The position numbers and the translations under genes were made by a program. DNA of 64,000 nucleotides from Hydrogenophaga aromaticivorans. Lineage in GTDB: Bacteria > Pseudomonadota > Gammaproteobacteria > Burkholderiales > Burkholderiaceae_C. Below the pieces are notes generated by a model. The model made no database searches, had not been told where the DNA came from, and saw nothing but the letters and a program-made list of their open reading frames with translations. Positions 1-64,000 of this stretch are shown here, piece after piece. Every line of letters begins with the position of its first letter. The first letter of the stretch is position 1. The stretch lies in the NCBI RefSeq assembly GCF_013387465.1, contig NZ_VYGV01000011.1, positions 62,001-126,000 on the forward strand. Direction: 5' to 3'.

Positions 1-379
1 CCTCGGACATGAAGCGCGCACCGAAGCGGTTGACCAGATACAGCGTGCGATCGGTCAGACCCAGAAACCGCGTGGCTGAGGATGCGATGTGCGGGTTGTT
101 CAGCTTGATGTCCATCGGAACCACGATGGCGCTCTCGTAGAAGCGTTCGAGCTCGTACTGACCGAGCTTTCGCTGGCGACGGGCCATCTCACGAGACAAC
201 TGCCCCCTTTGTTCGGCGGTCAGTTCTTTCCGGTCGATGTGTTTGGCCCCTTGGCCAACCTCACCAGCGCTCACCGCCGCATCGGCGAAGGTGCTCGCCT
301 CTTCGATGGCAGCTTCTGCCGCCACCAGCTCAGTGTCGGCGCTGATCGCGGCCGCAGCATCATTGGAAGTTTTCACCAT
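1..379 (-). CDS. Partial protein of unknown function (N-terminal 126 residues)
   Basis: An open frame reads leftwards from an ATG at 379 and leaves the window without a stop. The fragment starts MVKTSNDAAAAIS, is rich in Ala and Glu for about 50 residues, then becomes basic (ELTAEQRGQLSREMARRQRK) and ends in a conserved-looking stretch with LNNPHIASSATRFLGLTDR. No signal peptide or membrane segment is seen. I do not recognise the family. It is divergent from the 695-1458 operon and shares its upstream region. A TTG directly before the ATG is an alternative start. The reading frame is convincing; the function is unknown. Confidence 0.6.
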   Translation of the reverse strand, partial: MVKTSNDAAAAISADTELVAAEAAIEEASTFADAAVSAGEVGQGAKHIDRKELTAEQRGQLSREMARRQRKLGQYELERFYESAIVVPMDIKLNNPHIASSATRFLGLTDRTLYLVNRFGARFMSE

Positions 380-694
380 CAAATTATTCGAGTACCCAGC
401 AGCAGCTGAGAGGCGATGCACCTGATGCCGAGGCACCGAATGCACTGGGACGTGCCTGATCTCGATCTCCGTATGAGCCCAGATACTGCCAACCGGGCAG
501 CGCGGCCTTTAACCAGAGGGTCACGAGCGAACCACTGGTTTGCACCATTTTGTGACCCCGTCAGGCGCGAAAGAACCCAAATGAGTCGTTTACAAGGTGC
601 GTTTTCAAAACGCCGGCTCCCCACCCGGTGAAAGCAGCCACTCAGGGTTTCCATTCAATGTTGAATATGTGCGCGAAAAAGGCATGCTGATCAC
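380..694. promoter_or_regulatory. Divergent intergenic region with a GCGTTTT/AAAACGC palindrome
   Basis: This 315-base stretch separates two divergently transcribed units, so it should hold promoters for both, but no convincing -35/-10 pair is visible. The only striking element is a perfect palindrome, GCGTTTT-C-AAAACGC, at 599-613, about 80 bases before the plus-strand gene, which could be a repressor operator. Short open frames here are unconvincing. Confidence 0.35.
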
Positions 695-907
695 ATGGCC
701 GACTACCTCGACGAACTCATGGACAGCGCTCTACGAGCAAAACGACAACCGCACATCACCGCTGCGCGCGTTCACCTCAAGCGGGCCGCTGATATCCTGG
801 AGCAACACACCCACTGTGTTGTCCTGCGCCAATCAGTTCAGTTCGCTCTGCAACACGCATCCTCCACGCTGGCCAGCGGGAGCATTTCAGGACGGACGCT
901 GGCGTGA
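695..907 (+). CDS. Small protein of unknown function coupled to the NTPase gene
   Basis: This 70-residue frame (MADYLDELMDSALRAKRQ...) ends in a TGA that overlaps the GTG start of the next gene in a GTGA arrangement, so the two are probably translationally coupled. The protein looks mostly helical, with several His and Arg residues. No domain is recognised. The tight coupling is the main argument that it is real; the ribosome binding site is weak. Confidence 0.5.
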   Translation: MADYLDELMDSALRAKRQPHITAARVHLKRAADILEQHTHCVVLRQSVQFALQHASSTLASGSISGRTLA

Positions 908-1458
908 GCAACCCTGCACTTCATCCATGCGTATTCCTCGTCGGACTGCATGGGTGCGGCAAGACGACGGTCGGAATGGAACTGAACCATAGCCACGGCT
1001 GGGCACACTTGAGCCTTGGTGACCTCGGGCGCATGGCCAGAATGCGCAAACCACACCCGTACTTGAGTTTGAGATTGATGGCCTCCCTTGCTGGCCAGAT
1101 TCCGGGTGAACGACTTCGCCCTCAAGTCATTGACGCCTTGCTCAATCAAGTACAAGTTCTTCGGGAGCGTGCCCCTGTGATCGTGGATGGCTTCCCAAGC
1201 GAGCCGTACCATGTCACGAAGCTGCCCTCAGGAGCAAAGCTGGTGTGCCTAGAAGTGCCAGAGAACGTGCGTCTGGAGCGCTTGGAGTTTCGGACCCAAA
1301 CCTCTGCGCGTCGCTGGAACCCCGACATGGGCCCCGGCCTTCGGGACCATCAGCTCCCCTTCCTGCTACAGGAGCATGCAAGCCGTGTGGTGAAAGTTTC
1401 CGCAGCCGGCCACATCGAGGATATCGCCCGGGACGTGCTCTCCATCGCCTTTCGATAG
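904..1458 (+). CDS. Adenylate kinase-like P-loop NTPase
   Basis: A 184-residue cytoplasmic protein with GTG start. A Walker A motif, GLHGCGKTT, lies at about residues 14-22, and VDGFP at about residue 95 matches the DGFP lid-side motif of adenylate and related nucleoside monophosphate kinases. The length suits a short (lid-less) kinase. The substrate cannot be read from the sequence; nucleotide phosphoryl transfer or a regulatory ATPase are both possible. It is the last gene of a two-gene unit and is followed at once by a strong bidirectional terminator. Plasmid location is unusual for a kinase of this type. Confidence 0.7.
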   Translation: MSNPALHPCVFLVGLHGCGKTTVGMELNHSHGWAHLSLGDLGRMARMRKPHPYLSLRLMASLAGQIPGERLRPQVIDALLNQVQVLRERAPVIVDGFPSEPYHVTKLPSGAKLVCLEVPENVRLERLEFRTQTSARRWNPDMGPGLRDHQLPFLLQEHASRVVKVSAAGHIEDIARDVLSIAFR

Positions 1459-1467
1459 ACGAAAAAA

Positions 1468-1502
1468 AACCTCCAGGCCCCTTGCGGGACTTGGAGGTTT
1501 TC
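1468..1502. terminator. Bidirectional intrinsic terminator
   Basis: AACCTCCA pairs with TGGAGGTT around a GC-rich loop. The hairpin is flanked by eight A on the left (eight U for the minus-strand gene ending at 1581) and four T on the right, so it can end both the kinase-like gene and the convergent gene. Confidence 0.85.
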
Positions 1503-1580
1503 CTTGAAATGGCGCTTCGCTCGGGCCCGACCTGCAGAACCCACAGGCTGCACAGGTCTTGCTCAAGATCAAAGGCCAGC

Positions 1581-3152
1581 TTACTTGTTGCCTTCTTCAA
1601 GCGCCGAGGCCATCAGTTCAGTCGCCACGCTGGCACCATCTTCACAGAGGCGAGCCAATTCCTTTCGGAACTCTCCCAACCGCTGCCCGTTGGACAGGTT
1701 GCCGAACTTGAACTGCATGTACTTGACCACCAGGTCTTGTTGCAGATTCATCGTGTGGATCTCGGTGACAAAGCACAGGTAGTCCTTGGTCATCTCGCCG
1801 AAGCGGTCCACCATCTTCTTCCAAGCGTCGAACACCTCAAGAGGCTTGTCCTGCCACGCGTCTCCCCAGCGGAGTTCAGCCCATCGGACAAACTGATCGG
1901 CATACCCACCGGCTTCTGCGTGATCCGAAATCAGGGACATCGGATCGACTTCTTCATCCCGGTGTTCAGTGCTCATCGCTGGATCGCTCGATCCTCCCTG
2001 ACCGCGATCTGTGGCTCCAGAGCCTTTCGATGCGGCTTCAGCGCCATCCCGAGGCCCCTGTTGTTGTCCCACCGAATCCCCGGCATGCCGCTCCGTCCCG
2101 CGCGCCTTTGCATCGTTGGAAGCCTGCACGTCGATGGCGATGCCAGCGTCTTCTGCTGTGGACCACGCCAACGGCACGGCCGGCGTGACGCCGCTCGTAC
2201 TGTGTGAAGTCTTGGCCACGTGCGGAAGAAGCATGGCCTCTTGCTGCTTGAGCCACATCACCTTCGGGAGTTCGATTTCCATATCCAGGGTAGGAACCCA
2301 CTGCTCACCCATCTTCGGCATCCCTGTCTCATCAAAATACTGACGAACCGCCCGCTCTTTGGACAACCAGAAGACCGGTCTTCCATCGGGCGTGAAGTTC
2401 GGCAAGCGCCCGTTGCAGGTGTTCATTGCCTGCGACAAGCGCAGGTAGATCTGCGAAGCGGCCTCAGTGCTGCCGGTGTGCAGCTCAAAGACGCCAGCAC
2501 CCGCAATCCCTGGCACAAAGAAGCGCAGCTTGCCGCCGAACTTGCACATGCCAAAGGCGTACTCTTCACATTCCTCAGGAACACAGGCTCCACGCACCAC
2601 TGGTTGCCTGGGCACATGCTGCACGATCTTGCGCTTGGTCTGCTCGGTCCTGGTGACCGGTGGCAAATAGACGCAGTTCCGTGTTCCATCGGGCTCATAG
2701 CGCGAGCGGTAGCGAATGGTTTCTGCACCACCGCCCTGAACAGCAAGGCCGCCTCCGACGAGGGTGTCCAGGTCATGGTCCATGACGTCCGGGAAGACCA
2801 CCGGGAACCGGTAGAGCTTCGGTGACACGTCAGATCCGCGGGATTCGCCGTAGAGTTCGAGCAAACGCCGTGTCGTCGCGGCACCCCCAGTGTTCATATC
2901 CCACGGATGGGCATGGAACTCCTGTGTGTTTCGCGGATAGAACGGGTTGGCCATCTCGCACTGCCTGTAGATCTCTTTCTCAGCTTCACGAAAGCTGATG
3001 AGCCCTTGCTGTGCCTTCTTGAAGAGTGCAGCAGCTTTTGGGTCGCCTGCGGCCTTCTTGCTGATGGCTTTGGTGCCAACCCGGATCTTTCCGCCGACAC
3101 TGAACTGCACATCACGTTGAGCGATGCGCTCAGACAAAAACGATTTACCCAT
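1581..3152 (-). CDS. Large protein of unknown function, possibly Gp3/RDF-like ('hydrolase or metal-binding' family)
   Basis: A 523-residue protein. The start at 3152 (MGKSFLSERIAQ) is preferred because AAGGAG lies eight bases upstream; the ATG at 3158 is too close. The central part, with EEYAFGMCKFGGKLRFF, a stretch reading GVFELHTGS, IYLRL and NGRLP, resembles the layout of phage recombination directionality factor-like proteins often annotated 'hydrolase or metal-binding protein' in Burkholderiales. Residues ~330-410 are low-complexity and hydrophilic, followed by a helical C-terminal domain. Family assignment is from memory of motif layout and is tentative. It is divergent from the RecG-like helicase. 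Confidence 0.6.
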   Translation of the reverse strand: MGKSFLSERIAQRDVQFSVGGKIRVGTKAISKKAAGDPKAAALFKKAQQGLISFREAEKEIYRQCEMANPFYPRNTQEFHAHPWDMNTGGAATTRRLLELYGESRGSDVSPKLYRFPVVFPDVMDHDLDTLVGGGLAVQGGGAETIRYRSRYEPDGTRNCVYLPPVTRTEQTKRKIVQHVPRQPVVRGACVPEECEEYAFGMCKFGGKLRFFVPGIAGAGVFELHTGSTEAASQIYLRLSQAMNTCNGRLPNFTPDGRPVFWLSKERAVRQYFDETGMPKMGEQWVPTLDMEIELPKVMWLKQQEAMLLPHVAKTSHSTSGVTPAVPLAWSTAEDAGIAIDVQASNDAKARGTERHAGDSVGQQQGPRDGAEAASKGSGATDRGQGGSSDPAMSTEHRDEEVDPMSLISDHAEAGGYADQFVRWAELRWGDAWQDKPLEVFDAWKKMVDRFGEMTKDYLCFVTEIHTMNLQQDLVVKYMQFKFGNLSNGQRLGEFRKELARLCEDGASVATELMASALEEGNK

Positions 3153-3371
3153 CTTCATTCTCCTTTCAAGCAGCTTCCCGCTTGTTCTGTTTGTCCGATG
3201 AGAGATTTCATCGGGCCTTCATTGCCACATTCGCGGCATCAGAAGACAACTGGCTGGGTAGAGAAGAGAACCCGCCATAGAGACGCACACAACTATTGCT
3301 GTGCACGCGTCCATGGCCTCTCGGTCAGCTTTTGAAATTGAGTTTTCGTGTGGCACTGCTACGCTGAAAAC
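3153..3371. promoter_or_regulatory. Divergent region between the 1581-3152 gene and the helicase gene
   Basis: It must contain the start signals of both divergent genes. A perfect hairpin, CCGATGA/TCATCGG, at 3195-3214 lies in the minus-strand leader and a short CAAGC/GCTTG stem sits just before the Shine-Dalgarno of the minus gene. This differs from the standard leader seen at other genes. I see no clear promoter hexamers. Confidence 0.4.
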
Positions 3372-5252
3372 ATGGATCAGAAGACCCTCGAATCAACGCT
3401 CAAAGCCCTGGACTGTGATAGCCATGCGCAGGTGCTTCTTTGCATCCCGAAAGGCCATGTTGATCGAGGCAGTGTGTACACCGACCTGCACGCAGCGCCA
3501 CTGCATCGCGAGAGTCTTCTGCGAGTTCGTTTTGAGGGCTACGCTGGACTCGACAGTCAGGGCAATGCCACCGGCAGTCCCTATCCCGCAAGCATCGAGG
3601 TGAAACTTTCCTTTGAGGAAGGCTCGCCCATCACCACGCGATTTTTTGGCCTGTCCTTAGCCACCGCACAGGCGCTTGAAGGACGATGGACCACCATCGA
3701 AGCAATGGCAGTTCAGATGGGCACCAACCGGTATCTGCGCGGAGCCAGGCTGCAAAAGCCCACCGGGAGGATTGATCCCCTGTACAACGGCATTGGAGGG
3801 AAGGTATCGGGTGAGCGTGTACAGGAGGCCATCGAGGCAGCGCTGGGACGGCCTAGCCTGATTGAACAGGCTGCAGAGGAAGTCATGGCCAGCACAGTGA
3901 TCAGCCGCCGACTTCAAGTTGTCGGCCGCTCAGCCAGCGCACTGCTGTATTCGCTCCACAGACCAGCGAGCCTTGTCCAGGCAGCCAATGCCCTGACCTT
4001 CGTCAAGCGTTGCACGATTGCCGAAGTTCGGGCCGCAGCGCGTCGAGCTTCCATGCCTGCGGCTGACGCGAGCGTAGCCACCAACATCGACAAGGCACTG
4101 ATTGAGGCCGTCGGCCAGCAGCGAGAGGTCTTGAGTCCAGATCAACGCCAAGCACTCAACATCATCCGAAAGGCCATCAACGCCAGTGGCGCTGCCAGAA
4201 TCCTGCTCAACGGAGACGTTGGATCAGGCAAGACGCTGGTGTTCCTGCTGTCACTTGCTGCAGTGGTTCGCAGTTCGGATACCAGCTCGCGTGTGGCCGT
4301 GATGGTTCCCAGCGACCTTGTTGCCCGCCAGATCCACGCGCAGGCCTCCAGCCGATTCCCAGACCTCAGGCCTGCACTGGTATGCGCTGATTCAAGCGAT
4401 ATCCCGGTCAACGCCAGGATTCTCATTGGCACGCAAGCGCTCTTGGCACGCAAGGATGTCGGCCAACTCACCGCGCTCGTCGTCGATGAACAGCACAAGT
4501 TCTCCGTGGATCAGCGCAGCGCCCTGGTGGGACCAAGAACGCACGTCATCGAGGCCAGCGCCACGCCCATTCCCAGGTCACTCGCATTGGCCCTGTTCTC
4601 TGGGTGGGTCCAGGCACGCATCGAGCGATGCCCCGTGGAGAAAGACATTTCCAGTCATGTGCTGATTGAGGGCAGCGACCGCGACACCGCGGTGCAGCTC
4701 GTACAAACGCACCTCCAGCGAGGCAAGCGAGTGATCTTCCTCTACCCCAAAGTTTCCGGCGAAAACGCTTCGGTCAAAGCCCGTGGGCAGGCACTGAGCG
4801 AAAGATTCCCCGGCAAGGTTGCCATCATTCACGGCAAGCTCTCCAACAAGCACAAGCAGTTGGCCATCAGCCAGTTTGCCGATGGTTCTTGTCCAATTGC
4901 AGTGGCATCCACTGCTGTTGAAGTGGGTATGGATGTTCCAGATGTTGGCCTGATGATCGTCAGTGGTGCAGACCGCTTTGGCGTCTCCCAGCTTCACCAG
5001 CTTCGAGGTCGACTTGTACGCAATGGTGGAAGCGGTGACTTCGTGATGATGCTGGATCGTCAACCAGCCCGCCCCACCCTACAACGTCTCCATGCCGTGA
5101 GGGATCACCTTGACGGCTTCGCTCTGGCAGAACGAGACCTGCAGCTCCGAGGCTTCGGTGATGTGCTTGGTGACATGCAGACGGGCAAGAGCACAGGCAC
5201 TTTCAAGCTCACCAAACTCTCCGCAGAGGACTTTCTGGATAGTCCGGGTTGA
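3372..5252 (+). CDS. RecG-like superfamily 2 DNA helicase
   Basis: A 626-residue protein. Helicase motifs appear in order: Walker A GDVGSGKT at ~281, DEQH box (the DEQH-x-F form typical of RecG) at ~370, SATPIPR at ~398 and QLRGRLVR at ~543. Residues 1-250 do not carry helicase motifs and may hold the wedge/OB part that RecG uses to remodel stalled forks and branched DNA. Chromosomal RecG is usually ~680-700 residues, so this is a shorter, divergent plasmid version. ATG at 3372 is chosen over 3348 because the upstream extension (MWHCYAEN) looks non-coding. It fits with the SbcCD, SSB and primase genes as part of an element-borne replication and repair kit. Confidence 0.85.
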   Translation: MDQKTLESTLKALDCDSHAQVLLCIPKGHVDRGSVYTDLHAAPLHRESLLRVRFEGYAGLDSQGNATGSPYPASIEVKLSFEEGSPITTRFFGLSLATAQALEGRWTTIEAMAVQMGTNRYLRGARLQKPTGRIDPLYNGIGGKVSGERVQEAIEAALGRPSLIEQAAEEVMASTVISRRLQVVGRSASALLYSLHRPASLVQAANALTFVKRCTIAEVRAAARRASMPAADASVATNIDKALIEAVGQQREVLSPDQRQALNIIRKAINASGAARILLNGDVGSGKTLVFLLSLAAVVRSSDTSSRVAVMVPSDLVARQIHAQASSRFPDLRPALVCADSSDIPVNARILIGTQALLARKDVGQLTALVVDEQHKFSVDQRSALVGPRTHVIEASATPIPRSLALALFSGWVQARIERCPVEKDISSHVLIEGSDRDTAVQLVQTHLQRGKRVIFLYPKVSGENASVKARGQALSERFPGKVAIIHGKLSNKHKQLAISQFADGSCPIAVASTAVEVGMDVPDVGLMIVSGADRFGVSQLHQLRGRLVRNGGSGDFVMMLDRQPARPTLQRLHAVRDHLDGFALAERDLQLRGFGDVLGDMQTGKSTGTFKLTKLSAEDFLDSPG

Positions 5253-5404
5253 ACCAGATGCCACTCCTGAAGGAGAGGCACCTGGGTCAAATGAGCTATC
5301 AGCCCGTGAGGGCATCTTCTTTTGCAATCCTGATCAGCAGACATCGATTCAAAAGGCCGCTGATACCACGGTCGTTCCCACCTCTCATGGGGAACACGCG
5401 AGGA
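5253..5404. other. Convergent intergenic region with several inverted repeats
   Basis: Between two convergent genes. Inverted repeats are visible at 5253-5285 (CCTCCT-type arms, GATGCC/GGCACC), at 5301-5313 (GCCC/GGGC) and at 5374-5395 (GTTCCC/GGGAAC). They probably end transcription from both sides, but none has a long T run. No gene is seen. Confidence 0.4.
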
Positions 5405-5836
5405 TCATGCTGCACCTTCTTCTTGTGGTCCGCTCGTGCAGGTCTGTTGTCCGCGGCACAGAGCGGCCAAGCCGATTGCTTGTGCAACCAGTTCGGCACC
5501 GCCAGCGCGAAGGGCAGCTTCGGGTGCGAAATGGCTGGCAAAGCCGGCCAATCGCTCCAACAACTCCACCGGATCGATCACGCTGACCGCGGAAGCTTGC
5601 GCTTTCATGGCCGCAGTACCTTCCTTCTCCAGCGAGTTGGCAGCTGCGATGGCGATCAAGGCTCGACCTTGCTGCTTTGCGGCTTGCTCCAATTGCACGA
5701 CTGCCCACTGCCGAAGCGCATTTGCAGCGCTGCGTCCGCCGGCAAGCGGCACGTCAAGTCGGATGTACCCGTGCTCAATGCATGCATAGGCACGCTCGGC
5801 ACCGAGAACTGTTTTGATGCTCAGGTCAGCGATCAT
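5405..5836 (-). CDS. Unknown Ala-rich protein coupled to the upstream gene
   Basis: A 143-residue protein beginning MIADLSIKTVLGAERAY. The start ATG overlaps the stop of the upstream gene by one base (TGATG), a coupling that recurs in this window. It is Ala/Leu-rich and helical (ALIAIAAANSLEKEG, ELLERLAGFASHFAPE) with no membrane segment. No family recognised. Its partner at 5836-6300 is also unknown, and the two are likely one translation unit under the leader at 6306-6340. Confidence 0.6.
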   Translation of the reverse strand: MIADLSIKTVLGAERAYACIEHGYIRLDVPLAGGRSAANALRQWAVVQLEQAAKQQGRALIAIAAANSLEKEGTAAMKAQASAVSVIDPVELLERLAGFASHFAPEAALRAGGAELVAQAIGLAALCRGQQTCTSGPQEEGAA

Positions 5837-6300
5837 CACAGCTCTCCACCAACGGCCGCTACGACCTGCAAGCGCAGGGGATTCCAGCTATCGAGGTCCT
5901 TGACCACCGCTCGCGCCTGGGAGAGCGCTTGCATGAGCTTGGCATCGTAGTCCGCAGAAACCGAGTCGATCAACGAAGAACCGTTATCGCTGGAGAGCAA
6001 CGCTACCAGGCTGCGAAGCGCAACCTCGGTGCGGCGCCCCATTCGAACGCTCTTCGAACGCTGGACGCTGGGGTCAACCGTGAACTCGCTGACTTCGCAG
6101 ACAACGAACCGAGGCTGGCTGGACTTCTCAGAATCGTAGGAATCGAAGAGCAACGGCATCTTGGGTGTGTTGTCCCAAAGCGTGCCCATCTTGAACGCTG
6201 TCGCGGTCTTGGCAATCGCCTCCATGTGATCTTCAGCCATTACGCCGACGCTCATCCCATGGGTGTAGTTCAGGCTCGTAGCCACATTGAACAGTTTCAT
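5836..6300 (-). CDS. Unknown cytoplasmic protein
   Basis: A 154-residue protein starting MKLFNVATSLNYTHGMSVGV. The start at 6300 is supported by the AAAAGGA ribosome site that belongs to the structured leader at 6306-6340; the longer open frame upstream would translate that leader. The C-terminal half is helical and ends TGA overlapping the next gene. No recognised motif. Confidence 0.6.
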   Translation of the reverse strand: MKLFNVATSLNYTHGMSVGVMAEDHMEAIAKTATAFKMGTLWDNTPKMPLLFDSYDSEKSSQPRFVVCEVSEFTVDPSVQRSKSVRMGRRTEVALRSLVALLSSDNGSSLIDSVSADYDAKLMQALSQARAVVKDLDSWNPLRLQVVAAVGGEL

Positions 6301-6305
6301 CACAT

Positions 6306-6340
6306 TCCTTTTCCCGCACACAGCGGTTGTTGTAAAGGAG
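6306..6340 (-). promoter_or_regulatory. SD-sequestering leader of the 5836-6300 gene
   Basis: Read on the minus strand, the arm CTCCTTTA pairs with the ribosome site AAAGGA; the inner stem is CCGC/GCGG; the intervening loop contains ACAACAACC. Same architecture as the other leaders in this window. Confidence 0.7.
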
Positions 6341-6352
6341 ATGCTGGTATGG

Positions 6353-6425
6353 ATTCTCGCAGAAGTCTTCTTCTGCAGGAAGCCACACACGAGGGTGAAG
6401 GTGCCCGCGCGAACGCGGACACCTT
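6353..6425 (-). terminator. Intercistronic double hairpin after the nuclease gene
   Basis: First hairpin AAGGTG...CACCTT (398-425 of the 6 kb block) around a GCG/CGC core lies directly after the nuclease stop. A second hairpin, GCAGAAG/CTTCTGC, lies between it and the next leader. Confidence 0.55.
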
Positions 6426-6434
6426 GGCTTTCAA

Positions 6435-6947
6435 CTACTTCTTCTTGGAGGCCTCCTTGCGAAAGAGCCAAGGAGGCACTGGTTCATCATCACGCCACAG
6501 CCCTTTTCGATCGCTGCGCGCTTGATTTTGGAGGCCCGAGAGACTTCGATCCTTGGCGTAGAACTCATACACCCAGGCATACCCACTGCCCACCATGTGT
6601 GACTGCGCATCGGTGTCGTTGCATGCAACCCTTGCAACCAGACGGTCATAGCGGTCCTTGTTCTGAACGGCAAGCGTGGCCTGCCTTCCAAAGCACAGCT
6701 TGGACAACTCCAGCTTGGCACGACGACCAAATGCCTGCGACGACTCTGGGGCATCAATTTCGCTCAGGCGAACTCGAACAGTCTTGTTTCCAGGCAGCAG
6801 AACATCGATCGTGTCGCCGTCGGAGACGCCGATCACACGCCCATACAAAGCCGTTGCCGAGTGTCCAGTCTGCCCAACAGAAGGAACACCAGCAAATGCA
6901 CCGTAGAAGCCAAAAAGAGCCACAAAGATTGAAGTGAGGATTTCCAT
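6435..6947 (-). CDS. Thermonuclease (SNase-like) family nuclease, membrane-anchored or exported
   Basis: A 170-residue protein with an N-terminal hydrophobic segment (EILTSIFVALFGFYGAFAG) that is a signal peptide or anchor. The SNase fold follows: GRVIGVSDGDTIDVLL, then VRVRLSEIDAPES with the catalytic Arg and Glu, then YDRLVARV with the second catalytic Arg. The family cleaves DNA and RNA with Ca2+. The start at 6947 lies four bases after the stop of the upstream gene. Such nucleases are common passengers on conjugative elements; a role at the cell envelope during DNA transfer is only inference. Confidence 0.85.
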   Translation of the reverse strand: MEILTSIFVALFGFYGAFAGVPSVGQTGHSATALYGRVIGVSDGDTIDVLLPGNKTVRVRLSEIDAPESSQAFGRRAKLELSKLCFGRQATLAVQNKDRYDRLVARVACNDTDAQSHMVGSGYAWVYEFYAKDRSLSGLQNQARSDRKGLWRDDEPVPPWLFRKEASKKK

Positions 6948-6951
6948 GAGA

Positions 6952-7257
6952 CTAGGCCGCGAGGGCAAGTTGTTGTTGAGGAATGCAGATCGGAAGGCTC
7001 AGAGGTTCATTGGCCTTTGCGACATGCAACGACCATTTCAGAAGCCGGGTGACGGTCGATGGATCGTGCAGGTCGGCTGCGTAGAAGAGCAAGTCGCTCT
7101 CCAAGGTCGGGAGGTCTCGGAAAACGCCCACCTTCTCGGCAAGCATCTTCATGCAGAAACGGCGGGTACCACCGGCCCTGCAGTTCGCTGACAGCGCCAG
7201 ATACAAGCGCTGGCGCTTCACGCTGGGGACGTGCGAAGAGCGTTTGTAAATTCGCAT
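6952..7257 (-). CDS. Small basic protein of unknown function
   Basis: A 101-residue protein starting MRIYKRSSHVPSVKRQRLYL. Start at 7257 is one base after the upstream stop, with GAGGAGG inside the end of the upstream gene as ribosome site, so translation is coupled. The N-terminal half is Arg/Lys-rich with two Cys, suggesting nucleic acid binding; no domain recognised. Confidence 0.6.
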   Translation of the reverse strand: MRIYKRSSHVPSVKRQRLYLALSANCRAGGTRRFCMKMLAEKVGVFRDLPTLESDLLFYAADLHDPSTVTRLLKWSLHVAKANEPLSLPICIPQQQLALAA

Positions 7258-7258
7258 C

Positions 7259-7618
7259 TCACACCTCCTCGACAAGAGCACACAACCCGAGCTCACGCTG
7301 CGCCTCATGATCCCACGTGAGCATGGCGCACTCAGGATCTTCCTCGACAAGCATCGCCCACTTCCAGGCCTCTTCACAGGTGCCGTCGAACGACAGAACC
7401 AGTTCGCGATAGCTCCCGAAATCGTGAGACACGCTGCTGGTTTGAATGCCTGCCTTACCTTGTTCCTGCAACTCATGTGGAATCGGGTAGTGGCGAAGGA
7501 TCTGGGACCGAAAGGCCTTCATCTCCTTGCGAGAACGCTCCCGGTAGTCTTCTGCACCGACCTGTGCACAGTCCTCTTCGGACGGCGCAAAGCCGATTTC
7601 GATAACCTGATGTTTCAT
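7259..7618 (-). CDS. Unknown acidic protein
   Basis: A 119-residue protein starting MKHQVIEIGFAPSEED. The start at 7618 follows the leader at 7623-7660, whose TAGGAG is the ribosome site. It is soluble, with Trp-rich C-terminal part (EEAWKWAMLVEEDPECAML). First gene of a coupled trio (this gene, the small basic protein, the nuclease). No family recognised. Confidence 0.6.
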   Translation of the reverse strand: MKHQVIEIGFAPSEEDCAQVGAEDYRERSRKEMKAFRSQILRHYPIPHELQEQGKAGIQTSSVSHDFGSYRELVLSFDGTCEEAWKWAMLVEEDPECAMLTWDHEAQRELGLCALVEEV

Positions 7619-7622
7619 AAAC

Positions 7623-7660
7623 GCTCCTATAAAGGTCCGCAAATGCGGTGTTGGTGGAGC
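7623..7660 (-). promoter_or_regulatory. SD-sequestering leader of the 7259-7618 gene
   Basis: Outer stem GCTCC/GGAGC (the second arm is the ribosome site), inner stem CCGC/GCGG, loop ACCAACA. The outer stem differs from the common CCTTTC/GAAAGG version but still pairs. Confidence 0.75.
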
Positions 7661-7678
7661 GGGCCGTGATCAACGGCT

Positions 7679-7777
7679 TGTGTATGACCTGCGCCATACA
7701 CAAAACGTCGCGATTCATTGGCTCATCTGAGCAGGGAAAAAAAGTTGACCCACCACCCCGCAAGGAGGTGATGGGTC
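7679..7777 (-). terminator. Terminator of the methylase-helicase gene plus second hairpin
   Basis: Minus-strand hairpin GACCCATCACC/GGTGGTGGGTC (7747-7777) is followed by a run of eight T (7736-7743), a classic intrinsic terminator. A second hairpin, TTGTGTATG/CATACACAA (7679-7703), follows before the next leader. Confidence 0.85.
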
Positions 7778-7785
7778 TACAAGGT

Positions 7786-10700
7786 TCAGGCCTCTTCTTC
7801 CAAGGCCATGGCCGATTTGTCATCCACGTCGATTTCCAACGCTTCATCGATTTCGGCTTGCCTCTGAAGGGCCTTTGTGTACTTCTCTTCGTGCTCAAAC
7901 CGGCTTTGCAGCGCGTTCTGAAGGGTACTGATCTCGCTTTCCGTTTCACGAATCGAATCCTGCAGGTACTTCAAGTGGTCGTGAACCTCTTGAACGATCC
8001 CACCTTCGATCAGATAGTCGGCTATGCGATCGGCACCATACGGCACTTTCTTCAACGTGACACTGAGGTCTTCGCCCTCCACGCATGCGCGAAGATTCGA
8101 CCCGCTCCAGTTCGTCACGAGCTTGACCGTGAGGTTGCCCGTTTGGAACAGCGTCCATTCGTTGTCACTGATTTCTGAACGCTTGAGGCCCTTACCCGCC
8201 TCACGAACGGCAGCCATGCGCTTCATGATGCCCTCTGCAGCACTCGAAGCACTGTTGAAGCGAGCACCCCAGACATTGAAGGACGTCAGATCGATCCTCA
8301 GCTTCTCGTTCCAGGCTTTGACAGCCTGCAACTGCCGGCTGGTGTACTCCAAATCACCCTTCGCATTTCGCATCAGGCTTGCGCGTTTTCGCTGGTCCTT
8401 CTCGTGCACGCTTTTGAGCGCTTCGAGTCGGGCCACTTCAGCGTCGACCCCAGCTTTTTCGATCACCATCGGGTTGCCTGACGCAAGCGCCTTGACCTCT
8501 GCGAAGGACAGTGCTTGCATCGTGACGTCCTCCACCGTGCGTGCCGTACCGTTGTTCTCCATCACTTGCGCGATGAATCCGGCCTTTCGCTCCAGCGTTT
8601 GCCAGGAGTACGCATCGAATGTGCCTTCCGTCACGTAGCGAATGATGTGAACTTCCTCGTTGAGGTTGCCCTGTCGAATGATCCGACCATCACGCTGTTC
8701 CACGTCACGAGGCCTCCACGGCGCATCCAGGTCATGCTTCGCAAGCAAGCGGTCCTGCACGTTTGTCCCGAACCCCATCAGCTCTGTCGAGCCAAGCAGC
8801 ACCCGCTTCTTCCCGCATCGCACCTCACGGTGCAGTTGGGCCTTCTGCTTGTCTGTCTTGTAGTCCTGGGCAAACGCGATCTCATCGCCCGGCACACCCA
8901 TCCTCATCAAGGTGTCCTTGATGTGCCGGTACACCGAAAAGAAGCCGCCAGGAACGCTCAGGTCACTGAAGATCAACTGGGTCAGGCGTTGTGCCCTCCC
9001 CTCATCCCACAGCCGGAAGGTCTCCCGGATGCATGCGTTGACCTTGCTCTCAGGTTCATCAGCCAGTGTCGGATCAACGATGCGCATGTCCAACGCAGCC
9101 TTGCGGCCGTCACTGGTGACACACAGCATGTTGTCCTCATCGGGCGTCACTCCCCCGTTGCGAATCTTCTCAGCTCGTTTGACAAGCTCTTGCACATAGG
9201 CCTTCTGACGCTCGCTTGCTGGCACAGCGACCACTCGGTGCGCACCCCCAACCAGTTTCGGCTCTGGCAAACCCAGTTGCTTCTTGGTCCTGATTTCTGC
9301 AACCTCTCGGAAGATCAGCATCAGTTCGGGCACGTTGACAAACGACGCAAAGCGGGTGTGCATGCGGTAGCCAGACCCTTCGGGCTTGACCTCCACACAC
9401 GTGACCTCACGCGCAAAGTTTGCCGCCCATGCATCAAAGCTGTTGATGTCCAGTTCTCGCAGTCTTTCCTCCTGGAGGTAGGTCTGCATGATGAACATCT
9501 CCCCGATCGTGTTGCTGATCGGGGTAGCCGTTGAGAAGTGCAGCCCATGGCCGTCATTTCCACGCTTTTTGAAGATCACCCTGCTCTTGATGAACAGGTC
9601 CAGCGCACGCGATGAGCAGCTGCTGGCGATCCCCGGTATGCGCTTCTTCTTGGTGAAGAAAAACAAGTTTTTGAACAAGTCCGCCTCATCGACCAAGATC
9701 AGGTCCACGCCCAATGACTCGAATCCAGGCAGTCCCTTGTCCTGATCCCCGTTGAGCAAGCTTGTGAGCTTCGTTTCCACCTGCTTGGCTGCACGACTGG
9801 CTTCGCGCACCACGTTCTTATCGCTCACCCCCATCACCGACATTCGGGCCTGCAGCTTCACCTCGTCGATGAAGTCTTTGACGATCTCATCAGCCAAACC
9901 GATCCGACCGAATGTCGAATGGGTGACGATGATGCAGTCCCAATCGTTTGTTGCCATCCGCATCAGCATGGAACGCCGGCGGTCCCCTTGGAGGTCTTCC
10001 TTGCTCGCTGCAAGAACCTTAGCCCGGGGGAAGGCTCGCAGGTACTCGCCAGCAAATGCGTGAAGCATGTGATTTGGTACCACCAGTACCGGTTTGGCCG
10101 CAATTCCCAGTCGTTTGGACTCCTGGGCCACACAGATCTGGATCAGCGTCTTTCCGCCTCCGACAGCCAGCGCGTAGAGCGTGTTGCCGTTGACGATTCC
10201 GCGCCAGATGGAGTCCTTCTGCGCAGCGCGCAAATTGACCTGTGGGTTGAGGCCCGGCACTACCAAGTGCGATCCGTCATAGGTGCGGTTGATGCGCCCA
10301 TTGAAGACCATGTTGTAGTGCTGCTCCAGCTCACCGATACGCTGCTCACTCGCGAAAATCCAGCGCTCGAAAGCGTCCTGAATCTTCTTGGCTTTTTCCT
10401 GTGCAGCAAGCGTTTCATCACGGTTGATGACCCGCTTTTCCTTGCCACCTTCAAGTTCAATGGTGTCGTAGACCTCGGGCGTTTGCTGGTTGAGCAGCGC
10501 CGAGAGGATTTCCCAAAAGTCCTTTCTGTTGGTTCCCCACTCAGTCTTGAACAGCTGATGCTTGGGGTTGTTGAAATTGACGATCCAAGACGCGCTCTCC
10601 GCCAGGTGGGTCACCGAGACGGAGCAGTAGGCAAAGCTATCCCCTTGCAGGTCGTCCTTTGCACCGATCCTGAACTGCTCGACCAGCCATTGCTCGACGT

Positions 10701-12765
10701 ATCGCGCATCGATCCATGGCACACCCAGACGGATAGCCACTTCATTCAGCGCAACAGTTGGCGGCACAACACCCGCGAGGGCTTGGACATTTCGCGCGTA
10801 GACGCTATCGCCCTTCGCCGCAGCGACTGCTTCCTGGTACTTCTGTCTCACCGGGCCACTGAGGTATTCGAGCGAGTCGACCCATTGCCCTGAGTTGGGC
10901 TCCAGGTAAATCCGATCGTTCGCCACCAGTTCATCCACCACCTCTTCATAGGCGGTCTCCATCGCACCTGCCATCCAACCCAGGTTCAGTCGCCCAAACC
11001 GGTTGTAGGACAGAACAATCGCGTCATCCAACGACTGTGCACGGTCAGCCAACACCGCGTGTGAAACGGTGCTGGCCTTGAAGATGTCGGACTTCACAGC
11101 AGTTTCCTGCTCGTCGTCGTAGATCTCCAGTGACCAAAGCAGTGGCGCATGGCTATCGGCTCGGTAGAGGCGCCTGTTGACAGCGCTCATCAGGTGTCCG
11201 TACTGCTGCACGAACCCATCGTAGAGGCCGTTGAGCTGCGCTCGCAGGGCCTGGGCGTGGCTTGCCTTGCTGGCATCCGCTTCAAGCAGCTTGAGGGCAC
11301 AGTCACGGATGCGTGTCATGCCCTCCATGCGCTTGACGCTCGCCGCTGGCAGGTTCTGGAGCGATTGCACTTTCGCGCTCTCGTCCATTTGCAACAGCTC
11401 ACCGTCCTCGTCGAAGAAGAACCCTTGGGCAACGAAGCTCTTGGTTCCAGACGGATCGCGGCGTGGATCTCCGTTTTGGGATGCCTCCACGTTGAGTTCA
11501 GCATCGAAGCACGGCGCAGGCATTCCGGTCGTTGCAAGTGCATCCAGGCGCTTGACCCAGTCACCATGCGGTGTCACCGACAGCTGCGTCCCCCAGCGAT
11601 TGCACTTCCTGTCGAACTTGCCCAACACCCGCTCGGGGTGCTCGACGAAGTGCGCGTTGACAGCGCCGCCAGGAATCCAGTACGGAAAGCCGTTTTCGCA
11701 TGCTTCACGCTTCGGGCCCGACTTGCGCCAGATGCCCGATTCCGGGTCCATCACCTCTTCATCAAGCACACGGTGCCGGCGTTGCAGTATCAGAATGTCC
11801 GCAACCACATCCGTTCCACCGAGGCGCCCAAAGGCACCCGTTGGCAGTCTCACGGCCATCTTGAGTTCGGCCCGGGCGTGAACGTATTTCAGAAACGCTT
11901 CCGTCCCGTTCTCCAGGGTTGCCGTCGACGTGATCACCGCCACGAGTCCGCCGGGGCGAACCATGTCGATGGACTTGGCAACGAAGTAGTTGTGGATGTT
12001 CAGCTTGAGCCGATCCAGGCGCTTGTCACTGACACGGTAGTTGCCAAACGGCACGTTCCCGATCACCAGATCAAAGGCGTCTGTGTAGCCCATCTTCTCA
12101 ATCCCCACCGGATGAACCATCGTCTGCCGGTCTGCATACAACTGCGCAGCAATCTCGGAGGTCAGCGGATCGATGTCGACCATCACCACACGCGAGATCT
12201 GGCGCAGGTCCTCTGGCATGGCCCCAATGAAGTGACCAACGCCGCAGGACGGCTCCAGAATGCGACCACCTTCAAAGCCGAGGCTGCGCACCATCTTCCA
12301 GATACTGCGAATGACCGTCGGCTCGGTGTAGTACGCGGTCAGCACCGATTCCTCAGCGCTTGCGTATTCACCTGGCGTCAGGAGTTCCTTCAGCTTGTTC
12401 TGTGCCCATTCGTACCGCGACTGCGCCGCAAACACCTCGGACAACCCCCCCCAACCTGAAAACGCAGCCAGTGCGGCTTTGTCTTCTGGCGAGGGCAATG
12501 GCGTACCTGGTGCCGTGATCCGCTTGAGCGTTTCGACGGCCAGGATGTTGGCCTTGACCTTGCTGCTTTCGGTGTTCAACGCTTCGAGCATTTCATCCTT
12601 GAGGACGAACAGATCACGCGGCTTGAAGGCCGGCATGACCACTTGCGTCACAGCCTCTTGGATCTCGGTTTTGGCGGAGACCTCCACCGGGATTTCCAGC
12701 GGCACTTCGATCACTTCTTCATCGTCGAACAGGGAGGCCTGGCGACTGTCGTACTTGAATTTCAT
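7786..12765 (-). CDS. Giant N6-adenine DNA methylase fused to SNF2-type helicase
   Basis: A 1,659-residue protein. Domains in order: conserved FSGWGGLSEVF at ~102-112; SAM motif I EPSCGVGHF at ~171; methylase motif IV as GNVPFGNY at ~236 (NVPF in place of NPPY/F); helicase Walker A VGGGKT at ~867; Walker B LVDEAD at ~1023; a STATPISN motif III; motif VI RDGRIIRQG at ~1357; then a ~250-residue coiled C-terminus. The family is typical of large conjugative plasmids and some phages (DarB-like), where it is thought to protect incoming DNA from restriction or act in replication. ATG 12765 is chosen because GGAAGC and the structured leader precede it; the longer frame would translate the leader. Confidence 0.9.
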   Translation of the reverse strand: MKFKYDSRQASLFDDEEVIEVPLEIPVEVSAKTEIQEAVTQVVMPAFKPRDLFVLKDEMLEALNTESSKVKANILAVETLKRITAPGTPLPSPEDKAALAAFSGWGGLSEVFAAQSRYEWAQNKLKELLTPGEYASAEESVLTAYYTEPTVIRSIWKMVRSLGFEGGRILEPSCGVGHFIGAMPEDLRQISRVVMVDIDPLTSEIAAQLYADRQTMVHPVGIEKMGYTDAFDLVIGNVPFGNYRVSDKRLDRLKLNIHNYFVAKSIDMVRPGGLVAVITSTATLENGTEAFLKYVHARAELKMAVRLPTGAFGRLGGTDVVADILILQRRHRVLDEEVMDPESGIWRKSGPKREACENGFPYWIPGGAVNAHFVEHPERVLGKFDRKCNRWGTQLSVTPHGDWVKRLDALATTGMPAPCFDAELNVEASQNGDPRRDPSGTKSFVAQGFFFDEDGELLQMDESAKVQSLQNLPAASVKRMEGMTRIRDCALKLLEADASKASHAQALRAQLNGLYDGFVQQYGHLMSAVNRRLYRADSHAPLLWSLEIYDDEQETAVKSDIFKASTVSHAVLADRAQSLDDAIVLSYNRFGRLNLGWMAGAMETAYEEVVDELVANDRIYLEPNSGQWVDSLEYLSGPVRQKYQEAVAAAKGDSVYARNVQALAGVVPPTVALNEVAIRLGVPWIDARYVEQWLVEQFRIGAKDDLQGDSFAYCSVSVTHLAESASWIVNFNNPKHQLFKTEWGTNRKDFWEILSALLNQQTPEVYDTIELEGGKEKRVINRDETLAAQEKAKKIQDAFERWIFASEQRIGELEQHYNMVFNGRINRTYDGSHLVVPGLNPQVNLRAAQKDSIWRGIVNGNTLYALAVGGGKTLIQICVAQESKRLGIAAKPVLVVPNHMLHAFAGEYLRAFPRAKVLAASKEDLQGDRRRSMLMRMATNDWDCIIVTHSTFGRIGLADEIVKDFIDEVKLQARMSVMGVSDKNVVREASRAAKQVETKLTSLLNGDQDKGLPGFESLGVDLILVDEADLFKNLFFFTKKKRIPGIASSCSSRALDLFIKSRVIFKKRGNDGHGLHFSTATPISNTIGEMFIMQTYLQEERLRELDINSFDAWAANFAREVTCVEVKPEGSGYRMHTRFASFVNVPELMLIFREVAEIRTKKQLGLPEPKLVGGAHRVVAVPASERQKAYVQELVKRAEKIRNGGVTPDEDNMLCVTSDGRKAALDMRIVDPTLADEPESKVNACIRETFRLWDEGRAQRLTQLIFSDLSVPGGFFSVYRHIKDTLMRMGVPGDEIAFAQDYKTDKQKAQLHREVRCGKKRVLLGSTELMGFGTNVQDRLLAKHDLDAPWRPRDVEQRDGRIIRQGNLNEEVHIIRYVTEGTFDAYSWQTLERKAGFIAQVMENNGTARTVEDVTMQALSFAEVKALASGNPMVIEKAGVDAEVARLEALKSVHEKDQRKRASLMRNAKGDLEYTSRQLQAVKAWNEKLRIDLTSFNVWGARFNSASSAAEGIMKRMAAVREAGKGLKRSEISDNEWTLFQTGNLTVKLVTNWSGSNLRACVEGEDLSVTLKKVPYGADRIADYLIEGGIVQEVHDHLKYLQDSIRETESEISTLQNALQSRFEHEEKYTKALQRQAEIDEALEIDVDDKSAMALEEEA

Positions 12766-12771
12766 TTGCTT

Positions 12772-12806
12772 GCTTCCTTTCCCAAAACTGGGGTTGTTGC
12801 GAAAGC
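12772..12806 (-). promoter_or_regulatory. SD-sequestering leader of the methylase-helicase gene
   Basis: Arm GCTTTC pairs with GGAAGC just 3' of GAAAGG; inner stem CCCC/GGGG replaces the usual CCGC/GCGG, a paired change in both arms; loop GCAACAA. Confidence 0.7.
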
Positions 12807-12821
12807 AAGAGCCGCAAGCGG

Positions 12822-12900
12822 CATTCGTCTGGAGGATGTGTCCACACGAATGACTCCGACGACGAAAGAGAGAGGCCCGCAAGCTAGTGCTGTGCGGGCC
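12822..12900 (-). terminator. Terminator after the PP-loop gene plus second hairpin
   Basis: Minus-strand hairpin GGCCCGC/GCGGGCC (12874-12900) followed by TCTCTCTTTC; then hairpin CATTCGT/ACGAATG (12822-12852) before the next leader. Confidence 0.7.
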
Positions 12901-12949
12901 TCATCTTTCTTTTGGATGGCCTGAGTACGAGCCACCGTTGAAGCGGCAT

Positions 12950-13999
12950 TCAGGTAGGGCCGCAGCTCTCCCCAAACGCTCCAAGTGGCATCTCCCATCG
13001 GTCTGCTACATGGACTGGGATATCCAGCGTTTTGGAGTTGGCTATGGCGATCCAGCGGTGGTCCAGCGCATAAGGAACACCAGCGTCCGCCCTTTGGACG
13101 ACCGATTCACTGCGATGGATCGTCACGCCAAATTCGCGCTCATACACGGCGATCTTCTGGAAGGCCTCTGGGGCAATCGCTCGCACGGTTGCCCACTGGT
13201 TCTTGCTTCCGAAAATGCACTGACGACATGAGGTGCGTCCCCATCCCAGGTGGTAGGCCGGATGCGCCAGGATGCCCCAGCGCTTGATGATTTCCCACAC
13301 CGCGGCTTCATCCCACTGGTGGATCGGCCGCCAATGGTCGATGTGCCTCTGGTAGGACCGGCCAGTGCGCAGATCGCAACGGTGCGCCTCGAACTGACGG
13401 TACTTCGAGCGTGCCTTGCTCTCCTGAGCTCGCTCGCCCGTGAGCACGAGTGTCTTGCCCCTGGTGAAGACTTCATCGTTCGTCAGGTACCGGGCCCCGG
13501 TGTCGATCTTCAAACTGCTGCTGCACCAGCGAACAGAAAGATTCGCGGACACCTGGGGGAACTTCAGGCGTGTGCCCAGTGGGCCATTGCCCCCCACCGC
13601 TACGAAACCACCAGTGCCGTCAGGAATGCACACAGGCGCTGTGGCAGCATCCTTTCGATTCATCTCGGCCTCGAATCCTCCGCGACGCCAGCTGAGAGTG
13701 AGCTTCACACCAAAGTGCTTTGCAACCGCCTCGCAGTAGGCCTCGGTCACTGGCCAGTCCATGAGGGTCGACCCCTCCCTGCCATCAACCAAGTGGTGGT
13801 GCAGTTCGATCTTCTCTGCCTGCACACCCATCTCCAGCAGATGAAGCAGGCATGCCAAAGAGTCTTTACCACCCGAGAAGAAGACAAGGAATCGGTCGTA
13901 GACGCTGAGATCGACGTTTTCATCATGAATCTCATCGATTTCCTCATTGGCCTGAAGCTCTGGCCAGAGCATTGCTTGTTCGTGGCTACGCGCCTGCAC
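12950..13999 (-). CDS. PP-loop ATP pyrophosphatase of the PAPS reductase/DndC superfamily
   Basis: A 349-residue protein with the PP-loop SGGKDS at ~42-47, which binds and activates ATP in sulfur-transfer and tRNA/DNA-modifying enzymes. A later RTSCRQCIFGSKNQWA stretch supplies a CxxC pair like the Fe-S or Zn site of DndC/PAPS-reductase relatives. The GTG start at 13999 has a GAGGTGG site and overlaps the upstream gene; ATG at 13972 is the alternative. Its immediate partner (13986-14408) is unknown. Possible roles are DNA phosphorothioation-like chemistry, base modification or sulfate assimilation; no sulfate genes are nearby, which favours DNA or RNA modification (inference). Confidence 0.8.
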   Translation of the reverse strand: MQARSHEQAMLWPELQANEEIDEIHDENVDLSVYDRFLVFFSGGKDSLACLLHLLEMGVQAEKIELHHHLVDGREGSTLMDWPVTEAYCEAVAKHFGVKLTLSWRRGGFEAEMNRKDAATAPVCIPDGTGGFVAVGGNGPLGTRLKFPQVSANLSVRWCSSSLKIDTGARYLTNDEVFTRGKTLVLTGERAQESKARSKYRQFEAHRCDLRTGRSYQRHIDHWRPIHQWDEAAVWEIIKRWGILAHPAYHLGWGRTSCRQCIFGSKNQWATVRAIAPEAFQKIAVYEREFGVTIHRSESVVQRADAGVPYALDHRWIAIANSKTLDIPVHVADRWEMPLGAFGESCGPT

Positions 14000-14408
14000 A
14001 AGCCACCTCAGCTGCTGCCATGGTGATGGTGGAGGGTGTCGTCAATACCTCGTAGCGCAAAACCGCCCCGTTGAACATCTTGAGCTCCAGTTGGCCTGTC
14101 TCTCCGATGTACAAGTCGCTGAGCCCACCGCTGCTGCATTGGTCCCCCCAGGTGAAGTCGTAACGGGTGCTCCCGTGGCTGAATCGACCGCACCGCACAC
14201 GGGTGAGCTTGGGCTTGATGGTGAAGCGAATCTGACCCGGAACGGCGCCAAACTCAATGCGGTCTTTCGACTCGACGGCATCGGGGTACTGTTGCTTGAT
14301 GCTCTCAAGGTGTGCAGGCCAATCTTCGGCGGCAAGACCACCGATCATGGTGACCTGGACCTGCCCCTTGACCAGCTCGGCCAAGAGTGCTTTCTTCGTG
14401 ATTTTCAT
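13986..14408 (-). CDS. Unknown protein coupled to the PP-loop ATPase gene
   Basis: A 140-residue protein starting MKITKKALLAELVKGQVQVTM. The C-terminal two thirds look beta-rich (FTIKPKLTRVRCGRFSHGSTRYDFTWG, GETGQLELKMFNGAVLRYEVL). Its 3' end overlaps the PP-loop gene, which suggests a shared function, and its start follows the leader at 14414-14445. No family recognised. Confidence 0.6.
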   Translation of the reverse strand: MKITKKALLAELVKGQVQVTMIGGLAAEDWPAHLESIKQQYPDAVESKDRIEFGAVPGQIRFTIKPKLTRVRCGRFSHGSTRYDFTWGDQCSSGGLSDLYIGETGQLELKMFNGAVLRYEVLTTPSTITMAAAEVACAGA

Positions 14409-14413
14409 TGGTG

Positions 14414-14445
14414 TCCTTTCCGGCATTTGCCGTGTTTAGAAAGGA
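14414..14445 (-). promoter_or_regulatory. SD-sequestering leader of the 13986-14408 gene
   Basis: Outer stem CCTTTC/GAAAGG with the ribosome site in the second arm; inner stem CGGC/GCCG, which replaces CCGC/GCGG by a double change; loop TAAACA. Confidence 0.75.
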
Positions 14446-14455
14446 ACCGCCGTGA

Positions 14456-14515
14456 GGCTTTCTCAAGCAGTCCAAGCGAACTGTTTGAGGAAGCCACCGC
14501 GTGATGCAAGTGGCT
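14456..14515 (-). terminator. Intercistronic double hairpin after the 14525-14905 gene
   Basis: First hairpin AGCCAC/GTGGCT followed by TTCCTC. The second hairpin, GGCTTCCTCAA/TTGAGAAAGCC, reuses GGCT of the first, so the two cannot form together. Confidence 0.65.
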
Positions 14516-14524
14516 TTGAAATGG

Positions 14525-14905
14525 TCAGTTCATGTCGCCGCAGGTGTCTCGATAGATCGTTTCGACCACAAGGCACAAGAGGCTGTGAGAGTCCAACACA
14601 TCATCATCATCGGGGCGGTAGCCCACAACATCTTCATAGAGGTCGTTCAGGCCGGCCCTCCCCTTTGCTGTTCTCACCAAGAGGACATCCTGCTTCGGGC
14701 CATAGACCGTGATCTGCAGTTGATCGCTGTCGATGTCTCTGGGCAGCCCATCCAGGTGATCCAGTGCCGTGACAGACACCTCACCAAGCGGGAGTGGGAC
14801 CGGCGAGACGAGTGGTCCGCAAACCTTGTTCGCCTCTGACCCTTGTGTCGGTTCCAGATGAAGACCTGATGCGCCAATTCGGCTCAGCCGCAAGGTCTCA
14901 AACAT
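14525..14905 (-). CDS. Unknown protein coupled to the upstream gene
   Basis: A 126-residue protein starting MFETLRLSRIGASGLHLEP. The ATG overlaps the upstream stop (TGATG). It contains a beta-rich middle (DQLQITVYGPKQDVLLVRTAKG) and an acidic DDDDV patch near residue 100. No family recognised. It forms a two-gene unit with 14905-15345. Confidence 0.55.
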   Translation of the reverse strand: MFETLRLSRIGASGLHLEPTQGSEANKVCGPLVSPVPLPLGEVSVTALDHLDGLPRDIDSDQLQITVYGPKQDVLLVRTAKGRAGLNDLYEDVVGYRPDDDDVLDSHSLLCLVVETIYRDTCGDMN

Positions 14906-15345
14906 CACGCCTCTCCACTGGTCTGAACTTCACAGCACTTGGCGATGCGGTCCATGATGTCTGCGTGCGACAAGGTGTACACATCCTTGAACGTGAAGCA
15001 GTCGCTACCGATCCGCGCAAAGATGCTCGTGATGCGGCCGCTGTACCGCTCCACAAACTTGAAGGATTCGGTGTTTCCTTGCCTGATCCAGTTCTCGGGT
15101 GGCAGGACTTCAAGAGCCTTCATCCACGCGTCTTGCGAGATCGGCTGAGGGTGCGTGCGGTACGCATCCTCCTGCTCCATGACGATGACGTCCAGTGCTT
15201 CCTTCTCGACACCTGGATGACGCTGGCAGACTTGCTCCAGCGTTTCACCGCTGAACATTCCTGCGCCGGTCATGCTGTTGACGATATCGATGATCTGCGG
15301 CGCAGCGCCTGCTTCACGCAATACAAAACATTCCTTGTTGGCCAT
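14905..15345 (-). CDS. Unknown protein
   Basis: A 146-residue soluble protein starting MANKECFVLREAGAAPQIID. Start at 15345 follows GAAAGGAACC of the leader at 15351-15390. It is helical in the first half and ends with a Cys pair (AKCCEVQTSGEA). No domain recognised. Confidence 0.6.
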   Translation of the reverse strand: MANKECFVLREAGAAPQIIDIVNSMTGAGMFSGETLEQVCQRHPGVEKEALDVIVMEQEDAYRTHPQPISQDAWMKALEVLPPENWIRQGNTESFKFVERYSGRITSIFARIGSDCFTFKDVYTLSHADIMDRIAKCCEVQTSGEA

Positions 15346-15350
15346 GGGTT

Positions 15351-15390
15351 GGTTCCTTTCGTTACCCCAGAGTGGGCGATTGTTGAAACC
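15351..15390 (-). promoter_or_regulatory. SD-sequestering leader of the 14905-15345 gene
   Basis: Outer stem GGTTTC/GGAACC (one mismatch), inner stem CCCA/TGGG, loop AACAA. The ribosome site GAAAGGAAC lies in and before the second arm. Confidence 0.6.
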
Positions 15391-15890
15391 GGAGCGAGAG
15401 TGCCTTTGCAAAGCGCAACCGCTTTGCAAAGTCATCTTGGACAAATGGATTGCGCAGTGGCCCGTCGTGCTGAGACGCAAGTCGGCGACGACCCGAGTTC
15501 GACGCTAGGGATGAAATTGGATAAGTTGGAATTTGCCGTGGCCAGCCCTGGGACACGGCGAAGGCGTTTTTGGTGCCTTCAGCCCGGACTGACCAGTGCC
15601 CTCAGAGAGCTTGTGCGCGTGGCCAAGAGGCACACGCAAAACCCACGGAACGGCGCAACCTCGCTGTCAGGTAACGCCATGCGCACTGGACGAAATGCCT
15701 TCTCCCGCAAGCGCGGCTTTTGACGGCATTGCGCGTGATGTTGCTCGATTTTCTTCGGAAAGACAAGAGGTGAAAAACGTGCTTTATGGCGAGCTTTCAC
15801 CATTCCAACCATCCATCAATGTGTTAGAGAGATGGCGCGTTTTCTTATATGCCTGAATCGCTCTTTGACCGACCTCTTGATAACCAAAAG
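15391..15890. other. Gene-poor gap with one strong hairpin
   Basis: About 500 bases without a convincing gene. A perfect hairpin, CTTTGCAAAGCG/CGCTTTGCAAAG, lies at 15404-15431, in the position where other units have their second hairpin. A 77-codon minus-strand frame at 15579-15812 (basic, Cys-containing) has no ribosome site and is doubtful. Confidence 0.4.
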
Positions 15891-15892
15891 AA

Positions 15893-15915
15893 GAATGGAC
15901 CCAATGGGTCCATTT
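15893..15915. terminator. Bidirectional terminator at the end of the T4SS operon
   Basis: The palindrome AATGGACCCA/TGGGTCCATT is followed by five T on the plus strand and by CTTCTTTT on the minus strand, just after the last gene of the secretion operon. Confidence 0.75.
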
Positions 15916-15923
15916 TTGCCGAC

Positions 15924-16520
15924 TCAAGCTCCTCGCCAGGTCCTCAGACGACCGTCATCGACGTGGCAAAAGTTGCTCGCGACATACAACCCAACGCCGC
16001 CACCCTGCAAGTACTGCGCGATCTGGGCAAGCATCTTTGCAGGGTAGTCGGGCATACGTCCATCCCAGGCCCGACCTTGCATGTGCAGACTGTTCTTTGC
16101 AGCGCCCTCTGTTGCACTGTTGGTCTTCGGCGATCTGTAGCCAGAATTGGTGATCAATGGCCTGTCGATCCCGTGCGCGATCGCGACACCCTGAATACCG
16201 CACAAAATATCCAGGAGGACGGGCGACATCTGGACGGCCTCGCCCGCTCGCACATCCCGCAACAGCCTGCAGGCTCGGATATAGGGATCACGCAGGAGCT
16301 GCCCATCTGCGAAGTAGACCTCGTTGACTTCTTCGATTCGGCCGGCTACACGGCGCTGGAGCCATACCCGACGTGGCTTCGACCAGAAGTCAGTTTGCCC
16401 CCCCGCAAATGCAGGCGGCATGAACACAGCCGGGACGATGGCGGCAGTAGCGATCTTCAGAAAGCTGCGGCGCTCCAGACAAAGCAACTGCTCGGCGCTA
16501 GCACTCTCCACCAATTTCAC
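15924..16520 (-). CDS. Tat-exported M15/YcbK (DUF882)-type peptidoglycan hydrolase
   Basis: A 198-residue protein. Its N-terminus carries a twin-arginine signal (ERRSFLKIATAAIVPAVF, about residues 16-33, cleavage near AFA-GG). The mature part has NSGYRSPKTN, then SLHMQGRAWDGR and FCHVDDGRLRTWRG, the His/Asp pattern of the DUF882/M15 metallopeptidase group that trims cell-wall peptides. As last gene of the T4SS operon it is a good candidate for the wall-opening enzyme, in place of a VirB1-type transglycosylase (inference). GTG at 16520 starts five bases after the upstream stop. Confidence 0.75.
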   Translation of the reverse strand: MKLVESASAEQLLCLERRSFLKIATAAIVPAVFMPPAFAGGQTDFWSKPRRVWLQRRVAGRIEEVNEVYFADGQLLRDPYIRACRLLRDVRAGEAVQMSPVLLDILCGIQGVAIAHGIDRPLITNSGYRSPKTNSATEGAAKNSLHMQGRAWDGRMPDYPAKMLAQIAQYLQGGGVGLYVASNFCHVDDGRLRTWRGA

Positions 16521-16525
16521 TGCGG

Positions 16526-16873
16526 CTAACCTTTGGCGTCTGTCTTCTGGCTGATCGGCAAACGGCGCCAACGCTGCTCAACCATGAAGCGGATTTCGGT
16601 GACACCAGAAAGCTGATTGGCAGGGATCACGTAGTACGCACCGTCGGCCCGCATTTGAACGGGGCGACCATCCTGGGACACCACTGCGTCAATGACCACG
16701 CCCTTTTCCGGGACGATGAATATCGCACCACCTTCAGCAATCCACGCACTGGATATGTCATTTGGAGGCGACAAGAATCTGGCACCCTCATACCCAACCG
16801 GGGTAGCGCATCCGGACACCATGGCCAGTACAAGAAGACAGGCCGATGTAATCGTGTATCGATTGAGTTGCAT
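16526..16873 (-). CDS. Lipoprotein of the T4SS operon
   Basis: A 115-residue protein with a lipobox: MQLNRYTITSACLLVLAMVSGC, so Cys22 would be lipidated and the rest periplasmic. The mature part is beta-rich with no known domain. Position directly after virB10 recalls the small lipoproteins VirB7 or TrbH that stabilise the outer-membrane core; length is greater than VirB7. Start 16873 has AGAGG upstream. The role as core-complex lipoprotein is inferred from position. Confidence 0.65.
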   Translation of the reverse strand: MQLNRYTITSACLLVLAMVSGCATPVGYEGARFLSPPNDISSAWIAEGGAIFIVPEKGVVIDAVVSQDGRPVQMRADGAYYVIPANQLSGVTEIRFMVEQRWRRLPISQKTDAKG

Positions 16874-16878
16874 AGCTA

Positions 16879-18216
16879 TCACCTCTGCGAATGGAGATAC
16901 GGCTCCATCTCGACATCCTTGGTCAACGTCAGTGTGAATGAAGTACCAATGTCAACCGTCCCTGTCGGAGGAATCCGCAGGTTTCGTCCAATCGTCGCCT
17001 GCACCACTTGTGAAAGCGCTTGCCCCATGATGGATCCAGCCGTCTGTGTTGTGTCGCTGGTGCCGCCTCCAACAATGCTCACAGTGCGATCCGATCTGGG
17101 CATCAGATAGGAAGCAGCACCAACAACCAGCGCATTCCCAAACATCTTGAAGAAATGGTTGTTGATATCTGCGGGCATGCCGCTGATACCTTCGTCAGTC
17201 GATGCCGATGCACCTGACAGCGAGAAAGAGCGGCCATTGGGCAGTCGCAGTCGTGTACAGGCTGCCAGAATCGCCTCCTGGCCCACCAGCAGGTCTGAGT
17301 TGTAGGTGCAGGTGACCTCTGACCCACGAGGGACCAACAGAATCCGTTGCGTCACCGAGTCGTAGAGATCGCTCGATACCTTTGCCGTGAAGGTGCCTGG
17401 AAGGCTGGAATTCAGACCGCGTGTGAGCACCGTCCTGATCAGCGTTCCCTCATAGAGGGTTGGCGCTGCGCGAGCAGCTTGCAGCTTTGTTGATGAACCT
17501 ATCCCAGCCTGGTTTGCGAATTGACCCATGAACCGGGAATTCGAGTCCGAAACGTTCACAAGTCCGCCGCCGCCGTTCACGTCTTGCCCGAAGAGACCTG
17601 CACCAGAAGAGCCCTGCTGCGGCAAGTCCCCCTGGGCAAGCTCAACCTGCTTTTGCCGCAGCTTTTCCATGGACCCCTGACTTTGGGCCAACAACCGCTC
17701 GATGTCTGCGCGTGCGCCATTTGCAGGCGTTGACGTGACTTGCTTTGAGGCACGTTGTGCGCCAGCATCGCCAACGCCGCGGCCCCTCAAGTCGACCTCG
17801 GATGCGGCCATCGAAGCGATCAACGCCATCTCAAGGCGTTCATCAACCTTCGGCTCATCATTCTTCTGGGTCAACGAAGGAGGCTGCGGAAATTCGGGCA
17901 AGGTCACCGGGGCCGGCGCTTCATTCAAATCCTTGATCAAGTCTGTGACAAGGGGCGCCTGAACAGGGGGAGCCTGCTCTTTTCCCTTGAACTCGGTCTT
18001 CCCTGGCCACAGCAGAAATCCCGTCAATCCCACTACCGCAATGCCCATACCGATGGTGCGCAGGTTCCGCGCAGGCATGCCCGATTGAATCTCGACATCT
18101 TCCACGACATCGCCGAACTCGTGCCCGAGCCCACCAGCCTTTGCATCACGATCTTGAGATGGATGCGAAGCAAGGGGGTTGGTCCTCGCCTTTGGAATAT
18201 TCGGATTGGCCTTCAT
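16879..18216 (-). CDS. virB10: VirB10/TrbI core-complex protein
   Basis: A 445-residue protein with a short cytoplasmic N-terminus, one inner-membrane segment near residues 54-70 (TIGMGIAVVGLTGFLLWPG), a Pro-rich periplasmic linker, and the C-terminal VirB10 beta-barrel domain (YEGTLIRTVLTRGLNSSLPGTF, LVPRGSEVTCTY, LRLPNGRSFSLSG, then the antenna-like hydrophobic region NHFFKMFGNALVVGAASY). VirB10 spans both membranes and gates the secretion channel. ATG 18216 lies three bases after the virB9 stop. Confidence 0.9.
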   Translation of the reverse strand: MKANPNIPKARTNPLASHPSQDRDAKAGGLGHEFGDVVEDVEIQSGMPARNLRTIGMGIAVVGLTGFLLWPGKTEFKGKEQAPPVQAPLVTDLIKDLNEAPAPVTLPEFPQPPSLTQKNDEPKVDERLEMALIASMAASEVDLRGRGVGDAGAQRASKQVTSTPANGARADIERLLAQSQGSMEKLRQKQVELAQGDLPQQGSSGAGLFGQDVNGGGGLVNVSDSNSRFMGQFANQAGIGSSTKLQAARAAPTLYEGTLIRTVLTRGLNSSLPGTFTAKVSSDLYDSVTQRILLVPRGSEVTCTYNSDLLVGQEAILAACTRLRLPNGRSFSLSGASASTDEGISGMPADINNHFFKMFGNALVVGAASYLMPRSDRTVSIVGGGTSDTTQTAGSIMGQALSQVVQATIGRNLRIPPTGTVDIGTSFTLTLTKDVEMEPYLHSQR

Positions 18217-18218
18217 GT

Positions 18219-19040
18219 TCAATCCTTGGTGATGCGTGCCTGATGCCGCTTCCCGATCTGCAGCATCCACACGGGCGCTGTCCGGTCAATCACGATCACA
18301 TCGCGGTCACGAATGCTCTTGCGATCTGCCACGGTGTAATTGACCGGCATGAGGCTCTCTTTGCCCCGCTCGTTGGCCTCTACCATGAAGACGGCCGGGA
18401 GATCCTGGATACCCGGAGGCATCCGTATCCAGGTCTTCACGCCATCGGTGTACGCATGGAGGCGCACAAGGTCAGGGTCCTGTGACTCGACCTTGAGGAA
18501 GACCAGTTCCGACGGGTCAAGCGTCTCATCTGCGAGGTTCTGGGAGACCAGTGCGGCATGCGATTCAGTGGCTTGGGCCAGAACCGCTTTGACCGAGGCA
18601 TCGCGACGAATACGGAAATCCTCCTCTTGGTCGGGATAGGAGAAAACCGCCTTCTGAATACGTTCAGTCGGCTTGGTCGTTGCGATCAACTCGAACTGAT
18701 AGGTTCTGCGATCCGTCACAAGGCTGAGTGAAGTGACCGTGTTGGGAACAGTTGCCTTGATGTAGAGGTTCTTTTCGTTGCCCTCGATGCGCCACCGCAC
18801 CTTGTCACCGATTCGTGGAACTTCGATCAACTCTTCATCCTGAGCAAGGGCAATGTGCGTGTGCATGCCAATGGTCACGGGAAGCTTATAGACAACATCC
18901 GGGGTGAATGCGAAAGTGACGATTCGACTGTCCAAATTCCCGGGCGTTGCCACCGAAATGTCACTGGTGGTCTGCGCCCATGCACTTGCGGACAAAGCCA
19001 CGGCGCAAACGAAAGCGATTTTTGCAATTTTGAACATCAT
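18219..19040 (-). CDS. virB9: VirB9/TrbG outer-membrane core protein
   Basis: A 273-residue periplasmic protein with signal peptide (MMFKIAKIAFVCAVALSASAWAQ). Typical VirB9 features are the N-terminal beta domain, the ...LYIKATVPNTVTSLSLVTDRRTYQF motif and a C-terminal domain with HAYTDGVKTWIRMP and PAVF. It joins VirB10 and a lipoprotein in the outer-membrane ring of the T4SS. The start overlaps the virB8 stop by four bases (ATGA). Confidence 0.92.
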   Translation of the reverse strand: MMFKIAKIAFVCAVALSASAWAQTTSDISVATPGNLDSRIVTFAFTPDVVYKLPVTIGMHTHIALAQDEELIEVPRIGDKVRWRIEGNEKNLYIKATVPNTVTSLSLVTDRRTYQFELIATTKPTERIQKAVFSYPDQEEDFRIRRDASVKAVLAQATESHAALVSQNLADETLDPSELVFLKVESQDPDLVRLHAYTDGVKTWIRMPPGIQDLPAVFMVEANERGKESLMPVNYTVADRKSIRDRDVIVIDRTAPVWMLQIGKRHQARITKD

Positions 19041-19717
19041 CGAAAGTCCTCTGAAATACTGAAATTGGTGACCGCCAGGCCTTCAGGATTGCGGAATACA
19101 TCGTCCTGAGTTTTGTGCCCAATGACGGCTAACGTAACTGTCATGGCATATGACTTCGTTTGCGGAGGTACGCTCGGAGCAGACCTGGAAACAAGCTCGT
19201 AACGAATCAGATAGGTCATGTCAGCCACCTTATTCACTGATCGGCGGACATACTCACGCACATATGTTGGATACCTCGCAAGCTGTTGGGGAGGGTTGTT
19301 CTCCGGCTTTTGAAGATAGCTCTTCACCTGATCGATTGATGTGCCAACGGCCCGTCGTTGAACTCTTTCAACGTTGCGTTGCCAGATTGCTGGAGTGATT
19401 TCGGTCAGGTCACTGGCGAAGCTGGAGGCCCATGCCATTTGCGAATCTTCATCAGGAGTGAATTTACTGGCCACTCCACTGGCTTGCAGTTCACCAGAGT
19501 CGTTCTTCGTAACCTGGATCACATGCACTTCTTTGGTGGTGATCATGTAGATCAATCCGGCACTCTGCAGCGCCACGACGGCCATGGATACGACACCCAG
19601 AATCTTCCACCAGCTGGCTTCGATGGCGGACTTCGAACCACGTTCGAAGTAGACCCGAAGCGCGGCTTCTTCGGCAGGTCCCGGTACGTGGTCAGGTGCT
19701 TTCTTGAGTTTTCGCAT
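19037..19717 (-). CDS. virB8: VirB8/TrbF inner-membrane scaffold
   Basis: A 226-residue protein with an N-terminal cytoplasmic tail, one membrane helix at ~38-60 (WWKILGVVSMAVVALQSAGLIYMI) and a periplasmic NTF2-like VirB8 domain (ATYVREYVRRS-type region, TYLIRYELVSRS, KSYAMTVTLAVIG, NPEGLAVTNFSIS). It nucleates T4SS assembly. Separated by 78 bases from the small secreted protein gene upstream. Confidence 0.92.
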   Translation of the reverse strand: MRKLKKAPDHVPGPAEEAALRVYFERGSKSAIEASWWKILGVVSMAVVALQSAGLIYMITTKEVHVIQVTKNDSGELQASGVASKFTPDEDSQMAWASSFASDLTEITPAIWQRNVERVQRRAVGTSIDQVKSYLQKPENNPPQQLARYPTYVREYVRRSVNKVADMTYLIRYELVSRSAPSVPPQTKSYAMTVTLAVIGHKTQDDVFRNPEGLAVTNFSISEDFR

Positions 19718-19795
19718 GGGAATATTCTTTGCCCGAATCTGACGTCTGAAGCAGTGAATGACAGTCCGTTCAGGGCCGCATTCGACTGTTCGTCC

Positions 19796-20146
19796 TCAAT
19801 CCCACATCTGGACAAAGCCAGCTGGGATGTCATGTGGGGAGGACGGGACTTGGACTTCAGCATTCAACCGTGGCTTGGCTCCCTTCCCCGGCTGCCCAGC
19901 AGCACGCTCGTACAACTCGGAATCGAACCTTTGTCCCACTGATGGTGGTTGTTCGTTTCGCGCGGGCTGAGAGTCGATGGAGGAGGTGAAGCAGATCATG
20001 TTGGCACGCTGAACGCCCAATGTGTTCTGCCATACCAATGCCGCCTGCAACTTTCCGTCGGCGCCCCTTATGCACTGCACCTTGGATTGCGCATTCGCGA
20101 ACTGAGCGCAGGAAAGCAGAAATATTGCAAACACTGTTTTCTTCAT
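19796..20146 (-). CDS. Small secreted protein inside the T4SS operon
   Basis: A 116-residue protein with a signal peptide (MKKTVFAIFLLSCAQFANAQ) and a soluble mature part with two Cys. It sits between virB6 and virB8. By position it could be an entry-exclusion or VirB7-like protein, but sequence gives no proof; the Cys in LLSCA is not a good lipobox. Start 20146 is chosen for the clean signal peptide. Confidence 0.65.
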   Translation of the reverse strand: MKKTVFAIFLLSCAQFANAQSKVQCIRGADGKLQAALVWQNTLGVQRANMICFTSSIDSQPARNEQPPSVGQRFDSELYERAAGQPGKGAKPRLNAEVQVPSSPHDIPAGFVQMWD

Positions 20147-20199
20147 GGTTGATACCTCATATGAGAAAAAATCTGATCCGTTGAGTTGAACTAATGCAG

Positions 20200-21324
20200 T
20201 CACGGATTTGCGGTGGGGGTTGGTGGCTTGGAGAACCAAGAGTTCACCTTCGAAGCCATTGCCTTGCCACCCTGATATCCAGCCTGAACCTTTGAGGCGG
20301 CAAATTTACCGCCGGCTACTGCATTTCTCCCCGAATTAATAGGATTGGCAGCTTGTGCAATAGCATTCGAGTTAATTGCACCGGCGGCTCCGGTCCGCCC
20401 TGGGAATATGGCATCCGTAATGCTCGGAATACTCTCGAATAGTTTTGTCATGCCTGCAGCAATCATTGCTATTCCAAGAGCTGTCGCCGCTGATTTACCC
20501 TCACCAAACTTCTCAAATGAGCTTGCAAAGATGGTTGAAAGGAGCTTTAGCACGATCACTGCAACGACTGTGAGAAATGCCGAACTGACCAGATAATTGA
20601 GCCATTGCCCGAACCACGCTCTGGTGTATCTGCTCACAATGGTGGCAACCATCAGAGGGCCGATAACAATCCCTACACCCAGGAAGATTGGCCCCATGAT
20701 GAACACCCCCAGCAGGCTCACCAACGACACCACGATGAAATAGATTGCCACAACCAAGACCAGTACGGTGAGGACAATTTCCGCAACAACATCAACGATC
20801 TTCCACGTCCCCCATGCCTCACCAAACGACTTCCCAATATTGACAAACAAGCGCGCCACGGGGTCGTAGAGACTTTTGATGAAGTCCATGAATGTTTGGC
20901 CAATGTCCAAACCAACAGCCGACAGTACGGACTTTGCAATCCCATAGACGGTGTCAACTACGACTGAATAATTCGTGAGCAAAGCAGCCGCGATCAAGGA
21001 GAAAAGGACTGTCTCCAAAACAGCCGGTATCACAGGCTTTTTCTCCAACATTGCCAACATGGCATTCCAAATCAGCTGAATCAGCGCAAGCACCCCAGCA
21101 AGCGCCATCGCAACAGATTTGAGACTACCCGCCAGTCCCTTTGCCGCATTGATGACCCGATCAACAAAATCATTGCCGATCACTGCATTCACAACGTTCT
21201 TGAATACCAAGGCAAGATTTTCAAGCAATGTTGGTTCTCCGGCTCCCTGGGCAAACGCCAATACAGGAAACAAGAGAATCATCAATGCAAGACCTAGCCT
21301 GCTGACACTGCGCTTCGCATTCAT
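20200..21324 (-). CDS. virB6: VirB6/TrbL polytopic channel protein
   Basis: A 374-residue protein with a signal-like N-terminus (LGLALMILLFPVLAFAQ) and about six further membrane helices, including the central pair around IVLTVLVLVVAIYFIVVSLVSLLGVFIMGPIFLGVGIVIGP split over residues ~190-230. The C-terminal ~70 residues are polar and Gly/Ala-rich. Length and layout fit VirB6/TrbL, the inner-membrane channel component that contacts the DNA substrate. Base composition from here to virB5 is visibly more A+T-rich than the flanks. Confidence 0.85.
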   Translation of the reverse strand: MNAKRSVSRLGLALMILLFPVLAFAQGAGEPTLLENLALVFKNVVNAVIGNDFVDRVINAAKGLAGSLKSVAMALAGVLALIQLIWNAMLAMLEKKPVIPAVLETVLFSLIAAALLTNYSVVVDTVYGIAKSVLSAVGLDIGQTFMDFIKSLYDPVARLFVNIGKSFGEAWGTWKIVDVVAEIVLTVLVLVVAIYFIVVSLVSLLGVFIMGPIFLGVGIVIGPLMVATIVSRYTRAWFGQWLNYLVSSAFLTVVAVIVLKLLSTIFASSFEKFGEGKSAATALGIAMIAAGMTKLFESIPSITDAIFPGRTGAAGAINSNAIAQAANPINSGRNAVAGGKFAASKVQAGYQGGKAMASKVNSWFSKPPTPTANP

Positions 21325-21328
21325 TTTT

Positions 21329-22054
21329 TTATTGAGCGAGGGATTTCAGAATGGTGGCGTCGCTCTTGTTGTTCGCTTTACGATCTTCCCAATATTTGCG
21401 ATACGCTTCCTCCAGCTTTGCACGCTCGTCATATTGCCTCTGTCTCTCAACACCAGAATCACGGGTTGTTGCAGACATCATTGCCAACATGGCTTGTTGC
21501 TGCTGAATGACGACACCGACAGAATTGGTTGTTGCCTGGGCAGCTTGCGTCACGCCTTCGATCATTGGCATGCCAGTCATGATCCCCAAATGCGCCTCGA
21601 AAGCCTTGGCAATCTGATCTTCGGCAAGCTTTGCGGAGTCATAGAGGGACTTCGCCGACTTATCGCCCTGCTCTTTTCGGCGAGCGACCGAATTCACAAA
21701 CTCTTCGAAAGAGGTGTACTGGCTGACCGAGAATGCACTGCCAAAGTTATCGAAGACGTTCTTACTGGAGGTCAACGCCCCCTGCAAACCCTGTGCGGCC
21801 TGGACCAGCTTGATCAACTGGGCGAGTTCTTCTGACTTGCTGATCTGCTCAATGATCGGAAAGGTATTCAGCGTTTGCTTCATATCTTCGATGAGCTGCT
21901 TTCCCGACGTGATCGTATTGGTTGTTTGTTCAATCGCCGTAATCAGGTTTTGCGAAAGATTGGAAACGTCAATCACCGGAATGCCAGTGGCAAAGCTGGG
22001 CTTTCCGAACGAAAACGCCAACAACATCGCCGACACCAAAACTCTGCGCTTCAT
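21329..22054 (-). CDS. virB5: VirB5/TrbJ-like pilus-tip protein
   Basis: A 241-residue exported protein (signal MKRRVLVSAMLLAFSFGKPSFA), helical, with GIPVIDVSNLSQNLITAIEQ, an NTITSGKQLIEDMKQ helix and a Gln-rich C-terminal helix, as in VirB5/TrbJ proteins that cap the conjugative pilus. It starts three bases after the virB4 stop. Order virB4-virB5-virB6 matches trbE-trbJ-trbL. Confidence 0.85.
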   Translation of the reverse strand: MKRRVLVSAMLLAFSFGKPSFATGIPVIDVSNLSQNLITAIEQTTNTITSGKQLIEDMKQTLNTFPIIEQISKSEELAQLIKLVQAAQGLQGALTSSKNVFDNFGSAFSVSQYTSFEEFVNSVARRKEQGDKSAKSLYDSAKLAEDQIAKAFEAHLGIMTGMPMIEGVTQAAQATTNSVGVVIQQQQAMLAMMSATTRDSGVERQRQYDERAKLEEAYRKYWEDRKANNKSDATILKSLAQ

Positions 22055-22056
22055 GC

Positions 22057-24540
22057 TCAGCTCCTTATTGCTGCTTTGAGATAGTCATCACGCCATGTGC
22101 GCGATCCCGATTGAAGATGCTCATCAAGCATCTGCTGAAATTTCGCTTCGGACCTGACCAGAGCAAGAATCTCTTTGCTGAAATTCGTCCCGAGTATCCG
22201 GGTCGTGTTTCCAGCGATTCTCAGGTAGTCACGCTGGGGCCTGAGCTTTCCGATCATTGAGACTTGATCATCAGTGAGGCCGAACATCTTTCGGTAAAGC
22301 TCCCTGTGGCTCTCCAATTTCCTGTTGTAGCCCAGCAGGATGTTTGGAATGTTGTCTGTGAGCGTTGCTCTTATCGCCTCGCTGTCAACACCGCTCACTG
22401 ACTCAGGAGATTGCACAGTCAGCCAAACGAAGGCATTCTTCTTTCGAAATGTTTTGAGCCATTCGTCAATGCCCGCCAAGAAGGCCGGGTTGTTCAGGGC
22501 AAAACTGGCCTCTTCGACATATATGAATGTTGGTCGCCCATCGAGCGAGCGCGAGATCGTATTGAACGCATGATCCAGAAATGCGCGCCCCAATCGGTCT
22601 ACCCGCATGATTTCTCGCATTTCAATGCAGGTCCAACTGGCAAACGTCAACTGATCTTCTTTGGAACCAAAATAGCCAAACGGGCCTGACTCAACCCATT
22701 CATGCAATTTGGTTTGAATCTTCGAAGGCAACAGCGACCAGATCGTGTTGAGGCTCGCTTCTTGGGTTGGAGCCATTGCGATGGACTTGATCGTGTCGTA
22801 GATATCGGCCCGATCTTGGGACGAAAGCGTCTCACCACCCTCCTCAATGCGGCGAATGATGAACTCACGAGCCTGCACACGATCGATGTCACTCTCGCGT
22901 ATGTGCTTCATCGGATTGAAGCTGAGTCCCTGGCGCAGATCGACGTGGGTGCCGCCAACAAGGTGCGTGAGGATTCGGCAGGAGTGATCCCTGTCGAAAA
23001 TGATCACCTGGGCATCCGGGTACCTTGCGAAGGCAGCCAGGCAGTAGTTCACGAAAGTTGTTTTGCCCCCACCGGTGGGCATCACCAGCAAGGCATGCCC
23101 AACCTGCTTGACGAAGGGGTCGAAGTGAACTTCGGTGCCGAACTTCGAAGTGAAGGTAGCCAGTGAAGGCATCGGCCGCGAGTAGATCTCGGAGAGGTGG
23201 TCCGACTGTGCAGACCCTGGGAGCACAGTCGTTGTCGGGAGGGCATTGCTGATGATCTCGTTGTTGGCGAGCATCAACCGCTTGTTGTGAGCCCAGACAC
23301 CCGGCAAGGCGGAAAGAAATGCTGCCTTCATGCCCAAGCGTTCGCGGATGTGAGGGAGGCCCCCCACGTCCCGGACGACGCGGGCCATCAAGGTCTGCAC
23401 CGCCTGTGCGCTCTCAGCGTAGACGGTCAGCGATGTCGAGTGCATTGAGAAGCCAAGCGATTCCGCCGCTTGCCTGCGCATGGCCTCCACGCACTCACCA
23501 TAGAGGTCCGCCTTGCCCGGATCAACTTCTGGATCTCTTTGCTGCAGGAAAGCAGCAACACGTTGGCCCAGTGTGCTTTGCGACATCCGGTAGTAGCGTG
23601 CGTGCTCGTCAACGGTTGCACGCGCCTGGTCGTATGACATGCACCGGAGGACATGGGTGAGGCGAAACTCTGCTGGCACCGAAAGCAGCTTGTTGAACGC
23701 AGCCATCTGTCCTGGGTAGCCATTCATCGAAATGATGGTCCCGTACATAGAGCGGTTGGACCCATTCACAGCGAAGATTTCGCGGCCGAACCTGGTATCT
23801 GCGCTGGCCAGTGTGGCATCTAGCATGGAGGACGGAGCCGGGCTGATCGATGCGTTGTGATCCAGCGTGGGTGAAGCCATCAGATGCAGCGCGTTATCGA
23901 GCTCCCATCCTGTGAGGCGACCAAAGTGCGCAACAGAATGGGTTGCCACGTAGCTTGCCAGCGTCTCTTCCATGATGGCGACGTTGCCGTCGAGTTGCCT
24001 CGCGTCATGCAGGACCGCTGATCGCACGTTGTTGGCTGGATTCAGACTCGTCACGATGGATGCGAAGAAGGTCTGTCCCTCATCGCTCATCTTGCGGCGC
24101 ACGTTCTCCATAAAGGCGTAAACGCCAGTCTCTCCGACGAAGAGGACAAACAAATGGGTCTTGAGCGTGTAGACCTGTTTGGACCTGTAGGTTGCGCGTA
24201 GTTGCTCCTCCAATATCGCCGTGACAGGATTGCTTTCCATGGAATCCCACTGTTCCGGCTCGGTTTTGAGCCGTTTGTCAGTGACGAACCACATGTAGTA
24301 GCGCTCATCGAGTTTGTCCATTGAAGACTGCATTTCGACAATGGCTTGCTCGTGTCGCTGCACGTTGTCTTCATCGACATCAACACCAATGAATTCGTAT
24401 GCAGCAAGAAGGCCGCCGTCCTTGCACAGCACAAGGGAGGGCGTGACGTGGACCATCCACGGCAGATGCTCAGACAGGCTGCTGTCCTCGCTTTTATTGG
24501 GGTTTCGGGCACGGAGGCCCGTGATCGTGGACAACGCCAT
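22057..24540 (-). CDS. virB4: VirB4/TrbE conjugation ATPase
   Basis: An 827-residue ATPase with an N-terminal CagE/VirB4-type domain and a C-terminal RecA-like motor. Walker A MPTGGGKTT is at ~487-495, followed by VIIFDRDHSC, and Walker B-type FIYVEEASFAL lies further on. VirB4 energises pilus assembly and substrate transfer at the inner membrane. Full length for the family. ATG at 24540 follows the virB3 stop by seven bases. Confidence 0.95.
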   Translation of the reverse strand: MALSTITGLRARNPNKSEDSSLSEHLPWMVHVTPSLVLCKDGGLLAAYEFIGVDVDEDNVQRHEQAIVEMQSSMDKLDERYYMWFVTDKRLKTEPEQWDSMESNPVTAILEEQLRATYRSKQVYTLKTHLFVLFVGETGVYAFMENVRRKMSDEGQTFFASIVTSLNPANNVRSAVLHDARQLDGNVAIMEETLASYVATHSVAHFGRLTGWELDNALHLMASPTLDHNASISPAPSSMLDATLASADTRFGREIFAVNGSNRSMYGTIISMNGYPGQMAAFNKLLSVPAEFRLTHVLRCMSYDQARATVDEHARYYRMSQSTLGQRVAAFLQQRDPEVDPGKADLYGECVEAMRRQAAESLGFSMHSTSLTVYAESAQAVQTLMARVVRDVGGLPHIRERLGMKAAFLSALPGVWAHNKRLMLANNEIISNALPTTTVLPGSAQSDHLSEIYSRPMPSLATFTSKFGTEVHFDPFVKQVGHALLVMPTGGGKTTFVNYCLAAFARYPDAQVIIFDRDHSCRILTHLVGGTHVDLRQGLSFNPMKHIRESDIDRVQAREFIIRRIEEGGETLSSQDRADIYDTIKSIAMAPTQEASLNTIWSLLPSKIQTKLHEWVESGPFGYFGSKEDQLTFASWTCIEMREIMRVDRLGRAFLDHAFNTISRSLDGRPTFIYVEEASFALNNPAFLAGIDEWLKTFRKKNAFVWLTVQSPESVSGVDSEAIRATLTDNIPNILLGYNRKLESHRELYRKMFGLTDDQVSMIGKLRPQRDYLRIAGNTTRILGTNFSKEILALVRSEAKFQQMLDEHLQSGSRTWRDDYLKAAIRS

Positions 24541-24547
24541 CACAAGC

Positions 24548-24889
24548 TCAACTCAAAGGTATTTGGTTTGCATAACCATTCGGGCGGGACACCCATGTTT
24601 CCCCGTGGCTGGGATTTCCCGCGTAGAGGTTGTTAGGCACAACCTCATGAACAAGGTAGAGAGCCATGATCTGGTGATCCTTTTTGAAGAACCACGAGAG
24701 TCCGGCGTGAATCACGGCAGCAAATGGAATTGCGAGCAATCCCCATGGCAACCCAATGACCACCGCCACCAGGGCTGTGATTGCCCAGATCATGGTTGCG
24801 GTCTTGGTGCCAACACCCGCATTGAGGCGAGGTCGCCTCAGTGCAGGGTAGTCGGCGATGAGGCCCGCTGATGATGCGTTCTCGTCCAT
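24548..24889 (-). CDS. virB3: VirB3/TrbD inner-membrane protein
   Basis: A 113-residue protein with two adjacent membrane helices (ATMIWAITALVAVVIGLPWG and LLAIPFAAVIHAGLSWFF) followed by a polar tail, as in VirB3. It begins in the stop of virB2 (TGATG overlap). VirB3 associates with VirB4 during pilus assembly. Confidence 0.85.
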   Translation of the reverse strand: MDENASSAGLIADYPALRRPRLNAGVGTKTATMIWAITALVAVVIGLPWGLLAIPFAAVIHAGLSWFFKKDHQIMALYLVHEVVPNNLYAGNPSHGETWVSRPNGYANQIPLS

Positions 24890-25203
24890 CAGAGCGTGCA
24901 ATTCGTGACCAAACCGGTGAGGCCAATGATGTATGGGCCGGCAACCATGATGACGCAGCCAATGATCACGTACATGATGATGTCACCGACCACGGAGGAC
25001 TTGATGAACATGCTGTTGATCACGAACAGAATCAACGCGATGATCGCGGCAACCGTCGCGATCTGTTTGAGCCAGCCGGCGAATTGGCACAGACCATCAG
25101 CACCCGTCTGCTGTGCCATCGCGCTCGGCATATAGGTTGCCAGCAGTACGGCTGACAGCATCAAAGCTGCCCGAAAAGCGACTTCGATATTAAATTTGGA
25201 CAT
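24889..25203 (-). CDS. virB2: VirB2/TrbC major pilin precursor
   Basis: A 104-residue protein: signal peptide ending PSAMA-QQ, then two hydrophobic helices (IATVAAIIALILFVINSMF and IMYVIIGCVIMVAGPYIIG) separated by a short loop, the standard pilin layout. MSKFNIEV at 25203 is chosen as start because GGAG lies upstream and the signal peptide is then of normal length; it overlaps the virB11 end. Two Cys in the mature part could form a disulfide. Confidence 0.85.
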   Translation of the reverse strand: MSKFNIEVAFRAALMLSAVLLATYMPSAMAQQTGADGLCQFAGWLKQIATVAAIIALILFVINSMFIKSSVVGDIIMYVIIGCVIMVAGPYIIGLTGLVTNCTL

Positions 25204-26209
25204 GAACGTGCTCCAGGTTGTATTCACCATTGCTAACTCCTTTGACAATTGCGGTTTCAGAAACTCTTCGGTAGCTTTTGTCCGTGCCATCGTCCTGTCT
25301 GACGTATGAGCGAGAACAAAAAACCACCAAGTTGATGCAGGCAGCGATGTATCGCTGTGCCGATTGGGGGGACATCTGGACGCCCTCAGGAAGGGACATC
25401 TGAAAGAGCAGTTCCAGCGTGCTCAAGGCCCCCGCGGCTGAAGAGGCGTGCAGGGTCGTAACTGAACCGTTGTGGCCCGACGAGAGCGCACGCAGAAGGT
25501 CGTAGGTGTCATCACCGCGGGTTTCAGAAAGAATGAGGCGGTCATATCGCTCACGCATGGCGTGCTGCACCAAGACCTTGGCAGTGAGACCTGACTGGGG
25601 TGCGGCCAGGTAGCAGTTCTTGTGCTCCACCTTGAGGGCCATTTCCCGCGCGTCCTCGATCAAGCCGATGCGCTCGTTGGCCGGCAGGTGCATCAGGATG
25701 GCGTTGGCCAATGTGGTCTTGCCGCCAGAGGTTGGGCCAGCAAAGACACAATTCAGACGCTGATGGATGATCAGGTCGACGAGCTTTTCTGCCAGCTCTT
25801 CCGACAACATCTGCCACTCAACCAGCTGGTTCAAGGTGGGCCGATCCTCGGGCTCCAAATGCTTGCGAATCGCAAGCGTGGTTCCTCGCGCATCAACGCC
25901 CTTCAAGGCGCCGGCAAAGCGCAGTCCACCCACCCCTGTGGAGACAACCGCGTCAGCCGTTCCGCTGCGCAGGTCCCTTCCATGCGATCCGCCCTCCGCA
26001 CCGGCGTGCTTGGCAACTGCTGCCAGGGCCAGCTGCCGGTCAACCTCTGGCAACACGATGGATGACCGCTCGATGCGCCCGTGCTTTTCCACCCAGACAC
26101 GCCCATCGGCTGTAACCATGATTTCGGTGACGGCACGGTCTTCCATGATCGCTTGAATGGGAGCAAGCGACTTCGAAATGACTTCTTGGAGACGTACCGG
26201 ACTGAGCAT
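25190..26209 (-). CDS. virB11: VirB11/TrbB secretion ATPase
   Basis: A 339-residue cytoplasmic hexameric ATPase. Walker A GPTSGGKTT lies at ~158-166; an Asp/Arg-rich box (ILSETRGDD) and the His box GHNGSVTTLHASSA follow. VirB11 switches the T4SS between pilus building and DNA transfer. It is the first gene of the operon and is divergent from the NERD-bactofilin operon. Confidence 0.93.
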   Translation of the reverse strand: MLSPVRLQEVISKSLAPIQAIMEDRAVTEIMVTADGRVWVEKHGRIERSSIVLPEVDRQLALAAVAKHAGAEGGSHGRDLRSGTADAVVSTGVGGLRFAGALKGVDARGTTLAIRKHLEPEDRPTLNQLVEWQMLSEELAEKLVDLIIHQRLNCVFAGPTSGGKTTLANAILMHLPANERIGLIEDAREMALKVEHKNCYLAAPQSGLTAKVLVQHAMRERYDRLILSETRGDDTYDLLRALSSGHNGSVTTLHASSAAGALSTLELLFQMSLPEGVQMSPQSAQRYIAACINLVVFCSRSYVRQDDGTDKSYRRVSETAIVKGVSNGEYNLEHVHVQI

Positions 26210-26389
26210 TCACCTATCTTCATGTGGCCTCTGAACATGAAGAAGGCGAAACGATGCAGCTTCAGGGGGTCATTCAACGTGAAAGGCCCTCGCAACCCGA
26301 ATGTGGCCCGTTTTGGTCAGCATTTGAAGTTGCGCGGGCTCGATCAAGGGCCATGATCGATGCATCGTGCAGCTACAAGACACCGGAGC
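26210..26389. promoter_or_regulatory. Divergent region between the T4SS and the NERD-bactofilin operon
   Basis: Both operons must start here. A perfect palindrome, CGATGCATCG, lies at 26358-26367, about 20-30 bases before the plus-strand start, and might be an operator. I cannot assign -35/-10 boxes with confidence. None of the SD-sequestering leaders occurs here. Confidence 0.4.
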
Positions 26390-27064
26390 ATGTCACCCGA
26401 TCTCAACCGCAAGTCCCACTCGATGGCGTCCGAAGCCAAAGCTCTCGAAGCGATCAGAGAGGTCTTCGAGAACGTCTATGGGCATTCCCGAATCTTGAAC
26501 AACATCGTTCTCCCGACCGGGCAAGAACAAGGCCCCCCCACCAGTGAATATGACGTGATCGTCATCTGTTCAGCTGGGATCATCATCTTCGAATCAAAAG
26601 GGTGGAATGCTGACCGTCTTGTCTGCAAGCATTACCCGGAAGGGAAGAGCCAGTGGTTCCTCATACAAGGCTCAGTTTCACAACCGATTCGCGATCCAAT
26701 CGCACAAGGCGGTTTCAAGACTCGCTATTTATCTTCCCAGCTGCCTGGCGTTCGGGTCAAAAACTATGTTGTGCCCACCAATCAGGCGCTTCAAATCGAC
26801 CCCAAATGCACAAGCCATGTTGTTGGGTTCAACGATTTACCCTATCTCGCACGAATGAGCCGCTTCAGATCGAAGAAAACCGGCAACTTTCACCTTCTCA
26901 AAAGAGACGAAATTGATGCAATCGCCAACACGATTGTCGAACTGTCTAGCCAATACACAATCGATGAGCATATTGCAAGCCTGGAAAAATGGATTAAATC
27001 CAGAAACACGCAATGCAACCGTGATGCATCAACTCAACAATCAGCAGGCCTCCATGACCGATAA
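26390..27064 (+). CDS. NERD-domain protein (nuclease-related)
   Basis: A 224-residue protein. SEYDVIVICSAGIIIFESKGW near residues 47-67 matches the NERD core (E-x-D ... E-x-K), a nuclease-like fold related to restriction endonucleases. No helicase or other partner domain is attached. The start is uncertain: 26390 has CCGGAG close by, with 26360 and 26423 as alternatives. It opens the five-gene operon containing three bactofilins. Confidence 0.7.
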   Translation: MSPDLNRKSHSMASEAKALEAIREVFENVYGHSRILNNIVLPTGQEQGPPTSEYDVIVICSAGIIIFESKGWNADRLVCKHYPEGKSQWFLIQGSVSQPIRDPIAQGGFKTRYLSSQLPGVRVKNYVVPTNQALQIDPKCTSHVVGFNDLPYLARMSRFRSKKTGNFHLLKRDEIDAIANTIVELSSQYTIDEHIASLEKWIKSRNTQCNRDASTQQSAGLHDR

Positions 27065-27518
27065 CAGCAATCACATCGTTCCAGAAAAAACCACGCTTTA
27101 CGTTGCGCAAAATGTCGAACTCAGCGGCATGGTGGACAGCAGCTGCGAAGCCGACGAGCGCGCGGTTGTGCTCGGCTCATTTTCCGGCGATATCGCATGG
27201 AGCGGCATTGTCCAAATACCAAGCGGCGGGATGCTGATATTGAAGGACAAACTGGCCTGCAGAGAACTCATACTCGGCGGAAAGATCATCAGTGGATCAA
27301 GCACCGCGGTCATAACGACCAATCTTTTGAGGATGGGTCCCGCTGCACAGATTTCGGCCGGTTCTATTCATGTCCCACCGGGTGGACTTGAACAAGCAAG
27401 AGGTTCGATCATCAATGCGCGGCTTCACATGAACGATGAAGATCCCTTCGAGCGCTTTGCCGAAAAGGAACGGGAATCAAGGGGCAACCTCAACCTTTAC
27501 AAAGGGGTTCCGTTTTGA
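27054..27518 (+). CDS. Bactofilin-like protein 1
   Basis: A 154-residue protein starting MTDNSNHIVPEKTTLY, overlapping the end of the NERD gene. Residues ~15-125 are repeated short beta strands with Gly turns (VELSGMV, ERAVVLGSFSGDI, GMLILKDKLACRELILGGKI), the right-handed beta-helix pattern of bactofilins, which polymerise at the membrane. The C-terminal tail is charged. More divergent than the two downstream copies. Confidence 0.65.
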   Translation: MTDNSNHIVPEKTTLYVAQNVELSGMVDSSCEADERAVVLGSFSGDIAWSGIVQIPSGGMLILKDKLACRELILGGKIISGSSTAVITTNLLRMGPAAQISAGSIHVPPGGLEQARGSIINARLHMNDEDPFERFAEKERESRGNLNLYKGVPF

Positions 27519-28558
27519 GCTTGACCGGCAAACTCATGTGCTTGGCCCTAGCTGCCTTGACCTGCAGCAGCACCATGGCTCAAAGCTCCCTTGAATCGAC
27601 AGCTCGTGTTGCATTGGCGAAGGGTCAATATCAGCGCGTACTGGATCTCTATGCCAACGCATCTGAGACGAATCCAGCGGCCGCTACCGCCATTGCCCGG
27701 TATAGGGTGGCCATCGCTGCAGAGCGGCTTAAAAAGTATTCATTTGCTATGACTAATCTCGATCAAGCCCTCACCATTGATCCGAGCGGGAGTTTTGCAA
27801 GTAGCTTTTCACGTATCAAAGCTCTGCACGAATCCATTGAAAAGGGATGCTCGCTTTCCAACGAATGCTCAGTCAACGGCCCCACTCAAGCTAACGAGAA
27901 CATGATAGTCCAGGAAGAAAAAATTGTATCCAATGAAGTTTCGACCGTGACGGATCAGCCAAACTCGCCGGCCATGGATGCGCCATCACCAAGCCTCTCT
28001 TCGCCATCGTCCGATATCACCTCGATGACGAGCAGCTCCGTCGATGTGCAAGCAGATGAACCTGAACGGGACTTGGCCGGCTACATGATGGCAACGATTG
28101 CGATCATGCTTGGCCTTCTTGGATGGGCCCTGTCGCGAGGCAGAGCATTGAACTTGGTCGTTAATCCAATCAAAAGAAAGCTGTCACGGTTTCGCGACCA
28201 TTGGCGGGCTCGCTCATATCAGACGATTCTTCGCATTAGCCTCAAGGATCAGACTGCCATCAGCCCTCTTGAGCTTCAAATGCTTGACTCTCGCGAAATC
28301 ATTGCCAAACTGATTCTCATGATCCCCAAGGAACAACAAGGGTCCGTGCTCTACCTTCGACTTGCCCAGACCCTTGAGGTTCTGGAGCGAGAGTGCGGCC
28401 GGGCGTTGTTCAATAGGAGCGGTATGGCTGGCGAGCTTTCCATCGAAGATCAGCAACTTCTTTCAACTCAAACAAAGCTCAAATCAAAACCAATCGACGT
28501 ATTGACGTGCAATTCCGAGGAAGTTTCCCCCGCGTTTCAGCGCCAACTTTGGCAATAA
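27515..28558 (+). CDS. Membrane protein with periplasmic TPR-like region, between bactofilin genes
   Basis: A 347-residue protein. TTG start at 27515 overlaps the previous stop and has AAAGGGG at a proper distance. A signal peptide (LMCLALAALTCSSTMAQ) is followed by TPR-like helices (residues ~25-105), a Ser/Pro-rich linker, one membrane helix at ~190-210 (MMATIAIMLGLLGWAL) and a ~130-residue cytoplasmic domain. It could couple the bactofilin polymer inside to something in the periplasm, such as the T4SS (inference). Confidence 0.65.
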   Translation: MSLTGKLMCLALAALTCSSTMAQSSLESTARVALAKGQYQRVLDLYANASETNPAAATAIARYRVAIAAERLKKYSFAMTNLDQALTIDPSGSFASSFSRIKALHESIEKGCSLSNECSVNGPTQANENMIVQEEKIVSNEVSTVTDQPNSPAMDAPSPSLSSPSSDITSMTSSSVDVQADEPERDLAGYMMATIAIMLGLLGWALSRGRALNLVVNPIKRKLSRFRDHWRARSYQTILRISLKDQTAISPLELQMLDSREIIAKLILMIPKEQQGSVLYLRLAQTLEVLERECGRALFNRSGMAGELSIEDQQLLSTQTKLKSKPIDVLTCNSEEVSPAFQRQLWQ

Positions 28559-28590
28559 TTTTTTCATTCCCTTTTTAAGGAGCAAATACC

Positions 28591-29079
28591 GTGAGTCAAT
28601 ATCTTGAGGTCAGTGAGACTGCAACCGAGCCTGATTTGAATGATGAGGTCGACTACGCCGAACCCATTGCTGACAGCCATTTCGCCCAGGCAAACCTCCA
28701 TCAAGTCCACGCAACCACTGCCCTTGTCGCCCCTGCCCTCCCCCCTACCGATCGGCCCAACGGCACGATCCCTAAGGGGGTCGAGTTCAACGGCACGGTG
28801 GTTGGCCGCAATCGTTACGACATTCACGGCAGCTTCAAGGGCGATATCACCATCACCGATCAGGACCTGATCATCAGCGATGGCGCCGAATACCAGGGCA
28901 ATGTTGTCGCCAAAAACGCGGTGATTGCCGGTGTTTTGAATGGAAAGGTGGTGTGCAGCGAAGGTTGTGTCCAATTCGCGAGTACTGCAAAGTGCGCCGT
29001 TGAACTGGAGTACGACGAGCTTGTCGTGGACCGTGGCGCCAAAGTGAATGCCCAACTCAAAAACACCGGGAACAACTGA
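28591..29079 (+). CDS. Bactofilin 2 (polymer-forming cytoskeletal protein)
   Basis: A 162-residue protein, GTG start with AAGGAG. After a disordered ~60-residue N-terminus comes the bactofilin core: GVEFNGTVVGRNRYDIHG, SFKGDITITD, AEYQGNVVAKNAVIAGVLNG, then AKCAVELEYDELVVDRGAKV. This is the DUF583/bactofilin beta-helix with its turn-by-turn Gly and Val pattern. It may make filaments or patches under the membrane. Confidence 0.85.
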   Translation: MSQYLEVSETATEPDLNDEVDYAEPIADSHFAQANLHQVHATTALVAPALPPTDRPNGTIPKGVEFNGTVVGRNRYDIHGSFKGDITITDQDLIISDGAEYQGNVVAKNAVIAGVLNGKVVCSEGCVQFASTAKCAVELEYDELVVDRGAKVNAQLKNTGNN

Positions 29080-29080
29080 A

Positions 29081-29455
29081 ATGATCAAAAGCGACATCAC
29101 CTCACGCTACCAATCCGGCCACTGCCTCGTCCCCTTGGGCAGCACCATGAACGGCGAAGTCCTCACCGAAGAGCCGATCGTCCTGATCCTGGACGGGGTC
29201 TTCGATGGCACGATCAGCATGCTGTCCGGCGGCACCGTGATCATCTCCGCGACGGCTACCGTGACTGCCAAGTCCATCGAAGCCGACGACATTCTCATCG
29301 AGGGCGCCGTGAGCGGTGAGGTTCATGCACGCAAGTCGCTGGTGCTTGCCGATTCGAGCAAATTCCGTGGTCAGGCCCAATATGGTCAAACGGTCAGCGT
29401 TGAGCCAAAGGCACGCATCAACGGCGCTTTGGTGGACACCAGCTGGTCCAACTAG
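29081..29455 (+). CDS. Bactofilin 3
   Basis: A 124-residue protein that starts directly after the stop of bactofilin 2. Core strands include GSTMNGEVLTEEPIVLILDG, VFDGTISMLSGGTVIIS, SIEADDILIEGAVSGEVHA and RGQAQYGQTVSVEP. Nearly the whole protein is beta-helix. Tandem bactofilins often co-polymerise. Last gene of the operon. Confidence 0.85.
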   Translation: MIKSDITSRYQSGHCLVPLGSTMNGEVLTEEPIVLILDGVFDGTISMLSGGTVIISATATVTAKSIEADDILIEGAVSGEVHARKSLVLADSSKFRGQAQYGQTVSVEPKARINGALVDTSWSN

Positions 29456-29495
29456 AGGGACGCCGCGGCCCCGTTTTCAAGCGGCCAAAAAAAAA

Positions 29496-29528
29496 CCCCG
29501 GCATGCCATAAGCAGCCGGGGTTTTTCT
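29496..29528. terminator. Terminator of the bactofilin operon
   Basis: CCCCGGC/GCCGGGG hairpin followed by TTTTTC on the plus strand and preceded by nine A, so it also works for the convergent gene at 29556. Confidence 0.9.
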
Positions 29529-29555
29529 ATTTTCTGAGAGCCGCATCGTTTCCGA

Positions 29556-29909
29556 TCAAGCTCTTTTCTGTAAAGCACTCACACTGCGTTCGATCGACTC
29601 CACCTCGCACCACTGCTGCAACCCAAGAACGGTAGTGTCCTTGATCACAGCATGCTTCCACGCGGCACGCAACCGCGGGACTGCCAGAGATAGCGGCCAG
29701 GCACTCGCGACCAGATCCGGCACCACGATCAAAACCTCTCCCAATGCCTCTTCAATGTCCTTCAGAAGGGCCTCAGTGAGTTTGATGCGCCAGCCCGAAG
29801 CCTCGACAGAGAACCCCGCTTTCGCGCTTGTCCCGTCGATGATCGAGATACCCCCTGCATAGGCCTCCAGCACGTGTTGCACGACCGAGTGTTCGATGCA
29901 ATCGTCCAT
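29556..29909 (-). CDS. Unknown protein downstream of the broken dnaN
   Basis: A 117-residue protein starting MDDCIEHSVVQHVLEAYAGG. It begins 20 bases after the dnaN stop and was presumably co-transcribed with it; the IS21 insertion now separates it from its original promoter. Mixed alpha/beta sequence; no family recognised. Confidence 0.6.
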   Translation of the reverse strand: MDDCIEHSVVQHVLEAYAGGISIIDGTSAKAGFSVEASGWRIKLTEALLKDIEEALGEVLIVVPDLVASAWPLSLAVPRLRAAWKHAVIKDTTVLGLQQWCEVESIERSVSALQKRA

Positions 29910-29928
29910 GATGTACCTCGGGTAAGGG

Positions 29929-30225
29929 TTAGATGCTCGCCGGCTGAATGAGTGCGATCCACTCCTGCACTTCGGCACCATCTGCGACAGGCCGCAGGTA
30001 GAGCTTCGATGTCGGGTTGGCCTCCTTTTTGAAGGCGACCACCTCGGAAGGAACCTGGTCCATGCAGTCCAAGAGCATTTCTCCTGCGAAGCTGGCGGTA
30101 CATTCAAACGGAACAATGTCATCCAGCTTCTGATCGAGCTCAACCACTTCGCGTTGCAACTGATCGGGCGACTGGACGGTGATCGACTCGTTGCTCAGGA
30201 TGAACTTGAGGTAGCGGTCCCCACT
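29929..30225 (-). pseudogene. dnaN: dnaN, 3' part (beyond the IS21 element)
   Basis: The frame reads GDRYLKFILSNESITVQSPD and continues to a stop at 29929, giving the third domain of a beta sliding clamp. It joins exactly in frame to the 5' part at 32904-33749 when the IS and one copy of the target duplication CCCACT (30220-30225) are removed. The joined protein would have about 378 residues, close to the usual ~366. As it stands this part lacks a start. Confidence 0.9.
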
Positions 30226-30350
30226 TGCGTATTCCACGCGATGGCGGACACGATTCCAGGCTGATGGCGGACAGTGTTCCACCACCATGGCGGACACCGT
30301 TCCACGGTGATGGCGGACAGCATTCCATTTTGATGGCGGACACCTGCGGG
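30226..30350. repeat. IS21 left-end multiple subterminal repeats
   Basis: Five tandem-spaced copies of ATGGCGGACA with ATTCCA or GTTCCA between them mark the left end, the probable transposase binding sites. Matching inverted copies lie at the right end (32777-32903). Confidence 0.85.
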
Positions 30351-30428
30351 TGTTCTGAGTGACCCAAACGCGGCATACGCTGACCGGTTTTTCGACCGGA
30401 ACCAGCAATGCCCACACCCAGGGTCACC

Positions 30429-31952
30429 ATGAGCAAAATACGACACACACTGCAGCTGCTGCACGCCGGGGCATTGAGCACCCGCCAAATCGGTGCCGCT
30501 CTCGGCATCTCCAAATCCACCGTCAGCGAGATAGCCAGCTACGCACGCGTGGCTGGCGTGGACTGGGTCTTGGCCCAGACCTTGAGCGACGAAGAGCTGC
30601 AAGCGCGGCTGTACCGGCCCCCAGTGGCGCGAGAGTCCCGCCACCTGGAGCCTGACCACGCTCACATCCACCAAGAGCTGCGCCGCCCCGGTGTCACGCT
30701 GCAACTGCTGTGGGAGGAGTACCAGCATCAACACGCCGGCCAAGCCTACAAATACAGCGCCTTCTGCGAGAAGTACAAGGCCTGGGCCCGCAGCCTGCAG
30801 CGCTCCATGCGCCAGACCCACGAGGCCGGCGACAAGCTCTTCGTGGACTACGCTGGCCAGACGGTGCCCGTCGTGGATGCCAGCACCGGCGAGATAAACC
30901 AGGCCCAGATATTTGTGGCCGTGCTGGGGGCATCGAACTACACCTACGCCTGCGCCACCCCCAGCCAGAAGGCGGTCGACTGGGTGGCCAGCATCATCGC
31001 CACACTGGAGTTCATCGGTGGCGTACCCCGCCTGCTGGTGCCTGACCAGCCACGCGCCCTCATGGCGCGCCCTGACCGCTACGAGCCCACCTCACACCGT
31101 TTGCTGGAAGAGCTTTCGGTGCATTACAGCCTGGCGGTCATGCCGGCGCGCCCGGCCAAACCACGTGACAAGCCCAAGGTCGAAGTGGGGGTGCAGGTGG
31201 TTGAGCGCTGGATTCTGGCCCGCTTGCGCCACCAGACCTTCTTCAGTATTGCCGCCCTGAACCGTGCCATTGCCACATTGCTGGTGGATTTGAACCAGAG
31301 AGCGTTCAAGAAGCTGCCCGGCAACCGGGCCAGCGCATTTGCCGAACTCGATGCACCGCTGTTGCGCCCACTGCCGCCCACGCGCATGCCAATAGCCCGC
31401 TTCAAGCCTGCCCGCGTCAACATCGATTACCACGTCGAACTCGACGGCCACTACTACTCGGTGCCCCACGCCCTGGTGGGCGAGGTGGTGGAGTTGCGCA
31501 TCACGGCGGGCACGGTCGAAGTCCTGCATGGCAACAAACGCGTGGCAGCCCATGCCTTGAATCCTCGCAAGGGTGCACACACCACCACACCAGAGCACAT
31601 GCCGGCCTCGCACCGGGCGCACCTGCAGTGGACACCGGCCAAGCTCATCGCCTGGGGCGAGCGGGTGGGAGTGGCCACCGCGGCCGTGGTGCGCTGGCAG
31701 ATGGAACACCGCGCCCACCCCGAGCAGGGTTACCGCTCCTGCCTGGGCCTGATGCGTCTGGGGCGTGAGTACGGAGCGCAGCGCCTGGAGGCGGCCTGCG
31801 CCCGGGCGCAGTCGATTCGCTCACCCTCCTACAAGAGCATCGCCTCCATCCTGAGCTGCGGCCTGGACCAGCGAGCGCTTGATGCGCCCATTCCCACACA
31901 GGCGAGCCTGCCGCTGCACGAGAACGTGCGGGGGCCGGGCTACTACCACTGA
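30429..31952 (+). CDS. istA: IS21-family transposase IstA
   Basis: A 507-residue DDE transposase: helix-turn-helix at the N-terminus ([19 protein letters not shown], ~20-38), integrase core with [11 protein letters not shown] (first Asp), [15 protein letters not shown] (second Asp) and a later Glu, then the C-terminal IstA region ([11 protein letters not shown]). Its stop overlaps the start of istB in TGATG. ATG 30429 is preferred over 30408. Confidence 0.93.
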
Positions 31953-32749
31953 TGACCACTGAAGACGACCGTCAGCCACCACCTCAACACGCCCATACCG
32001 AAAGAACGAACATGCTCAACGAACAGACCCTCAACCAACTCCGCATCCTTCGCCTGGACGGCATGGTGGCGGCCCTCAATGACGCCGCCACCCACATCGC
32101 GGTCAGTGAACTGCCCTTCGAGCAACGCCTGGCGCTGCTGGTGCAGCGAGAGGTGGACTGGCGCGACAGCAAACGCCTGGAGCGCCTCTTGAAGACCGCC
32201 CGGCTAAAGGTCTCCAGCGCTTGCCTGGAGAACATCGACTGGCGGTGCAGCCGAGGTTTGAGTCGGGAAGTCATCGGCAGCCTGGCCGGCGGGGACTGGC
32301 TGCGCCATGGCCACAACGTCCTGCTCACCGGTGCCACAGGCTGCGGCAAGACGTGGCTGGCGTGTGCGCTGGGCCAGCAGGCCGCTCGCCTGGGCTTCTC
32401 GGTGCTCTACACCCGCGCACCGCGACTGCTGGAGGAACTGCATGTGGCCCATGGCGACGGAAGCTTTGGCAAACGTCTGGCGCAACTGGCCAAGCTGGAT
32501 TTACTCATCCTGGACGACTTCGGCATTGCCCCGATTGCTGCACACGAACGCAATGACTTGCTGGAGCTGCTGGACGACCGTGTGGGCACGCGCTCAACGC
32601 TCATCACTAGCCAACTGCCGATGACCGCCTGGCACGCCTGGCTGGACGAGCCCACGCTGGCCGACGCCATCCTTGACCGCATCGTCCACGGCTCGCACAA
32701 AATGGCCCTCAAAGGCGAGTCCATGAGAAAGGTCGCCAGGGCCGCTTGA
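31952..32749 (+). CDS. istB: IS21-family helper ATPase IstB
   Basis: A 265-residue AAA+ protein related to DnaC. Walker [10 protein letters not shown] at ~125, Walker [10 protein letters not shown] at ~185, sensor region [14 protein letters not shown]. It regulates IstA-driven transposition. The true start may be at 32012 ([12 protein letters not shown]), which matches other IstB proteins better. Confidence 0.93.
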
Positions 32750-32903
32750 AGGACACCGCCTGGCCACCGGTTCCACGCTGATGGCGGACACTTCGGCTAC
32801 GATTTGCTCGTCACTCAGGACACCCGCGCGGCGTGTCCGCCATCGCCTGGAACGCTGTCCGCGATGGGAATGGAATCACTGTCCGCCATCAGTGGAATGC
32901 GCA

Positions 32904-33749
32904 CCCACTCATCGCGTGCACCCGCGAGATGGCAGCTGCAAGCGGCTTGCGTGCCACGTTCCAGGTCTTGGACAAGGGCGAAGTCTCCCCGGCCAGGATC
33001 GAGCGATAGCCAGGGAAGGCACCGGCCACCAAGGTCGTGAGCCAACAGATGTTCTTCGTCTTCCAAACCATGCGCCGTGTGTCGCCGGTGCCCAGCTGAA
33101 AGATGTCCACCTCGTCATCAGGCTTGAACACCATGTCGAAGGCCTGCGCCGCGTCCGAAGGCAGGATCGCTTGAAACTCGCCTTCCTTCTTGATTTCGAC
33201 ATCGGAGGTCACACTGTTGAGGCTGAACCCATTCGTCGCCGTGAGCTTCAACAGCTCATTCTCTTTCTCGATCAGGACGCCGCACAGGTACTGGCGAACA
33301 TCCCCTTTTGCAGCGAAATACTGCACCGTGTCAAAAGCCTTTGCCAGCTGAGCACCGGTTGCACTGGCCAGCAAAGTCTTGCCAGTGCAGTGTGTGGTGA
33401 CCTCGAACAGATCGTTGACGGCCTCTCCCGCGTCAGTGTGGACCAGAGTGAGGTTGGAGCCACCGAAGCGCAGTCGGATTCCCTTCGCTTGAGGCTTGAA
33501 CGTGACTTCCATGTCTGCGGCCACCGACCCGAAGATCACATTGGCTGCATGCACCGAGATCGAGCCGACCGCGATGTCACTGCTGGAGCCCTCGGTTGAA
33601 ACAATCACACGACAAAAGCCGCTGTGGCTTGTCGCCTGCACGTACACCTGGCCGTCCTTGATATGCAGGTCACAGCGCTTCGAATTGACAGCGACCAGCG
33701 TTGCTTTGATGGCCTGCTTGAGCTGGCCCATGGTGGTTTTGATGGTCAT
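32904..33749 (-). pseudogene. dnaN: dnaN (DNA polymerase III beta clamp), 5' part interrupted by IS21
   Basis: The first 282 codons of a sliding clamp: domain 1 starts MTIKTTMGQLKQAIKATLVAV; domain 2 and the domain 3 start contain LTATNGFSLNSVTSDV and FPGYRSILAGE. At SG the frame runs into the IS21 end and stops after four foreign residues. The missing part is at 29929-30225. A truncated clamp lacking domain 3 should not form a functional ring. Its leader at 33756-33802 is intact. Confidence 0.93.
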
Positions 33750-33755
33750 GAATGA

Positions 33756-33802
33756 CTCCTTCTAAAGTGTCTTCCCCAAAACGGGGACTTGACGAAAAGG
33801 AG
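33756..33802 (-). promoter_or_regulatory. SD-sequestering leader of dnaN
   Basis: Outer stem CTCCTT/AAGGAG with the ribosome site in the second arm; inner stem CCCC/GGGG; a loop reading CGTCAAGT on the 5' side. Confidence 0.75.
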
Positions 33803-33803
33803 C

Positions 33804-33866
33804 TGGCAGTCGTCGACGCGCTGCGCAGGGCAGCACGTCCACGGCTGCCACATCCACGAGGGATGT
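33804..33866 (-). terminator. Intercistronic double hairpin after the 33894-34529 gene
   Basis: Hairpin ACATCC/GGATGT follows the stop; the second hairpin TGGCAGCCGT/ACGACTGCCA overlaps its 3' side. No T run, so it may stabilise RNA ends rather than terminate. Confidence 0.5.
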
Positions 33867-33893
33867 AGCAGTGGCACAGAACAGAAAGCTGGA

Positions 33894-34529
33894 TCAGTGC
33901 GGCAATGCCGCCATGTCGAACAGATCTTCCTGCCGGGCATTTGAGGCCTTTGCCGAATCCGTCGTCACCGGCGGTTCGGCACTGGCCTGTCTCTCAGGTG
34001 CAATCAACTTGCAGCTCTTGAACACCTTGCGGGTAAGGCTGAAGTTCTTCCCGTCGGACAAACGCTTGATCAGAGCTTTGGTTCGCCCATTCTGAGGTCC
34101 AGCAAGCACCTCGTACTTCACGCCATCGAGTTCGATCAACCCGCCATGGCTGAGCGTTGCCCAGGACTTGCTGACTGTCTTCGAGACGGCATGATGCTGC
34201 CGCACCCGTTCACGCCATTGAGCAGCGGACTCATTGGGCGCCACGTCACCGGCCATGTTGAGCAAGCTGAGAGGGCAATCGGTCTCATACGGCCCCATGG
34301 ACTCGCTGATTCCCTTGTGTCCCCAGCCCATTTCACGACCACCGCTGGCCATCATGAAGAGGCCGATTGTCTTGATCCCGTCAGGCTGCTGGTACAGGTA
34401 CCAGAGGTGATTCCCAACAACCCTGTGCTCCAGAAATGTGTAGCCGGGCGAGAGCACGCCAGGCTTGGTGAGGTCTTCAATCAGGCACTGCTTGTCGTAG
34501 TGCCGGTCACACGCGTATGACCATCCCAT
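33894..34529 (-). CDS. Conserved phage/plasmid-type protein (possibly DUF6927-like)
   Basis: A 211-residue protein starting MGWSYACDRHYDKQCL. WGHKGISESMGPYETDCPLSLL at ~75-95 resembles a motif (…DESMGPY..CP..LL) I know from a plasmid/phage family with MGW starts; the family name is from memory. The C-terminal half has a GGLIELDGVKYEVLAGPQNGRTKAL beta-hairpin region, suggesting a small nucleic-acid or protein binding domain. Leader at 34537-34569. Confidence 0.65.
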   Translation of the reverse strand: MGWSYACDRHYDKQCLIEDLTKPGVLSPGYTFLEHRVVGNHLWYLYQQPDGIKTIGLFMMASGGREMGWGHKGISESMGPYETDCPLSLLNMAGDVAPNESAAQWRERVRQHHAVSKTVSKSWATLSHGGLIELDGVKYEVLAGPQNGRTKALIKRLSDGKNFSLTRKVFKSCKLIAPERQASAEPPVTTDSAKASNARQEDLFDMAALPH

Positions 34530-34536
34530 AGGACTC

Positions 34537-34569
34537 CTTTCCTGCTGTAGAAACAGCTGTTTATGAAAG
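34537..34569 (-). promoter_or_regulatory. SD-sequestering leader of the 33894-34529 gene
   Basis: Outer stem CTTTC/GAAAG; inner stem CTGT/ACAG, a full replacement of the usual CCGC/GCGG; loop ATAAACAG. The ribosome site GAAAGGAG overlaps the second arm. Confidence 0.65.
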
Positions 34570-34574
34570 TTGAA

Positions 34575-34645
34575 GGTCCTCTCAAGAACACGCGAATGGG
34601 CATGGTCTTGAGAGGACCACCCCGGACTAAAGCCCGGAGTGGTTG
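34575..34645 (-). terminator. Intercistronic double hairpin after the primase gene
   Basis: First hairpin CCACTCCGG/CCGGGGTGG then TCCTCT; second hairpin GGTCCTCTCAAGA/TCTTGAGAGGACC uses GG of the first 3' arm. Confidence 0.65.
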
Positions 34646-34656
34646 GTGGATAGGGT

Positions 34657-35724
34657 TCAGGCGTACAGGGTGTCCTTGGAAGACGAAAAGCTGAACTGGT
34701 CCAGCTGCTCGGCATTCCACAGGTCATCCCAGTCCACCCCCTGGTGCTTTGGAATCTTCAAGAATGCAGGGACCCCGGCACTCAGTGCACGCTCTTTGAG
34801 GAGCATGGCGTTGTGGTACCCGGGGCGCAAGCCAGTGCGCGGATTCACTGCGTCATGATCGCCTGCGATCAGCAATCCCTTGGTATCGCGCGGCCATTTG
34901 AACTTGGCCATGTTGTTGCAGTTGACGGCTGCGAACACTCGATACCGATTACGAGTCGCTGCGACCCAAGCCAGACCGTTCTCGATCCCCTCGGTCACGA
35001 TGCAGTACTCAGACACGGCCGTGTTGAGCAGGATCGATTCACCATCGATCTTTTGCACACACGAACTCATGAGCTTCTTTTCCTGTCCAGGGCTCACCGC
35101 GGCCTTCATGCCCGCCTGATCGATGTAGGTGCGGTGCAGCGTGACTGCAAAGCCATGCTCAACGCTCGCATCCGAGACCAGGGCGAGCAAAGCGGGCCGC
35201 ATGGACTTCTTTGTCGTGTCTTCGTCGTAGTGAAACAGTGCTCTGCCATGACGCAGGGATGGCGCCAGCCATGCGGGATCAAGGCCGTAAACACGATTTT
35301 GCAGGTAGAGCAGCGATGGGGTCTTCGTCAGACCTATCGACTTGCCCCAGACCTTGCGCAAAGAATCGCGAGCCTTGTCCAGTTCAGCTTGTGATTTTTC
35401 GATGGGCTTACACGGATGGTTTGCTGCCTGGGAAACCATGGCTTGACCAGTGTCCTGAAGGACATCCTTGATCATGCGCAGGGCCTCCGCATCGTTGACA
35501 CCGTTGACCAGTGCCACCAATCGCACACCATCGCCGGAACCACAGTGACTGCAGATCCAGGTTCCACGGCCACCGCGGTTATCCATGCGAAAACGCTTCC
35601 AGCCATCTCCTGGCTCGATGGGGCACGGACTGTGCCGGTTCGGTTTCTCGATGTAGTCGAATGGGATGCCAAGCCGAGGCATGACCGTGTGCCAATCGAT
35701 ATCATCAATCTTGAGTCGTGACAT
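34657..35724 (-). CDS. Toprim-type DNA primase with zinc ribbon
   Basis: A 355-residue protein. An N-terminal zinc-binding primase domain has Cys34, Cys58 and Cys61 (CPIEPGDGWKRF ... WICSHCGSGDG). A Toprim domain follows with TEGIENGLAW (acidic Glu) and LLIAGDHDAV (DxD-type), the metal site for RNA primer synthesis. It lacks a helicase domain. This architecture is common in phage and plasmid primases and would prime the complementary strand after transfer. Start 35724 follows the leader at 35729-35761. Confidence 0.85.
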   Translation of the reverse strand: MSRLKIDDIDWHTVMPRLGIPFDYIEKPNRHSPCPIEPGDGWKRFRMDNRGGRGTWICSHCGSGDGVRLVALVNGVNDAEALRMIKDVLQDTGQAMVSQAANHPCKPIEKSQAELDKARDSLRKVWGKSIGLTKTPSLLYLQNRVYGLDPAWLAPSLRHGRALFHYDEDTTKKSMRPALLALVSDASVEHGFAVTLHRTYIDQAGMKAAVSPGQEKKLMSSCVQKIDGESILLNTAVSEYCIVTEGIENGLAWVAATRNRYRVFAAVNCNNMAKFKWPRDTKGLLIAGDHDAVNPRTGLRPGYHNAMLLKERALSAGVPAFLKIPKHQGVDWDDLWNAEQLDQFSFSSSKDTLYA

Positions 35725-35728
35725 ATGT

Positions 35729-35761
35729 GATTCCTTCCCAAAAAAGGGGTTACAGAGAATC
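35729..35761 (-). promoter_or_regulatory. SD-sequestering leader of the primase gene
   Basis: Outer stem GATTC/GAATC; inner stem CCC/GGG. The ribosome site GGGAAGGAATC overlaps the second arm. Weaker than the best copies. Confidence 0.55.
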
Positions 35762-35810
35762 ACCAGCGACAACGCTTGCTTGTGGTCACGCCGCGTAGGC
35801 ATCAGCACAA

Positions 35811-35863
35811 GCAAGCCCTGTTAGGAGCTTGCAGGAGGTGGCAACACGAATGCTGGCACCTCC
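35811..35863 (-). terminator. Intercistronic double hairpin after ssb
   Basis: Strong hairpin GGAGGTGCCAGC/GTTGCCACCTCC directly after the ssb stop, then hairpin GCAAGC/GCTTGC. There is a T run only on the plus strand. Confidence 0.6.
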
Positions 35864-35867
35864 TTTT

Positions 35868-36413
35868 TCAGATCGCCAGGCAGAATGCCCGGCTCTTAAG
35901 TACATTCCGAAACGGAATGTCGTCGTCCATATCTTCAAAGCCTCCGCTGTTAGCCTGGGCCGGTGGTTGCGCCGGTGCCGAACGCTGTTCGGGGCGTGGA
36001 GCTGGAGCAGATTGACGCGGCGCGGCCGGTGAACGGCCATAACCACTTCCCCCGCCTTCACCGCCACCCGCAGCACCATCACGACCACCGAGCAATTGCA
36101 GCTCAGTCGCGATGATGTCCAGGGTGTTCTTCTCCACCCCGTTCTTGTCCGCGTAGGTGCCGTACTTCAAGCGGCCTTCCACATAGATCGGACGCCCCTT
36201 CTTGACGTACTCACCAGCGACCTCGGCCAGCTTGTCGTAGAAGACGATGCGATGCCACTGCGTGTCTTCGATCGTCTCGCCGCTGTTGCGGTCCTTGCGA
36301 CGACTGGTCGTTGCCACGCTCACGTTGGCCACCGCCTGACCCGAGGGCAGGTAGCGGACTTCTGGATCACGGCCGCAGTTGCCGACGATGATCACTTTGT
36401 TGACGGATGCCAT
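35868..36413 (-). CDS. ssb: Single-stranded DNA-binding protein with a C-terminal extension
   Basis: A 181-residue SSB: OB fold MASVNKVIIVGNCGRDPEVRY to about residue 110, then a Gly/Pro/Gln-rich linker. The acidic tip MDDDIPF, normally the very end of SSB and the docking site for partner proteins, is here followed by 13 more residues (RNVLKSRAFCLAI). The stop codon after IPF has been lost or moved. Coats transferred single-stranded DNA. No typical leader; a GCCCGC/GCGGGC hairpin lies just upstream. Confidence 0.92.
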   Translation of the reverse strand: MASVNKVIIVGNCGRDPEVRYLPSGQAVANVSVATTSRRKDRNSGETIEDTQWHRIVFYDKLAEVAGEYVKKGRPIYVEGRLKYGTYADKNGVEKNTLDIIATELQLLGGRDGAAGGGEGGGSGYGRSPAAPRQSAPAPRPEQRSAPAQPPAQANSGGFEDMDDDIPFRNVLKSRAFCLAI

Positions 36414-36426
36414 GTATGCCTTTCAA

Positions 36427-36475
36427 AGAGCCCGCGCTTTGGCGGGCCTGTTTTTCTTCATGCCCGTGAGGGCTG
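36427..36475 (-). terminator. Hairpins between the 36531-37421 gene and ssb
   Basis: GCCC/GGGC (36462-36473) followed by GCCCGCC/GCGGGC (36430-36447) with TCTTT after it, so the second is a terminator-like hairpin placed directly before the ssb ribosome site. Confidence 0.6.
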
Positions 36476-36530
36476 CTTTGGTTGTGTCCGAAGACGATAG
36501 GTCAGGTCCAGCTCTGCGATAAACACCCCT

Positions 36531-37421
36531 TCACTGAGCATTGGTCAACTTGCTGACCTTGTACTCATTCTTGGTGTTCACCCGTGTCACACCACCCATC
36601 TCCGAGGAGAAAACGACCTTGAACTTGTCGATGCGCACATGCTCACCCAGGGTGAACTCGCCGCTTTCAAACTTCGCTTTCAGGTCGACGCCAGAGAACG
36701 TCACCGCCTGACCCGTCTCGTCTTGCTTGAGCACGACAGAAAACGTTTCATAGGGTGCCTTGTTCTTGGGCCGGATCATGTTTTTGTTGGCATAGGTCAC
36801 GATCCCGGTTGCAGACTCCACCGGTGTTCCCGACTCAGCGCTTTGAGGTTCCGGAAAAGCCTCGCCCTTGTTCTCATAGAGATCCTGGGTAGCAGCCATC
36901 GAAGCCTTACGCAAGTCGTCCTGCTTCTTGAAGGCCCGGGTCGCCTTACCCGCCTCGACTTCACTGCGTGTCATCGCTATGGCGCCGTCCAGGGTTGGCA
37001 ATACACCTGCACGCTCCATGGCCTCAAAGCTAAGGGCCTTGAGTGGTACACGAGCAAAGGCCGTTCCTTCCGTGGCGCGTTGCCACGCCAGCGGTGTTGT
37101 CGGAACCTTGAGCACGCGTTCGATTCGATCCGCCATGAGGTAGACGTCGATGAGGTTGCCGGCTACCCACGCTTGTTTGCAGGCCATGGCAACCGAGAAT
37201 TCGGAATGCTGCACCTGGGTCCAGGCGCAAGCACCCGTTTCGACACGGGCTTCCTTCATCTGCTTCTGCTGGACAGTGCCTGCCCAGGAATGACTGAATG
37301 CCGTCGCAGCCCTGTTCCACGCGTTGGCGAGGGTGTTGCTGTGAAGGATTCGGCCAAGGACCATTGCTGGAGCGCCCAACACACTGAAGAGAACGTAGCC
37401 AAAGGACATGGAAATTTTCAT
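36531..37421 (-). CDS. Unknown protein with N-terminal membrane segment and C-terminal OB-like domain
   Basis: A 296-residue protein starting MKISMSFGYVLFSVLGAPAM, a hydrophobic segment that may be a membrane anchor. The C-terminal ~80 residues (GIVTYANKNMIRPKNKAPYE, then TFSGVDLKAKFESGEFTLGE) resemble the small beta domain with a GVDL motif seen in plasmid primases and relaxases, but this is only a resemblance. Middle part helical and charged. Upstream of ssb in the replication gene block. Confidence 0.6.
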   Translation of the reverse strand: MKISMSFGYVLFSVLGAPAMVLGRILHSNTLANAWNRAATAFSHSWAGTVQQKQMKEARVETGACAWTQVQHSEFSVAMACKQAWVAGNLIDVYLMADRIERVLKVPTTPLAWQRATEGTAFARVPLKALSFEAMERAGVLPTLDGAIAMTRSEVEAGKATRAFKKQDDLRKASMAATQDLYENKGEAFPEPQSAESGTPVESATGIVTYANKNMIRPKNKAPYETFSVVLKQDETGQAVTFSGVDLKAKFESGEFTLGEHVRIDKFKVVFSSEMGGVTRVNTKNEYKVSKLTNAQ

Positions 37422-37439
37422 GACAAGTCTTTCTGTTGA

Positions 37440-37454
37440 AGGCGCAATGCGCCT
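37440..37454 (-). other. Hairpin before the 36531-37421 gene
   Basis: AGGCGC/GCGCCT stem in the position where other genes have their leader, but without the outer SD-pairing stem. Confidence 0.5.
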
Positions 37455-37510
37455 GGAATGCAACGGCAACGCTCACCCACCGAAGGATGAGGCGTGCCCT
37501 CTCTTTTGAA

Positions 37511-37954
37511 TCAGTGCAGGCTGAGCTGCACGTATGGCGACAGCCGTCTTTGAACGTGCTCCTGTTTGTCAGGCAGACGCTCAAGGATCACTTTGGCCAT
37601 CAACCGGATTTCCCCAGCGAACTCACCGCTGATGGCTCCCCTGATTTGCTCAGGGTCCACACCAACGACGTCGCAGGCAAGATCAAACGGCACGTGGGTA
37701 GGACACCCATAGAGGTCGTAGACCCACAGGAGGTCTTCCCATGCGTCTCGTCTCGTCTTGTTGATGGACTGGGTCGTTTCAGACGCAATCAGCTTGCGCA
37801 GTCGTTTGAGGTTGTGTGCGAGTTCAGCGAGCAACTCGCCACCATGAATCACCTCGTCCACGATCTGATCGGTCTCCGCTGCACTGAAGGGTGCAGAGTT
37901 TCCAATCAATCGGCCGTTGATGACCTCTACTTCTTCACCGAAAAGGTTTTCCAC
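37511..37954 (-). CDS. Unknown acidic protein
   Basis: A 147-residue protein, GTG start at 37954 with AGGAG in the leader. Sequence VENLFGEEVEVINGRLIGN then a long helix and a QRRLSPYVQLSLH end. LACDVVGVDPEQIRGAI looks like a helix-turn-helix segment, so DNA binding is possible. No family recognised. Confidence 0.6.
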   Translation of the reverse strand: MENLFGEEVEVINGRLIGNSAPFSAAETDQIVDEVIHGGELLAELAHNLKRLRKLIASETTQSINKTRRDAWEDLLWVYDLYGCPTHVPFDLACDVVGVDPEQIRGAISGEFAGEIRLMAKVILERLPDKQEHVQRRLSPYVQLSLH

Positions 37955-37961
37955 ATTGAAC

Positions 37962-38008
37962 GCTCCTGAGTTGTGCCGAAAAATCGGCGTTGAGAAGCGG
38001 TAGGGAGC
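37962..38008 (-). promoter_or_regulatory. SD-sequestering leader of the 37511-37954 gene
   Basis: Outer stem GCTCC/GGAGC, inner stem GCCGA/TCGGC, internal loop CTCAAC. Both stems differ in sequence from the common form but keep pairing. Confidence 0.7.
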
Positions 38009-38022
38009 ATGCAAAGCACGCG

Positions 38023-38081
38023 AGCCTTTCTTCAGCCACCTGGCAGCAGGTACCTGAAGAAAGGCTGCAAATGCAGCCTTT
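38023..38081 (-). terminator. Intercistronic double hairpin after the 38112-38306 gene
   Basis: First hairpin AAGGCTGC/GCAGCCTT followed by TCTTC; second hairpin AGCCTTTCTTCAG/CTGAAGAAAGGCT reuses the 3' arm of the first. Confidence 0.7.
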
Positions 38082-38111
38082 GATGAGGCGGTGTTGAGCC
38101 GTCTCGTTCCT

Positions 38112-38306
38112 TCAACTCTTGAAGATTCCGATCAGACCTGCGCCTGATGCCTTCGCGAATTTGAAGAACACTGGAGCTGAGAAACGCCAGATGAACTTCA
38201 AGACAACAAGGGGGGCAATGACGACAAACGTCAAGGTTGCGAAAATGATCACGAACAGATCATTCGCAAGGTTCTCCTGTTTCACTTTGCTGACTTCGGA
38301 CTTCAT
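38112..38306 (-). CDS. Small membrane protein
   Basis: A 64-residue protein, MKSEVSKVKQENLANDLFVI..., with one long hydrophobic stretch (LFVIIFATLTFVVIAPLVVLKFIW) and a polar, basic C-terminus. Start 38306 has GGAG six bases upstream within the structured leader. Function unknown. Confidence 0.65.
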   Translation of the reverse strand: MKSEVSKVKQENLANDLFVIIFATLTFVVIAPLVVLKFIWRFSAPVFFKFAKASGAGLIGIFKS

Positions 38307-38311
38307 GTTGG

Positions 38312-38349
38312 ACTCCATTCATTGCCATAGATGACGACTTGCTTGGAGT
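38312..38349 (-). promoter_or_regulatory. SD-sequestering leader of the small membrane protein gene
   Basis: Outer stem ACTCCA/TGGAGT, the second arm being the ribosome site; the inner stem is weak (CAT/ATG). Confidence 0.55.
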
Positions 38350-38370
38350 GGAGATACCAGCCTACTGGCA

Positions 38371-38426
38371 CCTTTCCTGAAAGCTCTTCGCTTGAGAGCT
38401 TTCAGGAAAGGCTGCAAGCAGCCTTT
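38371..38426 (-). terminator. Intercistronic double hairpin after sbcC
   Basis: First hairpin AAGGCTGC/GCAGCCTT, then TCCTGAA; second hairpin CCTTTCCTGAAAGCTCT/AGAGCTTTCAGGAAAGG (one long stem) reuses its 3' arm. Confidence 0.7.
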
Positions 38427-38434
38427 CACTTTCC

Positions 38435-40870
38435 TCAGAGGGTAGTCACATCGATCACCCCATCACACAGGCTCAAGAGCTCTGGGGTCTGTGTGATCAG
38501 GTACTCACGTGAATATCCCCCACGCTGTAGCACTGCACGCTTCATTGCCATGTACTGACGCTTGCGCTCAGGGTCGAGTGCACCGTCGGCTTCATCACTG
38601 AAGATCGTCTCGTAACGGATATCGCAGATGCTGGCCATGTACAGGGCAATTGCCCTCACCAGACACTCATTGATCCAGACCTTCTCACCACCTGACATCA
38701 AGTCCAGGGACTTGTTTTCACCGCGAGTGGTGTCTTCCACCATCACGTTGAATGCCTCCTTTTGCATGCCAGCGGCTGTCTCTGTCTGCGTCTGGATTGC
38801 CAGCACGAACCGACCTCCGTAGCAGTCCTCAAGAAGACTGTTTGCGAAGGAAGCGATCATGGGACCTGCGTCATCGATCGACATTGCAATGACGCCATCT
38901 GTACCCAGTGCTTTTGACAGCAGGGTCCAGCGAGACATCTCCATTGCGATCTTCTGCGCTCTGTCCTCATGCTCGACGGCAATGGTCGTCAGCTGCGCTG
39001 CAGATTCCATGGACGCCTTGATCGAAGCGATTCGCCTACGCACTTCCTCTGCACGCCCAGCTTGCTCTTCATGCCGGCGCTTTGCTGCCTGCAGCAGCTG
39101 GTCAAGCTGTTCGCCCGTTGAAGCCTCCAACAGTTTTGGCAAAGACTGCTTGAAGGTTCTTAACCTCAGCAAACCCTGTTCGACCTGGTGTTGGGCCTTG
39201 GACAACTCTGCCTCATCAGCTTGTTGGCCTGCGACGATCTCTTCTTGCCGGCGCCTGACCGTTTCCTGAGCAAGCAAATGGCTTTGCGACGCCTTCGTCA
39301 ACTCAGCCCTGACTCCCGGTAGTTCCTTCTGCGCGCTTTCGATGGTCTCCCGCAAAGCCAGCGTTTCCCGGCACTCAGCGATTTTGGCTTCGATGTCATT
39401 GAGTTCCCTTTGGGCAACTTTGACCACAGCCTCCTTCTCCTGAAGTGAAACAAGCTCGTTCGTACTGCCCTTACAGTTTGTGTTCTGGATTCGGTAGTGG
39501 TCACGCGCTTTCTGTAGCTTCATCTCCTGTTGTGGAAGGCGTACTGCGGCCTCGTTCGCCTGAGCCAGCAACTTGCATCTGCCAGCCATCGCCGTGCCAC
39601 CACAAGGAACCTCCCGCAGAAGCATTGCCGTCGATTGAGCCAGCTCCAGTGCAGCTTTCAAGTGCGCACCGTCGCTCGTCAGCTTGGCCAGTGAGGCACT
39701 GAGCGATTCAACCAATCGACGCACTTCATCAATGCGCGACAGGTCTTTCGAACTGTCCTCGATGAGGCACAACCGCTTGGCTCGATCCTGGATCAGCTGA
39801 TCCATTGCCTTCCTGGCTCTCCCGATTTGGTCCGATCTGGAAACAAGTTGATCAAGCTGCTCGCAACGTTGTTGCAGTTGCTGCTTGAGGTTGAGCGCCA
39901 CTTGCACTGCGTTCTTCGCCTCCTGCAATGCAACGAGCTTTGCATCAGCGCCTTGCTTTTGCTTTGCAACGATGGCTGCGATCTGACTGGCACCTGTGGA
40001 CGTCGCCATCAAGATCTGCTCATCCACAGCCTCATGTTGCGACCTGATCGAGATCTGGCGTTCCATGGAGCTGGTCAGGGCGGCTCGATCAACCGTCACC
40101 TGCGTGATTTCTGCAGCCGTCTGGTTCATGCACGCTTCGATGCCTTCGAGATTGGCCAGGGCCTGATCAAGCGAGCCTTGCAGCACGCGAACATCAGGCA
40201 CCGATTGCCGGGTACGCATTGCCTGGTCTTGCACGCTGCTCAGCCGAGGCTTGAGCAGCTTCGCAACTTCCGAGGCCTTTCCAGCCAGGGCAGCAATACG
40301 ATCCATGCCCAGCATGTCAGCCAACAGCTTCTTGACCTCAGTTGCGGTCATGGCTGCGATCGGCGTTCTGCCTTGGGCACTGAACTGTGCTGCAAAGAAC
40401 ACCTCTGGCTTTCCAACCACGGCTTCTATGCAGCGGTCGTAGTTCTCGGCCTTGCCATCGGACTTCAGGCCCGTTGCCTGATCGCACCATGGCTGCGTGC
40501 TTCCATCGGCTTCGTAGACGAACAGGAAAGCCTCTTGCTTCTTCGTTTTCGCAGTGGACCTGAATCGCAAGGAGCTCAGGTATCGCACGCCTTGGTGCTC
40601 CCACACCAGTTCCTTGCCCCCCTCCCCTCCAACCAGGTGGTCGTAGTAGGAGAACGCGCTTGGAACAGGCTGATTGGCCCTTGATGGCATCAGCCGGTAC
40701 GGGTGGAGGTTGTCGATGATGGTCGTTTTCCCGGAACCGTTGGGCCCGAAAATCGCAACCAGCTGTGCTTCTGCAGGTACGCATGCATCAAGATCGATGG
40801 TCAAGGAACTCTTGGACCGACCTGATGCAATACCCGTAAAGCCATTCAGTGTCAGTCTGATGGGTCTCAT
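38435..40870 (-). CDS. sbcC: SbcC/Rad50-like SMC ATPase
   Basis: An 811-residue protein. Walker A GPNGSGKTT at ~42-50; long coiled coils on both sides of a Cys-containing middle (VPCGGTAMAGRCKLL, ~420), which may act like the Rad50 zinc hook; ABC signature LMSGGEKVWINE at ~722; Walker B TIFSDEADGALD at ~755. With SbcD (42571-43827) it would form a nuclease complex that opens hairpins and processes DNA ends. E. coli SbcC is ~1,050 residues; this size is nearer to phage gp46-like proteins. Not adjacent to sbcD: DUF932 and a small gene lie between. Confidence 0.9.
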   Translation of the reverse strand: MRPIRLTLNGFTGIASGRSKSSLTIDLDACVPAEAQLVAIFGPNGSGKTTIIDNLHPYRLMPSRANQPVPSAFSYYDHLVGGEGGKELVWEHQGVRYLSSLRFRSTAKTKKQEAFLFVYEADGSTQPWCDQATGLKSDGKAENYDRCIEAVVGKPEVFFAAQFSAQGRTPIAAMTATEVKKLLADMLGMDRIAALAGKASEVAKLLKPRLSSVQDQAMRTRQSVPDVRVLQGSLDQALANLEGIEACMNQTAAEITQVTVDRAALTSSMERQISIRSQHEAVDEQILMATSTGASQIAAIVAKQKQGADAKLVALQEAKNAVQVALNLKQQLQQRCEQLDQLVSRSDQIGRARKAMDQLIQDRAKRLCLIEDSSKDLSRIDEVRRLVESLSASLAKLTSDGAHLKAALELAQSTAMLLREVPCGGTAMAGRCKLLAQANEAAVRLPQQEMKLQKARDHYRIQNTNCKGSTNELVSLQEKEAVVKVAQRELNDIEAKIAECRETLALRETIESAQKELPGVRAELTKASQSHLLAQETVRRRQEEIVAGQQADEAELSKAQHQVEQGLLRLRTFKQSLPKLLEASTGEQLDQLLQAAKRRHEEQAGRAEEVRRRIASIKASMESAAQLTTIAVEHEDRAQKIAMEMSRWTLLSKALGTDGVIAMSIDDAGPMIASFANSLLEDCYGGRFVLAIQTQTETAAGMQKEAFNVMVEDTTRGENKSLDLMSGGEKVWINECLVRAIALYMASICDIRYETIFSDEADGALDPERKRQYMAMKRAVLQRGGYSREYLITQTPELLSLCDGVIDVTTL

Positions 40871-40875
40871 GGTTT

Positions 40876-40916
40876 CTCCTTTGGTGGATTCCCGATGCGG
40901 GGAAAAGTAAAAGGAG
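40876..40916 (-). promoter_or_regulatory. SD-sequestering leader of sbcC
   Basis: Outer stem CTCCTTT/AAAGGAG (7 pairs) containing the ribosome site; inner stem CCCG/CGGG. Confidence 0.75.
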
Positions 40917-40924
40917 GAGCCGGT

Positions 40925-40970
40925 GGGCTTTCTGCTGGGTTGACCCAGTAGAAAACCCGCCGAAGCGGGT
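40925..40970 (-). terminator. Intercistronic double hairpin after the DUF932 gene
   Basis: First hairpin ACCCGC-TTCG-GCGGGT then TTTCT (terminator). Second hairpin GGGTTTTCTACTGGGT/ACCCAGCAGAAAGCCC reuses GGGT and the T run. Confidence 0.85.
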
Positions 40971-41072
40971 CTTGTTCCTCAGATGGGTGCACGCCTGATA
41001 CAGGCGATCCCACCCTCTTGCTGTTCGGAGTTTTGTCTACATCGGCATACGCCGAATGCAGCTGCTACTCCC

Positions 41073-42038
41073 TCAGGCCAAGGCGAGCAACGTGCTCTCA
41101 GCCGCCTCTTTCATGTTGGCGCCGACGCCAAACATCGAGCTGTCAAAGCGATTTTCCTGGCTTCGCGAACGCACGTGATGGTCCGTGTATTCGGTCACAG
41201 CGTTCAGGAGGCCCCAGGCAGTGCCGGCCACACCGGGAAGGTGTGCGCCTTTGGCTTCGCCATTGAACAGGCCCATGATCTTGCGGAAGGCCTTGGACTC
41301 GCTGACATCCTTTTCACCGCCGGCCGAGACAGGCAGCAGGGACGCCACGATACCTTTGGCATCGTTTTGCGTCATGGTCACCTTGGTCAAGGATCGCATG
41401 TTGCCCAGGAAGTGATCAAAAGCTTTCGCCCCGATCAAACCCATTTCTTCCTTCACCGCTTGCGGGTTGAACACGGTGTTGTGACGCACCTTCACGGCCG
41501 ATCCGGTTTCGTGGTTCAGCGCAATGGCCTGGGTGTTCCAGCACACCACACGGGTCGAGACGAACTTGGCCGTCGTCGCCAAAGAGCCGTCGCAGCTCGT
41601 GATGAGCAGCAAGTAGGCCTTCAGACGATCGGAGCCAAGAACATCGTTCTCGATGTTGGTGTTGGCCAGGGCCCAGATGCGGCGACCTTCCTTGAGCGAT
41701 CCCAGGGTTTCGATCTTGAAGCCTTCCTTCTCCACGAGGGAGCGGAAGAACTCGACGATCTGCTTGGGTTGAACCACCTTGTAGCGATTGCTCACCACGG
41801 AAAGCGGCTGATTGTTGTCGCTGCGGTAGAGGACCTTGAAATCCGGGTACTCGTGCAGGCTCCCATTGGTGAACTGGGCAACGGATTCGTTGTAAGACCA
41901 CTGCATGTGCGCTTGGTCCAGCCACTCTTCGAGGCTGGCATTCGCATTCACTTGCTGACCGAGGCCATGCCAGGGTCGTTCACCTGCGTAGGCCATTTCG
42001 GCTTGGTTGTTGCCAAAGAGGCTCAGATGATGTGCCAT
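41073..42038 (-). CDS. DUF932 family plasmid/phage protein
   Basis: A 321-residue protein starting MAHHLSLFGNNQAEMAYAGE. Features of the DUF932 family are PWHGLG near the N-terminus, VSNRYKVVQP, the VCWNTQAIAL motif and TAWGLLNAVTEYTDHH near the C-terminus. The family is widespread on plasmids and phages; function unproven. Lies between sbcD/42176 and sbcC, so a role in DNA replication or repair is plausible. Confidence 0.9.
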   Translation of the reverse strand: MAHHLSLFGNNQAEMAYAGERPWHGLGQQVNANASLEEWLDQAHMQWSYNESVAQFTNGSLHEYPDFKVLYRSDNNQPLSVVSNRYKVVQPKQIVEFFRSLVEKEGFKIETLGSLKEGRRIWALANTNIENDVLGSDRLKAYLLLITSCDGSLATTAKFVSTRVVCWNTQAIALNHETGSAVKVRHNTVFNPQAVKEEMGLIGAKAFDHFLGNMRSLTKVTMTQNDAKGIVASLLPVSAGGEKDVSESKAFRKIMGLFNGEAKGAHLPGVAGTAWGLLNAVTEYTDHHVRSRSQENRFDSSMFGVGANMKEAAESTLLALA

Positions 42039-42047
42039 GTCGGTTTT

Positions 42048-42085
42048 CCTTTCGTTTTCCGCAGTCTTGCGGTGTTGATGAAAGG
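42048..42085 (-). promoter_or_regulatory. SD-sequestering leader of the DUF932 gene
   Basis: Reference-like copy: CCTTTC-ATCAACA-CCGC...GCGG...GAAAGG, with the ribosome site in the last arm. Confidence 0.85.
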
Positions 42086-42095
42086 GTCAGCCCGA

Positions 42096-42158
42096 GGGCT
42101 TTCTGAAGGCTGCGACCTTGAAGGAGGTTGCCTTTAGAAAACCCACGATGAACGTGGG
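42096..42158 (-). terminator. Intercistronic double hairpin after the 42176-42436 gene
   Basis: First hairpin CCCACG/CGTGGG then TTTTCT. Second hairpin GGGTTTTCTAAAGGC/GCCTTCAGAAAGCCC overlaps its 3' arm and T run. Confidence 0.8.
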
Positions 42159-42175
42159 ACTTCATGGGAACGAGA

Positions 42176-42436
42176 TCAGTCGTCTTCGCAGGCAAAACGA
42201 TAGTCTTTTCCGAACCAGATGCGGGTTGAATCGCGGCCACCAGGGGTGGGTGGTTCGTCCTTGATCGTGATTCGAAAGTCACCACTGCCGTCCGGAATTT
42301 CTTCGTCGGCGTGGCTCAACTCTTGACCGCACTGCGCTGCGTAGGACGCAGCGAAAGCATCACCGTCAAGGATTTCGTGCGGAAGGATCTGTCGAACGAT
42401 GGGGTCCTCGTAGCGAGGCTCGATCACGACGTACAT
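42176..42436 (-). CDS. Small unknown protein
   Basis: An 86-residue acidic protein, MYVVIEPRYEDPIVRQILPH..., ending FGKDYRFACEDD. Preceded by a well-formed leader and followed by a double hairpin, so it is a genuine unit. No family recognised. Confidence 0.65.
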   Translation of the reverse strand: MYVVIEPRYEDPIVRQILPHEILDGDAFAASYAAQCGQELSHADEEIPDGSGDFRITIKDEPPTPGGRDSTRIWFGKDYRFACEDD

Positions 42437-42443
42437 GTTGGCT

Positions 42444-42480
42444 ACCTTTCAGTTCCGCAAACGCGGTGTTGATGAAAGGT
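42444..42480 (-). promoter_or_regulatory. SD-sequestering leader of the 42176-42436 gene
   Basis: Outer stem ACCTTTC/GAAAGGT (7 pairs), internal loop ATCAACA, inner stem CCGC/GCGG. Confidence 0.85.
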
Positions 42481-42487
42481 GCCTTTC

Positions 42488-42564
42488 GGCTTTCCAGTAG
42501 ACGCGAGTTGGAATGCGCAAGCATCATCCCGTCCACTGGGAAGCCCACCGTCGAAACGATGGGC
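42488..42564 (-). terminator. Intercistronic double hairpin after sbcD
   Basis: First hairpin GCCCATCG/CGACGGTGGGC; second hairpin GGCTTCCCAGTGGAC/GTCTACTGGAAAGCC sharing GGGC. Confidence 0.7.
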
Positions 42565-42570
42565 CTGAAG

Positions 42571-43827
42571 TCACATGGAAGCGATCAACTCGGCAGGGGG
42601 CGTTACCAACCCCTGCACAAAGTCATCAACAATGCCTTCGATATCCCCTCCATCCTGAAGCAACTGCAGCCGTTGCTGCAACTCCAGAACACAGTCGGTA
42701 CCGGTGACATTGGCCCAGGTTGCCAGCTTCTCACTCAGCGGCTGAGATGAGATGCCTTGCGCACGTTGGCGCTGCACCGTGAGCGTTCTTCCTTCAATCT
42801 GTACGTCGGCTGCCTTTTCCAGAATAAGTCTGATAGCAGCACGGTCCACATTCTGCCTGAATTCTTCGTCGATGCAATACCGAATGCGCACGAAAGCGCC
42901 AGCCAGCGAGTCGGCACGTTGCCTGATCTCCTCCAGGTCCGGTGGACCCTCGAAGACCAGATCGACGTTCGTGCGCGCGGGCGTGACGTTGGTCTGAATG
43001 TGCGCCCCTTCAGCAGACAGGCTCCAGAGCAACCAGAACTTGTCACCTTGTTCACCGTGGTGGAACCGGCCGATGGAGCCGGCGTAGGCCACCAGTTGCT
43101 GAAACCCAGGCGTGACTTGATGCCAGCTCTGGTGCTTGTGGATATGCCCAAGGGCAACGCCATGGGCACCAGCTGCAAACAAGGAACCAAGCCCAAGCTC
43201 GTGATCAGTGCCGGCCATCGGGACGCCGTGCTCGCTGATGCTGTTGAACACCGTGCCATGACTCAAGACCATGGACGGAATCCCCCGCTCGCGCAAGTTC
43301 GCGTTCACAGGACCCCAGCTATGGAGTACCTGCGACACGATCTCACGCGCTTGGGAGGCGGCCTCGTCTACCTTGGCTTCCACCAGAGACGCGATATCCG
43401 CCTTGTTCAAGGTTGGCAGGCAATGGAGCACCACCTGAAAGTCACCCTCCCCTTTGAATGGCACGAAGCCATATCGCGTTTGCCCGGTGAGCAATCCGAA
43501 GGAAGAGATCCTGTCAGCCACCGTGATGGGATGGCGTGCCCCGACCATGGCCAGCATTTTCAGAAAGCCAGGCGGTTCATGGCTGAAAGTCCCCTGCAGC
43601 ATGAGCACAGGGCAATGATCAGCCAGCCGTTTGATCTCGGCAGCAAGAGCGCGAACCGATGGCGTGTGTGCGTCGAGCGCGTGATCAGAACTGTCGCCAG
43701 TGATGATCGCGCAATCGACACCTTCGAGGATGGCATCGGTGACCGCCCTGGAAAAGCAGCGATCGGCTTCTGCGAGGTTTTCCGCACAGTAGTGCAGGTC
43801 ACTCATGTGTGCGATTCGTATCGTCAT
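42571..43827 (-). CDS. sbcD: SbcD/Mre11-like nuclease
   Basis: A 418-residue metallophosphoesterase. Metal motifs: MSDLHYC (D-x-H, residues ~8-14), IITGDSSDH (GD-x2-D-type, ~46-54), LMLQGTFSHE in place of GNHE (~80-89), VLSHGTVFN and GVALGHIHKHQ. The GTFSHE change (Thr-Phe-Ser for Asn) is unusual in the third motif. It should work with SbcC on DNA ends. Start 43827 follows the leader at 43832-43868. Confidence 0.88.
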   Translation of the reverse strand: MTIRIAHMSDLHYCAENLAEADRCFSRAVTDAILEGVDCAIITGDSSDHALDAHTPSVRALAAEIKRLADHCPVLMLQGTFSHEPPGFLKMLAMVGARHPITVADRISSFGLLTGQTRYGFVPFKGEGDFQVVLHCLPTLNKADIASLVEAKVDEAASQAREIVSQVLHSWGPVNANLRERGIPSMVLSHGTVFNSISEHGVPMAGTDHELGLGSLFAAGAHGVALGHIHKHQSWHQVTPGFQQLVAYAGSIGRFHHGEQGDKFWLLWSLSAEGAHIQTNVTPARTNVDLVFEGPPDLEEIRQRADSLAGAFVRIRYCIDEEFRQNVDRAAIRLILEKAADVQIEGRTLTVQRQRAQGISSQPLSEKLATWANVTGTDCVLELQQRLQLLQDGGDIEGIVDDFVQGLVTPPAELIASM

Positions 43828-43831
43828 ACGG

Positions 43832-43868
43832 GTCCTTTCCGGCATTCGCCGTGTTGTGAGAAAAGGAC
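43832..43868 (-). promoter_or_regulatory. SD-sequestering leader of sbcD
   Basis: Outer stem GTCCTTT/AAAGGAC (7 pairs), internal loop TCACAACA, inner stem CGGC/GCCG. Confidence 0.85.
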
Positions 43869-43877
43869 TTGCCGTGA

Positions 43878-43930
43878 GGCTTTTTCCTGGGCCCGTCGAG
43901 GGCACACGAAAAAACCCCCGAAGGGGTTTG
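43878..43930 (-). terminator. Intercistronic double hairpin after the DndC-like gene
   Basis: First hairpin AACCCC-TTCG-GGGGTT then TTTT: strong terminator. Second hairpin GGTTTTTTC...GAAAAAGCC around GCCC/GGGC reuses the T run. Confidence 0.85.
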
Positions 43931-43944
43931 GCAGGCCTGGCCGC

Positions 43945-45669
43945 TTACGCGAACAGGTGCTCTTGGGTGGCACACAACTCAACGCAACGATGGCGCAAGT
44001 CTTCCGCTTGCTGGAGCCCATGCAGTTGATTTCGTTGGAGCCATTGCGACCGACGCATCATGTCGTCGATTCCACTGCTTTGGCCGCGGCCCAATGTCAC
44101 CACCCCGTAGCGCAGGTAGATGCTTGCTGCGATGGTCCAGTCAATGGTCTGCGTGTGGTACTTCCTGATCGCTTCCTCTGCCTCGAAGTCCAGGAACATG
44201 CATGCCCCTTCTTCATCGACCGTGAACTCAGGCATTTCATCGAGCGCCAGGAACACATTGCCCTTGGTCCCCGTCCGAAGAGAAGGCCCACAACTCTCGC
44301 TGTGAAGCTCCCACATCGGATCTCTCAGTCCACTTGGTTGAAGCGGCGATGAGCCATCGTCCCAGTCTCGTCCGACAAAGATCTTTCCGATCTCAGGGAC
44401 TTGACTCGGGCGCATAGGGCTTTCGATGATGGGTGCCTCAAGGTGATTGCCGCTCATGTGGTCGAAATACACCCACAGCGCATGAAACGGTGGATGCCAT
44501 GCCCTGACCGACCAGTAGAAGTCGATGGCAAACAGCTCTCGCAGACCAACCGCCCGAACCGGAACGGGAGAACCCAGACTGTTTGCACGGTCCTGCGCCG
44601 TCAACAGGTAGCGCAGGAGGCGTTCGCACATCTGAGGGCTGAACTGGTCCGCCTTCACCGCCATGCAGCCATCCGCATCGATTGAGCGCCCGAGGTAGTT
44701 CCTCAAGCTCCAGTCCCACTGCGAATCGACAACAAAATTGCGAAAACGAAGCAGCGGCACCAGATACGCGTAGCGCGCTGGATGGCTGGCAATCATGTTC
44801 TCCACACTCTTATCGTTTTGCACAGCTCCACAGACCCAGCACCCAGATCGAGCGCCGCAGGCCGCAGACTGGCTCTGGCGCATGTCAGCGACCACGACGC
44901 ATTCGCCGCCGGCGGCCGCAGAGTAGAACTCGATCAGATCGGCAAAGTCCGAATAGCTCACCCGAAGGCCGCTTGCGCACTCACCCAGGTAGGTCCAGAC
45001 GTCATCAGTCGTCCAGTTCAGGATCGGGCTCAGCCGAGCTTCCCCATCAGGCCCATACCAAAGACTCGTGGCCGACTCACCGCGACGTGCTGTGTTGATC
45101 AGGCGAGCCGCGGATTCGGATGACCGAGTACCGATGACTGTCACGAGAGGCTTTGTGAACCCCCCTGCTGCTGCCCTGATCGTTCGACTCACGCGCTGAC
45201 TGACCACGATCTTCCAATCGGTCGTGCAATCACGCTTGCCCACCGGAAAAGGCGGTAGCGCCCGTCCACCGATGACTCTCGGCGCGTAGCTGGCGGCCAG
45301 CGTTGGCCGGCCCACGTGCACCTCAACAGGAATTTTGTGTTCCGAGGCGAACGTCTTCATCTTCTGAAGTTCGTGATCCGCAAGCGTCCGAACCACTGGG
45401 TTTTCGACCCCGGTGTCTGCCGAACAAATGTAGATGCTGGGGCAGGTCTTCCCACTGAGCACAACCTCCCTGGCTGCGTTGAGCAGAAGGTTCGCGCAGC
45501 AGCTTGAGTCCTTGCCACCACTGAACTGCAGTTGAACGGGATGCCCGGCCAGGAGCATTGCCGTCATACATTCGTGCGCATTGGCAACAGGATCTGAGCA
45601 TGGCACCGGAGCGCTGGCTTCACCCGACGCTTCCGGTATCGAAAACAGGTCGATGAGTTGATCAGCCAT
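43945..45669 (-). CDS. DndC-like PP-loop ATPase with Fe-S-type cysteine motif
   Basis: A 574-residue protein. PP-loop SGGKDS at ~50-55; RDCTTDWKI at ~145-153; a cysteine cluster CGARSGCWVCGAVQNDKS at 270-287 (Cys270, Cys276, Cys279) that matches the GCWVC motif of DndC sulfurtransferases, followed by LVPLLRFRNFV. DndC, with DndA, B, D and E, puts sulfur into the DNA backbone. None of those partners is visible here, so it may serve another sulfur or DNA-modification reaction. The start at 45669 overlaps the upstream small gene by eight bases. Confidence 0.85.
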   Translation of the reverse strand: MADQLIDLFSIPEASGEASAPVPCSDPVANAHECMTAMLLAGHPVQLQFSGGKDSSCCANLLLNAAREVVLSGKTCPSIYICSADTGVENPVVRTLADHELQKMKTFASEHKIPVEVHVGRPTLAASYAPRVIGGRALPPFPVGKRDCTTDWKIVVSQRVSRTIRAAAGGFTKPLVTVIGTRSSESAARLINTARRGESATSLWYGPDGEARLSPILNWTTDDVWTYLGECASGLRVSYSDFADLIEFYSAAAGGECVVVADMRQSQSAACGARSGCWVCGAVQNDKSVENMIASHPARYAYLVPLLRFRNFVVDSQWDWSLRNYLGRSIDADGCMAVKADQFSPQMCERLLRYLLTAQDRANSLGSPVPVRAVGLRELFAIDFYWSVRAWHPPFHALWVYFDHMSGNHLEAPIIESPMRPSQVPEIGKIFVGRDWDDGSSPLQPSGLRDPMWELHSESCGPSLRTGTKGNVFLALDEMPEFTVDEEGACMFLDFEAEEAIRKYHTQTIDWTIAASIYLRYGVVTLGRGQSSGIDDMMRRSQWLQRNQLHGLQQAEDLRHRCVELCATQEHLFA

Positions 45670-45907
45670 GGACGCCACTTCCTTCATGGCGACAGACGAA
45701 CATCGTTCCCGACTGCCCATTGTCTGCCGTGGCCCTGAAGGTACCCGGTGCGATGCGCCGCAGTTCGAAGGCCTCCTTTCCTGCCTTGGCGGCAGCTGCC
45801 TTCTTGCGCCAAGCTCTCAGCAGAACGACAGCCTTCTGGCGTGACATGGCTGGGTCAGGTCTGGGCGCTTCTCCGTCCCAAGCCCATTTGAAAAAGCAAT
45901 TTTTCAC
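45662..45907 (-). CDS. Small basic protein coupled to the DndC-like gene
   Basis: An 81-residue protein with GTG start at 45907 and AAAGAAAGGAC in its leader. Basic helical middle (MSRQKAVVLLRAWRKKAAAAKAGKEA). Its stop lies inside the DndC-like gene's start, so the two are coupled; it could be a subunit or DNA-binding partner. No family recognised. Confidence 0.65.
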   Translation of the reverse strand: MKNCFFKWAWDGEAPRPDPAMSRQKAVVLLRAWRKKAAAAKAGKEAFELRRIAPGTFRATADNGQSGTMFVCRHEGSGVHG

Positions 45908-45913
45908 TTCGAG

Positions 45914-45957
45914 GTCCTTTCTTTGTATTGCCCAAAGCTGGGCGTTTGAAAAAGGAC
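45914..45957 (-). promoter_or_regulatory. SD-sequestering leader of the 45662-45907 gene
   Basis: Outer stem GTCCTTT/AAAGGAC; inner stem GCCCA/TGGGC; internal loop TTCAAAC. Confidence 0.75.
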
Positions 45958-46041
45958 TTGCCGATGAAGGTCGAATACGACGTGCATCGGCAAGCCTTCT
46001 TTCGAAGGACTTGTGGTTTTGCTGGACCGGTCACGGGTCCA
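45957..46041 (-). terminator. Intercistronic hairpins after the 46056-46292 gene
   Basis: Hairpins in order: TGGACC/GGTCCA, CAAGTCCTTC/GAAGGCTTG, and CTTGCCGATG/CATCGGCAAG. The last two share CTTG. Confidence 0.55.
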
Positions 46042-46055
46042 GTTGATGAGGCTTT

Positions 46056-46292
46056 TTAGAAGAAGAAATCGGTGAGGTCTACATTCGCCCATGCTGTGCG
46101 GCCGGCGGTATCCCGGCCGTAGCAGTAGTCGATCCAGTAGTCCCATCCGTGTTTCTCACCAAGGACGACTTCACAGACCCTCTCCAATGCCGGCACCGAG
46201 ATTTCTCGGCCAATGAAGTACCGCTGCTTATCCGACTCACGCACCAGCCAGTAGCCTTTTTGGATCGAATCGACCCGTTCTTTGGTGAGCAT
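46056..46292 (-). CDS. Small unknown protein, coupled
   Basis: A 78-residue protein (MLTKERVDSIQKGYWLVRES...) ending VDLTDFFF. The start at 46292 overlaps the upstream stop (TGATG); an ATG at 46304 is possible. Trp- and Tyr-rich middle (HGWDYWIDYCYGRD). No family recognised. Confidence 0.55.
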   Translation of the reverse strand: MLTKERVDSIQKGYWLVRESDKQRYFIGREISVPALERVCEVVLGEKHGWDYWIDYCYGRDTAGRTAWANVDLTDFFF

Positions 46293-46681
46293 CAGAGCAG
46301 CCATTGGGTATACCCAGCTTGCGCATCGGCTGCACCGTGTGCAACGGCAACATCGAGCGATTCGAAAACCCGATCAAGAAGCACCGGGTACGAGTACAGG
46401 AAGCGGTCGCCCCCTAGGGATGCGACGATCCACAACTCGGCACCTCGCAACTCCATCCACTGATCCTGGACGCCACGGCACATGCGCAAATCGCCGTCGC
46501 GCCAGTCTGCAGAACCCAAGGCAATGACCGGTATCTCTCCATTCGATGTGGTGCTTGTCATGGCTTCTCGAATGGCCATCAGGTCAGTTCTCGTGATCGT
46601 GAACCGAACGCTGTGGTCAGATTTTCGGATGCTGAATCCGTGTCGGCTGACCACGGCTTTGAGGAAGGAACAACGCTCCAT
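46292..46681 (-). CDS. Unknown protein
   Basis: A 129-residue protein starting MERCSFLKAVVSRHGFSIRK. Start at 46681 follows the leader at 46689-46722. Mixed alpha/beta; no family recognised. First gene of a coupled pair. Confidence 0.6.
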   Translation of the reverse strand: MERCSFLKAVVSRHGFSIRKSDHSVRFTITRTDLMAIREAMTSTTSNGEIPVIALGSADWRDGDLRMCRGVQDQWMELRGAELWIVASLGGDRFLYSYPVLLDRVFESLDVAVAHGAADAQAGYTQWLL

Positions 46682-46688
46682 CGCAACT

Positions 46689-46722
46689 CTCCTTATCCGC
46701 AATTGCGGTGTTGATGAAGGAG
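46689..46722 (-). promoter_or_regulatory. SD-sequestering leader of the 46292-46681 gene
   Basis: Outer stem CTCCTT/AAGGAG, loop CATCAACA, inner stem CCGC/GCGG. Confidence 0.85.
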
Positions 46723-46732
46723 CAAGCCTTGA

Positions 46733-46780
46733 GGCTTTCTTCTGTCGCCGGTGGCCACAGAAGGAAACCCCATTCGGGAG
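46733..46780 (-). terminator. Intercistronic double hairpin
   Basis: First hairpin CTCCC/GGGG then TTTCCTTCT; second hairpin GGTTTCCTTCTGT/ACAGAAGAAAGCC reuses it. Confidence 0.65.
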
Positions 46781-46784
46781 ACGT

Positions 46785-47003
46785 TCATTTTCGGATGCCA
46801 AGCAAGGCTGGTACGTGCGAATGACGCTTGGTCACAGGGAGCTTTCGCATACCCAGTTCCTGCGTGGCAAGACCCCGGAAGGGGTCTAGGCGGGATCGTT
46901 TTTTCGCGGGCAGCTTCCTATGGTCCCTGGCGACATCGAGCTGATCCCCGACCGTTGGCCGCAACTGCGTTTTGTTGTTCTTGATTGCCTTTTCTTCCCT
47001 CAT
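46785..47003 (-). CDS. Doubtful 72-codon ORF downstream of an orphan leader
   Basis: A basic frame, MREEKAIKNNKTQLRPT..., ends just before a standard double hairpin, and a standard leader lies at its start, but its ATG falls inside the leader's inner loop and no ordinary start follows the ribosome site. A strong GACCCC/GGGGTC hairpin also lies inside. It may be a decayed gene, a non-ATG gene or an RNA. Confidence 0.25.
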   Translation of the reverse strand: MREEKAIKNNKTQLRPTVGDQLDVARDHRKLPAKKRSRLDPFRGLATQELGMRKLPVTKRHSHVPALLGIRK

Positions 47004-47025
47004 GCAGAGGTAGTGATGAAACGGC
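46986..47025 (-). promoter_or_regulatory. Orphan leader without a clear gene
   Basis: Outer arms GCCGTTTC/GAAAAGGC, inner stem CCTC/GAGG, loop ATCACTA. It has the usual architecture but no ATG, GTG or TTG at the right spacing. Confidence 0.55.
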
Positions 47026-47033
47026 AAGCTGAC

Positions 47034-47093
47034 GGGCTTTCTTCTATCGCCAATGACATGGCGGCAGAAGAAAGCCCGCACGAGGCGGGCTTT
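47034..47093 (-). terminator. Intercistronic double hairpin after the 47117-47257 gene
   Basis: First hairpin AAAGCCCGC/GCGGGCTTT then CTTCT; second hairpin GGGCTTTCTTCT/AGAAGAAAGCCC shares GGGCTTT. Confidence 0.85.
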
Positions 47094-47116
47094 GGTGGTC
47101 TGGCGTGGTACCTGGG

Positions 47117-47257
47117 TTACGGCTGATGCCGATGCTCAAGCACCTCTTTGTTCACAGCCTTGGTCTGGCGAAATGCCCCGGTGATCGCTCCCACGAGGGG
47201 GGCGAAAAACACCCGCAGGCTATCGCGCCAGATTCGGCGGATATCACTGGTTGTCAT
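47117..47257 (-). CDS. Very small protein, coupled
   Basis: A 46-residue protein, MTTSDIRRIWRDSLRVFFAP..., with an amphipathic or short membrane segment (VFFAPLVGAITGAF). The ATG overlaps the upstream TGA (ATGA). Function unknown. Confidence 0.5.
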   Translation of the reverse strand: MTTSDIRRIWRDSLRVFFAPLVGAITGAFRQTKAVNKEVLEHRHQP

Positions 47258-47508
47258 GAGAGCAGTTCCTTGATGAGAAGCCACGAGGTCTTCGCAGTGT
47301 ACGACGCGAAGAGTAGCAAGTCCACGACCAAGAGGGCGTGGGCGGTCCAGCTCAGCGCCTGGTGCGTGAACTGTGAGACGCCGATGCCGACGGCCCACTG
47401 TGCGACCAGGTCCAGACCAACAGCTGCAGTTGCGAGAACCAAAAAGATGATGGTCCCGAAGAGCATGTGCAGTAGCAACTCTTTTTCATGTTGTTTGTTT
47501 TTTTCCAT
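47254..47508 (-). CDS. Small membrane protein
   Basis: An 84-residue protein starting MEKNKQHEKELLLHMLFGTI. Two membrane helices (MLFGTIIFLVLATAAVGLDLV and ALSWTAHALLVVDLLLFASY). AAAGGAAGG precedes the ATG. Coupled to the 46-residue gene downstream. Possibly an entry-exclusion or holin-size protein; no evidence for either. Confidence 0.6.
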   Translation of the reverse strand: MEKNKQHEKELLLHMLFGTIIFLVLATAAVGLDLVAQWAVGIGVSQFTHQALSWTAHALLVVDLLLFASYTAKTSWLLIKELLS

Positions 47509-47518
47509 AGCCTTCCTT

Positions 47519-47674
47519 TCATATGGTTTCCCTCGTCCGGACCATGGGTTTTGCGTGCCTTCTTTCCTGTTGGTTCGCATCCCATATCCATGGGGGGGTG
47601 GAAAGCGCGACCTCAAGCGGATTGCTCTGGCCATAGGCCACAGCGATACGTTCGATGATTTCCGATTTGTGCAT
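47519..47674 (-). CDS. Candidate small ORF before the membrane protein gene
   Basis: A 51-residue frame, MHKSEIIERIAVAYGQSNPL..., ends TGA ten bases before the next ATG, with the next ribosome site in the gap. No Shine-Dalgarno of its own; the ATG itself can pair (GCAT/ATGC) in a hairpin with CCAAA/TTTTGG inside, resembling the leaders elsewhere. Conservation would be needed to accept it. Confidence 0.4.
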   Translation of the reverse strand: MHKSEIIERIAVAYGQSNPLEVALSTPPWIWDANQQERRHAKPMVRTRETI

Positions 47675-47711
47675 CCAAAACTGGGTTTGGGGGTGAATGC
47701 GCCATGCAGAC

Positions 47712-47758
47712 GGGCTTTCTGCTGGGTCGACCCAGTAGAGAGCCCGCCGAAGCGGGCT
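47712..47758 (-). terminator. Intercistronic double hairpin after the 47777-48193 gene
   Basis: First hairpin AGCCCGC-TTCG-GCGGGCT; second hairpin GGGCTCTCTACTGGGT/ACCCAGCAGAAAGCCC shares GGGCT. Nearly the same second hairpin as at 40925 and 61718. Confidence 0.85.
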
Positions 47759-47776
47759 TGATGGACTGCGCTACCT

Positions 47777-48193
47777 TCAAGCGAAGGATCGGCGCGAATG
47801 CTGGTAGAGGGCTTCTGCTTCCAGCAGACTGCGCATATGAGCATCCGCCTCTTCACCGCAGATGCGATCGCTGTAGCCGAGGTCGTTGTCCTCCACCGCT
47901 TCAGCAACGGTGCGGTATTGGCTGTCACCAATCACCCCGGTGTTGTTGAACCGAGTGATCTGGAACATTCCACAGCGCTGCGCTGAAGGTGACAGAACAG
48001 TTGTCATGCCAATCTTGTGGACGTACACAGGCGGCTGCCCCGCATCCAGTGATGACTGCGCCTGACGAATGACCTCCAGCTTCAGCTCACGGATCGCTGC
48101 CAGGTGCTCATCGCTCAACAGTGGTGCTCTGTCGACCGCAGTACGCAATGCGACGATCACCTCCAATTCTTGTTTGCTGCTATCGCCTTTCAT
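47777..48193 (-). CDS. Unknown protein
   Basis: A 138-residue soluble protein starting MKGDSSKQELEVIVALRTAV. Helical N-terminal half, then VYVHKIGMTTVLSPSAQRC and a helical acidic end. Preceded by a good leader. No family recognised. Confidence 0.65.
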   Translation of the reverse strand: MKGDSSKQELEVIVALRTAVDRAPLLSDEHLAAIRELKLEVIRQAQSSLDAGQPPVYVHKIGMTTVLSPSAQRCGMFQITRFNNTGVIGDSQYRTVAEAVEDNDLGYSDRICGEEADAHMRSLLEAEALYQHSRRSFA

Positions 48194-48198
48194 TTCGT

Positions 48199-48234
48199 CC
48201 TTTCTATCCCCGAAGATCGGGTGTTAATGAAAGG
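48199..48234 (-). promoter_or_regulatory. SD-sequestering leader of the 47777-48193 gene
   Basis: Outer stem CCTTTC/GAAAGG, loop ATTAACA, inner stem CCCG/CGGG. Confidence 0.8.
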
Positions 48235-48245
48235 CATCACCTGTT

Positions 48246-48310
48246 GAGGCTTTCTGCAAGATCCATGTGGGTCTCGTAGGAAGCCTCCCACCGCTTGCGC
48301 GGTGAGTGGG
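48246..48310 (-). terminator. Intercistronic double hairpin after the split small gene
   Basis: First hairpin CCACTCACCGC/GCGGTGGG; second hairpin GAGGCTTCCT/AGAAAGCCTC shares GGG/GAGG. It starts seven bases after the stop at 48317. Confidence 0.65.
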
Positions 48311-48316
48311 CTCAGA

Positions 48317-48413
48317 TCAGCTGTTGTCGGGATCTGCCAAAACGGCAGGTTTCATGAGCATTCCAATCACCTCCCGGCAGCACCGATGCGACTTGCTGCC
48401 CCAAGCCTCTTTA
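48317..48413 (-). pseudogene. 3' part of a small gene interrupted by the IS5-type element
   Basis: With the element and one TCTTTA duplication removed, a 43-codon frame is restored (…AQQAKEAWGSKSHRCCREVI…MLMKPAVLADPDNS). It begins GTG at 50087 overlapping the stop of the acidic protein gene and stops at 48317, directly before a standard double hairpin. This layout supports a real gene, now broken. Confidence 0.65.
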
Positions 48414-50046
48414 GTCGCCCCTGATTAATTCGTTTTCAGGCGAGCGCCAAGGGTGAGAGCGCCCTCGCAGAGGGCGTGAAGAAGATCGCACGCAGGACAA
48501 ACCTCCATTTGGCCGGCACGCCCACCGCCGCACATAGGCGCAAATAAACGCGCCGCAAGAAGGCCACACCCTTCCTGGCGATCATGCGCAGCAGCCAGCG
48601 GATGTTGTAGCCCGCCGCACACAGCACCGCATGCAACCTGTCGCCCTGTGCCCCTTTCAAGTGACAGCGGTCCATCCCGTGGTCATCCTTCAAGTGGCCG
48701 ATGATCGGTTCGATCGCCTGGCGCCGCTTGAGCAGCTTCCATTCTTGCGGGGTGAGTGACTTCGCCTTGCCCCGGTGCTTGATGTCAATGCCCGGGTTGT
48801 CCGCATCCACACCCCGGTAGCCCAGGTCCACGTACGCCGTGCTCGGCTTCATCCCCGTGTCCTGCATCAGGATGCCCGCCTGTTCCAGCTGCTCTCTCAA
48901 GGTGTGCCCGTCGTACGGGTTGCCCTCGAACGCCCTGGCCCCCACGATCAGGTTGTGTTGCAGCGTCATGGCAATGCCCACCTTGGCGCCGAACTCGTAC
49001 GGCGTGTGGCTCTTGCCCTTGGCCATGCACACCACCTCGGGGGCGTGCCAAGCATAGAGTTTCGGTGTGTCCGGGTCGTTCTTGCGCCGCGCGGCCTGCG
49101 CCACGATCCGCGCGGCCTTGTCCAATGCCTCTGTGGTGTGTTCGCCCAGTGTCTGCCCTGCGGCCAGGGCCTTGCGCACGATCTCCCGGCACAGGCCCGC
49201 GACGATGGTGCGCTGGCGCTTGACGGTTCTGCGCAGCCGCTTGAACTGGCGCGCGTGGGCGTAGCGCCCGGCCTTGAAACGCAAGGTCTTGCCCTCCTTG
49301 GCAAAACTCTGTTTGAGATCAACGCCGGCGTCCTTGGCCGCTTGCACCAGCTTGCGGCGGGCCACTTCGAGCAAGCGCGCGTCGTTGGGGTGGGCGATGG
49401 CCTTCTCTTGCACGGTGCTGTCGACCACCACGGTGGCCAGTGCAGCGGCGGGGATGAGTTTCATGGCGACGGCCTGGTTGATGGTCTGGGCCAGCAGCTC
49501 TTCGCAGCCTTCTTCACCCAGCAGGCGGCGGAATTTGACCAGCGTAGTGGCGTCACAGGGCAGGCGCGGCTCGAAGTAGGCCTGGCCCGAGAAGTACTGG
49601 AAGTTGGGTGAATCAGACCAGCGCTCGACCAAGGCCTCGTCGCTCAGGTTGAAGGCGTGTTTGAGGTAGAGCAGCGCGATCATCACCCGCAGCGGGACAC
49701 GGGGGCGCCCGGCGTTGCCGGAGCGGGTGCTGCGCTGGACTTGTTCGCCAAAGAGGTCCAGATCGGGCAGGGGTTCACCGGTGCGGGCGCGGCGCGAGAA
49801 GGTCTGGGAAACACGCGCTTCAAGGGCCTGCCAGGGCATGTGTGAGGCCAGCACCACCAGCGGCTGGCGCAGGTCGATCATGTGGTCGAGACGGGCGCGA
49901 AAGAAATCGTCGGTGGCGGGGCAGGCGAACATCAAAAACTCCCAGGAACTGGGTGCTATTGGAATTCAATCCGGGAGTTCTGACTATCAGGAATCACCCC
50001 AGAAACCCAGCATTCATGCGGGTTGTGGGAGTTTTGCAGGGGCGAC
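48414..50046 (-). mobile_element. IS5-type insertion sequence
   Basis: A 1,633-base element ending in inverted GTCGCCCCTG repeats and flanked by a 6-base duplication, TCTTTA (48408-48413 and 50047-50052). One transposase gene fills most of it. GC-richer than its surroundings. Confidence 0.9.
48436..49932 (-). CDS. IS5-type DDE transposase
   Basis: A 498-residue transposase. Catalytic triad candidates: VVVDSTVQEKAI (Asp), AYVDLGYRGVD (Asp) and RRQAIEPIIGHLKDDHG (Glu, the Y/R-type region). N-terminal DUF772-like domain (PLRVMIALLYLKHAFNLSDE ... FRRLLGEEG) as in long IS5 relatives. Intact, so the element may be mobile. Confidence 0.93.
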   Translation of the reverse strand: MFACPATDDFFRARLDHMIDLRQPLVVLASHMPWQALEARVSQTFSRRARTGEPLPDLDLFGEQVQRSTRSGNAGRPRVPLRVMIALLYLKHAFNLSDEALVERWSDSPNFQYFSGQAYFEPRLPCDATTLVKFRRLLGEEGCEELLAQTINQAVAMKLIPAAALATVVVDSTVQEKAIAHPNDARLLEVARRKLVQAAKDAGVDLKQSFAKEGKTLRFKAGRYAHARQFKRLRRTVKRQRTIVAGLCREIVRKALAAGQTLGEHTTEALDKAARIVAQAARRKNDPDTPKLYAWHAPEVVCMAKGKSHTPYEFGAKVGIAMTLQHNLIVGARAFEGNPYDGHTLREQLEQAGILMQDTGMKPSTAYVDLGYRGVDADNPGIDIKHRGKAKSLTPQEWKLLKRRQAIEPIIGHLKDDHGMDRCHLKGAQGDRLHAVLCAAGYNIRWLLRMIARKGVAFLRRVYLRLCAAVGVPAKWRFVLRAIFFTPSARALSPLALA

Positions 50047-50087
50047 TCTTTAGCTTGTTGGGCAACTTTGACTTTTCGAATGATCAC
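50047..50087 (-). pseudogene. 5' part of the small gene interrupted by the IS5-type element
   Basis: GTG at 50087 overlaps the upstream stop (GTGA) and reads VIIRKVKVAQQAK before the insertion. The rest is at 48317-48413. Confidence 0.6.
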
Positions 50088-50428
50088 CAAATGGTTTCCT
50101 TGGAAATCGAACCGTCCGCCGACCAGACCACGTGCCGATTGCCAACGTTGAGCTGAGCATCGTTCTTGACCTGCTCAACCATGGCCGGAGGAAAGGTGAT
50201 TCCCATCTTCGCAGCAACTTTGATGAAGTAGTCCAGATCGCCTGGGTCAGCATCTTGATCGTAGAGGCTGATGTAGTCGTCGGTCACACCATCATCATCA
50301 TCATCTTCATCCTCGTCTTCCTGAACAGCAGAAACATTCATGAAATATTCCCGCAGTGGACGATCCCAGCCCATCTGGATTTCGACCTGTTTCCCGTTCA
50401 ACTCCAAAGACAAAATGTGTTGGCTCAT
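50084..50428 (-). CDS. Acidic small protein
   Basis: A 114-residue protein starting MSQHILSLELNGKQVEIQMG. A run of Asp/Glu (EDEDEDDDDDG) lies at ~38-48, after a short beta-rich start; a helical part follows (FIKVAAKMGITFPPAMVEQV). Highly acidic plasmid proteins may mimic DNA, but that is speculation. It was coupled to the 43-codon gene now split by the IS. Confidence 0.65.
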   Translation of the reverse strand: MSQHILSLELNGKQVEIQMGWDRPLREYFMNVSAVQEDEDEDDDDDGVTDDYISLYDQDADPGDLDYFIKVAAKMGITFPPAMVEQVKNDAQLNVGNRHVVWSADGSISKETIW

Positions 50429-50443
50429 AAATTTCTCCTAAAA

Positions 50444-50478
50444 CCTTTCGATTCGGCATCTGCCGTGTTGATGAAAGG
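50444..50478 (-). promoter_or_regulatory. Leader of the acidic protein gene
   Basis: Outer stem CCTTTC/GAAAGG, loop ATCAACA, inner stem CGGC/GCCG. Unlike the others, a separate ribosome site (AGGAG) lies downstream of the outer stem, so it is not directly sequestered. Confidence 0.75.
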
Positions 50479-50491
50479 AAAACTCTCAATA

Positions 50492-50546
50492 GGCTTCTTG
50501 AAGCAGCCTTTTCAGGCAACTACAAGAAGCCCACCGAAGTGGGCTT
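50492..50546 (-). terminator. Intercistronic double hairpin after the lipoprotein gene
   Basis: First hairpin AAGCCCAC-TTCG-GTGGGCTT then CTTGT; second hairpin GGCTTCTTG/CAAGAAGCC shares GGCTT. Confidence 0.8.
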
Positions 50547-50559
50547 GGTAGGTTGGACT

Positions 50560-51072
50560 TCAGAAATTCAAGTGCGCAACCCGCCCTTGACCAATGACCA
50601 TGACGCGTTCACCTTTACGGAAACGCACACCATCGGCACTGGATTGGGAGATGGCCACAACACGAGAATCGTCCAGCTTGATGACGACCTCCTGCCCAGG
50701 GACAGTTGAGGCCATCTGCTTGCCAACAGCTGCTCCCATGGCCCCGGAAAGGCCGGAGAGCAGAAGTCGTGCTGACTGATTGCTGGTGATCTTTTTGGAC
50801 ACAGCGTGTCCAAAAACTGCCCCTAGCGAACCACCGGTGTACTGCGCGAGATGAGCAGGCCTGTTGAGGATCTGCACTTCCCGCACACTGATGACCTGGC
50901 CCAGCTTCACTTGCTGCGGGACCTGGGCGCTTTGGTAAGCCGTCGAGGTGGAATCCTGCGAGATCAGCGGATTCGTTGCGACACAACCTCCGAGGAAGAG
51001 CGCCGCGAAAAATCCGATGAACAGCAAGGTCCAGCGAACATAGGGTTCAATTCGATCGAGCTTCGTATTCAT
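50560..51072 (-). CDS. SlyB/Pcp-like glycine-zipper lipoprotein
   Basis: A 170-residue protein. N-terminal hydrophobic segment with lipobox (LLFIGFFAALFLGGC). The mature part has a two-helix glycine zipper (GGSLGAVFGHAVSK and LLLSGLSGAMGAAVGKQM) and a C-terminal beta region (GQEVVIKLDDSRVVAISQ), as in the SlyB/PCP outer-membrane lipoproteins. Start 51072 is chosen for GAGG six bases upstream. Could affect envelope or surface exclusion; unproven. Confidence 0.8.
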   Translation of the reverse strand: MNTKLDRIEPYVRWTLLFIGFFAALFLGGCVATNPLISQDSTSTAYQSAQVPQQVKLGQVISVREVQILNRPAHLAQYTGGSLGAVFGHAVSKKITSNQSARLLLSGLSGAMGAAVGKQMASTVPGQEVVIKLDDSRVVAISQSSADGVRFRKGERVMVIGQGRVAHLNF

Positions 51073-51236
51073 ATAGAGCCTCATAAAAATGCCAGAAACC
51101 TGGCTGTTGTGAAGCGGCTCAAGCGTGGTCCTAAATGGAGCACGATTGAAACGCCTTCCAAAATTTATGGGGCAACATGGAACTATCGCTCGTTTGATCG
51201 CCACACCTCCTCTTTCGAGAAAGCGTGGGTGATCGT

Positions 51237-51803
51237 TTACCAGCTATAGACGGGGAAGTTGGCCAGCTCATCAGCAGCGGAGTCGAGCTTGATGAACATG
51301 TACCCTTCCTTGCGTGCGTAGGACAACAAATCCAACAGCGCCTTGTGCTCCGGCAATTCCGCACCTTCGTCAACGATGGTGTGGAAGATCCAGCCGTATT
51401 CAAACCATTTGGTGAAGTTCACCCAAATGGCGATACCGCAAGGCTGCTCTTGACTATTGACGGCTGCTGCCAGCGCTTCCGCAGTGTGTTGCGGAATATG
51501 GGCGATGCTGACCTCCAGCATCTTTCTTCCATGGCTGCTTTCACGCACCACAGGAATCGGTTTTTGATGGACAACATCGACGCGATCCAGGTGATAGGTC
51601 ACCTTGACCTCGCCCGAACTCAACAGCATCTGGTGGATGACAGGAATGGGGCCAGTCCATTGTTCGGAACAGGCACGCAGAGACAAAAACCTGTCTGCGC
51701 GACACGCCTCCGAGGATTGGCTGACCCAACGGTAGGCAACCCCATTCTTGTCCGCTTCGCTCAGGATCTTGAAAAATGACTCCGGTTTGACTTCGATTTG
51801 CAT
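51237..51803 (-). CDS. Unknown protein
   Basis: A 188-residue protein starting MQIEVKPESFFKILSEADKN. It includes HTAEALAAAVNSQEQPCGIA and ends in ELANFPVYSW. No signal peptide or recognised domain. Start follows the leader at 51809-51850. Confidence 0.6.
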   Translation of the reverse strand: MQIEVKPESFFKILSEADKNGVAYRWVSQSSEACRADRFLSLRACSEQWTGPIPVIHQMLLSSGEVKVTYHLDRVDVVHQKPIPVVRESSHGRKMLEVSIAHIPQHTAEALAAAVNSQEQPCGIAIWVNFTKWFEYGWIFHTIVDEGAELPEHKALLDLLSYARKEGYMFIKLDSAADELANFPVYSW

Positions 51804-51808
51804 GAATG

Positions 51809-51850
51809 CCCTTTCGTTGGTACCGCAATTGCGGTGTTGTTGAAAAAGGG
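51809..51850 (-). promoter_or_regulatory. SD-sequestering leader of the 51237-51803 gene
   Basis: Outer stem CCCTTT/GAAAGGG-type, loop CAACAACA, inner stem CCGC/GCGG. Confidence 0.8.
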
Positions 51851-51858
51851 CCACCCCC

Positions 51859-51921
51859 GGGTGTTCTGATCGCTCACGATGACTCATGAACATCAGGACA
51901 CCCACTCCCAAGGGGAATGGG
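51859..51921 (-). terminator. Intercistronic double hairpin after the 51943-52185 gene
   Basis: First hairpin CCCATTCCC/GGGAGTGGG; second hairpin GGGTGTCCTGAT/ATCAGAACACCC shares GGG. Confidence 0.7.
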
Positions 51922-51942
51922 CGTGATCGACTTCAACGAGGC

Positions 51943-52185
51943 TCAGGCCGCGTGAAACTCGACTGTGGTACCAGTGATGGAGGTACCGGCCGGTGGAGTA
52001 CCTGGGTCGAGGATGGCGATCAGACACTCGGTCACATGCGCGTTCGCCTCGTCAAGTCCAATGAGGCTCTTGGCGCTCTCGGCATCAAGGCCATCGCCTT
52101 CGGTAAGGGTCTTCAACGCGGCTTGGTACAGCTGCTTCGAATCATGCACATCCACCTCGATGTGAACGGTGAATCGTGTTTTCAA
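51943..52185 (-). CDS. Small unknown protein, TTG start
   Basis: An 80-residue protein (LKTRFTVHIEVDVHDSKQLY...). No ATG is available; TTG at 52185 lies seven bases after AAAGGA of a well-formed leader, which decides the start. N-terminal beta strand then helix; no family recognised. Confidence 0.65.
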   Translation of the reverse strand: MKTRFTVHIEVDVHDSKQLYQAALKTLTEGDGLDAESAKSLIGLDEANAHVTECLIAILDPGTPPAGTSITGTTVEFHAA

Positions 52186-52191
52186 GGTGTT

Positions 52192-52224
52192 CCTTTCTTC
52201 CGCAAAAGCGGTGTTGATGAAAGG
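52192..52224 (-). promoter_or_regulatory. SD-sequestering leader of the 51943-52185 gene
   Basis: Outer stem CCTTTC/GAAAGG, loop ATCAACA, inner stem CCGC/GCGG: a reference-like copy. Confidence 0.85.
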
Positions 52225-52236
52225 ATGGCCAACACA

Positions 52237-52585
52237 GGCTTTCCATTGCGGATGCGCAAAGGAAAGGCCGCGCCATGAAGGAGCCGCCGAAAATAACTTT
52301 TTGGGGTGATGGTGCCGCTGAACCGTAAGCACGCACACGGGCGCACTTGTCGCACATCAGGTACGACCGCTGGGCAGCAACTGCTGCGCCTTGGGGTTCA
52401 ACTTGCAATCTGTGATCTAGCTGACCTTCATCCCGCACAAAGCGGATTGGCGAAGGTAGCAATACCTCAGGCGAAACCCAAGGCGTGCTCGAAGTTTAAT
52501 GGACGCTCGAACCTCTTGTCCATAGCCGAGGGATGCCCACCACCAGAATTTCTTCTGGTGGTGGAGTCCAATACAGCGGGCCTTT
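52237..52585. other. Region after the PRTRC operon with hairpins
   Basis: A hairpin GGCCTTTCC/GGAAAGCC with inner GCG/CGC lies at 52237-52269 and a strong hairpin CACCACCAGAA/TTCTGGTGGTG at 52532-52561, just after the thiF stop. Between them a minus-strand frame contains MCDKCARVRAYG, which recalls small zinc-ribbon proteins, but it has no proper stop before the next gene. No gene is called. Confidence 0.4.
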
Positions 52586-53428
52586 TCAAGCCTGCTCTTT
52601 CACTTTGCGGGATGGTTGACGCACCTTGGCGCGCTTTCCGTCCCTTTTGACACCGAAGCGTGCCCAAACCTCATGATCGATGGCCATAGGCATCATGGTC
52701 ATTTGGTCGAGGTTGACAAAGGCGCCATGGTGCTCGATCTCGCCCTTGGTGAACAACTGCCACAACAGGTTCGATGCGCACAGGCTCACCGCGGGATTGA
52801 TGAACAACGACTGCTTCTCCAGCGCCTGCGCCAGCGAACACGACGGTGTGTCGTCCTCAAGCGAATCCCGCGCAGCGTCGATGAGTTCCGGGAAGAGCTC
52901 ACCAACATGCGGCAGGCGCCACTGGTCATCCTTCTTCGCCTTGGAGGGCGTTACCTCTCCCAGCACAACCTGTCCATCGGCGGAGCGATTGCCCAGGTCA
53001 AGCCAGTATCGCTTTCCCCAGACCGTTCGCTCCAGGCATCGGAGGATCGCCAACCGTGCTGCACGGTTGTCAACCGCACCGATGACAAGATCGTAGTTGC
53101 CAAGTCCCTGGCTGCTGGTGTTGAGACGCCCTACAGCAGCTGACCATGGTGTCGAGAACTCCATGGCCATGTTTGCGCGATTGACCAGCGTGATCGACTT
53201 GTAGCTCCCCACATCGCAGGCATAGAAGGCCTGACGGCCGACGTTCGCCGCGCTGACGCGATCATCATCCAGCAAGGTGACATGCAAGCCCTCAGGGTGT
53301 CCGAGGGCCAACATAGCGCGATGCAGATTCATCAGACTCTCAAGCATCCTGCTGCCAGTACCGCCGGCACCAACGAGCAAAACCTTGATCTTCCTTCCAA
53401 CAAGCTCCGAGTGCAGATAGTGCTTCAT
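52586..53428 (-). CDS. PRTRC system ThiF-family (E1-like) protein
   Basis: A 280-residue adenylating-enzyme fold: VGAGGTGSRML nucleotide loop at ~19-29, LLDDDRVSAANVGRQAF at ~52-68, VIGAVDNRAARL at ~114, and the SCSLAQALEKQSLFIN motif near 195. E1-like proteins adenylate the C-terminus of small ubiquitin-like or sulfur-carrier proteins. No obvious partner protein with a GG end is seen, although PRTRC C or E may be substrates (speculation). Overlaps the PRTRC A gene by four bases. Confidence 0.92.
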   Translation of the reverse strand: MKHYLHSELVGRKIKVLLVGAGGTGSRMLESLMNLHRAMLALGHPEGLHVTLLDDDRVSAANVGRQAFYACDVGSYKSITLVNRANMAMEFSTPWSAAVGRLNTSSQGLGNYDLVIGAVDNRAARLAILRCLERTVWGKRYWLDLGNRSADGQVVLGEVTPSKAKKDDQWRLPHVGELFPELIDAARDSLEDDTPSCSLAQALEKQSLFINPAVSLCASNLLWQLFTKGEIEHHGAFVNLDQMTMMPMAIDHEVWARFGVKRDGKRAKVRQPSRKVKEQA

Positions 53429-54066
53429 GCGACCACCTCGATGTGGACGTCAAGCGCCCCGCTTTGGTCCAACCGCATCGGCAGGAACCGGTCCAGACAC
53501 ACCAGCCGCAGACAGAGGGTCGGGCTTTCTGTATCTACCTGGCCCAACACCGCTGCGATCTTGAGACCTCCAGCATCGTCACGGTCATCGGTCGATGAGA
53601 AGAACGCCTTGTGCGATGCATGGCTGTGGATGTCCACAACCAGCACCTCGTCTTCACCCATCGGTGCTTCGGCGAAGTCCACGTGATGGGGACTCGCGTT
53701 CTGGGCTTCACGAACAGCCAAACGCCATTCAGCGGTGACTGTGTTCCAGATGAACGCCCCTGCGCATTCGTGGGGCAAAGCCTGTTCAGCCATTTCGCGG
53801 AACATGCGCCAGAGGTGCGCAGGTGGCTGATTCATCGTCAGCTCCACCGTTGGCAGGCAGGGCCCGTAGGGAGCCTGCATGCCACGTATGGATGCCAAGG
53901 GCAACAAGGCATAGAGCCACGGCGTGGAGACCTCCCGAAAGAGGCCCTCACGCGCAACGACATAGCGCTGCCCCAGACTCTTCGGGCGAACCAAATGCCC
54001 GGTTTGGGGCATCGTGGTCACGGGAAAGTTCTCCAGGACAACGCGCTCCAACAGTTCAACAGACAT
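53425..54066 (-). CDS. PRTRC protein A, JAMM/JAB-type
   Basis: A 213-residue protein. The C-terminal half has a complete JAMM zinc-protease signature: Glu100 in LPHECAG, then HSHASHKAFFSSTD (His147, His149, Ser157, Asp160, an H-x-H-x7-S-x2-D pattern). JAMM proteins cut isopeptide or ubiquitin-like linkages. Paired with the E1-like ThiF next door, it suggests a conjugation/deconjugation or sulfur-carrier cycle within PRTRC (inference). Confidence 0.88.
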   Translation of the reverse strand: MSVELLERVVLENFPVTTMPQTGHLVRPKSLGQRYVVAREGLFREVSTPWLYALLPLASIRGMQAPYGPCLPTVELTMNQPPAHLWRMFREMAEQALPHECAGAFIWNTVTAEWRLAVREAQNASPHHVDFAEAPMGEDEVLVVDIHSHASHKAFFSSTDDRDDAGGLKIAAVLGQVDTESPTLCLRLVCLDRFLPMRLDQSGALDVHIEVVA

Positions 54067-54863
54067 CAGAATTCTCCTTTTGCTTTTGGGACTTTGTTCA
54101 GCTTGTCGACCACCAGGGGATCGAGCAAGTCACCGACCACCATCGGGAACTGCACCAGACGCCGTTCAGGAAACACAGCTGCTGGCTTGGCCAGCATCTT
54201 TTTCCAAAACAGACATGGTTCAGCGCCTTTGATGAGACGGTCTTTTTCGGTGAAGTTGGGATGGGTGAAGCGCGATCCGAAGAACGTGTTCTCCCATGCC
54301 TGTACTTCCCATCGGTTCTCAGTTGATGGCAGCTCTGCACTGCCGGTGCAAACCTTGCCACGGCTCCAGACGTTGAAGAATGGCGCCTGGTAGAGCTGGT
54401 CCGACTGCATCGGTCGCACGGTTCCTTTGACGGCAAAGACGAAGAGCCCGTTGCCGGGCATCGCCATCCATACCATCCCAGGAACTGGGCACGCTCCACT
54501 GCCTGCAATTTCGAGCTTTGCCGCCTCACTGGTTTCGAAGAACATCGCACGTTGGTGCGGTGGAGTCCACCAGATCATTCTGTCGGGACCCGTTGCGAGG
54601 ATTCGCGAATCAAGCCACCGTGTGGCATTGACCGCGGTCGCTTCTGTCTTGGCCAGCGACTTGGTGAACGTTGCAAGGTCCTTCTGCGTGAGCAGGCGGC
54701 CAGGCATGATCTCCATTCGGCTGTTCACTTCAGATACGGGATGCACCGTGGCAAAGGACGTCTCTTCTCCGTACCCGGATTGACGGTTCTTTCCTCCGTA
54801 GAGAAGGATGGCACCCGACAACGTGGCCGCCTGGCCACGCTCACTTACATGGACTTCAAGCAT
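54066..54863 (-). CDS. PRTRC protein B
   Basis: A 265-residue protein starting MLEVHVSERGQAATLSGAIL. TPPHQRAMFFE near 100 and the WENTFFGSRFTHPN region near 190 match what I know of PRTRC B. Function unknown. Stop overlaps the A gene start; start overlaps the F gene stop. Confidence 0.85.
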   Translation of the reverse strand: MLEVHVSERGQAATLSGAILLYGGKNRQSGYGEETSFATVHPVSEVNSRMEIMPGRLLTQKDLATFTKSLAKTEATAVNATRWLDSRILATGPDRMIWWTPPHQRAMFFETSEAAKLEIAGSGACPVPGMVWMAMPGNGLFVFAVKGTVRPMQSDQLYQAPFFNVWSRGKVCTGSAELPSTENRWEVQAWENTFFGSRFTHPNFTEKDRLIKGAEPCLFWKKMLAKPAAVFPERRLVQFPMVVGDLLDPLVVDKLNKVPKAKGEF

Positions 54864-56014
54864 CAGATATTCACCTTAGGAAAATGTTGCAGAACCTTCT
54901 TGAGCGCTGCATGCCGCCTCACAAAGTCCTGAAATGACCGAACGAGAGCCCTGATGGAATCAGGATCTGTTGGGTCGGCCGTGAAAGTCATGTGGTATTC
55001 CGAGGACTCACCACTGCTCATTTCGTTTTCTTCGTAGTGCTGGATCACTTCATGCGCGATGTGGTGGTCATTCCAAACCAGGATGCAGCTCGCGCCATAT
55101 GCATTGACCGCACTTCCCCACTCATCCTCGTCAGCTGAGCGGTGAGTTCGAAGGTTGGTGTCCATCTGCAGTTCTGCTTCCAGGTCAATCGCTGCCTGGA
55201 CCACTTCGAGCAAGCTGGTTTTGGGCATCGCTGCGATGACTTGTTGAGCTGCCGTTGACGAAAGAGCTTCAGGTCGTGTGAAACCCGGGCCTTCTCGCGT
55301 GAAGCAGGCAAGCATCCAGCCATGTCCCCCAAATGAACTCAGAACATCGGATGGCTTGTACCCTCCTGCATGCTCCTCGAACACCTGATCGTCATCTATG
55401 TCTTCGGACAGGCCGTAGTCATCGCGGATGCCCTGTGCCTGTTCAGCATCAGTCAAACCAACGTCGAACCACATCATGTCCACGAGGGACCCAATCAGCG
55501 ATGGTGTGTAGATGGGATAGCCATCAGCATCACCAGCTGAAATCGTCTTGTAGACGAACCATCCGAGGCCTTCATGCATGGCGTTGAGCGACTCAATCAC
55601 CGGCCCCAACATGAGCGTTTCAATTTGCGGGGTAGCTCCGACAACCAGTTTCAGGTCGTCATCGCCGAGTGACAGATAGAGGTCAAGTGCCAGTGGATCA
55701 TCAGGTCCGCACTGATCCAACACATAGGCCTGCAACTGTTTTGCGAGGGTCTTCTTGAGGTCTGTGAACTTCCCCTTTGGAAGCACCACGCCATTGGCGT
55801 GGGCTTCCAGGGAAAACTCCGCAGCGTTCTTCTGCAGACACGATTCAGTGGTCTTGAGAACCACCGGAATCGCGCTGTTGATGGCTGGTATGCACCATGA
55901 GCCACCAGCGAAGGGCTGAGGATTTAGCCGAAGCGACTGAAGGCCATCGATCCAGGAAGGATCGCCTGCGAGTGCCCCTGCATGTTCACAACCGTTTGAA
56001 CGGTCTTCGAACAT
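54863..56014 (-). CDS. PRTRC protein F
   Basis: A 383-residue protein starting MFEDRSNGCEHAGALAGDPS. The start at 56014 has a strong AAGGAGAACAAGGA site but overlaps the PRTRC C gene by 91 bases. LPKGKFTDLKKTLAKQLQAY and a late SGESSEYHMTFTADPTDPDS segment are seen. Acidic protein; function unknown. Confidence 0.8.
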   Translation of the reverse strand: MFEDRSNGCEHAGALAGDPSWIDGLQSLRLNPQPFAGGSWCIPAINSAIPVVLKTTESCLQKNAAEFSLEAHANGVVLPKGKFTDLKKTLAKQLQAYVLDQCGPDDPLALDLYLSLGDDDLKLVVGATPQIETLMLGPVIESLNAMHEGLGWFVYKTISAGDADGYPIYTPSLIGSLVDMMWFDVGLTDAEQAQGIRDDYGLSEDIDDDQVFEEHAGGYKPSDVLSSFGGHGWMLACFTREGPGFTRPEALSSTAAQQVIAAMPKTSLLEVVQAAIDLEAELQMDTNLRTHRSADEDEWGSAVNAYGASCILVWNDHHIAHEVIQHYEENEMSSGESSEYHMTFTADPTDPDSIRALVRSFQDFVRRHAALKKVLQHFPKVNI

Positions 56015-56328
56015 TCCTTGTTCTCCTTGATTTCGTCTTTGGATGCGTTCGCCAGCGGACTGTCCTTCACGAAGAAGGTACCTGCCGCAATGCTGCGAAC
56101 GGCCTTGTGGTGCCCCACCGCCCCCTTGCTACCCGCCACGCGAGCGAAGGTGTAGGTGGAAACGCCGTTCTTGGTCACGGGTCCCTCAACCACCGCATTG
56201 AGCAGCTCCGGGTACTGGAAGGCATAGACCTTCATGACCTGTTCCGGCGTCTTGTCGGACGCAGGATCGGAGAGCGTGATGCCCTGGTAGCGGAACTTGC
56301 GAACCAGCTTCACTTCAGCGATTGCCAT
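55924..56328 (-). CDS. PRTRC protein C, with long C-terminal extension
   Basis: A 134-residue protein. Residues 1-70 (MAIAEVKLVRKFRYQGITLS ... VMKVYAFQYPELLNAVVEGP ... YTFARVAGSKG) match PRTRC protein C, which is usually ~70 residues and has an ubiquitin-like size. Here ~60 more residues follow, and the last 30 codons overlap the start of gene F in another frame. The extension may be genuine or the result of a lost stop. Confidence 0.85.
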   Translation of the reverse strand: MAIAEVKLVRKFRYQGITLSDPASDKTPEQVMKVYAFQYPELLNAVVEGPVTKNGVSTYTFARVAGSKGAVGHHKAVRSIAAGTFFVKDSPLANASKDEIKENKECSKTVQTVVNMQGHSQAILPGSMAFSRFG

Positions 56329-56338
56329 GTGCTTCTCC

Positions 56339-56842
56339 TTAAAGGGTGAAGGGTTGCGGATCGATGGCCGGCGCAGGGAGCGCAGCGCTCGGCTGTTGGG
56401 CCGAGGCGTCACTGCCTGAGGGGACATCACCTTCTTCGCCGTCGCCATCACCGTCGCCGTCGCTGTCCAACGCATCGGTCAGCAAGGTCGGCTTTGACGC
56501 AACAGAAGGACGCTTGGACGTCGAGCCTTTTGCAGATGCAGCGGCTTTGCTTGCAGCTTCATCCTTGGCGGACTTGGCTTGGGCGTCGACCTGATCCTGG
56601 AACTGCACCAACTGGTCTTGCAACGAGGTGTTGGCCGCCACGTAGGTCGCCATCACATGCGCGAAGCCAGAGTCGAGTTCGGCCGCAGACGCGGTGAACG
56701 TTTTCGCAACCAGGCCGGTTGCGGCCTTGTTCTCTTCGCTGCTGGGCAGGACAGTGACTTCGATTTCTTCACCGACGGCACGCATGACAAGATGCAAGGT
56801 CACACCGCGCTTGAGCAGTTCTTGAACATTGGTAAACAACAT
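56339..56842 (-). CDS. PRTRC protein E
   Basis: A 167-residue protein starting MLFTNVQELLKRGVTLHLVM. The N-terminal half is folded; the C-terminal half is Ala/Lys/Ser-rich, ending in an acidic repeat (DSDGDGDGDGEEGD) and a Pro-rich tail. PRTRC E function is unknown. A CCACTGCA/TGCGGTGG hairpin lies upstream (56885-56905). Confidence 0.83.
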   Translation of the reverse strand: MLFTNVQELLKRGVTLHLVMRAVGEEIEVTVLPSSEENKAATGLVAKTFTASAAELDSGFAHVMATYVAANTSLQDQLVQFQDQVDAQAKSAKDEAASKAAASAKGSTSKRPSVASKPTLLTDALDSDGDGDGDGEEGDVPSGSDASAQQPSAALPAPAIDPQPFTL

Positions 56843-56926
56843 GGGTTTCTTTCAAAAGAGTTGAGATGTGTCGGAGCCACCGCATTGCTGCAGTGGTGTT
56901 CCTTCTTTGAGTTGATTCGCAGGCTG

Positions 56927-58672
56927 TTACCAGCTCACGAGTTTGGGGATGCGGCCTCGGTACTCGAAGCCCTTGACTTCGAGAATCGCCTTGATGAAGT
57001 CTTCCTTGCCCAAGGCGCGTGCTTTCGCATACTCCTTGTCCATGGCCGCGGCAATACCGAGTTCGCCGGCGACGACATCGATTTCGTTCTTCGTCAGCTT
57101 CTCGAAAAAGCCCTTGTCCACCTTCCAGTGGTCGGCGAGCTTCACTTCGAGGGCCTTGAGTGCACTCACAACGTCTTCGATGCCCATGCCCATGGGGCCG
57201 GAGCGGACGTTGCCTGCAATCGCACTGATGGCCTGTCCCAGATCCTGCTCACGCAGGTCAAGAACGGTTGCAAGCACCTTCCCGAAGGAATGCGAGCTCT
57301 CTCCACCCAGGATTGCTTTGAGGTCGGTGCCGAGTCCTTGAGCATCGAGATGCCCAGGGTGCGTCAAGCAAATAGCCAGCAGCACAGCCCGGTTGTTGAC
57401 CAGAGAAGCGTTGGAGACGACGCGCTTGAACACGCTGCGCCACAACTCTTCCCGGTATTCCTTCACGCGATTCGACGGCTCGGGGTAGACCACCTTCTTG
57501 TCCTTTTCCTTGCCCGAGTCGTTGCCGGGCGGGGTTGCCCCCTTTCCGGCCGCCGCACCACTCTCACGAGGGCCAGGGCTTGCGGGTGTTGTCACCTGGT
57601 TGGCGGCCTGCTGAGTGAGCTTCGCGGCTTCAGCAGCCTTTGCTGCTGCGACCTCATCGCTCACCCGTTTGGCCACCATCGTGGTGTTGCAGGGGACATC
57701 CATGCAGAGGTTTTTGAACACCTTGCCCAGCTTGTCCGGCGCTGCAGCGACCACCGCACCAAAGTTCTGGCACGCGCGACAGGCCTGCGCCTGCTCGATG
57801 CCAACACCCTTGGCGCCTTCGGCCACCAGCGGGATCACGGTGAAGTTTTCGCCGGGGCGAACGACTCGCACGTTCTGGAATTCCTCACGCAGCGCGTTTG
57901 CACGGCCCGCAAGTTCTGCTTCGGTCTTTTCGTCGTAGCACTGCTTGTTGGTGCAGCGCCCGCCATTGATGACCTGGGCGAAGAGCGCAGATTGATTGCC
58001 AGAGTTGTGGACGCAGCCAGCGCACTGATCCTTGTTGAAGATCGCACTGTCGAGAACCAACGCAGCCGAGTTGATGACATCCTTGAATGCCTCAACCGTC
58101 ATCTGCTTCTGCGAGCTGAGCAGCATGGCCAGAGCGGAAACCTGGGTCTCCTTTCGGCAGACCGCAAGCAGCTCAGCATGCCCCAGCAAGATCTTCTTCT
58201 GATGCAATGCCAGGCGCACCGGCTCGATCGCATACATGAGCGCAAGACGCTTATCCAGCGTTGTCACACTCCAACCCATGCGTGTGGCGGCTTCAGCCCG
58301 GTCACCTTTGCAGTCCCCAAGAATCTTGGCAGCTGCTTCAGCCTCTTCCAACGGCGTCATCGGTTCACGGGCGATGTTCTCGGTCAATGCAGCTGCATCG
58401 GCGAGTTCGTCTTCCATGTCTTTGATCATCGCTGGGATGAAGGCTTCATCACCATAGACCTTTCGCCACGCACGAAGGCGGCGCTCACCGGCAATCAGCT
58501 GAAAGTCATCAGCGTCACGGCGGACGAGAATGGGCGTCAGAAGACCACCCATGGCACGAATCGAGTCTTCCAACTCTGTCATGCTCTTTTCATCGAAGTG
58601 CTGGCGCGGGTTTCGACCAGCTTTGATTCGGCAAACCTGAATGTTTTGCCCTTGAAATTCTTCTGTTTTCAC
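56927..58672 (-). CDS. parB: PRTRC ParB family partition protein
   Basis: A 581-residue protein with GTG start. ParB N-terminal nuclease/CTPase-like domain: SIRAMGGLLTPILVRRD and LIAGERRLRAWRKV at ~40-80, ENIAREPMTPLEEAEA at ~110; then the helix-turn-helix (AATRMGWSVTTLDKRLAL ~150) and a Cys-rich segment (CAGCVHN, GGRCTNKQC, ~215-245) that probably binds zinc. A C-terminal ~250-residue extension follows. Much longer than standard ParB (~300). It heads the operon parB-E-C-F-B-A-thiF; PRTRC D (actin-like) is not in the window. Confidence 0.9.
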   Translation of the reverse strand: MKTEEFQGQNIQVCRIKAGRNPRQHFDEKSMTELEDSIRAMGGLLTPILVRRDADDFQLIAGERRLRAWRKVYGDEAFIPAMIKDMEDELADAAALTENIAREPMTPLEEAEAAAKILGDCKGDRAEAATRMGWSVTTLDKRLALMYAIEPVRLALHQKKILLGHAELLAVCRKETQVSALAMLLSSQKQMTVEAFKDVINSAALVLDSAIFNKDQCAGCVHNSGNQSALFAQVINGGRCTNKQCYDEKTEAELAGRANALREEFQNVRVVRPGENFTVIPLVAEGAKGVGIEQAQACRACQNFGAVVAAAPDKLGKVFKNLCMDVPCNTTMVAKRVSDEVAAAKAAEAAKLTQQAANQVTTPASPGPRESGAAAGKGATPPGNDSGKEKDKKVVYPEPSNRVKEYREELWRSVFKRVVSNASLVNNRAVLLAICLTHPGHLDAQGLGTDLKAILGGESSHSFGKVLATVLDLREQDLGQAISAIAGNVRSGPMGMGIEDVVSALKALEVKLADHWKVDKGFFEKLTKNEIDVVAGELGIAAAMDKEYAKARALGKEDFIKAILEVKGFEYRGRIPKLVSW

Positions 58673-58677
58673 GAGTA

Positions 58678-58715
58678 CCTATCCTTTCTGCATAGTTGCA
58701 GTGTTGAGAGATAGG
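58678..58715 (-). promoter_or_regulatory. SD-region leader of parB and the PRTRC operon
   Basis: Outer stem CCTATC/GATAGG and inner stem CTGCA/TGCAG: both stems are changed on both sides compared with CCTTTC/GAAAGG and CCGC/GCGG, with loop TCTCAACA kept. The GAAAGGAT ribosome site is partly in the outer stem. Confidence 0.85.
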
Positions 58716-58727
58716 CAAGCCAACAAA

Positions 58728-58777
58728 GGCTTTCCAACGGGCTCTTCAAAAGTCCGTTAGAAAGCCCTCCGTGGAGG
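58728..58777 (-). terminator. Intercistronic double hairpin after the 58793-59317 gene
   Basis: First hairpin CCTCC/GGAGG; second hairpin GGCTTTCTAACGG/CCGTTGGAAAGCC overlaps its 3' side. Confidence 0.75.
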
Positions 58778-58792
58778 ACTCTGTTTTTTGGA

Positions 58793-59317
58793 TCAATGGG
58801 CTTCAGGGTTTTGAATGACGGGCGGGTTCATCAGTTTGGCGATGACCTTTTCGTACTCGATGTGCCCTTCTCCCCAAAAGTCCAGGGACCGCAGGGCACG
58901 CGGATGGCATTCCGCTTGCGCTCTGTCCCTCGCAAATGGAACCAGACGCCAGACCCTGCACGGCAGCGTGCAATCCACAGCTCTACCTGCCCCGGTGACG
59001 TTGTGGCTGAAGAACCAGAACAGTCCTTCCTGCAGTTCCCCGGTCCTCTCGAAAAAGTCCAGTGGCTGTGCATCCTTCAGGGCTCCCGAGAAGCTGCCAT
59101 GTCCACTACGAAAAGCGAAGAAGCTGCCCACGATGCTGGTTTGCAGTTCCCACTCCAAGTCATGGCTGATCCGCCGCACATGCCCATTGGGCCAATGGAC
59201 GATGTCGCCAATCAGAGGCCTCTGCAGCTTGTCAAAGAGGTTGAGCCTTGCCGCGGCGAGTTCGTCTCGAATCAGCTGATTCCTTGCGTCAAGACCAGCG
59301 TTGATATCACCCGACAT
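58793..59317 (-). CDS. Unknown protein
   Basis: A 174-residue protein starting MSGDINAGLDARNQLIRDEL. Start 59317 has GGAGG seven bases upstream and overlaps the upstream stop. A DIVHWPNGHVRRISHDL segment near 35-55 suggests a small beta domain; rest mixed. No family recognised. Confidence 0.6.
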   Translation of the reverse strand: MSGDINAGLDARNQLIRDELAAARLNLFDKLQRPLIGDIVHWPNGHVRRISHDLEWELQTSIVGSFFAFRSGHGSFSGALKDAQPLDFFERTGELQEGLFWFFSHNVTGAGRAVDCTLPCRVWRLVPFARDRAQAECHPRALRSLDFWGEGHIEYEKVIAKLMNPPVIQNPEAH

Positions 59318-60053
59318 GATCGACCTCCATGCCGCCCAGGGCCGCATCCACACCACTGCCATCAATCAACGCCAAGGCCTTGAAGACATCAAACCCATCG
59401 AAACTGGTTTGTGCCAAAAAGTGCTGTACGTCTTGCATGCGCACGCGCACACGTCTGTCAGTGGATGCTGAGATCACGGCCTTGCACAAGTCATCGTTCA
59501 TGAAGTGGCGAAGTCCTTCTTCGATGACATCGTCATTCATGAAACCTCGCAGATCGCCATCGACAGATTCGCCGGCAACGTCGTCACCGTCGAGGTCTTT
59601 CCATTCGATGTCTGCGTTCAAAGAATATGCGAGGCCCGCCTCGCTATCGTCGCTGTAGTAGCAGGCTTTGCTGAGCTTGATTTCGACGCTCTCAAGGTCG
59701 GCATTTTGAACAAAGAGCTTCACAAGCTCGACACCAACCTCGGAGAGGTCTCGGACCATCACGGCCACACTCGCCTTTTCCTGCAGTTCTGCAATCTGCT
59801 TCCACGTTTGCTTCCCTGTGGCTACGAGGCCACCTTCCTGCCGGAGGCCTGTGAGTTGCGGGAGGACACGGATGCACTTTTCGGCGTGGACACCGGCATC
59901 CCACGATGCGATTCGGTCATCACTGGTCTGCCAGGATGGACCGACACAGCCGAAGGATTCGAGAACGATGGAATGTGCTTGATCGAGGTCTTGCGCCTGC
60001 ACTTGCACTTCAGCTTCGAAGGTGAAGGCGACTTTGACGAGATGAGAATTCAT
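59307..60053 (-). CDS. Unknown acidic protein
   Basis: A 248-residue protein starting MNSHLVKVAFTFEAEVQVQA. The first ~45 residues look like a small alpha/beta domain; the middle is helical; the C-terminal part is acidic (DIEWKDLDGDDVAGESVDGD) and ends in a helical DAALGGMEVDHVG. No family recognised. First gene of a coupled pair. Confidence 0.6.
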   Translation of the reverse strand: MNSHLVKVAFTFEAEVQVQAQDLDQAHSIVLESFGCVGPSWQTSDDRIASWDAGVHAEKCIRVLPQLTGLRQEGGLVATGKQTWKQIAELQEKASVAVMVRDLSEVGVELVKLFVQNADLESVEIKLSKACYYSDDSEAGLAYSLNADIEWKDLDGDDVAGESVDGDLRGFMNDDVIEEGLRHFMNDDLCKAVISASTDRRVRVRMQDVQHFLAQTSFDGFDVFKALALIDGSGVDAALGGMEVDHVG

Positions 60054-60061
60054 TTGAACTT

Positions 60062-60100
60062 CCTTCATTGGATGCCGGCATGTGCGGCGGTTGATGAAAG
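60062..60100 (-). promoter_or_regulatory. Leader of the 59307-60053 gene
   Basis: Outer arms CTTTCAT/ATGAAGG (with a bulge), inner stem GCCG/CGGC, loop CAACC. A less perfect member; GAAGG is the ribosome site. Confidence 0.6.
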
Positions 60101-60113
60101 AGTCTGCTCAGAA

Positions 60114-60164
60114 GCATTTTTGTGATGACACCCATCACCACAAAAATGCCCCCGGGTGGGGGCA
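60114..60164 (-). terminator. Terminator and second hairpin after the methyltransferase gene
   Basis: First hairpin TGCCCCC/GGGGGCA then TTTTTG: strong terminator. Second hairpin GCATTTTTGTGGTGATG/CATCACAAAAATGC reuses the T run. Confidence 0.85.
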
Positions 60165-60169
60165 TGGGT

Positions 60170-60244
60170 TCAGTCTTCGACAACGTTGAGTTCACGAAGA
60201 AGAACATCACCTGGTGACACGGTGACGGCCAGAAGCCATGTCAA
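60170..60244 (-). CDS. Candidate 24-codon ORF after the methyltransferase
   Basis: TTG at 60244 overlaps the methyltransferase stop (TTGA), and the frame LTWLLAVTVSPGDVLLRELN stops just before the terminator. Layout is gene-like, but length and start codon make it uncertain. Confidence 0.25.
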   Translation of the reverse strand: MTWLLAVTVSPGDVLLRELNVVED

Positions 60245-61659
60245 CCCGTTGCCCTCGCAAGGTTGTAGACAGGGGTACTGCGCTGCCCTTGATGAAGCTC
60301 CGAATCCCAGACATTCAGGGATTGTCCAAGTCTTCGAAACAGTGCTTTGACCAGTGCATACAGCACGCTCTGGCCCAGCAACTGGTGAGCCCTGCCCTGT
60401 GCCATGTCATCGATCAAGTGCTCAGGTACCTGTTTGATCCTTGCATGCTCCTTTGCAGTGAAGAGCCGGTAGATGCCATCTCGATCAGGGTGCGCGAGTA
60501 GAGGATCGGTTGATCCACCTTTGTGATAGCCCTTCCGCAAAACCGGCACGCTGGTGTCCGTTGGGTGGACGATTTGCATACCGAATCCGTTGCCCTTTTC
60601 TGCGTCGCGAATCGCCTTGGTCTTGAGATACTGAAAGTCTCGCCAGGATGGGTCATCCAGCGGGACTTCTTCAAGTACCTCTGACACTGTTCGCACGGGG
60701 TTGCACACAGGCGCAATGCCTGCAAGGTCCACCTCGATACCATTTGTGGCGGCGACCATGAACCAGCGGGTGCGGTTCTCAAGCACACCGAACTCTTTCC
60801 CGTTGAGGATGACTTCGTTCACGCTGTAGCCACTGTCACGCAGGTGTTGTCGGATGATCTGAGCCGAAGCTGTCTGCTGGTATTCCTTGACACACTCGAC
60901 GACCACAACGGCCGGTTGCGTGCGCTGGACCACCATCAAGAAGCTCGCCGCCAGATGCCCCACTTCAGGATGCGACTCCATCATGTCCAGGCCTCGCTTG
61001 GAGGCGCCAGCCCGGGATGCACCTGAGCAAGGGATACCGACTGCCAGCACGTCAACCTGAGGTATGCGCTGCATCAGCCACTCGTCTTGCACCGCTTCCT
61101 GCATTGGAGCCGCGAGGCCCATGCTCCCTGCACCCCAGACCTCATTCCTGCCTCTGGAGTGCTCCATCAGATCGTCATCGATTTCATTGGCGAAGGCCAT
61201 TTGTGCTTCGATGCCGGCGTCTGCCAACCCGTGGTGTGCAGCGTTGTCCAAGATGCCTCCACCATGCGAGAGAGAGGCGCTGACCAGCTGGCCACGAGAT
61301 AGGTTCTCACGCAAACGCCGCAGCCGTCTGCGTGCGTTGGCCTCGGATGCAATAGGCATCGCGCTAATCACTCCATCCTGAATCACGAGGCGGACAGCCT
61401 TGAGGCCATCCAATGCCGATAGCGCTTCCTTGCTGTTGATGTCGATGACGGGAAAGACTTTGCCACCGCGTTCCTTTCTGGACACACGGTACTGCCCATA
61501 GTCATCGAGCCGGAGGACGATCTTGCCGTCATCGACTTTGCGGTTGTAGGCCGCACCAGGCACAAAGCCCGCCAACGCCAGGAACTGGGTTTCCATGTAG
61601 ATCCTCGGAGCACCCTTGTTCTGTCCTATCTGTTGGACCAAGTACTTTCGAATAGCCAT
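60241..61659 (-). CDS. DNA cytosine-5 methyltransferase
   Basis: A 472-residue protein. The catalytic motif GIPCSGASRAG is at ~208-218 (Cys211); SAM-site HGGGILDNAAHHGL at ~132; ECVKEY (motif VI-like); ENRTRWFMVA (motif VIII-like); motif X near GQSVLYALV. Residues 1-100 form an extra domain whose AGFVPGAAYNRKVDDGKIVL part resembles SymE/AbrB-type swapped-hairpin domains (tentative). No cognate restriction enzyme is present, so it probably protects the element from host restriction. Start 61659 is set by the leader. Confidence 0.87.
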   Translation of the reverse strand: MAIRKYLVQQIGQNKGAPRIYMETQFLALAGFVPGAAYNRKVDDGKIVLRLDDYGQYRVSRKERGGKVFPVIDINSKEALSALDGLKAVRLVIQDGVISAMPIASEANARRRLRRLRENLSRGQLVSASLSHGGGILDNAAHHGLADAGIEAQMAFANEIDDDLMEHSRGRNEVWGAGSMGLAAPMQEAVQDEWLMQRIPQVDVLAVGIPCSGASRAGASKRGLDMMESHPEVGHLAASFLMVVQRTQPAVVVVECVKEYQQTASAQIIRQHLRDSGYSVNEVILNGKEFGVLENRTRWFMVAATNGIEVDLAGIAPVCNPVRTVSEVLEEVPLDDPSWRDFQYLKTKAIRDAEKGNGFGMQIVHPTDTSVPVLRKGYHKGGSTDPLLAHPDRDGIYRLFTAKEHARIKQVPEHLIDDMAQGRAHQLLGQSVLYALVKALFRRLGQSLNVWDSELHQGQRSTPVYNLARATG

Positions 61660-61665
61660 TTTTGG

Positions 61666-61707
61666 CCTCCTTATTGATGCTGCAAATTGGCAGCTGTTGG
61701 AAGGAGG
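61666..61707 (-). promoter_or_regulatory. SD-sequestering leader of the methyltransferase gene
   Basis: Outer stem CCTCCTT/AAGGAGG (7 pairs, contains the ribosome site); inner stem GCTGC/GCAGC; loop CCAACA. Both stems differ from the common form on both sides. Confidence 0.88.
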
Positions 61708-61717
61708 TAAGCCGATA

Positions 61718-61767
61718 GGCTTTCTGCTGGGATTGCCCAGTAGAAAGCCCACCCCCAAAGGGGCAGG
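61718..61767 (-). terminator. Intercistronic double hairpin after the DUF1566 gene
   Basis: First hairpin CCCC/GGGG within GCC/GGGC; second hairpin GGCTTTCTACTGGG/CCCAGCAGAAAGCC. Confidence 0.8.
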
Positions 61768-61795
61768 CTCTGTTTGTCCAGCTTCGCGCGATGGA

Positions 61796-62242
61796 TCAAT
61801 TCCTGGTGCGAACCAGTCGAACCCATCCCGGTGCTGTAGACACGTGGTAGCCGGGACCCGGGTGTGAAAAGTCCACAACCCAGAACTCGCCTGGCAGACC
61901 TTGGTAGCTGGACGAAGACCAGTACCACCCGTCTTTGGGTGAGGCATTTGATCCAACAAGGGTCTGCAACTCGTCGATAGTCGGAACACGCCAATCGTCG
62001 TGGCCATGGTTCAGCGTTGGACTGGCGTTGACTCGGTCAACAAGTTCGGAAACATCACCTGGGCGACCGTCTCCCCAGTTCGTGTACCGCATCTGTCGTT
62101 CATCGCACGCGACAAGCCATTGAAGCTGGCTGCTCGCGATCACATCATGGCCGGCCATATTTGGACTGAAGCGCTCGCATGCGTGCTGGTGCAGCTCAAG
62201 ATCCGAGTTGTTGGTCATGGGCTCACAATTGGTAGGTTTCAT
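61796..62242 (-). CDS. DUF1566 (Lcl C-terminal-type) protein
   Basis: A 148-residue protein starting MKPTNCEPMTNNSDLELHQH. DWRVPTIDELQTLVGS, GWYWSSSSYQG, FWVVDFSHPG and WVRLVRTRN are the DUF1566 pattern, a fold related to C-type-lectin/formylglycine-enzyme-like domains. No signal peptide, unlike many family members. Function unknown. Confidence 0.8.
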   Translation of the reverse strand: MKPTNCEPMTNNSDLELHQHACERFSPNMAGHDVIASSQLQWLVACDERQMRYTNWGDGRPGDVSELVDRVNASPTLNHGHDDWRVPTIDELQTLVGSNASPKDGWYWSSSSYQGLPGEFWVVDFSHPGPGYHVSTAPGWVRLVRTRN

Positions 62243-62246
62243 GGTG

Positions 62247-62280
62247 CCTTTCTCCCCATACACAGGGGTCTATTGAAAGG
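62247..62280 (-). promoter_or_regulatory. SD-sequestering leader of the DUF1566 gene
   Basis: Outer stem CCTTTC/GAAAGG; inner stem CCCC/GGGG; loop AATAGA. Confidence 0.8.
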
Positions 62281-62290
62281 GACAGCCGGT

Positions 62291-62342
62291 GGGCTTTCTT
62301 ATGCCCTCAACAGGCATAAGAAAACCCGCCGAAGCGGGCTTT
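62291..62342 (-). terminator. Intercistronic double hairpin after the 62357-62650 gene
   Basis: First hairpin AGCCCGC-TTCG-GCGGGT then TTTCTT. Second hairpin GGGTTTTCTTATGCC/GGCATAAGAAAGCCC reuses GGGT and the T run. Confidence 0.88.
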
Positions 62343-62356
62343 GGCTGGGTGACAGA

Positions 62357-62650
62357 TCAGCCCTGAGGACGGCACTCGATGAGTTCGTTGCCCACGATGG
62401 TGAATGCAATTTCGCCATCTTCGCTCAGTGCCTCGGTCTGATGCAGTCGCATGTACTCTTGGGCATTTTTGACAGCATCGGGGTCGACAGGAATCCGCTT
62501 GCCGTTGGGCTTGAGGAACATGGTCCAGTAGCTCTGCCATGGTGCGCCCTTGGAGCTCGGGAATCCCACAGTCATGGGCACGGGGAGCAGCTCCATCTTC
62601 GCGCCTGAGATCGCGGCGATTTCGAGTGGTGCTGTGAGTTTCAGTTTCAT
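62357..62650 (-). CDS. Small unknown protein
   Basis: A 97-residue protein starting MKLKLTAPLEIAAISGAKME and ending VGNELIECRPQG. Beta-rich first half, helix in the middle. Preceded by a leader and divergent from the 62803 gene. No family recognised. Confidence 0.62.
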   Translation of the reverse strand: MKLKLTAPLEIAAISGAKMELLPVPMTVGFPSSKGAPWQSYWTMFLKPNGKRIPVDPDAVKNAQEYMRLHQTEALSEDGEIAFTIVGNELIECRPQG

Positions 62651-62655
62651 GGATA

Positions 62656-62692
62656 CCTTTCTATATCCGCACATAGCGGTTGTGTTGAAAGG
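62656..62692 (-). promoter_or_regulatory. SD-sequestering leader of the 62357-62650 gene
   Basis: Outer stem CCTTTC/GAAAGG, loop AACACAA, inner stem CCGC/GCGG. Confidence 0.82.
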
Positions 62693-62740
62693 GTGGTGCA
62701 ATGCACTTTGATCTGCAGAAGATGCACAGCAAAATGCACG

Positions 62741-62768
62741 TTGAACAATGCGCCGCATGCGCTAGGAT
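62741..62768 (+). promoter_or_regulatory. Promoter of the 62803 gene
   Basis: TTGAAC, 16-base spacer, TAGGAT, about 35 bases before the ATG. The best sigma70-like promoter seen in the window. Confidence 0.55.
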
Positions 62769-62802
62769 GAACCACGTTTTATCCAATTCTCAGGAGATCA
62801 CC

Positions 62803-63006
62803 ATGACCACTTCCAGCAAAGAAGTCGGCGAGCAACTCAAGAGCTACGACCCTCAAACGGCTGAGCAAGTCAAAGCGGACTTCGACGCCGGCAAGACGCT
62901 GCCCACGGACAAAGACCATGACGTGAACGTGATGGCCAAGCGCTTTGAAGCGATGGGCCTGCCAAGTAGCACCTTCGAAAAGATATGCAAGGACGCAGGC
63001 CTTTGA
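62803..63006 (+). CDS. Small unknown protein
   Basis: A 67-residue protein, MTTSSKEVGEQLKSYDPQTA..., with AGGAG eight bases before the ATG and a good promoter. It is charged and helical, ending FEKICKDAGL. The only lone plus-strand gene in the right third; possibly a regulator, but no DNA-binding motif is clear. Confidence 0.7.
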   Translation: MTTSSKEVGEQLKSYDPQTAEQVKADFDAGKTLPTDKDHDVNVMAKRFEAMGLPSSTFEKICKDAGL

Positions 63007-63034
63007 GTGAGTCCGAAGACTCACTCAAAGCCCG

Positions 63035-63385
63035 CTAGACCACGCGGTTGAACTTGGCGTTCGCCCACGCAACCCCCACCCTCTGAAGTACATCACTCGG
63101 CGTGTGGCCGATGATCCTCTCTACGTTGCGTACAGAGACCCATTGGTTGCCACCGCCACCCCAATGGAACTGAGTGTGAAACCGCAGTCCCATACTTTTC
63201 AACGCACTCTCTTCTGAGACGATAACGGTCGTCGGATCGTTGACAAGGCCCTTGGTTGAGCCGAGCAACAAATAGACGCGATCGTCCTGAACTTCTATCA
63301 CTATCGCAGGCCGCACTTTGGTCTGGCTTCCGTAATGCACGAATGCATACACGACACAGCCAGGAACAAGCTTCTTCTGATACAT
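63035..63385 (-). CDS. MazF/PemK-like protein
   Basis: A 116-residue protein starting MYQKKLVPGCVVYAFVHYGS. PGCVVYAFVHYGSQTKVRPA followed by IVIEV matches the start of the MazF/PemK SH3-like barrel (G-x-V...RPAIVI), and a THTQFHWGG-type segment follows (residues ~80-90). These are mRNA interferase toxins or related non-toxic proteins. No antitoxin gene is next to it, so a toxin role is uncertain. Confidence 0.55.
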   Translation of the reverse strand: MYQKKLVPGCVVYAFVHYGSQTKVRPAIVIEVQDDRVYLLLGSTKGLVNDPTTVIVSEESALKSMGLRFHTQFHWGGGGNQWVSVRNVERIIGHTPSDVLQRVGVAWANAKFNRVV

Positions 63386-63390
63386 CGCGT

Positions 63391-63432
63391 CTCTCCTTCG
63401 GTTCCAAAAGGTTGGTAACAAATGGAGGAGAG
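63391..63432 (-). promoter_or_regulatory. SD-sequestering leader of the MazF/PemK-like gene
   Basis: Outer stem CTCTCCT/AGGAGAG (7 pairs) with the ribosome site; inner stem CCAA/TTGG. Confidence 0.78.
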
Positions 63433-63439
63433 CCAGGCT

Positions 63440-63491
63440 GGGCTTTCTCAAAGCACGGGCCTTGAGAAAGCCCATCCTCAATTGGATGGGC
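63440..63491 (-). terminator. Intercistronic double hairpin after the RadC remnant
   Basis: First hairpin GCCCATCC/GGATGGGC; second hairpin GGGCTTTCTCAA/TTGAGAAAGCCC shares GGGC. Confidence 0.8.
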
Positions 63492-63573
63492 ATGAATATT
63501 CGAACTGGCTTGATGTCTGCAGGATCTGCAAAGAAGCAGTGGATGGCTTGCATCCACGACAGATCGTCCTCGA

Positions 63574-63726
63574 CTAAAGAAGCCCGGCGTTGGCAAACGA
63601 GAAGAATGCGCTCCGATTCACGATGACGTGGTCGATCACACGCACATCGATCAGCTGCAGAGCAGACTTCAGGGTTTGCGTGAGTGCTTCGTCCGAACGG
63701 CTCGGTTGAAGTTCGCCTGATGGGTG
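63574..63726 (-). pseudogene. radC: RadC-type JAB protein, C-terminal remnant
   Basis: Fifty codons starting [20 protein letters not shown] and ending [13 protein letters not shown], the end of a RadC-family protein (HxHPSG...SxxD motif followed by DHVIV). A TAA lies directly before HPSG; upstream, VLTHANAT looks like a damaged copy of the VLTHNH part, so the gene is broken at its catalytic motif and no N-terminal half is found in the ~270 bases that remain. Confidence 0.65.
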
Positions 63727-63874
63727 TTAGGTTGCATTCGCGTGTGTCAACACGATTGGCTTTATCAGGAGATCTGCTTAGACTGGCGCATGCCCGAGCA
63801 GCCCAAGCCTCTTTCAGAGGCGAGTAGCCCGGCGCGCCCCGCGTTTTGCGGCAACTCCATGGGGGTTCGCGGTG
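63727..63874. other. Junction region upstream of the RadC remnant
   Basis: Holds a GCCTCT/AGAGGC inverted repeat (63808-63822) and no clear gene. A minus-strand TTGACA lies at 63745-63750 without a good -10 box. It may be an old rearrangement boundary. Confidence 0.4.
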
Positions 63875-64000
63875 ATGCTGGCTCGCAGATCATTCAGTGC
63901 TCCAACGTTGGCACAGCTTCGCCAGATGCCGGCCAGCGATGCCTTGGCTTTGCTGGCCGATCACGTCAAGCTTGATCCAACCTACCTGCCCGTCAAGGAC
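63875..64000 (+). CDS. Start of an unknown protein, runs off the window
   Basis: Open frame MLARRSFSAPTLAQLRQMPA continuing ALALLADHVKLDPTYLPVKD to the edge. GTG at 63872 is an alternative start. No family can be assigned from 42 residues. Confidence 0.45.
   Translation, partial: MLARRSFSAPTLAQLRQMPASDALALLADHVKLDPTYLPVKD

Follow-up and report, generated by a model that had tools for sequence, protein, structure and literature searches.

The locus and the leader copies

The window analysed here is a stretch of 64,000 nucleotides from a PRTRC-type plasmid of Hydrogenophaga aromaticivorans (contig NZ_VYGV01000011.1). Copies of one structured leader occupy 6.3-15.4 kb and 33.7-63.4 kb (Table 1), all on the minus strand, and between the two stretches lie T4SS genes (16.9-26.2 kb) and IS21 (30.4-32.7 kb). 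The leader-bearing block consists of co-oriented genes including ssb, methylases, DUF932 and parB; the genes behind the leaders are unrelated to one another, as had been predicted, and of the 26 gaps between genes that were measured, 18 have lengths of 114-202 nt. By eye, such a leader was not found at the PRTRC genes after parB or at ssb, and what the original prediction had taken for an element-wide device belongs to one gene block, not to the whole element.

All 27 coordinates originally listed were read on the minus strand, and with one further copy (51070-51115) 28 copies were examined, the SD hairpin being accepted when at least 5 outer pairs were present in the minimum-energy fold. When the leader is folded alone, the hairpin is formed in 27 of the 28 copies (26 of the 27 listed), and when it is flanked by 80 nt of upstream sequence and 30 nt of the gene, in 23 of the 28 (23 of the 27); the shared leader hiding the SD is thus confirmed. 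The sole failure of the leader folded alone is 34527-34571 (listed as 34537), which also fails in the longer context together with the copies at 51070, 48191, 45905 and 37952. At 37 °C the 28 leaders average -13.1 kcal/mol. The copy at 46986 has neither a start codon in place nor a convincing gene behind it. The copy at 50426-50479 has two SD-like sites, the hidden GAAAGG and an AGGAG between it and the ATG, which leaves the identity of the hidden SD ambiguous. As for the letters, CCTTTC occurs in the anti-SD arm of 8 of the 28 copies, for which "usually" was too strong, and CAACA occurs in 15 of the 28; AAC is found within bases 5-22 in 23 of the 28.

The strict scanner, which was designed after the copies had been seen, detects 21 sites on the gene strand of the window versus 0 on the opposite strand, and the looser scanner 39 on the minus versus 14 on the plus strand. 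For the window together with 11 related loci the strict scanner counts 57 versus 1 by strand, and for 13 control loci 3 versus 2.

Table 1. Leader copies and upstream hairpins in the window (R2, score under the covariance model R2; none, not among its matches)
Feature	Position	Strand	Gene or neighbour	R2 (bits)	Remark
SD-hiding leader, CTCTCCT/AGGAGAG	63383..63432	-	ATG of ORF 63385-63035	none	
SD-hiding leader, CCTTTC/GAAAGG	62648..62692	-	ORF 62650-62357	33.6	
SD-hiding leader	62240..62280	-	ORF 62242-61796 (Lcl_C)	none	
SD-hiding leader, CCTCCTT/AAGGAGG	61657..61707	-	C5 cytosine methylase 61659-60241	none	
SD-hiding leader	60051..60101	-	ORF 60053-59307	none	
SD-hiding leader, CCTATC/GATAGG	58670..58715	-	PRTRC ParB 58672-56927	17.6	
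SD-hiding leader	52183..52225	-	ORF 52185-51943	34.2	
SD-hiding leader	51801..51850	-	DUF5983 ORF 51803-51237	27.6	
Leader	51070..51115	-	ORF from 51072	18.4	absent from original list; folds alone, fails in context
Leader	50426..50479	-	ORF 50428-50084	35.5	hidden SD ambiguous (two SD-like sites)
Leader	48191..48234	-	ORF 48193-47777	28.7	folds alone, fails in context
Leader-like hairpin	46975..47024	-		28.3	no start codon; possible remnant
SD-hiding leader	46679..46722	-	ORF 46681-46292	36.4	
Leader	45905..45957	-	ORF 45907-45662	32.1	folds alone, fails in context
SD-hiding leader	43825..43868	-	sbcD-like gene 43827-42571	24.5	
SD-hiding leader	42434..42480	-	ORF 42436-42176	41.5	
SD-hiding leader	42036..42085	-	DUF932 gene 42038-41073	33.3	
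SD-hiding leader	40868..40916	-	sbcC-like gene 40870-38435	none	
SD-hiding leader	38304..38349	-	ORF 38306-38112	none	without AAC
Leader, CGCTTCT/AGGAGCG	37952..37999	-	ORF 37954-37511	29.2	folds alone, fails in context
SD-hiding leader	35722..35762	-	toprim/primase-like gene 35724-34657	23.6	
Leader-like copy	34527..34571	-	ORF 34529-33894	none	SD hairpin not the minimum-energy fold
SD-hiding leader	33747..33802	-	dnaN-like gene 33749-32889	none	
SD-hiding leader	15343..15392	-	ORF 15345-14905	none	
SD-hiding leader	14406..14448	-	ORF 14408-13986	28.6	
SD-hiding leader, CTTGCTTTC/GGAAGCAAG	12763..12809	-	ORF 12765-7786	28.9	pPNAP01 homologue annotated N-6 DNA methylase; Pfam Eco57I just under cut-off
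SD-hiding leader, CGCTCC/GGAGCG	7616..7661	-	ORF 7618-7259	28.1	
SD-hiding leader	6298..6339	-	ORF 6303-5836	27.9	
Hairpin 2	62286..62332	-	leader 62240-62280		
Hairpin 2	61714..61753	-	cytosine methylase leader		
Hairpin 2	58720..58774	-	PRTRC ParB leader		
Hairpin 2	50485..50538	-	leader 50426-50479		
Hairpin 1, terminator-like	50527..50546	-			overlaps hairpin 2 50485..50538
Hairpin 2	43876..43918	-	sbcD-like leader		
Hairpin 1, terminator-like	43912..43929	-			overlaps hairpin 2 43876..43918
Hairpin 2	42092..42148	-	DUF932 leader		
Hairpin 1, terminator-like	42142..42158	-			overlaps hairpin 2 42092..42148
Hairpin 2 (example), GGGTTTTCTACTGGG..CCCAGCAGAAAGCCC	40920..40963	-	sbcC-like leader, 3 nt off		14.8, 18 pairs
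Hairpin 1 (example)	40955..40970	-			bases common with hairpin 2; palindrome scored terminator-like on the + strand, minus reading by inspection of the sequence

Conservation of the arms, the inner stem and the loop

Within its anti-SD:SD arms the leader hairpin, hereafter hairpin 3, encloses an inner stem of 4-5 bp and an internal loop that contains AAC and is flanked by purines. In the 28 window copies the best anti-SD:SD helix has a mean of 6.48 with matched arms versus 5.13 +/- 0.17 with arms permuted between copies (0 of 2000; z = 7.8), and the preference for the own partner is found again in 66 copies (z = 9.5) and in 30 copies from stretches outside model building (z = 6.2). Covariation in homologous elements also accompanies the arm pairing, with 0.487 versus 0.218 in shuffles (0 of 500) and 0.188 in the best slid version, the alignment having been fitted to the structure. 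Pairs changed on both sides show no excess over shuffles (9 versus 8.4; 254 of 500), and RNAalifold alone recovers the inner stem only. Of the 66 copies, 56 carry SD-like letters in the 3' arm, and 17 lack a start codon followed by an ORF of at least 40 aa within 17 nt. Judged from these sequence comparisons, each copy of hairpin 3 has preserved the complementarity of its own two arms, and the SD mostly lies in the 3' one. In the centre, the inner stem shows compensatory changes with 95.4 % of alignment cells paired, A occupies position -4 in 91 % and position +2 in 88 % of the 66 copies, and AAC lies at most 9 nt from the stem in 51 of them, the other 15 lacking it there.

The covariance model matches the leader in relatives from Polaromonas, Hydrogenophaga, Giesbergeria, Polynucleobacter, Noviherbaspirillum and Cupriavidus, always on the block strand; this recurrence on related plasmids of several genera had been missed in the original prediction. 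The count is 66 of 66 matches in 14 chosen sources, among which one (L020) was oriented by the match itself and is not countable, and 28 belong to the training alignment; at E 0.5 the model R2 misses 9 of the 28 window copies. Among 80 DUF932 loci there are 25 matches of at least 18.7 bits, all of which fall in 6 Burkholderiales loci and share the strand of DUF932, and 73 more distant DUF932 loci give nothing above 18.5 bits. The remainder of the host genome gives no match above 17.9 bits (150 of 1366 filtered candidates scored). On pPNAP01 the SD is hidden in a helix of at least 6 in 11 of 30 block genes versus 4 of 73 other genes fetched (p = 0.00016). A similar block is kept on pMOL28 without any R2 match; there only simpler SD-hiding hairpins are found, in 7 of 36 genes versus 6 of 111 (p = 0.017). 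The carriers belong to one group of large plasmids, from bacteria of soil and water.

Two hairpins upstream of the leader

The leader makes up the final third of a conserved module between genes, in which two overlapping upstream hairpins had been missed. From 5' to 3', a terminator-like hairpin 1 (A:B) follows the previous gene, a longer hairpin 2 (B:C) reuses its 3' arm together with its short U-run, and then comes the leader hairpin. The A:B arms match copy by copy in the window (z = 6.7) and in 29 other copies (z = 6.5), and terminator-like sites show no clear excess between 36.0 and 52.5 kb (20 versus 15.7 +/- 3.9). At DUF932 genes the order of the module, with differing letters, was seen by eye in 10 of the 14 upstream regions inspected, and was not clearly seen in L044, L045, pMOL28 and L046. 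Hairpins 1 and 2 most likely separate or trim cistrons, which would be by leaky termination or by cutting of the RNase III type.

How the leader may act

Upstream of the leaders no sigma-70-like promoter stands out, the mean of the best hexamer pairs being 7.3 versus 7.8 in shuffled sequences (28 units). In the 48 of 66 leaders that have both helix and start, the predicted unpaired medians of the SD are 0.01-0.05 at 10-42 °C, compared with a predicted median of 0.43 at 37 °C for control genes (n = 13). As a whole explanation we favour, with a probability of about 0.5, a gate on translation at the level of RNA, probably opened in trans via the AAC loop. That the SD is gated at the RNA level is in itself very probable, and that a trans factor reads the loop has somewhat less than an even chance. 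Since the SD is predicted to be shut and no promoter stands out, the gene would sit on a read-through transcript and be poorly translated until its leader opens. On PRTRC-type plasmids a conserved RNA module would then precede many genes within a single co-oriented block, with gene-specific arms drifting freely around a constant core, and the opener would be a trans-acting plasmid-borne protein or RNA reading the constant AAC/inner-stem part; because the arms are left free by such a factor, a single one could switch all of the block, perhaps when the plasmid becomes established or is transferred. The set of leaders may thus keep many plasmid genes silent together until opened. It is a tentative suggestion that one element-encoded factor recognises the AAC/inner-stem aptamer, set ahead of most transcription units in the block, and frees the SDs together, as a post-transcriptional regulon without gene-by-gene promoters, and equally tentative that this regulon would translationally synchronise replication, repair, methylation and probable establishment genes.

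The switching of gene blocks on plasmids is generally attributed to promoters. The present stretch of plasmid is seemingly wired gene by gene at translation, by one module with differing letters before about 27 genes and in several genera. Should a single factor read the loop, an RNA regulon would be built into a mobile element, and this would provide a handle on the low cost yet quick switch-on of large plasmids; the outcome also includes a concrete family and a searchable, testable model.

The rival that survives best, although we regard it as rather unlikely, is a passive insulator without any ligand, whose hairpins damp leaky read-through translation and so lower the cost to the host, the AAC loop just keeping the fold clean. 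The U-run of hairpin 1 is short and could be leaky, the arms drift freely, no binding factor was found, and the gaps of 114-202 nt carry no standout promoter, all of which would suit such damping; yet the constant loop and the inner stem with its compensatory changes exceed what damping needs. Considerably less likely is an element acting in DNA, with hairpins formed in single-stranded plasmid DNA during transfer, such as Frpo-like promoters or priming sites of a leading region. In its favour, the block is co-oriented, contains ssb, methylases, DUF932 and parB, ends shortly before FlhC/TraI in both Polaromonas plasmids, and shows none of the usual promoters. However, the gene order of the window contig differs, with a relaxase candidate about 15 kb off on the upstream side, and hairpin 3 is linked to the SD and start codon. 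Moreover, mismatches in hairpin 2 are more often G-U than A-C on the sense strand (56 versus 27, p = 0.0009), a preference absent from the strong subset (31 versus 20, p = 0.48), and the outer stems of hairpin 3 have 12 versus 3 with 23 other mismatches.

A thermosensor of the ROSE or fourU kind, which the original prediction had offered, is very improbable. The SD does pair with a U-rich anti-SD, and ten leaders of pPNAP01 are weaker than those of the window (mean -9.7 versus -13.1 kcal/mol), but the reading is not supported because prediction keeps the SD closed throughout 10-50 °C, its median accessibility in the 48 leaders moving only from 0.01 to 0.04-0.09; the constant loop would also be superfluous, and the named genes are not heat-shock genes. 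Still more remote is a relay in cis, in which formation of hairpin 2 frees or blocks the anti-SD arm and the state of the terminator sets translation: A:B and B:C have one arm in common and each copy preserves its own A:B match, but in the window the 3' arm of hairpin 2 matches its own anti-SD arm less well than permuted partners do (z = -2.8; the value is reached in 1999 of 2000 permutations), in other copies this match is at chance level (z = -0.2), and the linker matches the SD with z = 0.4. Translational coupling is disfavoured as an explanation. Chance or composition, namely AG-rich SDs beside pyrimidine-rich tracts, could account for the recurrence of GAAAGG and CUUUC among the copies, but is practically dismissed by the own-partner specificity of the arms, the strand bias and the low scores of the 150 candidates scored across the remaining host genome and of the distant DUF932 loci.

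Comparison with known families

That the leader matches no described family is upheld by Rfam, since cmscan with 4227 families gives no match to the window at gathering, and at E up to 5 only mir-153, mir-4798 and Vault appear in 33.0-63.6 kb. Stems occluding the SD are known from RNA thermometers and from translational operators of phages and ribosomal proteins, where they are known to guard one or a few genes. The predicted mechanism is alike here, with a conserved stem containing the SD; unlike those, it stands before about 27 unrelated block genes, with gene-specific arms round a constant core. Between the early genes of phage T7 lie RNase III sites, intergenic hairpins with internal mismatches like hairpin 2 but without a known series of SD hairpins, and cutting of hairpin 2 is putative. 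The radC RNA (RF01754) has been linked to mobile-element DNA genes; it differs in its 149 positions, and nothing over the cut-off is found in the host genome (best E 1.35, off the plasmid contig). In a table of Weinberg et al. (2010; PMC2864571), radC RNA is a cis-regulatory candidate in Proteobacteria, a likeness to the present leader. The passages on the STAXI motif in the same paper place it near genes whose products bind ssDNA, counter restriction or handle DNA in other ways, and leave open whether it acts as RNA or as ssDNA. The present module is likewise repeated, structured and close to DNA-handling genes, and shares that question, whereas STAXI consists mainly of tandem pseudoknots and in those passages is not described as placed on an SD; its Rfam model is not matched in the window. 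Frpo promoters, as presented in the relevant part of PMC11541004, also form hairpins ahead of co-oriented leading-region genes, but carry -35/-10 boxes with no standout counterpart in the window. The sbcD RNA (RF01757), with membership set at a covariance-model match of at least 40 bits, is a multi-stem RNA of 155 positions, unlike the leader, and has no match in the host genome (E 0.001), the window or L009/L010; it resembles the leader in belonging to Burkholderiales, and one copy lies in the corresponding block of pMOL28 (L015:18727-18881, 158.4 bits).

Distribution of the leader in the window and in related elements

The leader, in which an anti-SD arm, an AAC internal loop, an inner stem and the SD arm precede the start codon, was checked at all 27 coordinates of the original prediction and in one more copy at 51070-51115. 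When folded alone, 27 of the 28 copies form the SD hairpin with at least five outer pairs, and 23 of the 28 (23 of the 27 originally predicted) still do so once 80 nt of upstream and 30 nt of gene sequence are added. At 46986 the predicted leader hairpin is present, while the start codon is not in place; here the minus strand at 46975-47024 has a match of 28.3 bits to the covariance model R2 and its own upstream hairpin 2 with no start codon behind, and it may be what is left of a lost gene or may serve a non-coding purpose. Within the window, the outer arms match better within a copy than between copies (6.48 vs 5.13 +/- 0.17, reached by 0 of 2000 permutations), and the inner stem matches with z=6.1, a value from overlapping test windows. 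The arm pairs that change together are CCTTTC/GAAAGG, CTCTCCT/AGGAGAG, CGCTTCT/AGGAGCG, CTTGCTTTC/GGAAGCAAG, TGATTC/GAATCA and CCTATC/GATAGG.

With R1, a covariance model trained on 17 window copies, the 15 best matches in the own genome all lie in the contig C28 at 68.3-124.7 kb, the best elsewhere reaching 17.9 bits, in a scan that scored 150 of 1366 first-look candidates and lost known C28 copies too. The covariance-model search of related elements proposed with the original prediction found the leader in several genera, on the strand of the block, by use of R2 (28 copies: 19 from the window, 7 from Polaromonas sp. P1-6, 1 from pPNAP01 and 1 from Cupriavidus sp. USMAA2-4). In three plasmid stretches it gave 26 matches, every one on the strand of DUF932 and many stopping just ahead of annotated starts. 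In genome contigs, 80 DUF932 loci were searched, and the 25 matches of at least 18.7 bits are all on the DUF932 strand and are confined to six loci, from Hydrogenophaga, Giesbergeria (two), a Burkholderiaceae MAG, Polynucleobacter and Noviherbaspirillum; below 18.7 bits both strands carry matches, and two of these, at 18.3-18.5 bits, belong to other loci. When 14 chosen sources are pooled at E<=0.5, 66 of 66 matches are on the strand of the block, or 65 of 65 without the locus L020, the orientation of which was set by its own R2 match. These counts are lower bounds, since R2 misses real copies, namely 9 of the 28 window copies (at E 0.5) and also visible Hydrogenophaga leaders of sbcC, dnaN and toprim genes. 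By eye, Hydrogenophaga leaders are seen at sbcD, sbcC, toprim and dnaN.

In the viral collection, 80 DUF932 loci gave 5 matches, at E 1.3 or worse, and besides the own genome, which the totals include, 1 of 299 family genomes had a match at E 0.01 and 11 of 399 order genomes had a single weak match each at E 0.05, under strict filters; the family and order figures are about what chance gives.

Among the 66 R2 copies, 64 have an outer helix of at least 5 pairs, 56 have SD-like letters in its 3' arm, 50 have AAC in the 5' loop, and in 49 a start codon opening an ORF of 40 aa or longer lies no more than 17 nt away. Annotated gene starts were accepted as given. The outer stem matches with z=9.5 in the 66 copies and with z=6.2 (0 of 5000) in the 30 copies from stretches outside R2 training. 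In alignments biased toward the structure to which the models were fitted, the covariation score is 0.487 vs 0.218 when shuffled (0 of 500 reach it) and 0.188 in the best slid version, and 95.4 % of the cells are paired in helix 2 and 73.6 % in helix 1; pairs changed on both sides are not discriminating (9 vs 8.4 in shuffles). RNAalifold alone predicted the inner stem and nothing more, which we attribute to the outer arms shifting register. A model-free scanner was designed after the copies had been seen; over the window and 11 related loci its counts for the two strands were 57 vs 1, and over 13 control loci 3 vs 2. Altogether the leader is a real, phylogenetically conserved RNA leader family, and apparently an undescribed one. 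As for the proposed element-wide device, the leader does stand before many genes, but these belong to one block, and it was found here only on plasmid-like elements.

Some matches lie away from a start. In the Polaromonas plasmids, five (L009:4568, 27017 and 36658; L010:19629 and 24693) have no start with a 40-aa ORF within 17 nt and may mark unannotated or mis-started genes. In the Hydrogenophaga locus L038, near-identical stretches of about 100 nt before sbcD and sbcC (7640-7740 and 11680-11780) each lie upstream of the gene-adjoining leader and are themselves model matches without a start codon.

Upstream hairpins

Two extra hairpins, absent from the original prediction, precede the leader. 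Hairpin 2, for example GGGCTTTCTACTGGG-CAAT-CCCAGCAGAAAGCC, exceeds the 99th percentile of shuffles in 36 of the 66 copies. Its 5' arm contains the 3' arm and U-run of the terminator-like hairpin 1, and therefore the two are mutually exclusive. The arms of hairpin 1 (A:B) match with z=6.7 in the 28 window copies. For 29 copies outside the window the value is z=6.5, from a test for which 45 of 66 copies had a hairpin 2 that was strong and near enough. Terminator-like sites show no clear excess (20 vs 15.7 +/- 3.9 expected), and the two hairpins may be processing or leaky termination sites. By eye, hairpin 2 and the SD hairpin are seen in 10 of 14 DUF932 upstream regions, with differing letters; the module is not clear in L044, L045, pMOL28 and the Halomonas locus L046. 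Over all hairpin 2 copies the mismatches are more often G-U than A-C (56 vs 27, p=0.0009), as judged by a wobble test of RNA vs single-stranded DNA, with no excess in the strong subset (31 vs 20, p=0.48).

Possible mode of action

The comparisons support a pairing that would hide the SD. In the predicted ensembles the SD is unpaired at medians of 1-5 % over 10-42 C in 48 leaders (of the 66, those with helix and start present) vs 43 % for 13 control genes (of 41, those with an SD-like motif) at 37 C; predicted melting thus leaves the SD paired, which disfavours the thermosensor once suggested. No sigma-70-like promoter stands out upstream of the leaders (score 7.3 vs 7.8 in shuffles), such sites are rarer than in shuffles in 36000-52500 (1 vs 4.1 +/- 1.7), and no ordinary promoter stands out in the gaps. 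With the SD predicted shut and no such promoter standing out, each gene therefore seems dependent on read-through transcripts and on leader opening: a transcript would read through from upstream into the leader gene, and opening of the leader would free the SD for translation.

In the core of the leader, numbered from the inner stem, A occupies position -4 in 91 % of the 66 copies and position +2 in 88 %, A or G occupies -1 in 94 % and +1 in 84 %, and G is almost absent from -9 to -2; in 48 of the 66 copies AAC lies 1-2 nt ahead of the stem, and in 15 it is absent from the last 9 nt, although R2 was trained on core-bearing copies and recovery of the core is thereby favoured. The arms drift from gene to gene while the core stays, as would be expected of a core that something recognises. 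We give a probability of roughly 0.45 to a trans-acting factor that reads the AAC core. A leader-specific protein was sought by shared gene content and none was found; passive damping by the hairpin, instead of such a factor, is the somewhat less likely alternative. Translational coupling to the preceding gene is unlikely because, of 26 gaps measured, 18 put 114-202 nt between the upstream stop codon and the start, and the other 8 are longer, partly through an incomplete ORF list. A relay in which hairpin 2 frees the anti-SD arm was rejected (permutation z=-2.8 in the window, -0.2 elsewhere). Integron-like attC cassettes were considered by eye and set aside.

Known families and a simpler form in pMOL28

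SD sequestration is a known kind of control, and we know of no other case in which a plasmid block uses it gene by gene, together with a constant core and companion hairpins. As originally expected, no Rfam family reaches its gathering score in the window, and looser limits over 33.0-63.6 kb and 42.0-44.3 kb gave chance-level matches only. The sbcD RNA (RF01757), which scores 158.4 bits at L015:18727-18881 within the pMOL28 counterpart of the block, is a different RNA of 155 positions with no match in the own genome, where RF01754 (radC) also gave nothing over its cut-off. The open-licence literature searched, including the accessible parts of PMC11541004, PMC11647585, PMC2864571 and PMC8708921, showed no description of the leader; the closest idea, in the accessible part of PMC2864571, is STAXI, structured repeats near DNA-handling genes.

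R2 has no match in a 31-kb stretch of pMOL28. On this plasmid a plain stem hides the SD in 7 of 36 genes of the corresponding block, where shuffles give 1.4, and in 6 of the 111 other genes, where they give 3.4 (p=0.017); the same test on pPNAP01 gave 11 of 30 vs 4 of 73 (p=0.00016). These results hint that hiding of the SD may predate the AAC core; the pMOL28 numbers are small.

Located features of the window cassette and plain SD-hiding hairpins on other plasmids
Feature	Position	Location	Remark
PRTRC ParB	58672-56927	PRTRC cassette in window	cassette named from pPNAP01 homologues
PRTRC ThiF	52586-53428	PRTRC cassette in window	cassette named from pPNAP01 homologues
Plain SD-hiding hairpins	L015 251, 9119, 22263, 25774; L198 40712	corresponding block of pMOL28	without inner stem or AAC
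Similar plain SD-hiding hairpins	L016:7698 and 8236	Burkholderia contaminans plasmid	

Genomic context of the block

C28 is a contig of 199,959 bases in a genome of 5.63 Mb, and the window is its bases 62,001-126,000. The contig encodes T4SS proteins (TrbI, CagX, VirB8, TrbL, TrbE-like, VirB11-like), a Rep3 replication protein and a relaxase candidate, which has a TraI_2 match just under the cut-off and is similar to TraI of pPNAP01. Further window genes are DUF932, dnaN, SSB, toprim/primase, sbcC-like and methylase genes. By DUF932 protein, the closest plasmids are those of Polaromonas sp. P1-6 (66 %), P. naphthalenivorans (pPNAP01, 63 %) and Cupriavidus sp. USMAA2-4 (54 %), and the closest genome contigs those of Hydrogenophaga sp. 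NFH-34 (77 %) and Giesbergeria (67 %); Megablast of window 38-62 kb against plasmid and phage collections gave no match. Two PAPS-reductase-type genes lie on the minus strand at 12950-13999 and 43945-45720, the second with a homologue in the pMOL28 block. An IS21-type element at 30408-32749 is flanked by 23-bp repeats (ATGGCGGACA...TTCCA) at 30241-30355 and 32768-32790, probably its terminal repeats.

In its content, as compared with the accessible part of PMC11541004, the block resembles a plasmid leading region and may be one. In pPNAP01 and P1-6 it is followed by an FlhC-type regulator on the other strand, and then by TraI or TraI-like ORFs and TraD. The order in C28 differs, the relaxase candidate being about 15 kb upstream of the block. 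The FlhC-family regulator near the relaxase is at L035:2858-3400 and L036:6588-7142 in the two Polaromonas plasmids, and an FlhC-homologous ORF lies near the relaxase candidate at C28:143133-143822.
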